Positions 1 to 52,979 of a stretch of DNA of 52,979 nt are shown here, piece by piece. The number at the start of each line of letters is the position of its first letter. Position 1 is the first letter of the stretch. The stretch is from Heterotrichella gracilis (lineage: Eukaryota; Sar; Xanthophyceae; Tribonematales; Xanthonemataceae), in assembly GCA_032358255.1 (NCBI GenBank), contig JAULBX010026041.1, forward strand, positions 1 to 52,979, in the 5' to 3' direction. Both the position numbers and the translations under genes were made by a program. Under the pieces are notes generated by a model. The model saw nothing but the letters and a program-made list of their open reading frames with translations. It was not told where the DNA came from and did not search any database.

Positions 1-44
1 CTATTATATTTTATGTCTGACTTACCTTGAAACTTGATTTGCAG

Positions 45-844
45 GTACGATGCGGCGTATGCAGCGCCAGAGCTCACTGCCAAGAGCGTGCAGCAGGCAC
101 ACCCTACACACCCTGAGCCATTCAATGGCTTTGCGGCAGACATGTTTGCCTTCGGCAGCTCTATGGAGAGGATGGTGGCTGAGCTGCAGGGCTCGGTGCT
201 GGTCCAGCCAGAGTCTGCCGCTGAACTTGTGATCAGCGCCCTGGTTGGCCCTGAAGGCACACTGACAAGGTGCCAGGACCGGGACTTCACCTTGCGCCCC
301 ACCGCGCAGCAAGCACTGGACAATGTGAGGCTGCAGTATGCATGGGTGGACCAGATCTCGGGGGAGCAGCTGTTTGTGGAGCGCATGGTAGGGATATTTA
401 TTTACTCATTTTATTTATTTATTATTTAGTTGTTTATCTGGAGCGCATGGTAGGGACACGAGGGATCCCTGGGATTGACTGCCTGATCTCCTTTCTATAA
501 AGGAAAATGTTGCTAGGCTTAACAATGAGCCTGTTCACAGGCAGGTTGCATCATGCGTCATTGATGGATCGAGTGAACTCTTTCCCTTTTCTGAGAGGTT
601 GTCTAGACTCCCCAGGAGCTGAGTTGGCTGTTCTCAGACACGATTGCATCCCCATGTCCTCGTACCTGGGATGAGCTCTATGCAGCCTGTCTTTGGACAC
701 AGTTAATCGATAATATCTGTGTTTCATTTGCAGGTGCAGCAGACTGAAGATTGTGTGGGTGGGGCCAGCCTGGATCACGCTGAGGGAGTGGATATGGATT
801 GGAAGGCCGCCTGGCAGGAGGGGGCTACAGAGGGAACAGCCTGA
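45..844 (+). CDS. Protein kinase-like protein, 3' end (two last exons)
   Basis: Partial gene whose 5' part lies outside the window. Exons 45-387 and 734-844 (TGA 842-844) join in phase 0; the first follows a TTTGCAG acceptor. The peptide opens with an APE-like motif (AAPEL) that closes a kinase activation segment. Next comes a subdomain IX-like stretch, FAADMFAFG, with the Asp and Gly expected of the F-helix, and then RDFTLRPTAQQAL, which resembles the subdomain XI arginine region. A short acidic tail ends in EGTA. Together these suggest the C-lobe of a Ser/Thr kinase-like domain. The catalytic loop and DFG are not in view, so activity cannot be judged and a pseudokinase is possible. The long spacing between IX and XI is unusual. 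Kinase-fold identity is inferred from these motifs only; exon structure is more certain than function. Confidence 0.6.
388..733 (+). repeat. Kinase intron with a copy of the exon edge
   Basis: The intron repeats the last bases of the upstream exon together with its donor: the exon end and GTAGGG at 374-395 reappear at about 431-452 (TGGAGCGCATGGTAGGGA). This creates a second, equally good donor. It is the first example of the exon-edge copying seen through the window. Confidence 0.75.
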
Positions 845-1317
845 AGGGGCTGTGGGCTATGGGTGGGACCAGCCGCTGGATGCATGGGGCGTGGGGGATT
901 CAGGGGCGGCAGGGGGAATATGGGGGATTAAGGGGCTACGGGGGATGCAGATGCAGGGCCTGAGGGGCATGGTATGGGTGGGACCAGCCGCTGGATGGCC
1001 CCCGGGCTGCAGGTGGAGCAGATTAAAGAAGTTTCAGGCTTTGGGAGGAGCAGCCTGCTCACATCGAAGGGGTGGGCCAGGAGGGGATGCTGTGCCCCGA
1101 TGGGTGCAGCTGCTGACAATATCCGTTGCTGCGTCACACCTGGTGCAGCAAGTCAGCCTGGCGCGCAATTGCTTGCGGCGTTGTGGATATAGTAAATGCA
1201 TATTTGTACACTAGGGGGGAATAAATTCAAATGAACAAACGGGGCCACGGGGCGCTTGACTTACTGTGCTTGTCTAGCGACGGCGGTTTGCACGCAGGAA
1301 GTGTTCATGACATTTGG

Positions 1318-1690
1318 TGTTTTTGTTTGGCATCAAGGTTTAGGGTTTAAGGTTTTTGTATATGACATTCAATTCACGTGCTGATCACCACAGTCTATGG
1401 GCAGGCCTGCTGGTGTCAAGGGGTGGGTTAATCGGTTGGCCCACCACGGGAGCCTTGGCACTGCTCAAGGCCTGCACCATATGACATGATGGAGCACAGC
1501 CTACTTGACAATGTCTGTGTTTGGCGTTGGGGTTTAGCACATGCCTTTCAATTTATGTGCTGATCATTACAGTCTGCGGGCAGGCCTGAGCGGTGTCAAG
1601 GGGTGGGTCAATCGCTTGGCCCACCACGGGAGCCCTTGGCACTGCTCATGGCCTGCCACATGCGACATGATGTAGCACAGCCTACTTGAC
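1318..1690. repeat. Two-copy tandem repeat, about 180 bp unit
   Basis: The block around 1381 (CTGATCACCACAGTCT) recurs at 1560 (CTGATCATTACAGTCT), an offset of 179. Long stretches match between the copies, including the TTGGCCCACCACGGGAGCC and CAGCCTACTTGACA segments. No coding potential was recognised. Confidence 0.85.
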
Positions 1691-2526
1691 ATGACATGAC
1701 ATTGCTGACGCAGTCTCAGACTGGTCAAGTGCTGATGTGTAATAAATTCTTACCCAATGCCAGACTGAGTTGTTGTGAACCTTAGGTAATCCCGGGCATG
1801 TCATGGGTGCCAGGGCTCTACTATTGTGCACATGCAGAGCAGCAGCCTGTGCATGCCTACTATGCTGCTCTGCAGGCTCCTGAACTGTGCATGCCTGTCG
1901 CTGTACAAAAATAGACAATTGGTCTAAGCATCTCTGCCAGACATTGTACAATGTCAGTCTTGTATGGATTCATTGACAAACTACATAGGTGTCACTCAGT
2001 ATGGGCAATTTGAAAGAAGGAAATAACATCCAGACCTGGCCACAACCTTATTTCCTGCGCATGACATAGTATCTCAACCTCGCTTTGTTTCCAAGGGAAA
2101 TAGCAATTGGTGCCAGCACCACTCAAACCCAGGGCCTGGCAGTGCTATAGCCCATGTATGTTTAATAGCAAGGCACAGCCGACAGCTATCCGTTTTCGAA
2201 GCTAGTTCATGGGCCATCACCGCATGCAGTGGAAGATTCCATTGGCAAGCTTGAAGCTCTCAACTCCGCACCGTGCAGGTAAGGTGTCTACCAAGAGGCG
2301 TCCCTGCTCAGTGGGGTTCAGCGGCTGCAGGCCACTGTGCACACAAGCCATGGCTTCAAATCGCCGATGTCGTTCTTTTGCAGCTGGCAGTCCTTGAGCA
2401 GAACACGCTACGCTGTATATGGACACCGTTCAGTTTAGCCTGTAAGAGTTTTCTCCTAGTCAGTACACTGTTCCTCCTAGGTTAGATACCCCCGCAACCC
2501 TGTTGTCAGTCTCGAACAGCGACCAA

Positions 2527-2562
2527 GGTCACAAACGTTATGCTGCCTAAACGTTTGTGACC
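2527..2562. repeat. Perfect 13-bp inverted repeat with 10-nt loop
   Basis: GGTCACAAACGTT at 2527-2539 is exactly reverse-complementary to 2550-2562. The loop is 2540-2549. It lies in AT-richer intergenic DNA about 650 bp upstream of the secreted-protein gene. It could be a cruciform, an RNA hairpin or paired binding sites; nothing around it decides between these. Confidence 0.85.
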
Positions 2563-3211
2563 AGCGTGCTCATTAGTGTACAATGTTTAGACGTGCAAAT
2601 TTCAGACCGTCTGATCGCCTGTCTAAATTAGAAGTTCTTCGTTCAACGCATGATATCTTGTTGCTGCAGAATGTTGCAGACGTGAGTCAGCTGTAGCACC
2701 TTATCCAGTTCACTCTCCAACCCCTCTATCCAATGCTGTGACAATCAAGGCATGCAGTCACTGAGGCTATGTGTGCCTTTAACCAATAGGTATTGACACC
2801 ATAAAGGTCCATGAAGTGTGCATGCACATGATGATCACAGCCACCAAGTGTAGCTTCCAGCCTTTAAAAGTGTCCCAAACCCCTCAGTTATAGCATACAG
2901 TAACTGTCCACATCCGGTTTATGCACACCTTATCAAGTAGTACTGTCCACGGAACTTCTCAGTGGCACTGAGTTCTAATCGCAAGACATGAAGGGAATCC
3001 TCCAGCATGGCCATGGGTAGGCGTTGTTGCCAATAGCAATGGACTGTGGAATGGCATTGCTCTTACATACAATCCCTGTGGCTAACATACCCGTAACCTC
3101 ATGTGCCATCACACTGCCCCATGCTGCTGCAAGTATCGTCCCTACGTGCCACGGGGCCCAGCTCAAAACCTAGTCTCTCGCCCCTCCTCACCCCAGCACC
3201 CCTGCCCCACC

Positions 3212-4053
3212 ATGGCTCCCGCCTCCATGGCTCTCCTTGCCACCGCTGCCACACTGGCCCTGCTGTGTGTGCTGTGCTGTGCACCCGGTGGCTTGGCGCA
3301 GTCAGAAAGTTCAGCCCCCGCCCCTGCCCCCAATACCACCCAGGTGCGCATGGTACATCTCCACGCAGATGCGAATGGTTTCTGCAAACACAGAATCTTA
3401 TAAATGTGACATCACATATGTTCAAGCGGACATGGGCATGGATGGGCATCGACTGTTCATGAGTAATGTGGCCGTAAACTTGTTACCAAGTGTCATACTA
3501 TGCAGTGGACACGTATACTCATTTGGAATTTGCATATGCAAAACACATTCACAAAGTCATTACCAAGCAATTTCTCACTGTAGTGACAACATACCCAACA
3601 CACTCAACCACTGTACAGGCTGGTCTCATCCTGCCCACTGCTACCCCACCGATGGAAAATCCGCTGCAGCAGCAGGAGAATCCCTTTTTTACCTTCCCGA
3701 AGAACGATCCTCAGTTTGTTTTTGTTTGGGGCAGATGCTCAGGGTTTTGCACTCAAGAGCGTTTTGAAATGGGAGCTGAGTGCTGCAGCTACATAATTGA
3801 CTATGCAAAGCCATACTACAACAACAAGCCTGGATACCAGTGCCAGTATCCACAGGCACCCCAGTGTCCATGCCCCAATCCTTACGCTCTTGTTAGGGTA
3901 GCCAAGATCGACGCTAATCGGCCGAGTTCCCTGGAAGTTAACCGTAAATTGTCCGGATGCAATTTGGGAAGTTGTGACTTATGCCTGAGTTGCTGTCTGC
4001 AAATTGCGCCCTCGACGACGTGCAATTGGAAGGATCCCTATTTGGTGTGCTGA
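3212..4053 (+). CDS. Small secreted cysteine-rich protein, unknown family
   Basis: Exons 3212-3343 and 3619-4053 join in phase 0 and give 188 aa. The start has a Kozak-like CCACCATGG context. Residues 1-30 form a signal peptide: MAPASMALL, then an Ala/Leu/Cys-rich core ending near GGLAQ. A short Pro/Ala/Ser linker (APAPAPNTT) follows. The mature part has about 14 cysteines, including a CC pair, PQCPCPN and the dense cluster CNLGSCDLCLSCC, so it is probably disulfide-bonded and exported to the cell wall or medium. An N-glycosylation sequon (NTT) sits in the linker. The intron acceptor at 3617-3618 is the simplest choice; an upstream in-frame acceptor near 3503 would add about 38 residues. I do not recognise the family. 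Confidence 0.7.
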
Positions 4054-5100
4054 TGGCTGAACTTCGAGTGAGTCACCAATTAGTACACATAGATCAGTGA
4101 AAACAGACTTCAAAAATCCATAATAACAGCCACCTTTGACAGTCGCCAGCTGCAATGAATGCCATGGCATTGCATTGCATTGCATTGCATCATGATGTCT
4201 TTTAAGCCTTAGCGCACAAACGCAACAATGTTATTATGATCTCAATAACAAGCCAATTGGAAAGAGGCTCTGCGCTCTGTATGGTTTCTTGTTTGGTGGG
4301 TTTACTATTAGTTGCACTTAGTGTAGTCTAATAGACATAGTATGCGAGGCCTTCACAATTTAATAGCTAGTTCATGGCATGCCCTGGTGTATCCTTCAGC
4401 CCTCATCCTTACCTACTAGGAAGGACTCCGAGGGCACATTTGACACTGGTCAATTAGTATCCTTTTCTAGAGTAGGAGTCGCCATAGTGACACTCTCAGA
4501 CTGACTGTGTGTACATGCTTATAGGAACCCCCATAGTTGTACCCTGCCCTTGCCAGACACTTTATTTTATGTGGCCAGGCCTATTTAAGAGCCTCCAAGC
4601 TTCTGTAGCACGAATCAATGAGCACGGCCGAACCCTGCACGCGCACTAAAGCATATCACAACGGAGAGTCTGCATTGCACCGTACTACGGGCCCGGGGGC
4701 TTGTGTTCAACGCCTGATCAGTTTGTGAGTATTATTGTTCTTTGTGGCATAACTATTACATTGTAATGGTGAACCTGACAGGTTAACCTGGCAGGCAGGC
4801 CTGACAGGCCTGTGAGCATGTCTTACGCCTGCTTTCACTTTCTGAAAAGTGTGCTGCTGACCACTGCTGTCGCGCCCGCATGCAGTTCAAGCATGCTACG
4901 ATCACACCAGCTGCTACTGGGCAACTACCCCTGTCCAAGCCTTTGCCAGCAGGACCTTATAAGGCCCTAAAAGGGCATACTGCATGGGGCGACTATATAG
5001 TAAACCCAGCGCCCAGCCGCCCGCCTACCACAACACCACCTGGGCACCATTCCCCCTCCCATCTTCACCCCGCTCCACTCCTCTCCTCTCCCCTCCCCAC
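4054..5100. other. Convergent intergenic spacer, no gene seen
   Basis: Spacer between the 3' ends of the secreted-protein gene (+) and the SAP-DDL gene (-), containing both 3' UTRs. A short TTGCA array lies at 4166-4191. A direct/inverted cluster of CCTGACAGG/CCTGGCAGG words lies at about 4775-4815. No open frame is credible. Confidence 0.6.
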
Positions 5101-8100
5101 CTACACCATATCCCCTCCCCGCCCGGCCTCCGCGTACGGGGGCTCCTCAAAATCTGCCATCCCCTCGGCATCGTCCCACTGGTCCCCAAAGCCCTCCAGC
5201 TCATCCACCCCCTCCAAATTCGCCGGGAAATTGTACATGCCCCCTGGCACCGCCTGCCCCCCTTGCCTGGCCGCCGCCACTGAGGGTGGTGAGCGCACCG
5301 CCATGCGGATCTGCTCAAGGTACACATCCACTGGGTACAGCGGCTCCGGCTCAGCCAGCGCCTGCACACACACACGTCATAAAAGGAAAAAAATAAATGA
5401 TAAAAACAGATGTTGAACATTTAAATGTCAAATTTTCAAGGTGGTATTGGTTTATATACCGGGGCAATTATTACTGGCAATACAGGTACTAGTTTATGAG
5501 CAACGCAGCCTGTCTTGGGCGCGCTTGTTGACAACAGATTATTTATAATAGACCAATTGCCACCACTCATCCTGCCCAAAACCTTGGCCCAAAACCTTGG
5601 GCAGGATGACTACCATGCAGAGGGTAGGAACGCGGCTGGGATGGAAAGCCACCGCCTTCACCGCCATCGTCATCCCCACCACCATCCTACATCATTCTAC
5701 ACTGTTGTTTCGGCACATTCTCCCAGATAAGCCTGCTTTCCCTCCCCTCCCCACCCCACCGCCACCCACCTGCCGCAGCGCCGCGCCCCCCAGGGTCATG
5801 TCAGGCACGCATTGCACCTCCGTCACCACAATCTCCCCCGTGTCAGCCTGCACTAGCGTATCCACCTGGGCCGCACCCCGCAGCCCCAGCTTGTCGGCCA
5901 CCATCTCCACGCGCTTGCGGGCGGCCTGGGTGGGTGGGTGGGTGGGTGGGGTGAGGAGGGGGGTGGAGGGGTGGTTTGTGGGGAAGGGTAGGGCATGGGT
6001 TCACATGTGTATGGAGGGAGAAGTGTACGAAAGGATAGGTGAGGGGGTGGTTTGTGGGGATGGGGGAGGGTATGGGTTCGAGCTACTGGAGGTGGTGGCA
6101 AAGAGGGTGTATGGTGCAGTGCATATAGGACGGGTAGTCAAAAGTGTGTTGGTGAGCTGGAAACATACGCCAAGAGTACTTAGTGGGGTATGGGGAATGC
6201 CGGGATTTTATACCGTGTGCAAAATGGTCACTCTGATGCAAACATGGCCAAGTGGGCGGCACATGATGTACAATGCACCACATGACCCATTAAAGTATGT
6301 GATGCAATGGCGAATGCAGCAGCCACGCAACCCCCCCCTGGTCCCACCCACATTACAAAGCCATTGCAATTACACGATGCACACATGAATGGTTATATCC
6401 CCAATGTACCACCATCAATCCCCACCTGCAGCGCCTCGTTGGGGATGATGTACTCAGGGGGGGGCGTCATCATGATGGGGAACGCAGGGGTCACCCGGTC
6501 ATCCTCCCCCTCCTCCTCCCCATCCCCTTCCTCCCCTTGCGCCAGATCCATGTGCGGCCCCTGGCCCGGCGCCATGCAAACCCTTAGCGAGGGTGTGAGT
6601 GCGCGCATCTTGCCCACGTCCCCCAGCAGGGTGGTGGTTACCTCCAGCCACCGGCTGCGCCCCACCCACTCGATTTGGAGGGGGTCCTCAGGGGCGTCAG
6701 AGGTGGTGGTGGGGGAGGCGGTGTGCACCACAATCCTGCAGAGGTGGAGTGGGGTGTGGGGTGGGTGGGTGGGTGTGGGGGTCTTGGAGAGTGTTCGGGT
6801 CCTGGTGGAGCGAGGGTGAGGGGACGGGATGGAAAAGGGAGACGGGAGGGACATGCAGTATTAGGGTAAACCCTAAATCCTAAACCCATATATTTGCTCC
6901 AACCCAGCAAAGTGAAGCAGCGACCAGGGCTTGATTGGTGTCCAGGGACTCCTTATACTTAACCCTAGAGGCGCCTCAAATCAGGGGCTGTCGCACAATA
7001 TGGCACTCCCTCGAATTCCGATCAGGGTTTTCCACGCACGTGTCAAACTATATGAAGGGCTCCACAGCAGAGTGCGCAGGCGGCTGCAGCTGCAGCCGCA
7101 GCGGCATGCTGGTGGGTGCGGGTGAGACAGGCTGGCAGCAACAGCATGCATCACCCAGGGTTCTTTCTAGGGTTTACGACTCGGTGCTCCATTACCACAT
7201 GTCAAACAGGAAACAAAAAACCCCTCTAGGGTTTCAGGGTCTACCCACGCACGTGTCAAATTGGATGAACGGCTCCACCGCAAAGTGCGCAGGCGGCCGC
7301 AGCGGCATCAGGATGGTGGGGTGCGGGTGGGACAGGCTGTTGGCGGGCAGGGGCTCCCCCTTGGACAGAGACTGCGCGTACTTTTGCAGGTCCTCCCCTC
7401 CGCCTAATCGTGCCACGCCCACATCGCCCTCCGCCAGCGCGGGCTTGATGCATAGTACAGAGTGGCCGCCTGGGGCAATAGGTGGAGGGTCAGGAGGAGG
7501 CTGGGGAGTGGAGGGGTATTGATGCAGGCAGGAAAATACACATGTGCCCGCTTAGGAAACATGATTTCCCTGGTCCCATGGGTAATCCAAGCTTTACGTT
7601 TGAACCCTGTATCAAGGCCCTTGCATAGGGGGAGCCCAAATTTGGCAGCAAATCACGCGAGCAACGACCAGTGCCCACTCCCTCCCCAGGGGCACAAAAC
7701 CCTTACCTAGGTACGAGCATATCTGGTCGTACAGCGCGTCCGCCGCCTTGCGGTCCGCCCCCGCCGCCGCCAGCACCTCCGCCCCCCCCACCCTGTGCTT
7801 GGGCGCGCTGCTGATGCCACATGGCTCAAGCTCAACCAGGGCCTCGGCGGTGCCTATCCGGTCAGCGCACAGCTGGCAGGTGATGAACCCGGGGCCTGCG
7901 GGGGAAATGATAAAATGATAAAAAAAAATAGTAGCAGCTGGCAGGTATTGATCCCATGGCCTGCAGAGGGGATTATGCCAAATTGATGAAAGGATGATGG
8001 GGTAATATGAGCTGGCAGGTGATGAAACCGGGGCCTGTATGGGATACGATAAATTGGCAAAAATAGGATAAAGAAAGCGTATCAGATGGCGGGTACTGAA

Positions 8101-11100
8101 CCCGGGCCCTGCAGAGAAATTATAGCAGAAGAAAAGTAACTATAATGGACACGAAGCCTGCGGAGGCAATCACAACAGAATAGAAGAAATAAAGAGATGG
8201 ATGAAAATAAGCTGGCAGGTAATGAACCCGGTGGCTGCAGAGATCATGATAAAAAGATAACCAGGATTAGAACAGATGACATAGTTATAGTCACAGAAGG
8301 ATAACAGCTGGCCGCCCCAAAACCCCAGACTTAATTTCCCTCCCAAACCCCCACACTCACCTGTAAACGACACCTCAAGGTCCTCCAGGAATGCCTGGAG
8401 CATGCCCGCTTGCTGCGATGCCGGTGGCAACGCAATGAACACCACCGCACCTGCTGCCTTGGCCTCCATGGCAAACTGCGTGAGGTCCATATACCTGGGG
8501 GTGGAGAGGGAGGGTGAGTTACAAGGAGCAGGGGAGATGCAATTGGGAGCAGAATGCTCTTCTGGTTGATAGTAGAGCTGGGGGTTCCAGGGTATGTGGT
8601 TGCCGAGCAAGTTGTGTGGGGTGCGCGCCTGTGTTACAAACGTGGCAAGATTGGAGAGTGCTCGAGGAAACCACCTGAAACCCACCTTGGGCTGTTGGAC
8701 GAAGGTGCTCGTCGTGAAACCCCCACCCCACCAACCCCCTTCATACATATAAACAAAACTGTATATTTATCACATTTAATAGGAGTGGATATTTCCTATT
8801 TATTTGCAAAACAACCCACCTTGGCGGCGGCGCCACCGTGGTGTAGTCCCCCCCCCAGCTGCTCCCCACCCCCCCCACCCCCGCGTGGTGCAGCTCTGCT
8901 TGAGCCATGCCCTGCACCTCCAGCGTACCCATCACCAGTGGGGACTGCACCCGCTCTAGCTGGTTGGCGCTCTCAAGGACCGACTCGCACGCGGCATGGG
9001 TTTCGTCAACTGCAAAGGGCGTGGGGAGTGGAGGGGTTCACGAGTCTAGGGATGTGGGGTAGGGTTTGGGGTTTCAAATCATGCCCTTTACAATGGGACA
9101 TGCGCTCCGCACAATAACAAACGCATCCTCTCGATGCCGCTTGCCTCGCATACCCCACACCCCCGCCCCTCACCTGTCCCTGATAGCCAGCGCACACAAC
9201 AGCACCCTCATCTTCTGGGCTTCATCAAATCCCCACATTGGGCTTAAACCCCCTCCCCTCCCCCACCCCGCCACCCACCTGTCTCCCTGATGGCCAGACC
9301 ATGCGGCAGCGCCCACACACCCCGCGCCTCAATGGGCACATCCGGCGGCAGCGGGTTGCGGATGGCACCCACCCGGATCTCCCGGGGCAGGTCTGTTTCT
9401 TCCAACCCAAGCTTGAGGTGGTCGTTGCGCTTGTGCAGCAGGGCTTGGCGCCGGGAGCGCTCCCGCAGGCCTGTGGGGGAGGGTGGGTGGGTGGAGGGTG
9501 GGTGAGGGGGATGGGGGGTGGTGGGAATGCCGCAGCAGCAGTGGTGGGTGTGTGGTCTGTCTGTGTGGACAATTGGATAAAACGTGCTACAAGAAGGTAA
9601 AGGCAGAGTCCCCCAAAAATGCCAAGAAAAACGTCCCTACAACAGCACACCCCAACCTCCAACCCCCACTCACCCCCGGTCAGCGGCGCCAACAGGAATG
9701 GCTCCGCCTCCACCCCCCGAAGCCTGCTCAGCGCCAGCCACACCTCCCTGCCAGATGCCAGGCTGGCGTCCCGCTGCCATGTGTCGCCGCCACACAGCAC
9801 CCATACACGCTGGGGGGGGCCGTCGGCAGCCATGGGCAGGGGGGTGTCCGATACAGGCTGCACGGGGAGGGCGGATGGATGGTGTGGGTGGGTGTATAAT
9901 GCGAGCGAGGGTGGGTATTATGCACAGCATTGAAGTATGTACACAGAGATGTAATGAACAAAACAAAAATGTTAAATCAACACATAGCCTCAGGAAACTT
10001 ACCTAAACCACTAACTATCTCCTGCTAAATATGCAGGACAATTTTGTCATACACATCCACCAAGTTAAACATACCGATCCGATGGCAAAGGTATGCAAAA
10101 GCAGCTCCCCAGAAAACCCTCGCACATGGTTCTGAATGCCATCGTCTCCATTTCATTTCCAACTTCCAAACCCCCTCCCTCCACCCCCAACCCTCCCCAC
10201 ACCATACCCACCTCCTCCGGATACAGCATCCCCGCAGTGGGCGTGGCCATTGATTGGAACACATCCTCAGCCTCCACCATCTCGGGGATTACCAAATCCC
10301 CATACTCGGTAACGTCAAAATCGTCCTCCCAGCCCTGGGTCCCCGGGGGCATGGCGGGGGCGTCGTCCAGGTAGGTGTCAAATTCCTGGGTGCCCTCCTG
10401 CAACAGGAGTTGGTGCAAAAATGAGACACATTTGCAACAGATTTATTAAGGGGGGTCGTCATCCAGGTAGGTGTCAAACTCCTGGGTGTCCTCCTGCGAA
10501 CAGTGGGGGTGCAAAATTTGAAACATTTGCTTCATATTTAAGAAGAAACGTTGTCATCCAGGTCGGTGTTACCCGCCTGGTATGGGGAAAAAGTGACATT
10601 TGGGACATATTTGGAAGGGGACCAGGCGATTACCACTCCATCCAGTTAGTATCGTATAAAAAGCACATGAAACATGATGATACTGATTGATACAGTTAAT
10701 ATAAGTTTTTATTAAGATAAAATATTAACTGTGACTCTATCCCTTCCCCTCACCCTGGCCTCGTCAAACAGCCCCTTCTTCCCCTCAGGCTCCACATCAT
10801 CCTCCCCCCCTGGGTGCAGGATGGGCATCAACGCCGTTGAGGTGAAGTCGGAGGTGGGGAGGGGGGGGAGGGGGGCGCGGCCGCCACGCACAAGGGCACC
10901 TGCAGGGGTGGGGTGAGTGGGTAAACAGTGGGAGGGCAAAGCTTCTGGGGGGCCAAAGGTGGGTGGCTATGAGGGTGGGTGGGTGGTTGAAACTACGAAT
11001 TGCGGATCAATGATTTCAATTCCTACAGCTTCCAAAGTATAGAAGAGGTGGTCATGTACGGCTGCTCAAACTCTCACTCGCCCACACAGAGAAAGGAAAG

Positions 11101-14100
11101 CGGGTGACGCGCAAAGGCGAAGTTAGGGGCCACTTGCTCGCACCAAGGGCTACGCAACGCGCCGGAACACCTAATCAAGCAGAGGCCTTAGCCACCAGCA
11201 TGCACGGTAGTGTGTAACACTCACCACAATGCCACACACAGAACACCTAAACCCTCGCGCCAAACCCTGCGCCCCACCACTCACCCGACACCACATGCCT
11301 CATGATGGCCCCATGCGCGAGGCCCACCTCCTCTACCTGCCAATCAAGTTGACAACTGGCCCCAAACCCTAGCCAACAAAACCCTAGCCCCGCCACTCAC
11401 ATGGCGCATGATGGCCCCATTTGTGAGTCCCACCTCCCCTGCCTGCCACCCATACTAATTTAAAACCCTAAACCCAAACTCTACTTGCCTAACCCTAGCC
11501 CCGCCACTCACCCGACACCACATGGCGCATGATGGCCCCATGCGTGAGTCCCACCTCCCCTGCCTGCTGGAACATCACATCACATGGAGCCAGCGAGGGA
11601 AGGGGGTACACACAGTTGAACAAAATGGTGCCGGACTTGTTCCTGCGGGCGTTTAGGGAGGATGGGGGGGTGTAAGGCGATGGGGGGTAGAAGGCATGTA
11701 GAGAGGTGGATATCAGGCATGTCAGTGTGGCATGAAGGAAGGGTATTGGGTGCTGTGTTGCAATACCGCGGAACAAGGAAAGAGAAACCGAATGAATACG
11801 CATAATTTTTTAACAGCAAACACATTGACAGGTTAGAAGAACCCCTTAATTATGTTGAAGAGTATCAACATTTGCAGTATAAACATGTTGCAATACATTT
11901 CATTCGTATTTCTTCTTGTTTTTCTTGGCAACTACCATTACAACCACGTACTGGCAAATCTCCTCGGGACTGAGGTCATCCAGGTTCTCAAACACAAATT
12001 CCTCATCCATGGAGGACGTGGCAGCAGACGACTCCCCCTCCCCCTCCTCCTCCCCTTCTTCCCCTTGATCACCCTCAGCGGCACCACTGGTACCAGCTTC
12101 CTCCCCCTCCTCGACCTCCCCTTGCTCCTCCCCCTCTTCCTGGTGCTCCCCTTGGGTGGCTGGGCCTGGTAGGAACGGTGGGAGGGTGTTGGGGTGGGGA
12201 GGGTGTTGGGGTCACCGGGTTTAGGGATGATTGGGAAACAGCTTCTCTTGTGGATCAATAAGTGTGTCGCAATCCTTTTCCCTTACTAAAACAAAGGCTG
12301 AGCTGCCCAAATGCAGTGTCAACTCTGCCTTGTCCTCGTTTTCCTCCCCTTGCGCCTCCCTATGCAGCGACGCACTTTTGCGCAAGCCTGGTGCTATAGA
12401 TCTTAAGCGCAGGTTGCAAATATAACACGCAGAAATACAATACAATACAATACGATATGATCCCTAATATACAATAGGTTCTTCCAATCAGCCCACCAAG
12501 GTGCTGTAGTAACCACATTTTGTGCTGTGAACACATTTTTTCCCCCTCACCTTCCTCCCCTTGCGCCTCCTTTTGCAGCGCCGACTGCAGCGCGCTGGTG
12601 CGAAGGGAGGTGCGGTAGTTCTCAAGCGCGGGCAGGGGCTGGGCTTCCTCCCCGACCACCTCGCCCATGCCCTCCCCTTGACCTCCCTCCACCTCCTCCT
12701 CGTAATCAGGCAGCAGCACAAAGCCGTCGAAGCGGGCGATGTCGCGCAGCCCCAAATCCTGGAAATTTGGGGGAAATTGGAGTTGATACGGGCTTGGGAT
12801 ATACCTGTTCTCTATTAATCACATGGCGTCATGGACTGGGTTTGGGTGTGGTGACCCCCAAAAGTGCATGTGCTATTACCCGAAAGGCCTGCCTATATAT
12901 ATACATTCTGTCCAACTTCAGGGAAAAGCACATGTTGTAGATTCGACAACACACGCTTGTGCCCATAATTGGTACTAACGTGATGGTGAAGTGAAGTACT
13001 TGTTGGGATTTTATAATGCGGTGGGTTGTTCTCCCCTCCTCCTCCGCGGCCAACCCACCCTCCCCAACCCCCACCCGCTCACCTTGAAGAGCTTGGTTGC
13101 CCCATGGCGGATGCCCTGCGCAAGCTCCTTAGGCAGGTGCGGGGGTGTGTGGTGCACCAGCAGCGCTTGCGGGCTGTAGATGCGGCCCTGGCTAAGGGTA
13201 ACTGGCCCGTCGTGCTCTGCATGCGCCTGCTCCCGCATGCCCTCCACAACCATCTGAACGCCCTCGTCTGCCCACCCCTGCAATGACATTCACATGGTTG
13301 ATGCGACCAATATGAAGGACACCGCTCACAGTGTGTAAATAAAACCTGTTGAAGCAATGCTTCAAGCTGCCCCCCCCAGCGATTAAGCAGCTTATGGCCC
13401 AATGGCGCCTGGACCTTCAGGAGGAACCTGCTATTTTGCTGGGGCAGCTCTTGCTACACTACACCCATGGTCGCACAGAAAGCTTCCTAACAGCCTACAA
13501 CCCTGGGAACGTGGATAGCTCTCAATGTCAAATTGCACATGTGCAGTGACAAACCCCCACCCAACCCACCTCCACGCGCGCCAGCCAGGCCTCCAGATCC
13601 AGCTGCGCATCAATCACATCGTGCTCGTAGTCTGTCACCTCAAGCTCGGTGGGGGGCAGGGCGATGGGCCCCTTGGGTGTGTCGATCACTGTGCAGCTGA
13701 AGTCCACGCAGGTGGACAGCAGGGGTTGGATGATGACAGAGTCGCAGGTGTCCTGAAGGGTGGAAGAGGATTTATGCAGGGGTTAAGTAGGATTTTGTGT
13801 AGGGTTTTGGGGGTGTCTATCAAAACGCAGGTGTTCAGGTGCGGTAGAATAAAACGTAGCCTTGCAGGTGTTTCCGGAAGAAGCAGGAGGGTTTTGGATA
13901 CGGTACCGGCAAAAACAATTCAGGAAGAGTAGTGGGAAGGATTTGCTGGGTACTGGCATGCTAATGCCGACAAGGGTGGCGCCATCCCAGCTGCCCCGCC
14001 CACTCATTAGGGTGTTAGGGTCCCTGGCGGGGGTTCAAATTTCATGCTTTTCTTGGGGTTTAAGGTTTCCGAATCCCGGTCCCCGCACCTCCTGCAGGAG

Positions 14101-17100
14101 CATTGCCCTCCCCGCGTTGAATGCCGCGTCCACCCCCCTTGCCACCACCACCACCCCCTCGCTGCCCCCCACCGCAGGCCGCACGCTCATGCGCTCCCAA
14201 TCCTCGTCTAGATCGTGCTCCTCAAGCCAATCCCTGGGGGAAAATACAGGGGTTTAGGGTCTGGAGGAGATGGAGGTGTGCGCGGAGGCAGGAAACACAA
14301 ATTCAAAGAATGGATGAGAAATGCCTCCTTGCGTTGCACTGAGTTCTTGAGACTAGGGACACGTTGGTGCCAACCACACGTTGATGCCAATCATGCGACA
14401 TGGTACACACACCACCCCTCACCCCCCGAATCCCACCTGAATCTGTCCATCCATCCCTGCGGATGCTCCAACATCCTATCAAAACCCTTGGGTGCAAACC
14501 CAAATCCTAAGGGTGCAAGCCCACCCCCACCCCCCACTGCCACCCACCTGAACCTGTCCATCCACTCCTGCGGATGCTCCAACACCCTATCAAAACCCTA
14601 GGTGTGCACAACCCCCCCACCCACCTGAACCTGTCCATCCACTCCTGCGGCTGCTCCATTGCCTCCCTGGTGAGGCTGGCCAGGGGGAGGGTGGGGTATC
14701 CCCGCGCACGCAGCTCGTCAAGCGCGCTGCAAGGGGGGAAAGGGGAGGGTGGGTTTGAGGGTACGAAAACACACATTCAAGGTCATTTCCTATCTGACGG
14801 GGGATGCGTGGCCGCGTGTGGCAGGCCATGGGCAGAGTCATGTGGCATCTCATGTGGCAACATGTGGTGGTGGCAAGTGGCGCATGACGTGGCGCCATGG
14901 GACGTGCCAACGGGTGCTATATGGTCTGTCATTCAGTGCCATGCGGCGCCAAGTGATGCTGTGCACACGCAATTCCCTCCTTTAGCACTCCCCCACACGA
15001 TGCATCATCATTGCTCGCACCATACCTCACCCCAGCCACAATCAAACCCAGCTCTCCTGTCCCCACAACTGCCCTCACCCACTACCCTCCAAAACCCCAC
15101 CCGGCCTTATCCCTCACCCCCCTCCCGCTTCCAAAACCCTTACCTGACCCTATCCCCCAGCAGCTGCACCACCTGGGCGGAGGGGCCTAAATGCAACACC
15201 CCCGCATCCGCCAGGCATTGCTGCGCATCCGCGCCGGCGGGGCCCAGGGCGCAATACGCCACGTCAGCGCTGTCACGCAGTGCCTGGGCTAGGTCCTGTA
15301 AGCGGGTTGAAGAGAGGGTCAACATGGTGGTGGATAAGGTGGGTGATGTTAGTCAGAATCCGTGCGTTTGCAAGGGGATGGTAAGGACTACGCCAGCACC
15401 ACATCCAGCTCCCAACCTAGGGGTTTTGTCTAGGGTTCTGCCTAGGGTTTTGTACCTGGGGATCTGCTTAGGGTTTCATCTAGGGTTTTGCTTAGGGTTT
15501 CTCACCTGCAGGGTCTCTTACACCTGTCGCTCCGGCTGCTGCGCCAGCACAACATCCAGCTTCGCAGGGTTCTGTCTGGGGTTTCATCTAGGGTTTTGCT
15601 TAGGGTTTCTCACCTGCAGGGTCTCGTACACCTGCCGCTCCGGCTGCTGCGCCAGCACAACATCCAGCCCCCTAGCGTTCTGCCTAGGGTTTCATCTAGA
15701 CTTTTATCTAGGTTCAGTTGGAATATTGGTAAGGGATTTTTGCCCTCACCTGTAGGGTCTCGTACACCTGCCGCTCCGGCTGCTGCGCCAGCACCACATC
15801 CAGCTCCTCAGCACTCAGGCTCATTGCTTCAGGGCTAGTGATGACATGCGACCTGCCCTGCGCATCAAGATAGTAGGCCTGTACCGAGATGCCGGAGGTG
15901 GCCGCGGCGGCGCCTGCGGTGGGGGGTGGGGAGGGGTGTTGGTGGGTGGGTGGGGCACAGGTGGTGGTGATGGGATGGGGTGGTTGCTACACTGACTGCC
16001 ACACCCGCAGACATGTCGCTGAAAACCGGGACAATTGGATCACCCATGTTTTGTTCAATATGCATTCCATATAGTAAATTACATAATAGTTAGTGCTTGA
16101 CACTTCAAAACACTTATGCTACTACTAAAAAATATTCTACCTTTGTTTATTTGTACTTTGTAGTACCATATTGTACGTGTCGTGGCTGCAATACTACATT
16201 TTTAACGGTGACTTCAAATTGCTCCCTTTCCCCTACCCGTGACTTCCTCCGCATCCATCCACCACGCAGTTTGCAGCTGGCCAATGAGTGAGCGGGCAGT
16301 GGCCAGAGACGCGTCCCGCTCGTGTGTGGGGCCGCCCCCGCCGCACACCACGGCTAGGGTAATGCTAGGGTCTGGCTCCGACAGGCGCCAGGGGGTGTGG
16401 GAGGAGACCTGCTGCGCGTAGGAGGAAACCAGCCCGTCCTGCAAGGGGGAAGGGGTTGGGTCAGGCGGTGCAGGATGTCAGGGGAAGTCAAATGTTTGTT
16501 CGGCCCAGCTCCGTTTCAGCTCACGAGATTATTCCATGCTGACGAATGCTAAGAGACGGCCATGCCTTGGTTGCTGCCCAAGGAAACCAACCGACTCACC
16601 AAGCCACCAACCAACCGACCACCCATATGTGTCTGGTTTCCCAGGAGACAAATGGTTGGTTGGTTGGTTAAATAGTTTGGTTGGATGGTTGGGATCCTTG
16701 GGCAGCCACCAAAGTATGACGGTTATATAACATTCCTCAGCATACAACAACCTCGTGGAACCAAACTTGTTCCACGAAATGGCTTCCCAGGGAACAAAAC
16801 CACGAGCAACACCTTAAAGGCCCCGCCCCATTCCGCCCCATACCTCCCCCCCCTCCTGCCCCGGCCCCCCATGTGCCAGGCTTGCCCGCATCTCCCCCTC
16901 CAGCACCCCCCTCAGCCGCGCCTGCAGCTCCGCCTTGGAGCCAGAGTAGGACAGGCCGCGCGCCTGCAGCTCGGCTTGGAGCTCCCGCATGATCATGCTG
17001 TCAACCTGGGCAGGGAGGTGGAGTTTAGAGTTTGCTTTTAGGGTTCAGCTCCCGCATGATCATGCTGTCAACCTCGGTGGGGTGGACGAGGGTATAGGGT

Positions 17101-20100
17101 TTACAACTTAGGGTTTAGCTCCCGCATGATCATGCTGTCCACCTGGGGAGGGGTTAGGGTTCGCGGGTTAGAGTTATGCTTGCCCATCATCATGCTGTCA
17201 AGGTTAAGGAGGGGTGGGTGGGGGCGGGGGAGGAGGGGGTTGAGGGTCTGTGGTTTAGGGTTTGCAGGTTAGGGTTCACGGTTTAGCTCACGAATGATCA
17301 TGCTGTCGAATTGGGGAGGGAGGTGGAGTTCAGTGTCTGCTTTTAGGGTTCAGCTCATGCATGATCATGCTGTCAACCTGGGTGGGATGGTAGGGAGGGT
17401 TCAGGGTTTGCGGGTTAGGGTATACCACTTAGGGATAACGGTTTCTCGCGCGCATCATCATGCTGTCGACGTGGGGTGTGTGGTCCGGGGGAGGTGGAGG
17501 CCGATCATCTTCTGCCATATCAGAACATGGCAGCCATTTTCCGCTCTTCTCACCACCACCCAACCAACGACACCCCCCACCACCATCCACCACCACCATC
17601 CCTCCCACTCACAATGTTAGCCGCCACCCCCTCCACATCCACACCCCCCAGCGCCTCCTTGTCTAGCATCTCCTCCAGCTTCGACACCAGCTCTGTGCGC
17701 ATGACGCCACTGGGGTCCAGGCCGCGCTCAATCCAGGCGTCCTTCAGTTCAGACACCTGCGGGGGTGGGTTAGGGTTTAGGGTTCAGAATCGAGGGTTCA
17801 AACACCAGGGATTGGAGCCACGTCGACGTGGCCTCGACGGCAGTTTTAGCCCACTTCCAAGGGGTGGTTTAGGGTTTAGGATTTAGGGTTTAGGGTGCAA
17901 CTGGCCTGTACACCCAACGCCTCTCGCAGGTGTGGGGTCGCGTGTGAATTGTGTGGGGTGGGGCGCAGGACGCATGCACACCCTGCACCTTAGCGGTGTG
18001 CACATGATGGTGGTGACTCCATCCCCCGATACCCACCCAACATTGCACAGCCCAACCACCCCCCACACACGTACACCCGCATGGACCTCCACCCCACCCA
18101 CCACCCACCACCCCCACCCCCTCCGCACCCACCCGCATGGCACTGGGCACCATCATCCCCCCTGCCTCCCCTGGCGCCTGCGCCCACCCCCCCGCCTCAG
18201 CCTCCAGCGCCCCCCGCAGCAGCTCAGACAGCTGGGCGCGGGGCAGCCCAGCACCCATCATGCCGCGCTTGCTCAGCTCCTACAGACACGGGAGGTAGGG
18301 TTTTATACAGATAGGGGTTTAAGCAGGGTTTTATAAGGGTTTTGGGATGGGGTATTTGAGGGTGCGCTGGGCAGCATCATGTTGGCGCTTGCTCAGCTCC
18401 TACACGCGCAGGAGGTAGGTTTTTGAATAGGGTTTTTGAGTCAGGTTGTTAGGGTATTTTTTGAAATAGGTGCCGTCTAGTACGCGCACCAGGTCCTGCC
18501 TGCTGAGCTGCTAGAGGCGGGAGAGCGGGGTTGTGAACAGGTTATTGAGGGGAAATTTACTTGGCGGAGTGCACATGAAAGGGCATGCCTTCCAATGTGT
18601 ATACCAGGCCAGCAGGCATGCTGGGAATGCCACACCCCACTCCGAAAGCCTGGCTCACTTTCTTCCAGTGTGGCAGAAATCGACAAACGGATTGACAAAG
18701 CAACCATGCCAACAAATTGAAACTAAGCCCTAAACCGTGATGTGATGTGCACCGTGGCAATATGGTCTGTCAGGCTCGCATTGCACCCCACCACCTCATC
18801 ACCAACCCTCGATAAGGTTTTCTTCTAGGGTTTCCTCCTACCTTTCCCTCACCTGGCGATCTGTCGCACCAACAGGCTTGCAATGCACCCCACTAGACAC
18901 CCTCCTATGAATTTCCCCTCGGGGTGTTATTTCCTCACCTGGCGCAGCTGCGGCACCGTCAGGCTTGAGATGTAGCCCGTAACTTCATCCAGCTCATTCA
19001 CACCCCCTGGCTCCACCCCGTGCTTCTCGTTGTAGTCCAGCGCCATCTGGATCAGCTCGGCCTTGCTGGTCCCTCCCGGGGATATGCCCCTGGGAGGTGG
19101 GGGTGGGGGCAATGCAAACTTGAAATTATGATACATTGCAAAAGTATACAAACCAATAAGAACAAATATTGAAAGGAGCACATTCCAATGCATGGAGCGT
19201 GCAGGCCTTACTGGTCCCTCCCGGGAATATGCCCCTGGATGGTGGAGCCAGGGGGTGGATGGATTTGTGGATGGGTGGGTAAGTGGGGGATGGTGGGGGG
19301 CCGATGCACCCCAATGCATGGAGCGGGCAGGCAAGTGCAGACGTAGCATGCCACAAGGGGTTGGAACAGTGGCATTGTGCAGGGGTGGGTGATAGGAGGA
19401 AGGCAACAAAAACATGAATGCCAACTCCATGCCAACACCTCCGCCATACACACATCCCTCAACCCAAACCCTTTCCCTCAGCCAGGGGCTTGAATATGTA
19501 GCCCTCCAATTTGAACTCTAACCCCTAAAACCCCAATTGAATTCCCTAAACCCTACACCCTGCAGCGCACCTCTCCCTGAGCCAGGGCTTGAGCTTCTTG
19601 AGGGTCCAGTTGCGGGGGTCCTCCATGCGCGCTGGGCTGCCTGCACCCGCCCTTGCAGCCTGCTCGTCCTGCGCAGCCTGCGCCAACAGCATGCAGGTTA
19701 GAATCCCTAACCCAGAGCGGCAAGCGGGTAATTACTACCCTGAACAGGATTGTAAACCCTAATTTAAACCCCCAAAACCTGAATCCGCCCTTGCAGCCTG
19801 CTCATCCTGCGCGGCCTGCGCCAACAGCACGCTGGGCATAAACCCTAAACCGAAACCCTATACCCCAACCCGCCCTTTTAGCCTGCTCGTCCTGCATGGC
19901 CTGTCCCAACAGCAATCTGGTTGTAAAGTGGCGTATGGTACTAGCTGATTACCTAGCCATGCATTTTACAACCAACTTGATTCGCAGTACCATACTTCAC
20001 GTATGCGACCAGCCCACCTGCAGTAGTCGCGCCACCAGCGCCTGCTTCCTCCCCGTGCGCGGCACCGAGTGCACTTTGCACAGGTGCTGGAGCTGCACCA

Positions 20101-21207
20101 TGGTGAGAGACTCAAGGTCGGAGCTGGCGGACTGGAGGCTGCCGCTGGGGGGGGCTGCAGTGGGGGGTGGGCGGTAGGGTTGGTGCGTGCATGTGAGGAC
20201 TCCTTGGTTGTAACAGGCCTTGCAAGACTGACTGACTGACTGACTGATGGCTGTATTGCGGGAACCTGGCGTGAAGTGATAAAAAATCTCTGCCTGGTAT
20301 GAGGCATGATGACCATGTCCCTGTAATGCATGCATGCATGTATGCATGAGCAAGCATAATGGTCTCAGTGGTTTGCCACGCACCCTCTGAGTCTTCCTCA
20401 CTGGCTGACCGCACCCTGTGGCGGTGGGGGACCAACGGAGGGCGCGCCAGGGGGTGGGGGCGGTGCAGAGGGGAGGTCACCAGGGGCGTAGCGCTGGGGA
20501 AAGACCTGGAGAGGGAGGACAAGATAAGCAAGGGAGGTGAGGGTGGTCGCAGAGAATAAATGGTGGATGATACAGCACTGGAGGTTGCAGCATTAGTGCA
20601 TGGGGTGTGGTTGGAGGGGATGCAACTTCACAAGGGGTGAAATGGCACCGATGGCTATTACACGAAGAACAACGCGAGCAGCAACACAGTAAACCTGCTT
20701 CGTAATACACACAAACAGCTGTTCTCAAATCGGGACAGTGACTATCAACGCCTAGGTGCCATGCCTAGTAGTGACCGAGGTGGGTAACCCACCAATGCCA
20801 TGAATACCAATAATCCCACCCGACAACCCACCCACCCAATACCCCCACCAATACACACACCAGACCCCAATTCTCCACCCTCCTATTCCTGCCACTCTCA
20901 ATACACCCACCAAATACTCCCCCACCCACGCCCACCCCAGTACTACTCCCCACATCCCAGACCACACACCCCTGGCCTCCTACGTTTGTGAGCACACCAG
21001 TACCACTCACCTGGACAAAGAACCACCTCCCAGATGGCACCGCACCACCTGCCGTCGATACATCCTGTGTGGGCACGCCTGTGTCCCGAAACTGCCCCGC
21101 CATGCCACCGGCCTAATCACACCGCACAGCGGCTGCTTGCCCCAAGCCCCCACCCTCGATTGAGGTGTAGGTTGTAGTTTCACGGCGTTTGCCACTGCTG
21201 CTGCCAT
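5101..21207 (-). CDS. DDL: SAP(x5)-D-Ala-D-Ala ligase(x2) fusion, probably plastid-targeted
   Basis: Twenty-nine exons, all phase-consistent, give 1,675 aa: 21207-21011, 20505-20384, 20154-20018, 19677-19571, 19089-18939, 18279-18133, 17756-17613, 17005-16844, 16438-16237, 15913-15750, 15295-15144, 14726-14625, 14233-14089, 13752-13570, 13277-13083, 12758-12551, 12165-11952, 11642-11512, 10899-10754, 10397-10212, 9857-9674, 9470-9279, 9009-8820, 8494-8361, 7895-7707, 7469-7253, 6735-6426, 5925-5770, 5361-5101. Residues 1-105 are Ala/Arg/Pro-rich like a transit peptide (an in-frame ATG at 21279 is an alternative start). Residues 122-371 hold five SAP motifs. Residues 417-955 and 1082-1610 are two ATP-grasp DDL halves, as in land-plant DDL, which serves plastid peptidoglycan. 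Key catalytic residues are replaced in both halves, so ligase activity is doubtful. The order of domains is seen; plastid location and loss of activity are inferred. Confidence 0.9.
7030..7140 (-). repeat. Intronic copy of SAP-DDL exon 26 edge
   Basis: The intron 3' of exon 26 contains a degenerate copy of that exon's last 90 or so bases plus its donor (CCACGCACGTGTCAAA at 7031-7046 and 7245-7260), followed by TAGGGTTT words. The copy carries a small internal expansion of GCAGC. Confidence 0.8.
7871..8245 (-). repeat. Five-copy array of SAP-DDL exon 25 acceptor edge
   Basis: The start of exon 25 with its acceptor (AGCTGGCAGGTGATGAACCC at 7871) recurs upstream in the intron, in degenerate form, at about 7935, 8010, 8083 and 8210. 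Each copy is followed by the GGGGCCTGC-type acceptor and an AT-rich stretch containing GATAAAA-like words. Spacing is about 64 to 125 bp. Only the copy at 7871 continues into a full open exon. Confidence 0.85.
9160..9215 (-). repeat. Intronic copy of SAP-DDL exon 22 donor edge
   Basis: The words CACCTGTCCCTGATAGCCAG and CGCACACAACAGC at 9171-9205 mirror the exon 22 end at 9274-9330 (CACCTGTCTCCTGATGGCCAG-like, on the + strand), including the donor. The copy is degenerate and not open over the full exon. Confidence 0.6.
10447..10590 (-). repeat. Two intronic copies of SAP-DDL exon 20 start
   Basis: The + strand segment GTCGTCATCCAGGTAGGTGT at 10456-10475, running to CTCCTGC near 10497, copies the 5' end of exon 20 (10364-10400). 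A shorter third version lies at about 10551-10580 (GTTGTCATCCAGGTCGGTGT). Both precede the true acceptor. Confidence 0.8.
11278..11450 (-). repeat. Two intronic copies of SAP-DDL exon 18 donor edge
   Basis: The true exon end and donor at about 11508-11572 are repeated at 11278-11342 and 11394-11450. Shared words include CATGATGGCCCCAT and the CCCACCTCC segment, and the copies are separated by AAACCCTAG/AACCCTAGCC telomere-like words. The copies hold only the last 55-60 bases of the exon. Confidence 0.85.
14431..14600 (-). repeat. Two intronic copies of SAP-DDL exon 12 donor edge
   Basis: The 3' end of exon 12 with its donor (true copy 14619-14657) recurs at 14431-14487 and 14541-14600. All share CCACCTGAA plus CTGTCCATCCA and a GGATGCTCCAAC-type segment (GGCTGCTCC in the real exon). 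The two intronic copies also share the flanking CTATCAAAACCC, so they are closer to each other than to the exon. Confidence 0.85.
15387..15668 (-). repeat. Intronic copies of SAP-DDL exon 10 edge in a TAGGGTT field
   Basis: The end of exon 10 with its donor (true copy 15746-15803) is repeated nearly intact at 15501-15560 and 15608-15668, with a fragment at 15387-15412. Shared words include GTACACCTGCCGCTCCGGCT and GCGCCAGCAC. The spacers are made almost entirely of TAGGGTT, TAGGGTTTCATC and CTAGGGTTTTG words (15418-15610 and 15670-15715). Confidence 0.9.
16571..16708. repeat. Long imperfect fold-back in the intron between SAP and DDL parts
   Basis: TTGCTGCCCAAGG (16571-16583) pairs imperfectly with CCTTGGGCAGCC (16696-16707). 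The CCAACC-rich left arm (to about 16621) pairs with the TGGTTGG-rich right arm (from about 16653), leaving a loop of about 30 nt. Arms are about 50 nt with mismatches. It lies in the intron joining the SAP module to the first DDL exon. It may be a MITE-like relic or an RNA hairpin affecting splicing. Confidence 0.7.
17048..17475 (-). repeat. Six intronic copies of the SAP-DDL exon 8 acceptor edge
   Basis: The start of exon 8 and its acceptor (true copy 16981-17010, + strand word CCCGCATGATCATGCTGTCA) is repeated at 17048-17076, 17118-17146, 17178-17204, 17285-17314, 17352-17381 and 17444-17475, with increasing divergence. Spacers are rich in TTAGGG/GGGTTAG words. Each copy keeps only the first 25-30 bases of the exon and would encode the VDSMIMREL-like start of the fifth SAP segment. 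Confidence 0.9.
17868..17905. repeat. Interstitial telomere-like TTTAGGG run
   Basis: Four near-consecutive TTTAGG(G/A) words occur at 17868-17899 inside an intron. TTTAGGG is the plant and many green-algal telomere unit. Similar single words are scattered over most introns of this gene. Confidence 0.8.
18385..18515 (-). repeat. Intronic copies of SAP-DDL exon 6 start
   Basis: The exon 6 acceptor edge (GCTTGCTCAGCTCCTAC at 18268-18284, + strand) is repeated at 18387-18403 and, diverged, at about 18499-18514. All are followed by a GGGAGG/GGAGG polypurine stretch. A 27-nt in-frame micro-exon from the last copy is conceivable but not needed. Confidence 0.75.
18838..19245 (-). repeat. Intronic copies of both edges of SAP-DDL exon 5
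   Basis: A diverged copy of the exon 5 donor edge lies at about 18847-18890 (CCCTCACCTGGCGATCTG compared with the true CCTCACCTGGCGCAGCTG). A copy of its acceptor edge lies at 19203-19245 (ACTGGTCCCTCCCGGGAATA compared with the true GCTGGTCCCTCCCGGGGATA at 19062-19081). Thus both ends of one exon were copied outward. Confidence 0.8.
19784..19915 (-). repeat. Two intronic copies of SAP-DDL exon 4 start
   Basis: The + strand words CAGCCTGCTC(G/A)TCCTGCG, GCCTGCGCCAACAGCA at 19655-19692 (true acceptor edge) recur at 19795-19829 and, diverged, at 19880-19913. They are separated by AAACCCTAAA-type words. Confidence 0.85.
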
Positions 21208-22151
21208 CCTAAGCCGGCAACCAGCCACGCCAAAGCCGTGTGTGTGCCGCCGGGAGTCGTGGTTGGGATGCTTCCACAAACCGGAAACTCACGCCATGGC
21301 CACGATGCCTGGCTGCTATGACGTGAGTTACTGGAACAAAGTGTTGGGGTGCTATTAGGCGCTCGCAATTGCTGTGTTGTGGAGTAAATGCATACATGCA
21401 TCCGAGGCTTTTACCAGTCCACTTACAGCCGGCGTCAACGGCGGCAAAAGGCGGACATGCCACCGCAGGCCACGTGCCGCCGCTGTAGAAAATAGACTAA
21501 AAATGAAAACATTTCCATTTTGGCTCATTTTTGGGCAGTGTGGCTTTCAAACCCCACAAGGTGTGGCCCAACCTATTTATATATGTGGGATGGCGTTGCA
21601 CCAGACCAACTCCGTGAAACCGGCTTGCAAATGGCAGCACTTCCTCCCATGTTGATGGCGAATCGGCATGAAGTGGACTGAGTGGAACCTCATCCTTTGG
21701 AAACACATGCATCCTCCTTGTCCACATGGAGCGGCCTTATTGGGTGCATGTGCATCAAGGGCACCTCACCACCCCCTCAGGTGCTGGCAGCACACAGTCA
21801 CGGCTAAACAACCACCGTGGCACAAAAACAACTGACCACGGCCCATTTTTGGTAAATGTCATTTACAAAGCACTCTTGCCACTTCAACCTTCTCAGGGCC
21901 CCCGGGGTCAGGGTTACACATGAACAACCGTGACTGCAGCAATGACCCCTGCTGATGGATCATCGCCATTCATGACGTTGGACATTAAATCACAATAAAC
22001 TTTCTTCCAGGTGGGATGCAACCCACCCATTGCTGGGTTCAAGGGTGCAGGGAGGCAGGGAACCCAACTGTCCATGCATAAACCATGCAACAACCACAGG
22101 GGATACAGCATGTACCCCATACTGCTACTACTAGCGGGGGATGCAGTTATT
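21208..22151. other. Tandem intergenic spacer: SAP-DDL promoter side and CTNNBL1 3' flank
   Basis: About 0.9 kb between the SAP-DDL start and the retroelement fragment behind CTNNBL1. No convincing gene, RNA gene or long repeat was seen. The in-frame upstream ATG at 21279 belongs here if the longer start is used. Confidence 0.5.
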
Positions 22152-22522
22152 TAGTTAGTTAGTTACATGCATTCCAGCAATACAGTCAGATTAGCAGTCA
22201 GTCTTGCACATGCGGCGCCACGCAGCTCTTTTCTGGCACTATTTGAACCATCTATTGATCCCACGCGACTTGAGGTCCTGCTGGAGTAGGTCAGCCCACG
22301 TGGCCCTTGGCTTACCTACCCCCTTTGCCCCCTCTACCCTACCAAACACCATACATTTAGGAACCCTATCGTCTGATAAACGTCCTAAATGTCCCAACCA
22401 GCGTAGCCTAATGTCCCTGAGTTTGTCACTTATGCTTTGTAGCCCACACTTGCTAAGGAGAACGGAATTAGGGGTGTGCACCAACCTAGAAACCCCGCAC
22501 AGAGCTCTTAAACAATTATTAT
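22152..22522 (-). mobile_element. Non-LTR retrotransposon (LINE) 3' end, 5'-truncated
   Basis: On the minus strand this encodes the last part of a LINE ORF2-like protein: a (I/R)LRWLGHLGRLSDDR segment, then GVGKPRATWADLLQQDL, ending SRGINRWFK at a TAG. This R(L)RWLGH...GRP..W pattern is typical of LINE C-termini. The copy ends with TTAG/TAAC microsatellite units (22152-22164), a common LINE 3' tail. It is about 85-90% like the copy at 32759-33142. It begins about 37 bp past the CTNNBL1 stop and so probably lies in or next to that gene's 3' UTR. It is truncated and non-autonomous. Confidence 0.9.
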
Positions 22523-22558
22523 CCCGGGGGCTGCAGTACCATGCAGTAACACCAACTA

Positions 22559-25500
22559 TCACCGATCGGACTTGCTGCGCTTGCGCTCCTTGCGGTCATC
22601 TTCCCTCTCACCATCCCGCCGCTTGTTACGCCGATCCCCATCACGATCCCGTTCCCCGTCGCGATCCCGGCCACGATCCCGGTCCCGGTCCCCATCCCGC
22701 CGTTTCTCCCCATCGCGGCGATCGTGCTTGTCCCCGTTGCGGTCCTCCCTGCGCCACACGCCACATGCGGACAATCAGAGAGGGACATTCAGGGATTGGT
22801 GGAGTGAGTGATTGGCCAACACGCAGCCAAACCAGCGGAACATGTATGCAGCATGCAGTGGGTTACATGCGCACCGCCCACCACTTCACATGCAATTGTT
22901 TGATCCTTCAGCCGACCACCCTGGCCCAACAGCCTACGTGGAACACCTCCTTTAAAATTCCTTTCGGGAAATACATCACTGGTTCTTGGCTATTCAAGGT
23001 GTTGCAGCTGTGTGCTTGTCTCGGCCCCATGCACACACATGCATACATCACAACTGCTGGATAAGCACAAGTGCTACCTAGGTTGTTGCAGCCTCCGGTT
23101 TAGGGTTGAACGGTTAAGCTCTTGCCAGCGAGTGCATACACGCCACATATACAACCACTTGGCCCATTTGCCTAGCCATGTGCCGCACCTCTCCCTGTCC
23201 CGCTCCTTTTCCCGCCCCTTGTCTTTCGTCCTCTCCCTCTCCCTCTCCCTCTCCCGCTCCTTCTCGTGTTCCTTGTCCCTCCCCTTGTCACGCCCCCTCT
23301 CCTTTTCCCGCTCGTGCTCCCGCTCTCGTTCCCGCTCGCTAGGTTTCTGCTGCGTGGCCGCTGCAGCCTCCTCGACCCCCTTGCTCTCCCCACCACCTGA
23401 ACAGCCAACAAGGTGGGCAATTCCAGCAACCCATTGGGGAGGGGCAAGGCATAATGGCCCACATCTTATGTCCAATGTGGGGCGCATTTGTTAAAAAGGA
23501 AATTGTTTTGAGATTTTGGTGGCAAGAACGGCAAATTGCATACATTATCGTACCACGAGCAACAGCAACATGCTGCATTTTTCCAGCGCCTACTTTCCAA
23601 TACACACACATACATATAACCACAGAAACGACCGTCACCGCACCCCCCAGACCCCACCTGCGGCCACAGCCCCCTCCACCTCCATATCCACATCCTCCCC
23701 TGCGCTCCCATTGGCCGCACCATCCGCCCCACTGCCACCAACAGGCATGCCGCCCACACCGCCATCGTCCGCTTTTGCCTCCTCCGCTACCTCTGGCTGC
23801 CATCCCAGGGCCTGCAGGTATCCCCGTACCCGCTTGCGGTCCTTCTCACGATCCGCAGGGTTGCCTGTGCATGTGGGCGGCTAGGGTTTAGGGTTGCCTG
23901 CACACTTCAGGATGCACAGGGTATTCCACCCGGGTGCCAGGCTAATGAGACACCAATCAGGGCCACGCCAGGCCTGCCCAGCTAGACTAGGAGTCTGGGG
24001 AAGGAAACAAGTGAAGAACTTCTAGATTTTGCAGACTTCAAGCATGTACAGCGTTCCTAGGTTTTGCATTGCTGAAATGCATGTGAGTCTCTAAATAACT
24101 AGGGTTCCTAGGGTTTTTTTCTCACCGTCCTCCCCTAGGTTGTCGTGGTACTCCTCCAGCGCCCCCCTGATGGGTGCAAGGCTGGCGCGCCGCGTGTGCA
24201 GCAGCATAAGCAGGCGGCGCCGCAGGCCGGGGTCCCCGGTGGCCCACAGGCAGGCGGTGATGTAGGCGCACTGAGAATGGACAGAGAGGGGAGAGGGGTT
24301 GAGGAAGGGGATTGTGATTGCCACAGAATTTGCCACAGAAATTGCAATCTGGACACACTGATCTACTTTTTGCTCACGATCCGTGAGTGGGGGTGAAAAA
24401 GCAGGCGGCGCCGCAGGCCAGGGTCCCCGGTGGCCCACAGGCAGGCGGTGATGTAGGCACACTGGGGGAGGGGGGAATTGTGGGGGGAGGTCAGAAGTGC
24501 AAAGTTTTGATTGCTGTTGCTTTTCCCTGTTCAGCTAGGTGGGTGGGAGAGTAGGGTTTTTGGGGTACACAGCCAGGCGCAACCGGGAGGTGGGGGTAAA
24601 CGCGGATGGCATCACAAATGCACATTTGCAAACAGTGGCAAACCAGGGCCCATGCAACCAAGCCTATAAGCAATGGCGGCAAATCAGGCCACCATAAAAC
24701 AACCAAATAAAGCCACCCCCACCTGCTGCAGCGTGTACAGCCCCGCATCCTTTCCGTCAACCCTACCCCCAAGATCCTAAACCCTAACAAGCACCCTAAC
24801 CTCCCACCTGCTGCAGCGTGTACAGCCCCGCATCCATCCTTGCCAGCAGCCGCTCCTCCTCATCCACCTCTTCCTCCCCCTCCTGAGCAGCAACCCTGGC
24901 TTCCTCCCCTTGCACCCGAGCCAGGTAGCGAAAGAACACCTCAAGCAGGCGGTCGCACTTTTCAAACTCGTTTTCGGCGAATTTGGCCGCCACGCGGTCG
25001 CGGCGCGATCCCTGGGACAGGCTCTGCAGGGGACGGGGGTGTTAGAAACTTAGAAAATTCGTCGGGGGTGAGCGGGCGAAGTTGGTGGCCACGTACATGC
25101 AGCGCAAGTTCAGGATAGGGCCTGAAGTGGGAATGGGGACAACTGGTAAAAAGAAGCTACAAACTGCTTCTTAACCTGGCAAAGCTTTCAGAGGCCTGCT
25201 TCGTTGACAAATACCCCAGCCCAAAACCCTAAATCCACAGCTCCCCGCACCTGGAACAGGTTGAATATCGTTGACACCGCCCGCTCCTCCACCTCCTGCT
25301 CGGCGGCACCAACCCCCTTCACCTTGACGCGCTCCATGAAAACCCCAAACAGGGTTTTCAGGCCCAGCACGTCCACAAAGCGTTCGCAGGCGGGTGCGCA
25401 GCGCGTGGTTGCAAAGTCCAGCGCCTTGAGGGCGCCGCCGCGCGCTGCCCGCTTGGCTTTCAGCACAAGGACCATCAGCTCGATGCCTGCGCAAGCGCCA

Positions 25501-26904
25501 TTTGTTGGTGAGTTTTCCTTTCCAATGTCAACAAATTTATACAATGGAAGTGATTTAGTTAAATTTACACAAATGCTTAGATTTAGGGTTTGCTGTTTCG
25601 TTTTCAGCACACGGACCATCAGCTCGATGCCTGCGCGGGGGTAAAGGCAGCATTTGTTGTTGTTCTGTGGAATTATATGTACCATTTCTGCGCATAACGA
25701 AACCAAGAGCTTGATGCCTGTACAGGCGGGGAGGCAGCAGATTAGCCCCTGTGAAGTCCATTAATGGGCCCTTGTGTGGTTTCATACATTTTAATGATTT
25801 TTGGGGTACGGTATGTTTGTGGGGTGATCCATTTCTATCTGGGAAGGGAAAAACACATCCGACATTTCCCATGTCGTGCACGCATGCGCACGCCGACCAG
25901 CACGCACATCTCCTCACCCCAGCCCCCCACCACAGCACCACCACCACCACACAACACTGACCCACCCAGCACACAAAGCACCACACCCAAATCACGGCCC
26001 CCTGGCCCCAACCCCCCCCACCTTCTGCAGTACAAACAGCCCCTAATGGTCTAGGTTACTGTCAGGGTTTAGAAAACCCCAAACCCTAAACCCTGCCCCC
26101 TTCCCCCCCACCTTCTGCCTTTACAAACAGCCCCTTGTTGTCCGGGTACATGAGCGCGGAGCACAGCACGTTGAACAGGTTCTCCATGTACTCCTCCTCG
26201 TCGGTGTCCCGGGGATCCCTGCGGAAGAGAGCCCATTAGACAAAAGCGGGCGCAAGTCCCACATGCATGGTTGGTACCCCCCACCACCCCCGGGAACGGC
26301 ATATTGTGAGAGATGGGACAGTGAGAGGGTGTGAAGGCGTGTGGTTTGGGTATGTCAGCCAGCCTACCAACCGCGCCAGTAAAGCCTGCACATGCTGTCA
26401 CACACACTCTCGGCCACCACCTCCACCACCATGTGCCGCCCCCTCGCCACACCCGTTCTTGAAGGCGCTATTGCCTGCAGCACCGCACGCACCCTTTCCC
26501 CCCAGCGACACCCTCCACCCCGCCCTATCTATTTCTGAACAGCACTATTGCACACCCACCCACCGCATTGTCACCCTCCATCCACTCCACCAGATTCAAA
26601 TGGCGCTACTGCCCACACACATCCCTTCCCCTTCCCCCCATCGTCACCCTCCACCCACCACCCCCACCTGTTTTTGAAGGGTGCAATCGCCTGCAGCACC
26701 ACATCCATGCCGCTCATCTCGCCCAGGCGCTGCTGGTTGGCGGCGCTGGTCTGCAGCAGTATGGCCAGCACCTCGCTCGCATACTGCTTGTTGCTGTCAA
26801 ACTCACGCACCTTGATGCGGGACAGGAGCCACTTGAGCAGCTGCGGGGGGGGGGAAGGACGGGGCGTGGAGGCGGGGTGGGTGTAGGCGGAGAGAGAGTG
26901 CTTA

Positions 26905-26938
<34 letters not shown>

Positions 26939-29526
26939 ATGTGTGTGTGTTTGTGACAAGGACGGGTGCAAACATATATAATGCGAGTCCATGATCGCCC
27001 CACCCCCACCGTCACCACCAGCATATCCACATAGAGCCTTGCAGCACAATATCCGCCGCCACCCGGCTAATGTCCACCCCATTGCCCACCACCACTCCCC
27101 ACCCCACACCCACCCACACCATCCCCACCGTAGTGGGCTGCACCACCATGTCCGTCATGCCCGGGCTGATCTCCATCACTCCCCACCCCCACCCCATCCC
27201 ACCCACCACCCACCCACACCCCTACCTTAGTGCGCTGCACCACTGTGTCTGCCACCCCCGGGCTGATCTCCATCATATTGTCGAGTATTGACAGCACATT
27301 GAACACCCCCTTGGCCTCCTCCTCGTCGCCCTCATTTAGGCCCCCCAGCTGCTGCACCAGCAATTCCAGCGCATTTGCCTCAAGCATGGCCTCCACAAGG
27401 GCCTGGGCCTCCTCGTCCTGGGGGGTTTGGACGGGGGCAAATGTCGGGATTTGTGGGGGGCACATTGGGAGATGAAGGAATGAGTGGGTGGGCGGCACCC
27501 ATGTGAGGGGCGGGACGAAATTGATAAAAACAAGGGGGTCATTGCACAGCTATTGCTATTCGCATGACAAAGCTGCGCCATAAGCGCAGGTTCCCGCGCC
27601 CAGCTGCACACCCACCACCACCGCCACCCCTTGCCGAACCCCCCACCCCGCCAACCAGGCCCAAACAGCATGTGTTAAACACTGATTGCTAATCCGGGGA
27701 TATGTACTAGCTTCTCAATACCGAAAGGACAAGAATTTAAGTTTTTTACTTTCAAAATTTTGGATTTTGAAAGACGCACCGAGTCCTCCACCACATCCGA
27801 GTCAGTCAGCTCCATCATGAGCTCAATCACATCCCCCGCGATATCACTATTCTCGTGGCTCAGCAGCGCCATGAGCGCAGGCACCGCCCCAAGCTGCACA
27901 AAGTAGGGGTACAGCTCCGGGCTGCCCGTCACAGCCATCAGCGCCTTGATGGCAGCGTCCAGCTCCAGCTCAGAGTCCATGTACTTGTCTGGGTGCTCAG
28001 CGTGCTTGATGCGCTGCGCCATGTTCTCCTTGGCCTGTGGGGGTGGGTGGAGGGTGTGGGAGGGTGGGTGGAGGTTTGGGGAGAGGTGGTTGGCATACTG
28101 CACATGCTTTTGATGGCGGTGCATGCCCATGCCTGTGCCACCACCACCACCACCACCACCACCACCACCACCACCACCACCACCACCACCACCACCGCCA
28201 CATGCCATCAATAGCACCGCCACCCATCATTGGGGCAGCAAATCTCGCCGCCGCGTGCTACTACCCAGTGGGGCCAGGCACATGCACGCACTTGCAACCG
28301 TGGTTCGGCAGTGGATGCGCCGACCTGCAGTGTGGCACCCACACCCCGCGTCCAGCTGCCGCACCGCATCTTCCCTTTGTTCACACGCCCAGGCGCAAAC
28401 ATCCCCCCCCACACGTCCCTCTTATTTCCCCCCACCCACCTTGCGCTCAAAGGCCAGGAACAGCTGCCGCAGGCCCTTGGCATCCAGAGACCCCATTGCC
28501 TGCAACAACAGCACACACACGCGCACCATGTCAGCAACCAACCTCCCCACCCGCGTGCACACACCACTCTTCCTCCACCACGCACCTACCACCCGCAGCG
28601 ACACCTGCAAGTGCAAACCCTGATCCGTTCCAACTGCAAGTGATGCAAACCCTGCATACATAACATGTGCATGCCGGCAGCACGCGGTGCATGCGCGGTG
28701 TCTCGACACACTGACCAGGTTACACTCAAACCCTAGCCAAACCCTAAAGACTAGCAGTGGATGCAGCCGTGCTTCCGCGTCCCATCCCCAGTGACTCCGC
28801 ACCGTGGACCACACAACCTCTACAACCCGGGCCCCGCGCCCTGCATCCCATTGCGCGATTCTCATCCACTTGAAACCCACACATGCACCACATGCACCCC
28901 CATCTTACCCCACACACACACCTGGTTGTCCCCCGCCGCCTCCTCCGCCTCCCTCAGCAGCTCCTCAGGGTCGAGCGCCTTCGGCTGCGGTGTTTCCTCC
29001 TCCTCCTCCTCCTCCACCACCTCAGCCTGGTGGGGGTCAGGGTAGTAGCTGCAGGGAGGGAGACACGCATTGGGGGGTGACAACAGGGGGGGTGGAAATA
29101 GCTACAGAGAGGGGGGAGAAGTGTTTGCCATTGTGCAGCCCAGAGCACAGCCACCATGGTCCATTGGCACTAACAGAACGTTGTCCATGGAGAGTGTTCA
29201 CACTGCTGAATCCGGCGACCCGATGGTTGTGATGGTAAGCGATGGGGCGGAATTGGATGACTGCTATTGGTGCAGTGTGCACGCTTGCTGTGGGGAATCC
29301 CTTCTTCTTTGTATAAGTTATACAATCCAGTTGTTACTCACCCGCAGCCTGCATCGCCATTGCTGAAAAAATAGCCCAGCTTTGGCCCCTGGAAGGTCTT
29401 GGATGGCTGGAACTGGCGCTTGTCGGTGGGCAGGGCCTCACCTCCCGCCTCAACCACACGCCGCAGGGCCGCTTGCAGCACCGACAGCGGCTCCTCCTCC
29501 CGCCGGGGGTTGCTGTCCCTGTTCAT
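22559..29526 (-). CDS. CTNNBL1: Beta-catenin-like protein 1 (spliceosome-associated ARM protein)
   Basis: Thirteen exons give 766 aa: 29526-29342, 29048-28922, 28499-28440, 28034-27780, 27417-27226, 26840-26668, 26218-26112, 25486-25251, 25023-24808, 24270-24126, 23864-23658, 23396-23189, 22748-22559. The start has a GCCACCATG context. CTNNBL1 binds the CDC5L/Prp19 complex and acts in nuclear pre-mRNA splicing. Diagnostic segments are LDPEELLREAEEA (N-terminal acidic part), HPDKYMDSELELD, YPYFVQLGAVPALMALLSHE, DTDEEEYMENLFNVLCSALM, KALDFATTR and EKCDRLLEVFFRYL. The ARM core spans about residues 105-565. The animal protein is about 563 aa and ends near the core; here about 200 residues follow, the last 110 being RE/RD-rich (EREREREHEREKERGRD type). 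Introns hold copies of exons 5-10 edges. Confidence 0.93.
24400..24464 (-). repeat. Near-identical intronic copy of CTNNBL1 exon 10 start
   Basis: The first 60 or so bases of exon 10 (24208-24271) recur at 24400-24464 with about two differences, including an AG acceptor (CCCCCAG). The copy would encode CAYITACLWATGDPGLRRRL, then runs into intron. It is upstream of the real exon, so it is an alternative acceptor. Confidence 0.9.
24718..24753 (-). repeat. Intronic copy of CTNNBL1 exon 9 donor edge
   Basis: CCACCTGCTGCAGCGTGTAC followed by AGCCCCGCATCC is present both at 24718-24750 and at the true exon end, 24804-24836. It includes the donor. Confidence 0.9.
25600..25728 (-). repeat. Two intronic copies of CTNNBL1 exon 8 acceptor edge
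   Basis: The true edge at 25468-25491 (ACCATCAGCTCGATGCCTGC) recurs exactly at 25614-25633 and, diverged, at about 25702-25722 (AAGAGCTTGATGCCTGTAC). Each is followed by a G-rich or purine-rich stretch. A weaker copy of the exon 9 start lies near 25075-25110. Confidence 0.85.
26008..26045 (-). repeat. Intronic copy of CTNNBL1 exon 7 donor edge
   Basis: CCCCCCACCTTCTGCAGTAC plus AAACAGCCCC (26015-26044) copies the true edge at 26104-26134 (CCCCCCACCTTCTGCCTTTA, then CAAACAGCCCC). Confidence 0.85.
26453..26620 (-). repeat. Degenerate copies of CTNNBL1 exon 6 donor edge
   Basis: The end of exon 6 (TTTTTGAAGGGTGCAATCGC at 26671-26690 on the + strand) has a good copy at 26457-26483 (TTGAAGGCGCTATTGCCTGC then AGCACC). 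Weaker versions lie near 26535 and 26595. Confidence 0.7.
26908..26956. repeat. (GT)n microsatellite
   Basis: About 23 GT units with two interruptions, inside CTNNBL1 intron 5. Confidence 0.95.
27035..27180 (-). repeat. Two intronic copies of CTNNBL1 exon 5 donor edge
   Basis: The true end of exon 5 (27227-27278, word CCCGGGCTGATCTCCATCA) recurs at 27137-27178 with the same CCCGGGCTGATCTCCATCA word. A more diverged copy lies at about 27040-27080 (CACCCGGCTAATGTCCACCC). Confidence 0.85.
28138..28200. repeat. (CCA)n trinucleotide microsatellite
   Basis: About 20 uninterrupted CCA units in CTNNBL1 intron 3. It yields spurious His, Pro, Thr, Trp, Val or Gly homopolymer frames on both strands. 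Confidence 0.95.
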
Positions 29527-31201
29527 GGTGGCGGGTTGGCGGGGGGTCTAACCCGGGTGGATGCTGTCCGAAGCTCACCAGTTGGGCCTGTTGCCCGGTT
29601 GCTGATAGGGCTACGCGAGACCGTGCATGGCTGCAGGGTGTTTAAAAAAAAACTTTGAGGCGTTCTCTGGGCTGTGATGCGTAGCAGAGGGCAGGCGACG
29701 AGTTGGGTAGAGGGGAAAAGGCGTTCAGTGCCCATATGCATGCACCCTGCCCAGTGCGGTGAAACAGCTTAGCTGACTAATAGCCAAAACCTTCACAATA
29801 TATAACCTTGCAATTGGGAATTATGTGCTCTGCTTACCCAACTTTCCTTTTCCCTCAGGGAAAGTTGTGCTTGTATGCACGAACTTGAAGACCGAGGATT
29901 TCAAAACCCGGACGATTTAAGGGGAACCATAATACGGCTAACGAGAGCCAACCAGATTCGTTCTAGAACACGTGCTTTTACGGATGTTTCAAACTCGTTA
30001 CGGACGATCCGTGCCAGTTCCGGTAAACGATAAAACCTATCGAAACCCTCATCCGAAGTCGACTTGAGGGCCTCGAATCGATCGAACTCGCCGAATCACC
30101 AGTCGCCACCTGTCCTGCGAAGTCACGTAATATTACGTCACCACTCCGTTTCGGGCATTCGACGACTTTTGAAGGTATGCCTCGACAAACGTTTGAAAGT
30201 CAGGCTTGCTATCGATAGCAAGTGACGACCGAAGCATATCGTGCGAAGAAGTTCTCATGAGGGGGGGCCCCGGCTACGCCTCACCCCCGCACACCCCCCC
30301 CTCCCGTCCGAGTGCTCACCAAGTGCACTGCATGCGTTCCAAACCTGCCGAACGTTCAAACTACAGTCCACTGCCGTTGCAGGTCACCGAACAAGTAGTT
30401 TGTAACGATACCAGTGGTAATATACCTTGTGAGCCTCGGCTGCTACGCCCCCACATTTCCAATCGGACTGTGATAAAACGATTTATTTATTTAACCGTAT
30501 TCCACCACCAATTCCAGCAAAACAAAACTGGGTAGAGTGGTAGCTCTGGAAAAAGAGTGAACGGGTGGGGAGGGGGGTGTGGGGGGCTCGGGGCGCAGCA
30601 GGGGAACCCCCCACTAGCAGTGGTGCTTGGAAATACGTATGGGTGATGAGTTCTCACCCTTGTTTTCAGTTGGCTACACAAAACCTTTTCCCCTCTTGCC
30701 CGAGCTCGTTGGCGAGGGCCTTACTTTGTAAAAGTGAAAGTTGGGGACGGCGACTTCGGAGCCTTACCTGTTTTGAAGGCGGGTTGGGAATTCATCGAGC
30801 GGTGGAAGCGGTGGGAACCCCGCAAACGGCGGAAGCAGCCGCCGCAGTCCATGTGATCCACGTGAACAATAAAGCCAACTCTCCGGCATGGCGGCCAACA
30901 CACCAATTTTAAGCTGCAACCCCCACCACCACACGCCGTTCTTTGGCGTCGTTGCTGCAGGGACCAGAGACACCGCAACGGCCACCTGCTTGTCGCCAAC
31001 CTACAGGCTGTGGTACCTGTACATGGCACCAGCGGGACTACACCCAACGCATCGGTCCAAACCTTGATGCATACTTAGACACACCTGACTCCCTCTTCCA
31101 GAGGGTACTACTCCTTACTAGCACTGAGTTTATTCGCAAGCGGCTTACATAGCTGTGACACACCCAACAAGCACACCAGTACCCACCCACCCACCGCCAC
31201 C
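29527..31201. promoter_or_regulatory. Divergent promoter region of CTNNBL1 and UTP4
   Basis: About 1.7 kb separates two divergent starts. From about 29880 to 30240 the base pattern changes: many CG dinucleotides in otherwise AT-balanced DNA, and few of the TGCA/CATG words common elsewhere. It contains two perfect palindromes, ACGTAATATTACGT at 30125-30138 and CTTGCTATCGATAGCAAG at 30205-30222, plus several ACGT cores of the type bound by bZIP factors. The rest (30250-31150) is mixed, with short frames I could not assign. The promoter role is inferred from position only. Confidence 0.5.
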
Positions 31202-34200
31202 ATGCCCGGCCGACGAGCGCAGCCCCGGCAGGGCCAGCAGCCACCGCCGCCCAGCACCAGCAGCGGCACCCTCCCCGACGGGATGGTGGAGCTGCACCGC
31301 AGCCGCTTCGTGGAGTGGCGGCCGTCGGCGGTGGTGGCGATGAGCCCCACTACCGACGGTACACTCCTGGCGGTGGCGCGCGACAGTGGGGACATAGAGC
31401 TGTGGGATACCGACTCGTGGCACCTGATGCGGGTATGGCGTGGGAAGGGGGGATGTGCACGTGATTCTGTAAGCCTGGGCCGGTAGAGGGTGCATTATTG
31501 GTTGCCATGCATATGCATTGCATATGCATGCGTATAGCGCCACGCTTACCTGCTGCCCAGCGCGGTGGTATTTTGTGGTATTGTATGCAGTTGAATCCCC
31601 ACCCCCCAGTTGGCACGACTGGGGCCCAGACCTTACCACAAACGCCGCACCCTCACCCTTCAATTCTCCGACCCCGCCGCAAAACCCCCCCCTCCCCCGC
31701 CCCCACTCACTCCCCCCAACCCCGCAGTCCATCCCCGGCCGCTCCGACGCCTCCCCCACCTCCCTGGCGTGGGTGTACGACCCAGCAGCCGCCACCTGGC
31801 GCCTGTTCTCAGCAGGGCTGGATGGGGTGCTGGTGGAGTGGGGGGTGGCCACCCTCCAGCCATGCGCCACCACAGACTCGCTGGGGGGGGCGGTGTGGGC
31901 GCTGGCGCCGCAGCCACAGGCGCAGCCAGGTGGGTGGTGGCGGTTGGGTGTTGTGGCGGTGCGGGAATATGCGGGGCAGGATGGCGATCGCATGCCGTCA
32001 TGGCCATGCGCAATGGTAGACGCCGCAGCATAGCACGTAGTCAAGCGTGAAGCGCACCAGTCCTGCTCACAAGGAATATCAACCTGCACACCTTGCATCA
32101 TGGTGATGGCATTTATGGAAAAAGAGACAGGGTGGACCCCCACACATACACACATGGGTTTTATCACCCCATTTCGTATAGGGTTTGGGGTTTAGGTTCC
32201 TCACACAGGGGAATTGCACCACCTCAATCTTGACACCATGCATGTTCCAACCCTATCTTTCCACCCCACCCTGCAGATGGCGACCACCAGATCGCAGTGG
32301 CCTGCGACGATGGCGCCCTGCGCCTCTTCACAGCATCCCCCGGCACCCCTGGCCTGGCGTACCACCGCTCCTTCCCCGCAGCCGCCCCCCGCGTGCTGTG
32401 CTGCGCATGGTACCCCTCGGGGTGTGCGCTTGTGTCTGGCGGCGCTGACGGCATGATGCATGTGTGGAGCACCGACACCATGGGGGAGGTGCTGCGGATA
32501 AACGCAGGTGGGGGTGGGAAGGGGTGGGGGTGGGGGGCATGTCAGGGGGGTTTGACGGCCGCCATGGGGTGGGGGAGGTGGTGCATGTCGAAGGAGCTGG
32601 GGTGGGGGTGGGGGGACAAACCCATTGTTTTCCAAGGGTTATAACGCTATTATATGACTATGTATTATCTTAAAACCCATTGCTTTCCCCACACACTTAT
32701 ATGGGGCTGACAGCTGGGCTATTAGGCAGCCTCAACTTGCTAGATTAGAGGTTTTTCAAAATAATTGTTTAAAGGCTCTGTGTGGGGTTTCAAGGCTGGT
32801 ACACACCCCTATCTCCGTTCTCCTTAGCAAGTGTGGGCAACAAAGCTTAAGTGACAAACTCAGGGACATTAGGCTAAGCTGGTTGGGACATTTAGGACGT
32901 TTATCAGACGATCGGCTTCATAAGTGTATGGTGTTTGGTAGGGTAGAGGGGGCAAAGGGGGTAGGTAAGCCTAGGGCCACGTGGGCTGACCTACTCCAGC
33001 AGGACCTCAAGTCGCGTGGGATCAATAGATGGTTCAAACAGTGCCAGGAAAGAGCTGCGTGGCGCCGCATGTGCAAGACTGACTGCTAATCTGGCTGTTT
33101 TGCTGGAATGCATGTAACTAACTAACTAACTAACTAACTAACACACTGCACAACATTTCGTCCCCGACCGATTCTGTCCTCATCTTCAGTGTCAACACGG
33201 CCTCCCTTTTTCCTCAGCACACCCTATTCATCCCACTTCCACGTCCCAAGCTGTGCACCTGTCCCTGGCTGTGCTCCCAGGGTGAAATATCTCCCACACT
33301 ACGCGATACAAATTTTCCTCGATATTTTAAAATCCCTTTCTGTCCCCATTCCAGGTCCCGAGCTGTGCACCTGGTCCCTGGCTGTGCTCCCAGACGGCAC
33401 CATCGCCAGCGGCCATGCAGCGGGATGGGTCCAAATGTGGGACGGCGTAATGGGCACCCAAATCGCATCATTCCAGCGGCACGCGGCTGACGTGCTGGCC
33501 CTAGCGGCGTCCCCTGGTGGGGAGGCTGTGTTTGCATCTGGTGTGGATGCGCAGGTGGCTGTGTTTGGGGCGGTGGAGGATGCAGAGACAGGTGGGTGTG
33601 GGGTGGGGTGGGGTGGGGTGGGAGATATATGTTCTTTTGTGCATTGTGGTTATTGCAGGCAGGGGTGATCCATACCCCACTCCATTGATGTGCGCATTGG
33701 AGTGAGTTGATTCACGGGGCTTGAAGAGCCATATGCCTGCGATTAATACCCACCTTTTGGCCAACCCGCTTGATACCCCCATGTTGCACGACGTGCGCCT
33801 CACCCCCCCCCACCCAGCACCACTCCCTCACAACCCCTTCTCCACCCCATTCCTCCACCCCATGTCTTCTTCACACTGTGCACCCCCATTACAGGCCTAC
33901 CCACCTGGACGTACCTCGACTCCAAGCGGCCCCACACACACGACGTGCGTGCGCTGGCCCTGGTGCCCAGTGCCGACGGTGAGGCTGTGCTTGTGACTGG
34001 TGGTGACGACACGCAGCTTGTGGCATACCGGGTGAAGCACTTCAGCAAGGTAGGGCAGGACACATGGAAGCAAGGGAGTGGGGATGGGTGCAGACTCTGC
34101 AGAGAGTACATGCGGATGGGACGTGGACATTTAATGGATGGGGATGAATTATGGAAAACCGAGGATTGATTGCGGGGAGGATTCCGACCGTTTGCACAAG

Positions 34201-37200
34201 CAGTTGCATCCACAGAGATTGATGTCATGTGACATCAACAACATCGTTGCTGTTCCAGACAATTCGCCTAAGAATGACAACGAGTTCCCTTTTCATGCTT
34301 TGGATCCCCGCCTCAACAAAATCCCCACTCTCACCCCCAGGAGCACCCAGTCAAGGTGTGCAGCTGCCCCCAGCCCCCCCTGGTTGAGGTGGCCCCGCAG
34401 CCATCGGGAGGTGGTCCCCCCCTGCTGCTTTCATGCCAGCGTACCTCCCTTGACCTGTGGAGGCTGGCCACTGCGGTACCCGCGCAACAGGTGGGTGGTG
34501 GGGTGGTGGGGGGTCTGTGCTTGGTGGAGGGGTCTCGCAACAATAGGGAAAAATATATACAGACATTTCAAGAAGAAGTTTAATTCCGTTACTTTTACTT
34601 CACATTTGTCTGGCTATATATTTGGAATGCATGCAAGTAATAAACAGAATACATTAGGGGTGCAGCCTATTCCCGTGCACATGCTGCCTGCCCATGCATG
34701 CGCTTTTGCACAATCTGCACCGCATGCATGACCGGGGCGAGTAACTTATCAACATACAAGGTCTCGGCGACCCCTACAAATGACAGGCTATCTGTTGGCG
34801 GAGGCAGCATCCCCATCTACATGTGCAGACCGTGTGCTGTGCCATCCATGGGCGGAGGGTTGCAGAGCACTCGCGTTTCGTCCCCCCCTTAGTCCTCGGT
34901 GTTGATCCCCAGCTGCCCCCGCAGGGTCCCCAGGTGCAGGAGGGCCAGTCCCTGGGGCTGCGCCTGCTCCCCACCAAGCTGGCACATATGAACAAGAAGG
35001 GTCCCGGGTTCATTGCTGCCGCCGCGCTGTCCCCAGATGGCTCCTGCGTGGCATACTCTGACCTGGCCACCACCACGCTGCTGCATGTGGAGCAAGGAGG
35101 GGAAGGTAGGGAAGGGGAATGGGCAACCGAAAGTGCAAAATCTGCATAACCATGATAGAGCAAGAAGAATGTCAACTGCTGATGCTGGCGAGTCATTCAG
35201 CTTCAATGGAGATTTCACTTAATTGTATGAGTTTTGTCTTGCATCTGCTGTCAGGGTGTGTCGGAGCTCAACAGAAACCCAACATCAAATCCTGAAATAC
35301 TACAACAGCCCCTGACATCCCTCCCCCATCTGGCAGGCACCAGCGACACCCCCACCGTCACCATCCGCCGCGGCAGCCTGCCCCCCTCCCTGGTGGGGGT
35401 GGAGCGGCTGGTGTTTGCTGGTGGGGCCCAACGGCTGGTGGTGGGCACTGCAGGGGGGGCGGTGCACGTGGTGCGCATAGGGGAGGGAGACAGCGAGGTG
35501 AGAGGCCGTAGGGTTTTCACCCGGGAGTTGCGGTATGGTCTACGAATTGCGGCGGGCTTTCCATCATTAATCTGTTATTAAATGCTAGGATTTCCAAAAA
35601 GTTATTATCTTAATGTTCATAAATAGCATTACCCTAAGGTTTTACAAAATTCCTTCCATGTGCTCCTGCCAGAAAATGTATGACAATCAAAACCAACCAC
35701 GCCGTGTGGGCGCAGGTTGAGCACACCTTCACCGAAGCACAGCCCACCATCGCCGCCGCCGCCACAGCCTTATCCACTGCCGCTGCCACGGCCACCACAG
35801 CCAGCGGTGGGTGGGCGGCCCCCCTGTCCCTGCTTGCCACCAGCCCTTCGGGGCATTGGCTGGCTGCTGCGGGTGCACGGGGTCTGCTGCTGTGGGACCT
35901 GAACAAGATGCGCTTCAGGTGTACGCTACCGGCGCCGCAGGTAGTGCTCTTAGCAGGGTTGCACAATCCTTACCACTTACATGCGGTTCAAATGCACCCT
36001 GCCAGCCTCATGATAATGTCCTGAGTGTGGAATAATAACGTGGCACGAGGTCTGCTTGTGCAGCAAATTGGAAGGCTTATTGGTCAGCTCCAGGAGGACA
36101 CAGGGATGCTTGCATCTCTTTTCCTCTGCATATTCATGCCCGCCACACTGCCTGGAACCAAAATTTTCATTATTAAATTTCATGGAAAGAGCATTCATGT
36201 CCACGCCCACATCCTGTAGTGCACCTACATCCACACACACCTCCCACACCTAACCCGCTCCCCCCCCTACTTCCCCCCCAGGATGACGCCCCCGTCACCT
36301 CGCTTGCCCTGCATCCCGATAACCGCCATCTGGCAGTGGCCACCGCCAGCAACCACGTGGCGCTGTACGACCTCCCCTCGCACACCTTTGCCCCCTGGTC
36401 CCAGCAACAAGAAGACAAGCAGGGCCTGTGGGAGCGCCTGGATGCAATGCCGGGGGCAATCAGGAGGATCTCGTTCTGCCCCTTGCCACAGGTGGGATGG
36501 AGTGGTGGGGTGACTTTGAGCCTTGTTGTGCGCTTGGTTGGAACAGGGCGTGTGACATGCAGCTCGCCATTGGCAATTGCGGTTTATTGATACACCAAAT
36601 CGATTAAACCTCCGTCATGTGTGTCCACGGATGTGTGAGTGTCCAAATTGAAAGCTAAGCCGGGGTCAATAATGCTGGAGGCATCACATCACCGTTTCCT
36701 GGCAGCAGTGACAAGTGGCACACCTGCACTCATTTCTTCTCCATACCGCTCACGTCCCCCTGCTGCCCCCCTCCCCACAGCTTGGCTCCGCGCTGCTCCA
36801 CACACCATCTAGCATCTGCCATCTGGACTTCAGCAAGCCAATCAGCAACGACCCAGCACCGCAACAGCCAAAGTACGCACGCATGGCACCGTACTGCACA
36901 TGCATGGCATCCTGTGGGGCTTGCTCCCACCACGTGTGGAACGCACTGCGGCCTTTCCAGCACCGTGCATCCGGGATCCCCATCTCCACCTGGTGTAACA
37001 TCAGGTCCTTGCACATGCATGACATAAATGACCATTATTTGCTACCGGTGCACTTACATCCCCCAGTCCACCATCAACCTCATCCTGTTGTGAAAGTCAC
37101 AAAGGATGCTGTCGATGTATGCAGCAGCAGTCCTGGCAAACCATAAGCTGCATGCGGACCCCACCCACCTCCACCACCCGTTCTTATCCCCTTCTGCCCA

Positions 37201-37407
37201 ATCTCCAGGAAGCGGCGGCGCGGTCCCCGCAAGCCATCCACACCCTCCGGCAGGCCCCAGCAGAACGGGAGGGTGCTCCCTGTGGAGGAGGTGTGCCTGC
37301 AGCTGGCATACACAGGGCCACACAGCGTGGTGATGGTGGAGGGGGTGTGGGCCAGCGTGCTGCACAGCCTGCCTGCGCCGCTGTACAGGCACCGCTACGG
37401 CACGTGA
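31202..37407 (+). CDS. UTP4: U3 snoRNP/t-UTP WD40 protein UTP4 (cirhin)
   Basis: Twelve exons give 757 aa: 31202-31432, 31728-31929, 32277-32507, 33355-33591, 33895-34049, 34341-34490, 34925-35105, 35337-35497, 35716-35940, 36282-36491, 36781-36872, 37209-37407. The start has a GCCACCATG context. UTP4 is a WD40 scaffold of the nucleolar small-subunit processome (t-UTP/UtpA), needed for pre-rRNA transcription and 18S processing. Recognised segments are VELHRSRFVEW, DGTLLAVARDSGDIELWD, RLFSAGLDGVLVEW, AWYPSGCALVSGGADG, TWSLAVLPDGTIASGHAAG, HTHDVRALAL, ALSPDGSCVAYSDLA and the late PKKRRRGPRKP linker before a last blade-like element ending YRHRYGT. Human UTP4 is 686 aa; the extra length is mostly low-complexity loops. 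Intron 3 holds a LINE fragment and a copy of the exon 4 start. Confidence 0.93.
32759..33142 (+). mobile_element. Non-LTR retrotransposon (LINE) 3' end in UTP4 intron 3
   Basis: Same family as the minus-strand copy at 22152-22522 and in opposite genomic orientation to it. It encodes GHLGRLSDDR, GVGKPRATWADLLQQDL and GINRWFKQCQERAAWRRMCK, ending at a TAA. A tail of about seven AACT/TAAC units follows (33114-33142). It is 5'-truncated and lies sense to UTP4 inside the intron. Read-through here is one codon change longer than in the other copy, which stops at TAG. Confidence 0.9.
33239..33285 (+). repeat. Intronic copy of UTP4 exon 4 start
   Basis: GTCCCAAGCTGTGCACCTG and CCCTGGCTGTGCTCCCAG at 33242-33282 copy the true exon 4 start (GTCCCGAGCTGTGCACCTGG at 33355), about 110 bp upstream of the real acceptor. 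Confidence 0.85.
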
Positions 37408-38212
37408 GGGGGGGTGTGGGGTGCCGCAAGGAGGCAGGGGATGCTGGTCTCATTGTGGGGATTTGGGTGGCATCCGGCGATGGTGTTGAATTGCCATGCT
37501 ACGCTAAAAAGCCGCCAGGCCATCTGCTGATTTATTGTGGATGGACTACTGGTTGGTCACCACATGCATGTGCTGCATGGCATGTGCTGCATTGCAGCGA
37601 TCTATGCTATGAATTTTCCACTGCGAAGTTGAGATGTTCCAAGTTTTGCGTATGCATGCACCGACACCATGTCAGTAGAGGAGGCCACAGCTAAGCTGCT
37701 AGGCCTACGTGTATGACATGATAGGCGACACATCAACGATTTAATCTTAATTTTTTTTTGAAATAACTGAATAGTTGTTGGCTCTATCAATTGAGTTGAC
37801 TCTGCAAAGTTTGCTGTGCAAGGATGCCGCATCCGTTTGCACGTGGGTGCAAAAAAGTATGGGAGCTTTTCAAGCTGATGAGACCTTGCACGGCCAACAC
37901 AGACATACTGCGCGTATGATATGGCATTGCCACAAGTGTGCTATCTGTTACATTTATGGGGCTATGTAACAAAGCTCAGCACCCAGTGCTGTGCCTCAAT
38001 GCATTATTGGTGACGCAGCGGTGTGACACCAGACTCAATGGTTACATGCATGACCAGCAACGTTCACTCTTAGCTGCCCATCATAGAGCGGCATCAATCA
38101 GTGTCTGTCTGCATACCATCAAGCACACAAGCCCCAACCCAGCCAATCTTGCCAGGCGCTGATACTGTACAATGTGCCACAACCCCTGCCCAAACACCCC
38201 CCCATGCACCCC
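37408..38212. other. Convergent spacer between UTP4 and RPT5
   Basis: About 0.8 kb with the two 3' UTRs. No gene or notable repeat was seen. A TTGTACAG word just past the RPT5 stop (minus strand, near 38170) may relate to 3'-end formation, but this is a guess. Confidence 0.5.
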
Positions 38213-39648
38213 TCAGGCGTAGTAGTTGAGGGCTGCCTTCTTCTTTGCCTGGACCTGGGTGATGCCCTCCACAAAGTCCTCGTGGTTGACCTCAGTGCCG
38301 TTCCGCCTCAGTGCCAGCATGCCCGCCTCCACACACACCGCCTTGAGCTGGGCAGCGTTGAAGTCGTCTGTGGAGCGCGCCAGCTCCTCAAAGTTGACAT
38401 TGCCATTGACGTTCATCTTGCGGGCGTGTATCCTGATGATCTTGGCGCGCGCATCCTCGTTGGGGTGGGGGAACTCAATCTTCCTGTCCAGCCTGCCAGA
38501 GCGCATCAGGGCGGGGTCCAGGATGTCAGGCCTGTTGGTGGCTGCAATCACCTTGACCGTCTCATCGCTGGTGAAGCCATCCAGCTGGTTGAGCAGCTCC
38601 AGCATGGTCCGCTGCACCTCCCTGTCCCCACTGAGCTCCGAGTCAAAGCGCTTGGTGCCGATGGCGTCGATCTCGTCAATGAAGATGATGCAGGGGGACT
38701 TCTCCTTGGCCAGGGCAAAGGCATCCCTCACCAGCTTGGCGCCATCCCCGATGAACATCTGCACCAGCTGGGGGCCGGCCAGCTTGAGGAAGGTGGCGTT
38801 GGTTTGCGCTGCACAAGCCCTGGCGATGAGGGTTTTGCCGGTGCCGGGGGGGCCATACAGGAGCACTCCCTTGGGTGGCTTGATGCCCAGCGACTTGAAC
38901 TTCTCCTTGTGGGTGATGGGCAGCACCACGGCTTCTTGGAGCTCCTGGATCTGCTTGTCCAGCCCCCCCACGTCTGTGTAGTCCTCGGTTGGCTTCTCAT
39001 CCACCTCCATCACCTTGACCCGGGAGTCATACTCTGCTGGCAAGGTGTCCAGGATGAGGTAGCTGTCCTTGTTGACCCCCACCAGGTCCCCAGGCGTCAA
39101 GCTGGTGGGCTCCACCAGGCCCACCACTGGCAGGAATATCGTTTGCCGGGTGGAGGTCTTGAGGACCACGCACTTGCCCTTGCGCTGCGAGTCCAGGTCC
39201 ACTGTGGCCCCATCCTCCTCCTCGTCCTCCTCAGGCACCACATCCAGCACCTCCACGATGTTGCCAACCAGGTAGGGCAGCTGGTTGTTGAGCTTGATCT
39301 TCTCCTTGTTCTCCTTGATTCGCTCGTCCAGGTTGCGTTGTTCCAGGGCCAGCCGCTGCGACTCGTCCCTCAGCACACGGATTTCGTTGTCCAGGAGCCT
39401 GTTTCGCATTGAGATTTCATCAGCTGACAACGACAAGAACTCGGGCGGGATACCCACGTCATCGTCTTCAAATATCTGTAACAGAGGGACGGTGTTAGAG
39501 GCAGACCGGTGTACTCGTGTGACCCGAGTCACTGTAAGACTGTGCAATTAGATGCAACTTGCGACGGTGGGCAAGTTTTGTGTGCAAGAAGGTGCAACGT
39601 TACAAGGAGCAGCCTAGTCAGAATACACACCTGCTGTTCGATATCCAT
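38213..39648 (-). CDS. RPT5: 26S proteasome regulatory ATPase subunit RPT5 (6A)
   Basis: Exons 39648-39631 (MDIEQQ) and 39475-38213 join in phase 0 to give 426 aa. RPT5 is one of the six AAA ATPases of the 19S base that unfold substrates and open the 20S gate in cytosol and nucleus. An N-terminal coiled coil (about residues 25-85, [16 protein letters not shown]) is followed by the OB fold ([33 protein letters not shown]). The AAA domain has Walker A GPPGTGKT, Walker [13 protein letters not shown] and the RPT signature [11 protein letters not shown] with arginine finger [12 protein letters not shown]. The C-terminus, NYYA, is the HbYX motif that docks into the 20S alpha ring. Length and sequence are close to land-plant RPT5. 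One exon carries 420 of 426 codons, unlike its intron-dense neighbours. Confidence 0.98.
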
Positions 39649-41527
39649 CCTGCTGAATCAAACCAGAATGCTGTGCTGGGTCGAATCAATGTGGGCCCAT
39701 ATATGCATGCGTTGCAGAAACTAAGCAGCAAACAGGAGGCCCAAAACCACCACCGCCTCGTCCAAACAGCTTGCCACTATGTAAGAATAAGACGTTTTTG
39801 TGTTTAAGGCAGGTTTGAACCTGTAATGCAGGGGCTGGCTGTATCTGTAAAAAGAGTCACTTGGGCTTGCGACCAGTGTCCAAAAAGGATTTAATAAAAA
39901 TAAATTGTTTCAGGCGTTTTTCCACTGCTACCACTTGAACTTACAAGCTTGCTGTCCCAAGTGTTTGCTTCAAAGCAGATGATCTGTGACGCATCGGTGT
40001 AACTATTGTCTTGATAAGCAAGCTTGTAGAGGTACAGTTGCTGAAGTTGCTCTCAGTTTGAACTCCTCGGTGGCTAGCAGGGTTGGTCGGTCGGGGCCTA
40101 CCCTGCACCTGCCAGCAGCTTTGGCACGTGATTACCTTCCTTGTGCTTGGTAAAAAAGGGTTGGATTGCACGGTGTGGCCCTCTGGAACACCACCTGCTA
40201 CCGAGGGCACCGGCATTTACGTGGATACAGAGTGAGTGGCTTGGATACGTTCGGTGACGTTGCTAGGGGGTGGTGGAGACTAACTGTGGGAAGCAGCAGT
40301 TGCTTGAAACAGGCAACCTGGAAGCAATGTTGCGCTTTTCATGGTTGCACTTGGTATTTAACGGTGTACAACAGGACCTTGTCGGTTTGCTGGTCTCGTG
40401 GGGTGTTGTCGTGGGAAAGCATGGGTCATGGGTCAGCCCCTCAGGTTCAAACCTGCCATAAACCTGCCATGTCTTGCACAAGCCCTTAACCACAACCTGT
40501 TTACAACTAGACGGTTCAGTAGGCCTGTTTTGATGCACTGAACAGGAATATGACAGTGGGTTCGACCTGTTACAAGTATAAAGTGTATATCCAACAAACC
40601 CACCTACATGCTGCAGGTTGAGGCCAGATCCCTCACCAAGCCACACAGCAGCGGTCAGCAGTAGCGAGCCATGCCGCACTAGACCCTCGCCACTGCTGTT
40701 GGGTGGAAACTGCTTCCCCCGCAGCCTGCCTCTCCCCACACCAGCAACCCAAAGAATCCTGAAACCAGACAGGGCCAGCCACCAACACCCCACCTTGTGA
40801 CTAGCACTCAACACTGCCCACAGTAGCGGAAGTTGGGATCCGCTATAAGATCAAAATCAGCAGCTCAAACAGTTGAAATACAACAACAAGACACACCTGG
40901 CGCAAGCAATGGCCAGATCAGCCTGACGCCAGTGTGAGGGCCCTTGGCCCGTGCCACACTTATTGACAGGCCTCAATCACCTTCAGCCACTGCGAAAACT
41001 TCCAGCCACACAGACACAAGTACAGGCCTCTTAAAAACCTGCACTTAGCTTGCCCAGCCACAAGGCAAACCCTCAGCAGCCAGACAGGGGGAACGCACCA
41101 TGTTTGGCAAGTACCGGAGGAGCTCGTGCTCCAACGTGTGGCCAGCAAACAATCTGAGTGGGAGGAACAAGTCTCACTCATGGCCAGCAGAGATAGCGTC
41201 GCTGCAGGTGGGGTGTGCACTGGGTGTCAGCACTCACTGGGCACCGCTGCATACTATACCCAACATGGAATGCAGCGGCATACGGTTGCAAGCATGTTTG
41301 ATTAGGTGTCATATTGCCATGGTTTTGCCTGCAGTAATAGATTGGATTCCAGACGCCACCCCATGTCCATTGTGGTGGTGAGGAGTTAATTGTCGAAGCT
41401 GTCACAAGAATCAGCTTGCCAGCCATTCACTTGTGCTAAGTAAGCACGTGCACGTCACCACCTACATCACCCTTGCATGCGCTGCCATGCACTTTAAGCA
41501 TGCATTTCATCCACCCTGCAGGTCGAC
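39649..41527. other. Divergent spacer between RPT5 and the glycosyltransferase gene
   Basis: About 1.9 kb. No convincing coding exon was seen. A CACCCTGCAG acceptor-like site just before the glycosyltransferase ATG (41511-41520) suggests an intron in its 5' UTR, so a non-coding first exon may lie here. Confidence 0.5.
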
Positions 41528-44500
41528 ATGCAGAACGACTACCACAACAGCTTGATGGAGAGCGACGAGTCCCCCGGCTCTTCCCCCATCGGCACCCCCA
41601 AGAAGTCCAGCCTCACCGCGCAGCTATATCGCGGCTGGGGGCTGCTGCGCGCAGCCCTGCCCTACCTGCTGCTGGTGCTGTTCATGCTGGGTAAGGGGCA
41701 GTGGTTTAAACAGTGCAAGGGTGGAATTACTTGGGCATGGCATGTGCAAGGCTGACTGTAGTGCTTTAAATGGCATGTAATGAAATCCACCATGGCGCAA
41801 GGCAGGCTATTTGTGCATTCGCATGGGAATCAGTCAATAGACACCGTTGATGCGCTGGTGCCTGCATATGTGGTGCTGAACGTCACCTGGTGCGGTGTGG
41901 AGCACGAGGTGGGATCGCCAAGTTGCTGGGAGGAGATTGGTTGCTAGGAACTAAATAAATGGGTTAATAATGCTCGCCGCACAACGCCATAAATGCATTA
42001 AATCCAGGTAAATGCCCAAAGAATCGCGCATTACAGGTTGCAATTATTACTATGCCGGTAGTTTCAATTCTACCTGGTTTTACCTCCCTTGACGGCCACT
42101 CACCATGTTGCCCCCTTTGCCCCCACAGGCTCTGCCTGCGTGGTGTTCCTCACACCACTGGGTCGGAATCACACCCTGCTCCGAAGTATCAGTACCCTCC
42201 TACACAAGCGCTCGCCGGAGTACGCACCCTGCAGCTCGGTGCTATCCCAGCCGGTGGATTTGCGGTCCCCAGGGGTGAAGGACATCCCCTGCATGGAGAA
42301 GGCGTGGGGGGAGTATGTGGGACAGGAGTACGTGCACGAAAAGGGGTGCACTCCAGGGGGGAATGACACGATCGAGTTTGAGGACCCATGCGCGGAGTTT
42401 CTTGACATCCCTAAGGTGGGTGAGCACCGGCATGGCGGAGGGTTGCCAGGAAGGACTTTAGCAAAAGCCTACATGCTGTAGGGCAATATATGGATTTGGT
42501 GCATGACTGGTGTGGCCGATAGGATTGCACACAATTCACCAGTGTGGTAGGGTGCATGCATGCCTTTGCAGACTTCTAGATGTGGGGTGGCATGCATGAC
42601 CCTCCCGCTTGTCTGTCCTGGATCAGACCGTCTGCTATGACCCCAGAAAGTCTGCGTGAAGCGGTGTGAGGGGAGGCTTGGGGGTCACAACAGCGTTGCA
42701 AGCAATGGATGCATGGTGGACGATGCATGTGACTGTCCCCGTAATCTCTGCCGGCAACCTAGCGTCAACTTGCGCCAAACCTCCAGCAAATCTCAGCAAA
42801 ACTGGATATACCAAAGCAAATGCTTCAACCCCCCCGCAGGTCGCGCTGCTGTTCCTCACACGTGGCCCTATGCCCTTCCATCTCATCTGGAAGACATGGA
42901 TGGCCTCGGCTGCGGGGATGGTGCCAATCAAGTCGCTTATGAGCAAGGGATGTGATGCGGAGGGGGGGTGGGGGAGCAGCTTCCTGCAGGTGGGTGGTGG
43001 CTCCGGATGCCACACATTTGCACCTGCCCTGTATCCCCAGTAGCCATGCAAACCTCACTCTCCCTGCGGATCCTACAACAAAACATATACATGGTGCCTG
43101 TTGACAGGCACGAAGTGGGGCTGGCGGTGTACACTTGTACGGCATTACATGTATGTGCATTTCGTTCCCTAGTTGGGGACCCACACCATGCCCATCGTAC
43201 TCATTCGCCCCATCCCTTTCTCACCCTGCAGATGCAGGAGGCCTGCGCCCCCAACCGCGCGCGCCGCCCTGAGAACCTGGCCCTGCAATCACAGCACCTG
43301 TTCAACATATACGTGCACTCACAGCCGGGCTTCCCCGGCTACTGCAACGGCTCCCTGTTCCGCGGCCGCGAGATCATCACGCGCAACACCACGTGCTGGG
43401 GGTGCCACAACCTGGCCACTGCCGCCAAGCGGCTGCTGATCCAGGCCATGGCTAACCCGCGCAACATGAAGTTTGTGCTGCTGTCGGAGTCGGACCTGCC
43501 GCTGTACCCGCCCCTGGTGAGTGCAAAGGAGGGGAGAGGAGTCGTGTGAATTGGTCATGAGAATTGTATCACAGGAGCAAGACCTATTCCTGTGCGATGT
43601 ACCCTGCAGGAGCTGTATAGTAACAAGCACTGCTACCGTGCACAATCAGGGGGGGGCGCATGGGGCCCTGCATTTGCACAAGCTGTTAAGTAGGCTGCTG
43701 TAGCGTTATGCACAAAATCCACCCCCTGATTTTCGTCGCCCCCTTCCCTCCCAGGTGATGTACCAGCAGATGATGTCTGAGCAGCAATCCCGCATCAATG
43801 CATGTGCTAACTGGGACACCATGCCTGAGCGGTGGCGGGACGACATGGAGGCGCCGGGGCTGAACGTGACGCACTTCCGCAAGTCGTGGCAGTGGTTCAC
43901 GCTCAACAGGGATGTGGCGCAGGTGAGACAGGGGATAGCCACATAACACCGCGCAGGACGCGTTAACATGGTTACATGCGTTTCAGCATTGCAGCAGGAT
44001 GTGCCTGCCGCGCCCCCGCAACTCATAGCGGCTGAACGCTCTCATCCTGCCGCAGGTGGTCGTGGATGACACGCACATTGAGAACATCTTTGAGACCTGG
44101 TGCTATGAGGAGTGGATGCCAGCACCCTACAACAGGTGGGGAGCCAGGGGATTAGGATTTTAGCACATACCATATTCTACGAAGGGATGAAATGGGGAGC
44201 ACGAAAGTGCGGTAAGCGGCACGACTGGTTGGCCACCATCTGCCACACTGGAAACAGTGTCAGTTAAGCCTTAGCTCTAGGACTGGCGTGAGGCATACCC
44301 AGGCATGCTAACCTGGCTTCAAACCTGGAAAGCAAATACTTACTTACCCACATACCATATTCTGGAAAATTTCTACTCTATTCACTGTATCGCTTGCATC
44401 CAAACACAGATACTTTAAGCAAAACAGCTCTTTTGGTAGCGGAAGGCTTGCCCACAGCCACCTACAAATGCAATCAAGGCTATGGTGCTCACACTTGTGC

Positions 44501-45393
44501 TTGCAGCAGGGCTTGACCCGCGTGGACTGTGCAGCAGATGGATGGCGCAATGCTGTGACCTCTGGGGGGACATGCAAAACGCTCTTCCCAACCCCCTCGC
44601 CAAACTCTTACCAACTCTCCCCCCCTTGCAGGTGGCGCACGTGCTACAGCGACGAGCACTACATCCCTACCCTGCTGGCCTACCACGGGCTCGAGAACCT
44701 CACAGACTGCCGCGGGTGGAGCATGTATGTGGAGTGGGTGCGGGGCGTGGGCGCACACCCTAGGGTGTTTGCGCGCAACGAGCTGCACGTGGACTATGTG
44801 GACGGCATGCGCTACCCGGGCAGGTGGGTGGGGAGGGGATGGGGGCTTTCAAGGTTTATAATGTATTAAAAATCCTTTGATATAAATAGCAGAGGAAAGC
44901 AGAAAAACTGGCTTCTGAAGAAGAATTGAAGTGGTAAAAATATGCAAAGTACTGCAAAACTGTAGTGCCATATCTAATGTAGGGTGCAAATGGTTATGAA
45001 CATGAGTACCCTTGCTAAACTGTTGCGGCTAAATGATGTTTTTATCTATGTTGTCATGTTCTAGTCCTACCCCCACTCTGCTACAGGGGGTGCGACATCG
45101 ACGGGGCGGTGCGTGATTACGGCGCGCAGTTTGTCCACGTCAGCTCCGCCGCCGCCACGTGTCGCAACGCCACCGCTGCCCGACAGACAGTGGCGGCCTT
45201 CCGCCCCGCGCACCTGCACTCGGAGTGCCCCTTCTTCTCCCGCAAGTGGGATGCGCGCGCCGCCACCGACATTATAAAGTTCATGCACACGTGTGGGGCG
45301 GGCACCCAGCTGCTGGATGGGGTGATCTGCAGGCAGTACCCACCGGCGGTGGCGGGGCCTGTGGAGGTGCAGCAAAGGGGGAGGAGGGGCTGA
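41528..45393 (+). CDS. GT14/DUF266-type (core-2/I-branching-like) glycosyltransferase
   Basis: Eight exons give 543 aa: 41528-41690, 42129-42415, 42840-42989, 43232-43516, 43755-43922, 44056-44135, 44632-44823, 45087-45393. The family is the plant relatives of core-2/I-branching beta-1,6-GlcNAc transferases, Golgi type II membrane enzymes that build wall or glycoprotein glycans. A short Ser/Pro-rich cytosolic tail precedes a signal anchor at about 38-63 (LPYLLLVLFMLG). Family blocks in order are ALLFLTRGPMPFHLIWKTW, FNIYVHSQPGF, FVLLSESDLPLYPP, WQWFTLNRDVA, CYSDEHYIPTLL and WVRGVGAHPRVF, then a Cys-rich C-terminal part with FFSRKW. The SDEHY block contains the acidic residues thought to be catalytic in the family. 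Donor and acceptor sugars cannot be told from sequence. Exon 1 encodes the cytosolic tail and most of the anchor. Confidence 0.88.
41697..41790 (+). mobile_element. LINE 3'-end relic in glycosyltransferase intron 1
   Basis: GGGCAGTGGTTTAAACAGTG, then the segment up to CATGTGCAAGGCTGACTGTA and a final GGCATGTAATG, matches the end of the element at 33020-33115 (TGGTTCAAACAGTGCC..., CATGTGCAAGACTGACTGC, GCATGTAAC). It would encode WFKQCKGG and HVQG. It is short and more diverged than the other two copies. Confidence 0.65.
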
Positions 45394-46792
45394 TGTGGGG
45401 TGTGTGCGCTTAAAGCGCCCCAGGAGAGGCTAGTGGGTTGTGTAGGAGGTGACTGTCTAACTGTATTTTCCATCTGATTATTGCAACCCGTTCATGCTGA
45501 GCTTTGAATTGCTATCGGCCGGTGTGGCTGCTGAGGTGTTTGAGTGCAGGCTCATGCCCAAGCAGGGATTTTTGCTAGCCTGTCACTTTACTAACTGGTG
45601 ATGACAAATCAAAAGTTCTTTTTTGGCACGGGTTCACTTGTAGGCAGGGCTTTTGGTGTTTCCACTCCCAACGGTGGTTGCATACCATGACTGCAGACAT
45701 TTTCCCAATAGAACCTCGCGTGTCCGTATATTTGGCCTGCATGCCTGACAGGTTAGATAACCGCGTGTGTTTTTGTTGATATGACTGGCATTAGATTGAC
45801 GGAATCGACTCAACTGACAGCACAGCCACCCACATGTGCTTTGTTAGTGGGCAGGAATTTGGCTGCCCTAATCGTGGTTTACTGGTTTTTTTGTGCGAAC
45901 AGCAGTTCCCGGCCAACTTGCATTGTAGAATTGAGCTGGTGAGGTTTGGAGTAGATTCTGTAGTTTTCATGCCAGGTGTTACCTTTTGAGAGGTAGTCAG
46001 CAGGAGGGCTTACTTTCTCAGCGTGACACAACCCAGACTGGGCTTTTCTGGTCCAGTGACAGAGGGCCATGTCAGTTTGGAGGCCACCAGAGGACTGTTA
46101 TTACCCTTTTTTTAAGCGCCTGGGGCACTCAAACCCGCGTATATCCCTGCAGCGATTGGGTGAACCCCTGGTCTTGGTGTGCCACAGTTGTGGCGGTTGA
46201 AACCCTTGACCATTGCCATCATGCACTTTGCCATGTGGCATCTTTTACCTCTTGCAGCGTTTACATAGGACCGTGTGTGCATGTTCCACTCAAGATTTTT
46301 AGTATTTCAGTGAACATCTATGAATCACACCACGCTGAGAGTTAAGTTGTTTGGATGAAGCAATGTCCAATCAACCACTTACTAATTAAAGTGAATTATG
46401 CAAAACCCTTATTGAGGGTTCTTCCTGTGCAAGTTCTGGAAGCGGCACCCTGGGTGCAAGCACACTCTGGGTTGGCAACCACATACAACCCAGAAGAGCA
46501 CCCGTCAGTGCCTGAAAGTGTGTCACTGTGTTACTGACGAACTGAAGAGTACGCAGCGTCCTACGGGGATAGGAGTACCTGCAGGACTGCCGTGTTTCTG
46601 GGGCATCTTTGACGCCACACAAACCCCATCAACACTGCGTGGAGTTCCCGGGAGTTCCGCAGCGGCCAACTCAGTACTTTTGGACCTTGCTTTGATCCAA
46701 AACCGTGGTATATAAAGCTGGATTATACGAACGTTTGGTTGTAGACCGCTAATGTGCAGCTGTTGGTGACCTGCGTGCCACACATCCAACGC
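45394..46792. other. Tandem intergenic spacer, no gene seen
   Basis: About 1.4 kb between the glycosyltransferase stop and the FtsH start, holding a 3' UTR and a promoter. Frames are short with no family resemblance or splice logic. Confidence 0.55.
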
Positions 46793-49700
46793 ATGGCATC
46801 TATTCGGTGGGCAGCGAGGGTGCTGCGACAGGTTCGTTCACTAAAACTGTGCTTTCGTTGGCGCCTTGATTTCCCACCTCCTATGCTGTTTGTGTCGTTC
46901 CATGCAGTTGCATGCCCCACTGACCCATCGCCTTATATGCATGCAGTGTGAGCATCTCCTCCTGTCACCATCGCATCGAAGCTTGGGGAGGCCGGGAGCG
47001 CAGCGCCGGGCCTACAACGGGGGAAGAAATGAAATTCCAAGGGACCCATTTCAACAGGTGTGCATCTTACTGCAGTGGGACATCCTCATTGGTGATGTCA
47101 TTACAAAGTTGGTGGCAGGGCACCCATGTGGGTAAACTGGGTGGTGGAAACCGTGCAGCCCTTCAGTCACGCAGCAGGTCGTATGCTGGATGTCCCAAGC
47201 TGAAGGCTTGTTGGCAGGGCGTGTGTTGAGTGAACAAATTGGGTGTTCCTGCGTCATGTGGGTGTTGGCTGCGCCATACTCCTCCACCAACACCCTTGCT
47301 GAATTAATGGCTGCATGACCTCATTCAGCATACGTCACCCTTGACCTCTGTACCGACACCCGCTCAAGGCACCCCCTGCCACCCGCTCCTAACCATCACC
47401 TCACCTTCCCACCATGCCCTCCCTCGGGTCCTTTGCCCCCCTACCCTCATCAATCCACCCCCCACCCCCACCCCCAGGCCAACTTCCTGCGCGACCTGAA
47501 CAAATCCGGGGATGCCGCGTCTGTTGTGCGCCTGTTTGAGAGCGGCCAGGTGGCGTCCAGCGAGGCCACCATAGGGGAGTATGTCAAGGCGCTGGTGCGA
47601 CTGGACAACCTGGACAACACGGCGCTCATGGCCACACTGCGGGTGAGCGCACGTAGCTGTCAGGCTGGGGTTATTGTGCCGTGGGTGGGTGGACTTGCCA
47701 TGGCATTAGAGTAGGTACACGTGATAAGGTCGTGTACAGGTGATAAGGTCGTGCATTCCCTTTACTGCTGGTGGGTGCATGCATACATGCAGGGGACGAC
47801 TGGTGGTGCCTAGAATGCCATAGAGCCGTTGTTGAGTTTCCTTGCCAAGTCGCGAAAAGGCTATTAATTGGGTGTCCCTTGCCAAGATACAGGAATATGC
47901 ATGCCCCAGCGTTGATACACCCCACGTTGCGGATGTGCACACATCAACGCACTACAAGCTGTGGCCGCTCCATGACTGTTACACATGTGTCTTGTACCAT
48001 ACCGCGCTTGCACTGACCCTTGTGCATCGCCTCCCTGCCTTTCAGCGGGGCGCCCAGGCCGCCATGGGCACTTCCCGCGGGGCTGCCGGCGGCGGTGGCA
48101 GTGAGAGCGCCGCCATGTCTGAGATGCGGCGCGGGCTGCGGGAGCTGCAGATGGCTTTCGCTGGGGCGGGGGCAAGGGGGGCGCAGGCGGAGGGAGGCCT
48201 GGCGCCAGGTACGAGCGTTTTCCAAAAATGGTTGGGGACCGACCCTGTATGCGGTTATTTCAGGGTTAATCTTCAATCCCTCTGAGATGGTGAGGTGGAG
48301 GCGGATGGGTGGATGGGAAGGGGAGAGGGGTCCCGGGGGCTGTGGTGCATGAATCAAGTGCCTCCTGGCAAGGTGGTGTAAGCACAAAAAGGCAAGTGCG
48401 AGCTGCGGCCTGCAAGCATGCAGTTTTGCCTCTCGCCTTCTGACACATGGCACCCCATGTTGCCTCAAACAGGGCATGCCAGCCGTATCTGTGGCCCGAG
48501 AGGGGGTACGGTTGTGGTGGTGGTGTGCGGGTCCCCATTGGGTGCTTAAAACGGTGTGCGCAGGTGGTGTTATGGTCTGTAGCTGTGTGTTGACCCTGTG
48601 TGCTGTGTGCAGGTGGAGTGGGCGCAGGTGCAGCAGTGGAGGGACTGGGGTCTGCCAAGAACCCCCTCTACATGATGCAGGTGAGCAAACTACCTGTGCC
48701 TTCTGCAACCGGTGTGCTGCGCTCACCTGCCATTAACGCCATAATGATCGTTTATTATACTTGAGCCGCCATTTTTGCATATCTCTATAACCCATTCCCA
48801 CCTCAAGCGTAGCCCCGCTGCCTTGTTTCCCTTTCTCCTATTGCGTCTCTCTTATGTGTCTCGCTCTAGATTCTAACAAAGTTTGCCCCCTGGTAATTCT
48901 AGGCGGAGCCCAGCTTCCGCGCCCAGGTGTGGCGTACCGTGCGCACCCTAGGGTTGGCATTCCTGCTCATGTCGGGGGTGGGCGCGCTATTCGAGGAGCG
49001 GGGCCTGGGCAGGGGCATCCTAAATAACCCCGACATGCGGCCGCAGATGGATTCAAAGACGCGCTTCCAGGACGTCAAGGGGGTGGATGAGGCAAAGGTG
49101 GGAGGGGAGGAGAGCGGGGGGGGGGGGGGACAAAGTTAGAAGGGAACAGGCGGGGTTGTTTTTTTATGTCGATGGGGAGGGTGGATCGGATGTTGTCAGC
49201 GGGAAAGTGAGGAGAAGAGGCGAGGGAGGGGGTTGCGCATTGTGTTCAGCCTGCTGCCCGATATCAAGGACTCTGAATCTACATATGGTTCGCATGGAAG
49301 CAACTGCATGCTAATTGTATGCAGTAAACCCTTATGTGTGGTTCTTGCGCAGGCTGAGCTCGAAGAGATTGTCCAGTACCTCCAGGACCCGCAAAAGTTC
49401 ACCTCGCTGGGTGGCAAGCTGCCCAAGGGGGTGCTATTAGTGGGGCCGCCGGGGACTGGCAAGACAATGCTGGCAAGGGCAATCGCAGGTGCGGTGAACT
49501 AGAAAGGAAATGGGGAGGTGGGGGGTTGAGGCATCAAATGGGTGTGATGTTTGCACGCCACTGCTGTTATCACACGGTGTATCAGCCGCATGCGCAAATG
49601 TGGTGCCTGTGGTCCACCCTAGCGATTGCAAAATATTCAATTATTACATCATGACATATTCGGCCATTAGGCGATGGAAACGATGCGTGCTGTGCATGCC

Positions 49701-52700
49701 TTTTACAATCTGTGGAATGAGGCATTATGTGAGCCGGTTTAGTATATGTATGGGTGCAATATGAACCACCTGGTTCCAGCACGTAAGCCCCCCCTTGGCA
49801 CATGTTCCCCTGCGCAAACCTCCTGCACCTCTCTCCCCCAGGGGAGGCGGGTGTGCCCTTCTTCTACTGCTCCGGCTCTGAGTTTGAGGAGATGTTTGTG
49901 GGGGTGGGGGCGCGGCGCGTGCGCGACCTGTTTGCCGCCGCCAAGAAGATCTCGCCGTGCATCATCTTCATTGACGAAATCGACGCCATCGGCGGGTCGC
50001 GCAACCCCAAGGATCAGCAGGTGAGGAAATGGTTTTTTTGCCAACCTTTTGTGGTACCTCCTGGAATTGTCTATTTTTAAAATGATATATTGTACAAATG
50101 TACATCAACCTGTTCGGAGTCCACTTCCATCTTGACTAGTTGTTGTAATTTGGTGTACAGCCGTGTTGTATGTACCCAACATTTTTCAAGGTACAAATGT
50201 ATTGTTATTATTGTACATTTGTGGACAAAGGCCTTTTTTTCGTGCTTCCCAGTACATGAAGATGACTCTCAACCAGCTGCTGGTGGAGCTTGACGGGTTC
50301 AAGCCCAGCGAGGGGGTCATAGTCATTGCGGCAACAAACTTTCCAGAGTCACTGGATCGGGCGCTGGTGCGGCCTGGCAGGTGGGTTGCCGGGCGTGTAG
50401 AGGGGGGCGGTGGTGTCGGGAAGGGGTCATGTGCGACTAGGGTAGTGTGTGCCAAGTGGCAGAGATCGTGGCTGGCGAAAGTGGGGGCGGGAATTGTCAC
50501 GGGCTTGCCCTTTTTCTGCACTGCTGCTGGGATGGCGCCATGATAGCGATAGTGGCAGTCGTGATGGCAAAGGTTTTGGGCTAGCAATTGCGGCTACTGT
50601 TTGGCAATCACGTCGGTAACACTATTGACAGCCTTGCAAGTGACAACACCTCACCCCTACAACCTGTGCCTTTCCTGCATGACCACCCACTCTTACATGC
50701 GCCGTGACCACCTCCCATCCACCCCACCCTCCACCAGGTTTGACCGCCACGTGGTTGTGCCCAACCCCGATGTTGAGGGGCGGCGCCAGATCCTGGAGGT
50801 GCACTTCCAGAGCGTGCCAAAGGCAACGGACGTCAACCTCAATGTGCGTACCATAGTCATGGGGTCACCCTGACCTCTTACCCTAAACCCTTCACAGCGT
50901 GCCAAAGGCAACGGACGTCAACCTCAATGTGCGCACCATACCCGTGGGGGAAACCCTAACCCTGAACCCTAATTTACACAGCTGTGCATGGGGAGCCCTT
51001 CGTGTTTCTCCTGGCGATGTTGTGTGTTGCACCCGCTGGGGACGTGCGTCAGTGGTTGGCATGTGACACACTGCCAACTACATTGTTGCATCCCCCTGGG
51101 TACGCCGCCTTGCCCCCTCCCCTGTAATTTACCTGTAATACCTCTATTAGGCTGGTATCCTTTGTGCTCTCTCCTTTTTTGTATCTTTTTGTGCGTGACC
51201 CACGCTGCATGGCCCCACCCCAATCGCACCGTGGCCAATCATTAAGACCTTCCACCTGCCCCCACCAAACAAACCTGTCATGTGATCCCCCACCCTCATG
51301 TCACATGAGTCATGTGATCCCCCCCTCCCCTGCAGATCATCGCCCGCTCCACCCCTGGCTTCAGCGGTGCCGACCTGGCCAACCTGGTCAATGTGGCGGC
51401 GCTCAAGGCAGCGAGGGATGGGCTGGCAGCGGTGGACATGCAGGTGGGTGGGGTGGGGTGTGGGGATTGGGAGGCATGCGGTTGTGGGCGCGTGCGGGTG
51501 CATGGCACAGGCAGTTTGTTAAATTCATGTTGGTGCGCGTGGGGTGGAGTGGGGAGGATGGGTGCATGCAGGCGGGTACGCTGCGCAATGCGTGGTGGCG
51601 GCGATCACAGCAATGGCAATCATCATGCCTGCAGTTTGACCGCATCGTCTTTTTCATCAAGTTTGGAAAATAATTCCAAAAAAGGAAATTAAATCAAAAG
51701 AACCCTGAATCGTGACCTGAACCCTGCGCAGGCGCTTGAGTACGCCAAGGACCGCATCATCATGGGTGCGGAGCGCAAGAGCGCGGTGTTGACGGATGCC
51801 AACCGGCGCCTGACTGCCTACCACGAGGGGGGGCATGCGCTGGTGGCGCTGCACACGGAGGGGGCGCACCCGGTGCACAAGGCAACCATCGTGCCCAGAG
51901 GTGGGTTGGTTGGTGTTAAGAGGGGTGTGCAGAGGCAGGAAGGGAGGGAGTGGGGTGTGAGGAGGTGTGTGTGTGTGGGCGGTGGGCGTGTGCAGGGAGT
52001 GGGGTGTGCGGGTGCAGGTGCAGGGGTGGAGCGTGCGGCCCAGGTGTCATCCCTTTGGATGAACTGTGTGCACTTCGATTGGGTTAATTTGATTTTCTAC
52101 CAAGGCAATTCATGTTTCTTTTTTCAATTTTCTCTTAATTCGTTTATTCCCGGGCATTCATTCACCTCAACTCAATCCAATCCGATCCCCACAGGCATGG
52201 CCCTGGGCATGGTGACTCAGCTGCCTGACGAGGACGAGACCAGCGTGAGCCAGCGGCAGCTGCTGGCAAAGCTGGACGTGTGCATGGGGGGCCGCGTGGC
52301 CGAGGAGCTCATTTTCGGGCCCAAGGACATCACCACCGGGGCCTCGTCTGACCTGGAGCAGGCCACGCGCCTGGCTCGGGCCATGGTCACGCGCTACGGC
52401 ATGTCGGAGGTGGTGGGAAAGGTGAGGAGCGGTGGTGGTGGTGGTGGTGGTGTGGGGGGGGGGGGTGAATCGTGCTTGCTAGATGTATGAGTCGAATGTG
52501 ATGGGCAAAAAAGGTGAGGGGTATGGCTTGGTGATGTATCCTTCTTTCGGCAGAGCTTTGTCACTCGCTCCTATCTCTGCACCAGGGCTCCAGACACCAA
52601 CGGCGCTTTGTACCACCCGCCCACCCATCATCAGGTGGCGCCCAACAATAACCACAGTTCTGCCCCGTCCAACCTGCAACGCGCCTCCCCCTCCCCCGCA

Positions 52701-52956
52701 GGTTGCGCTCAACTACGACGACAGCTCCGCGCTGTCCAGCGAGACGCGCGCCACCGTTGAGGCCGAGGTGAAGAGCCTGCTGGGCGCAGCCTACGAGCGC
52801 GCGCGAGGCATCCTGCAGCAGCACGAGGCGGAGCTGCACCTGGTGGCCAAGGCGCTGCTAGAGAAGGAGACGCTGAGCGGGCAGCAGATCAAGGACCTGG
52901 TGGCGGTGGCGAAGGGCAAGGCGGGTGCGGGGAAGGTGGCGGTGGCGGCGCAATGA
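46793..52956 (+). CDS. FTSH4: Mitochondrial i-AAA FtsH protease (FTSH4/YME1-like)
   Basis: Fourteen exons give 682 aa: 46793-46831, 46947-47057, 47478-47642, 48046-48208, 48613-48680, 48903-49097, 49353-49488, 49842-50020, 50253-50380, 50738-50843, 51336-51443, 51732-51900, 52195-52421, 52702-52956. The N-terminus is Arg-rich with no acids early ([12 protein letters not shown], then RRAYNGG), a mitochondrial presequence. [12 protein letters not shown] resembles the plant FTSH4 N-domain. A single membrane segment at about 197-212 indicates an i-AAA protease facing the intermembrane space. The AAA part has Walker A GPPGTGKT (278-285), pore loop FVGVG, Walker B IIFIDEID (333-340) and arginine-finger region RPGRFDRH. 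The protease part has zinc motif HEGGH (497-501) and the downstream SDLEQAT aspartate. It degrades unassembled inner-membrane proteins. Plant FTSH4 versus FTSH11 rests on memory of the N-domain. Confidence 0.95.
50894..50940 (+). repeat. Intronic copy of FtsH exon 10 donor edge
   Basis: CAGCGTGCCAAAGGCAACGG followed by ACGTCAACCTCAATGTGCGC at 50896-50935 is an almost exact copy of the exon 10 end and its donor at 50811-50852. It is flanked by CCCTAAACCC and AACCCTGAACCC words. Use of the copied donor would add the intervening 87 or so bases. Confidence 0.92.
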
Positions 52957-52979
52957 CTCGGGGGGGAGTGGGAGATCGG

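Follow-up and report, generated by a model that had tools for sequence, protein, structure and literature searches.

Direct copies of exon edges, often separated by telomere-like spacers, in introns of Heterotrichella gracilis

Introduction

Fill-in of 3' overhangs at staggered breaks by CST-guided Pol alpha-primase (CST-Pol alpha) is described as giving rise to small tandem duplications (PMC8355091). In that account the telomere end fill-in machinery is used and the stretch between two nicks is duplicated, giving short units in direct orientation like those reported here; our units, unlike theirs, are concentrated at exon edges and in most cases have between them a spacer, which is often telomere-like. 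Telomeric repeats are also reported to have been inserted at double-strand breaks during mammalian evolution, with a flanking duplication in 6/130 rodent and 4/25 primate cases in the table of that paper (PMC2246262). Here too there are short internal telomeric stretches, sometimes with a flanking duplication, and such internal repeats occur above chance (8.6/kb in introns as compared with 1.4/kb for the control). The passages of PMC2246262 consulted mention no link to splice sites, whereas here the words are found mainly in introns, close to the splice sites.

For the telo boxes of land plants, telomerase action at free 3' ends has been proposed by the authors who described them (PMC3022908). 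According to the figures given there, AAACCCTA is enriched in 5' UTRs of Arabidopsis and rice, and in introns (150.7 and 72 per Mb) it is no more frequent than in the genome on average. Short telomere motifs within genes are common to both cases, but the enrichment of AAACCCTA in the present genome is in introns (1264 per Mb, against 227 in intergenic DNA). Direct repeats lying mostly at most 10 bases from intron borders have been attributed to break repair (PMC11782384). As described, these are 4–30 bases long and pair both ends of one intron, while ours tend to be longer and link a single edge to a copy inside the intron. Introners are recurrent insertions, reported mainly from fast-evolving lineages such as green algae (PMC9860276). 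Recurrent insertion tied to introns is a shared property, but no shared insert was found in the one case probed and there was almost no new-intron signature.

Results

Abundance and orientation of exon-edge copies

A 52,979-nt stretch of H. gracilis DNA (the window) was analysed together with 250 kb from the same assembly (GCA_032358255.1), 303 kb in all, with ab initio exon and intron models from our own gene finder. A first-pass annotation of the window had proposed that its introns are filled with tandem copies of neighbouring exon edges. After removal of pairs with <25 unmasked bases (direct pairs falling from 143 to 136 and inverted pairs from 3 to 1), 136 direct local repeat pairs and 1 inverted pair were left over 303 kb, of which the window contributed 42 and 0. 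No repeat pair was found in a 100 kb shuffled-sequence control.

For the edge test, 673 of 790 edges were taken, leaving out introns <100 bases, short exons and queries >30% masked. A copy inside the adjacent intron was present for 63/673 edges, as compared with 2/470 exon interiors, 22/1058 pieces of intron DNA and 14/1683 of intergenic DNA, and 0/335 when the intron of another gene was searched. At a stricter score the counts were 39/673 for edges, 4/1058 for intron DNA (Fisher p ∼1e-12) and 6/1683 for intergenic DNA (p ∼3e-16), an excess of edges over intron DNA of ∼15-fold. Copies of exon edges were therefore far more common than those of exon interiors or intron DNA, the comparison on which the first-pass annotation had staked its claim (proposed for the whole genome, made here over 303 kb), and this held after correction for decay.

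That correction bears on an explanation in which small tandem duplication is random and occurs everywhere, selection purges the exonic events, and edge copies are those tolerated, which stand out most since their exonic counterpart is conserved. Duplications were also found at 9 loci inside introns and at 5 intergenic loci, and some arrays are plain tandem, such as C2:135568-135770 (d 101). In simulation, slower decay kept exon-derived pairs detectable 1.7–1.9 times longer, accounting for ∼1.8-fold of the excess. The excess over intron DNA left after correction was, however, ∼8-fold at the stricter score and 2.5-fold at the looser one. At ≥90% identity there were 15 edge loci (one at a predicted gene end), 3 intron loci, 0 intergenic and 3 exon–exon, despite introns and intergenic DNA making up 216 of the 303 kb. 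Before loci were counted, 20 short predicted exons within repeat arrays and predicted exons <15 bases had been removed. Selection also offers no evident reason for the short intron parts or the telomere-like spacers described below. We consider random duplication unlikely, though it deserves some weight.

Exon-edge copying is thus confirmed as real and extends beyond the window. The 67 edges with copies comprised 37 donors and 30 acceptors, and both strands were affected, as the first-pass annotation had stated. Affected introns showed no 5' bias when the 303 kb was scored by quarter of gene position (11/90, 15/87, 14/102 and 21/98). Introns bearing copies were longer than others, which is expected once copies have been added.

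Affected edges in the window

Nineteen exon edges with copies were counted automatically in the window, and 21 when the 24270 acceptor, whose copy the gene finder had labelled an exon, and the 387/388 donor were included; more than twenty affected exons had been claimed. The edges are as follows, percentages being the identity between unit and copy.

378..456, plus strand: donor edge, exon ending at 387; the 17 bases from 378 recur exactly within the intron at 440-456
839..997, plus strand: acceptor-edge unit 958-997, copy 839-882, 89%; predicted small exon, weak gene model
7022..7339, minus strand: donor-edge unit 7234-7339 (edge 7252/7253), copy 7022-7134
7871..8260, minus strand: acceptor edge of exon 7707-7895, array of degenerate copies reaching 8260
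10356..10580, minus strand: acceptor edge at 10397 and copies, period ∼95
11245..11567, minus strand: donor-edge unit 11472-11567 (edge 11511/11512), copies 11245-11340 and ∼11389-11446; AAACCCTA-type words in spacers
12341..12583, minus strand: donor-edge unit 12552-12583, copy 12341-12372, 91%
14412..14658, minus strand: donor-edge unit 14611-14658, copies 14421-14470 and ∼14521-14581
15388..15811, minus strand: donor-edge unit 15745-15811, copies near 15607-15671, 15501-15567 and 15388-15412; telomere-like spacers, some co-duplicated with the unit
16980..17484, minus strand: acceptor-edge unit 16980-17005, several copies, telomere-like spacers
18256..18424, minus strand: acceptor-edge unit 18256-18304, copy 18375-18424, 84%
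19059..19245, minus strand: acceptor-edge unit 19059-19100, copy 19204-19245, 90%
19640..19922, minus strand: acceptor-edge unit 19640-19713, copies 19778-19851 and 19868-19922; telomere-like spacer
24208..24464, minus strand: CTNNBL1 acceptor-edge unit 24208-24273, copy 24399-24464, 97%
24718..24835, minus strand: youngest case, CTNNBL1 donor unit 24803-24835, telomere-like filler 24751-24802, copy 24718-24750, 100%
25458..25636, minus strand: CTNNBL1 acceptor unit 25458-25492, copy 25602-25636, 97%
26000..26135, minus strand: CTNNBL1 donor unit 26091-26135, copy 26000-26044, 85%
26447..26703, minus strand: CTNNBL1 donor unit 26662-26703, copy 26447-26487, 81%
26998..27275, minus strand: CTNNBL1 donor unit 27097-27275, copy 26998-27178, 74%
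33231..33393, plus strand: WD40 gene, acceptor unit 33343-33393, copy 33231-33280, 90%
50808..50972, plus strand: FtsH-like gene, donor unit 50808-50886, copy 50893-50972, 84%; ACCCTAAACCCT word at the junction

All nine cases singled out earlier as clear were recovered, eight in the first self-alignment and that at 24400-24464 as the pair 24208-24273 / 24399-24464. One member of this pair is a copy, since both peptides match the same stretch of solved CTNNBL1. The assignment to five genes is that of the first-pass annotation. The gene finder merged 5104-29526, which contains 16 of the 19 automatically counted edges, into one model from which CTNNBL1, an identity backed by homology, is separable by homology only. 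A Pfam search of gene pieces found SAP, AAA plus M41 (FtsH-like) and WD40 domains; the WD40 matches by themselves do not prove that the gene is UTP4. The labels ‘kinase’ and ‘DDL’ received no backing from Pfam, with 0 families each in the submitted pieces.

Structure of unit, spacer and copy

Unit structure was scored for units that had at least 10 exonic bases and spanned a single edge. Among young pairs, those of ≥90% identity, the exon part exceeded the intron part in 14/14, and the intron-side end of the unit lay ≤13 nt from the splice site in 13/14 (p 5e-5). The same was true of 20/32 units in the wider set (p 0.0015), older pairs and array pairs having looser ends. This supports the proposal that copying is seeded at splice junctions. 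A further, unseen sample consisted of 20 donor-plus-TTTAGGG places, two of them on overlapping stretches; it omits C2:17321, which is within the 303 kb, C3:160205, which is close to a contig end, and repeat listings of one anchor. A downstream edge copy was present at 8/20 places and absent at 12/20, with control scores ≤20 for the reverse complement and ≤27 across places. When 40 intron bases were added, the intron-side end fell at 7, 8, 13, 21 and, weakly, 37 in five places, the remaining three being dominated by telomere words. The clustering of intron-side ends is less tight in this sample than in the 303 kb.

The visible exon part of units with at least 10 exonic bases ran from 16 to 97 bases, in place of the copies of 25–100 bases first described. 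A spacer of at least 20 bases at 52/67 edges means that most copies are not head-to-tail, although some arrays are adjacent. Decay with distance is present but weak (Spearman −0.29, p 0.017, n 67). GT was kept in 36/42 copy alignments and AG in 34/40, possibly an artefact of alignment ends.

In the youngest case, telomere-like words lie between the copies and none lies past the second copy. Its filler is already degenerate, unlike the clean telomere repeats at contig starts. A single 76-base probe with this filler returned only a self-match in the genome, in a search that ignores very common words. The arrangement of unit, insert and unit resembles a target-site duplication, as would be left by a mobile element, Introner-related or bearing telomeric repeats, inserting at exon ends. 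The one probe gave no second match, however, the exon parts of 16–97 bases contrast with duplications of 3–9 bases given for Introners (PMC9860276), and a new-intron signature is almost missing. Such an element is very unlikely to be responsible.

Other candidates were rejected. Introner insertion was dismissed on the lack of near-identical inserts for the youngest filler (the same probe) and of a new-intron signature, and copying of filler from another locus on the lack of any match to it. A second haplotype or paralogue was sought with a 15 kb probe (14000-29000), which matched a dispersed repeat and, weakly, two stretches of 60 bases, and revealed no second gene copy. The idea that introns arise when an AGGT exon segment is duplicated in tandem was dropped, the donor region being repeated at its own acceptor in 1–2 of 375 introns above random: at score 10 there were 6 against ∼2.7 expected at random (rate 0.0073), at score 12, 2 against ∼0.6, and at score 14, 1 against ∼0. 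Slippage alone leaves the spacers unexplained.

Telomere-like words between copies and near splice sites

Perfect TTTAGGGTTTAGGG occurs 5629 times in the genome, a few of these at contig ends, as compared with 5 occurrences of the reversed control. Over the 303 kb, telomere 7-mers reached 8.6 per kb in introns, 1.9 in intergenic DNA and 0.9 in exons (reversed control 1.4, 0.8 and 0.8), with peaks 15–30 nt past donors and 15–60 nt ahead of acceptors. Among 395 introns, 81 donor sides and 63 acceptor sides have such words next to the splice site. Both strands are used at donors; at acceptors the word is on the TTTAGGG strand in 5 of the 43 introns having one. The TAGGGTT words noted earlier as often spacing the copies are part of this genome-wide interstitial telomeric signal. 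A telomere word is present in 24/52 spacers and 28/52 have none; random intron pieces gave a mean of 8.0 and a maximum of 15 (500 draws).

The median intron part over all ages was 19 bases with a telomeric spacer and 10 without (n 28), so that tight intron-side ends are not a hallmark of telomeric filler. The G-rich strand of the filler was directed away from the exon in 19/25 (p 0.015), as if primed by the intron-side 3' end. At acceptors, a strand bias could reflect selection against extra AG. Exact donor-plus-telomere patterns were found 2 and 4 times in the 303 kb, where ∼1.5 were expected each, very small numbers. Genome-wide, CCCTAAA precedes TGCAGG 1976 times and TTTAGGG precedes it 1260 times, the latter count being high although the local acceptor profile shows almost none. 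TGCAGG also occurs within copied donor edges, and these counts consequently lend no support to a strand rule at acceptors. A telomerase RNA-binding domain is encoded in the genome.

Two further explanations turn on these words. In the first, replication or transcription stalls at G-rich telomere-like tracts next to splice sites and the template is switched back into the exon, so that the words predate the duplications. At least 77 splice sides with telomere words have no detected copy (81 donor and 63 acceptor sides against 67 edges), and arrays with the words inside the unit exist (15459-15811 and C2:135568), both in favour of this account. Yet the youngest case, with its telomere-like stretch between the copies only, would require an extra deletion, and pairs whose spacers lack the words also have short intron parts. 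Stalling therefore seems improbable. In the second, selection for an aid to splicing (branch-point-like CTAAA, G runs) keeps both words and edge copies, and their position reflects that selection. The scarcity of the TTTAGGG strand at acceptors and the retention of GT and AG would fit, but the retention may be an alignment-end effect, donors carry both strands, and the 5629 perfect TTTAGGGTTTAGGG are hardly a product of word-level selection. We give this account very little credence.

Discussion

The first-pass interpretation is partly supported. Among the mechanisms it listed (replication slippage, break repair, template switching), break repair fits best, because simple slippage fails on non-homologous, often telomere-like spacers and because hardly any copy is inverted (1 pair). 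The best reading, to which we give an even chance of being right, is repeated repair of staggered breaks at exon ends, in which the edge is duplicated by fill-in and telomerase-like filler comes to lie between the copies. Double-strand breaks would recur at exon ends, one cut falling a few bases into the intron and the other ∼20–90 bases into the exon. Fill-in of the overhangs would duplicate the segment between the cuts, that is, the exon edge plus splice site, and filler, often a telomere-like repeat, would be added ahead of end joining. The product would be an edge unit, filler and an edge unit; the working edge would stay with the exon while the extra unit would remain in the intron and decay. 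We infer a break as the cause, and telomerase together with fill-in of the CST-Pol alpha type as the probable agents. Exon ends might be targeted because RNA:DNA hybrids over exons terminate at splice sites, which is one idea.

Repeated rounds, together with ordinary duplication of unit with filler, would give longer introns. Existing introns would be lengthened, with almost no sign of new ones; the proposed growth of introns fits, and their creation by this route is unsupported.

These copies touch on how intron length changes and on why mutation would depend on splice sites, and the genome offers many candidate events that share a simple pattern of unit, filler and unit. Should telomerase be the source of the filler, chromosome-end enzymes would be tied to everyday gene evolution. 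More tentatively, and with rather less confidence than not, we suggest a lineage-specific, splice-site-anchored form of mutation in which exon-end breaks made during transcription are healed by telomere-building enzymes and introns grow from their edges as exon-edge copies and telomeric filler pile up. On this view, telomerase-type repair, linked either to splicing or to RNA:DNA hybrids over exons, would largely determine how long the introns of this genome are.

Gene models and source of the DNA

The window corresponds to bases 1-52979 of contig C353 in an assembly of 68.5 Mb and 903 contigs. Near-full-coverage named matches to the CTNNBL1 of the window came from green algae (Myrmecia bisecta, 56%; Tetraselmis, 54%; Elliptochloris, 53%; Coccomyxa, 52%; best 120 of 596), and these matches place the source of the DNA among the green algae, perhaps the trebouxiophytes. 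Genes were modelled from genomic sequence only, with a simple purpose-written gene finder, in a 303 kb sample consisting of the window and 250 kb from the same assembly. This yielded 59 genes, 494 exons and 435 introns; after removal of false mini-exons inside repeats, 395 introns remained, with a median length of 294 bases. The splice signals learned were sharp (donor mAG/GTRNG, acceptor TGCAG/G), and the CTNNBL1 prediction matched the solved protein 4mfu (E 8.7e-105). One CTNNBL1 peptide was predicted twice, both versions matching the same stretch of the 4mfu chain. Because the version at 24126-24270 runs on into the conserved end, the predicted exon 24378-24461 is taken to be an intronic copy.

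Exon edges are copied into the adjacent intron

Self-alignment of the window gave 31 near direct repeats. Across the 303 kb, filtering at one uniform threshold left 136 direct local pairs and 1 inverted pair, as compared with none in 100 kb of shuffled sequence. The pairs fell into 94 places, 69 of which joined an exon or exon edge to an intron; the remainder were intron-intron (9), exon-exon (7), intergenic (5) and edge-edge (4). Copies were found for 67 splice edges (37 donor, 30 acceptor), affecting 61 of 377 introns, these lying in 19 of 41 genes of at least four exons, all counted in one genome and a single assembly. No edge copies were found at a proteasomal AAA ATPase gene (38216-39648), predicted with a single intron among intron-rich neighbours. 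Downstream of the window's first gene, a 160-base direct repeat (1351-1691; 85%, distance 179) directly follows a telomere-like word, and events of this type may also take place in 3' untranslated DNA.

When 40 exonic bases at each edge were aligned to the adjacent intron, 63 of 673 edges matched at a score of at least 30. The corresponding figures were 2/470 for exon interiors, 2/556 for edges against the intron on the exon's far side, 0/673 for the reverse complement, 0/335 for an intron of another gene, 22/1058 for intron DNA against its own intron and 14/1683 for intergenic DNA. At the stricter score of 44, the counts were 39/673 for edges, 4/1058 for intron DNA and 6/1683 for intergenic DNA. 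Edge pairs stay detectable for longer because their exon copy is conserved; in a simulation with equal event rates this visibility advantage was 1.72-1.86 fold, and correcting for it left an edge excess over intron DNA of about 8-fold (score 44) or 2.5-fold (score 30). The first-pass annotation had described introns as filled with tandem copies of neighbouring exon edges; in the 303 kb, such copies were indeed commoner than those of exon interiors and intron DNA.

Anatomy of the duplications

Young pairs (at least 90% identity) have the layout unit - spacer - unit, the unit being the copied edge that spans the splice site. The youngest is:

24803-24835 and 24718-24750, 33 identical bases (28 exonic, 5 intronic), with 52 bases of telomere-like DNA between them

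No telomere-like DNA lay within the 60 bases shown beyond the second copy. Copy-to-copy distances centred on about 110 bases (middle half 93-138; identity at least 85%). The exon part exceeded the intron part in 14/14, 22/25 and 32/39 pairs at identities of at least 90%, 85% and 80%, respectively. The unit's intron-side end lay within 13 nt of the splice site in 13/14 pairs at 90% or more (p 5e-5). Among the 32 spacer-bearing pairs at 80% or more, 20 had their end within this distance (11.7 expected, p 0.0015). Random duplication everywhere, followed by selection, might also produce edge copies, but should not shorten the intronic part of the units. The median intron part, over all ages, was 19 bases with telomeric spacers and 10 with other spacers.

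Telomere words in introns and spacers

The sequence TTTAGGGTTTAGGG occurs 5629 times genome-wide, and its reversed form 5 times. In the 303 kb, telomere 7-mers (both strands) reached 8.6/kb in introns, 1.9 in intergenic DNA and 0.9 in exons, as compared with 1.4, 0.8 and 0.8 for reversed controls. Beyond donors, the peak was at 15-30 nt and involved both strands; ahead of acceptors, it was at 15-60 nt and involved the CCCTAAA strand. Among 242 introns of at least 260 bases, a telomere word was present in 55 at +5 to +60, in 20 in a central window and in 43 at -60 to -5. Such a word occurred in 24 of 52 spacers (random intron pieces, mean 8.0), and in 19 of 25 cases the G-rich strand of the filler was directed away from the exon. 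The other 28 of 52 spacers, of at least 20 bases in the 303 kb, had none, and some were AT-rich (e.g. contig C2, 29939).

Genome-wide, the donor motif CAGGTGNG has TTTAGGG within the next 30 bases at 1270 sites and CCCTAAA at 893; for TTTAGGG after the mock motif CAGGAGNG, the count is 171. Under independence, the counts expected from motif rates in the 303 kb are 334, 334 and 114, but the resulting 3.8-, 2.7- and 1.5-fold excesses are inflated because telomere repeats are scarcer in the sample than genome-wide (perfect 14-mers per 303 kb: 10 as compared with about 25). The fair figure is that for donor versus mock motif on the same strand, 2.5-fold. Exact motif-plus-telomere patterns within the 303 kb were very few (donor 2 and 4, mock 2 and 0).

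Clean (CCCTAAA)n arrays occupy the first bases of contigs C70, C140, C526, C609, C717, C770 and C824, which are likely to be chromosome ends. Further ends may be marked by the long runs of TTTAGGG that lie at high coordinates on C173, C460, C607, C660 and C872. The window has two copies of a dispersed repeat, about 376 bases long (22145-22520 and 32760-33135), with a TTAG microsatellite at one of its ends; at least 39 candidates scored, with copies at 87-96% on many contigs among the matches listed. Its reverse strand presumably resembles a LINE 3' end. The telo boxes of land plants show no enrichment in introns (PMC3022908).

The structure in unseen DNA

Twenty places with the donor motif followed by TTTAGGG, 601 bases each, were taken in list order outside the 303 kb. 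An exon-edge copy lay downstream at a score of at least 30 in 8 of them; scores did not exceed 20 for reverse complements or 27 against other places. When 40 intron bases were included, the intron-side ends at five of these eight places were 7, 8, 13, 21 and, weakly, 37; at the remaining three the alignment became dominated by telomere words. The unit-copy structure holds elsewhere in the genome, the tight intron-side end less firmly. Listings of the assembly also contain donor-plus-telomere words at a period of about 100-112 bases, like the arrays of the window:

Contig C23: 72994, 73106, 73218
Contig C12: 125981, 126091
Contig C16: 146481, 146591
Contig C5: 126667, 126769

A possible origin and its effect on introns

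A staggered break, filled in and joined, would leave a directly oriented duplicate of the flank plus added filler. Direct orientation, duplicated flank and filler are the residue expected, and fit such repair. Telomerase might extend the intron-side 3' end, consistent with the strand bias of the filler; contig C626 of the assembly codes for a telomerase RNA-binding domain. We infer that exon ends could be hit because an RNA:DNA hybrid over the exon, ending at the splice sites, would direct the first cut to the outermost intron bases and the second to the exon itself.

Earlier reports describe small tandem duplications that arise in mammalian cells when 3' overhangs are filled in by CST-guided Pol alpha (PMC8355091), telomeric repeats put in at breaks during mammalian evolution, at times with flanking duplication (PMC2246262), and break repair templated by transcript RNA in human cells (PMC12065846), where, in contrast, the scar reported is the loss of whole introns. 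Exon-edge copies with telomeric filler were not found among the matches listed from titles and abstract openings of the open-licence PMC literature. Natural insertions in rice reportedly form tandem duplications (Vaughn and Bennetzen), and introns are said to have been made by AGGT duplication (Hellsten and others).

Donor-acceptor repeats of the kind left by new introns were almost absent. Copies were present in 7% of introns below 150 bases, 4% at 150-250, 11% at 250-350 and 38-44% of longer ones, long introns also offering more room. The process lengthens pre-existing introns.
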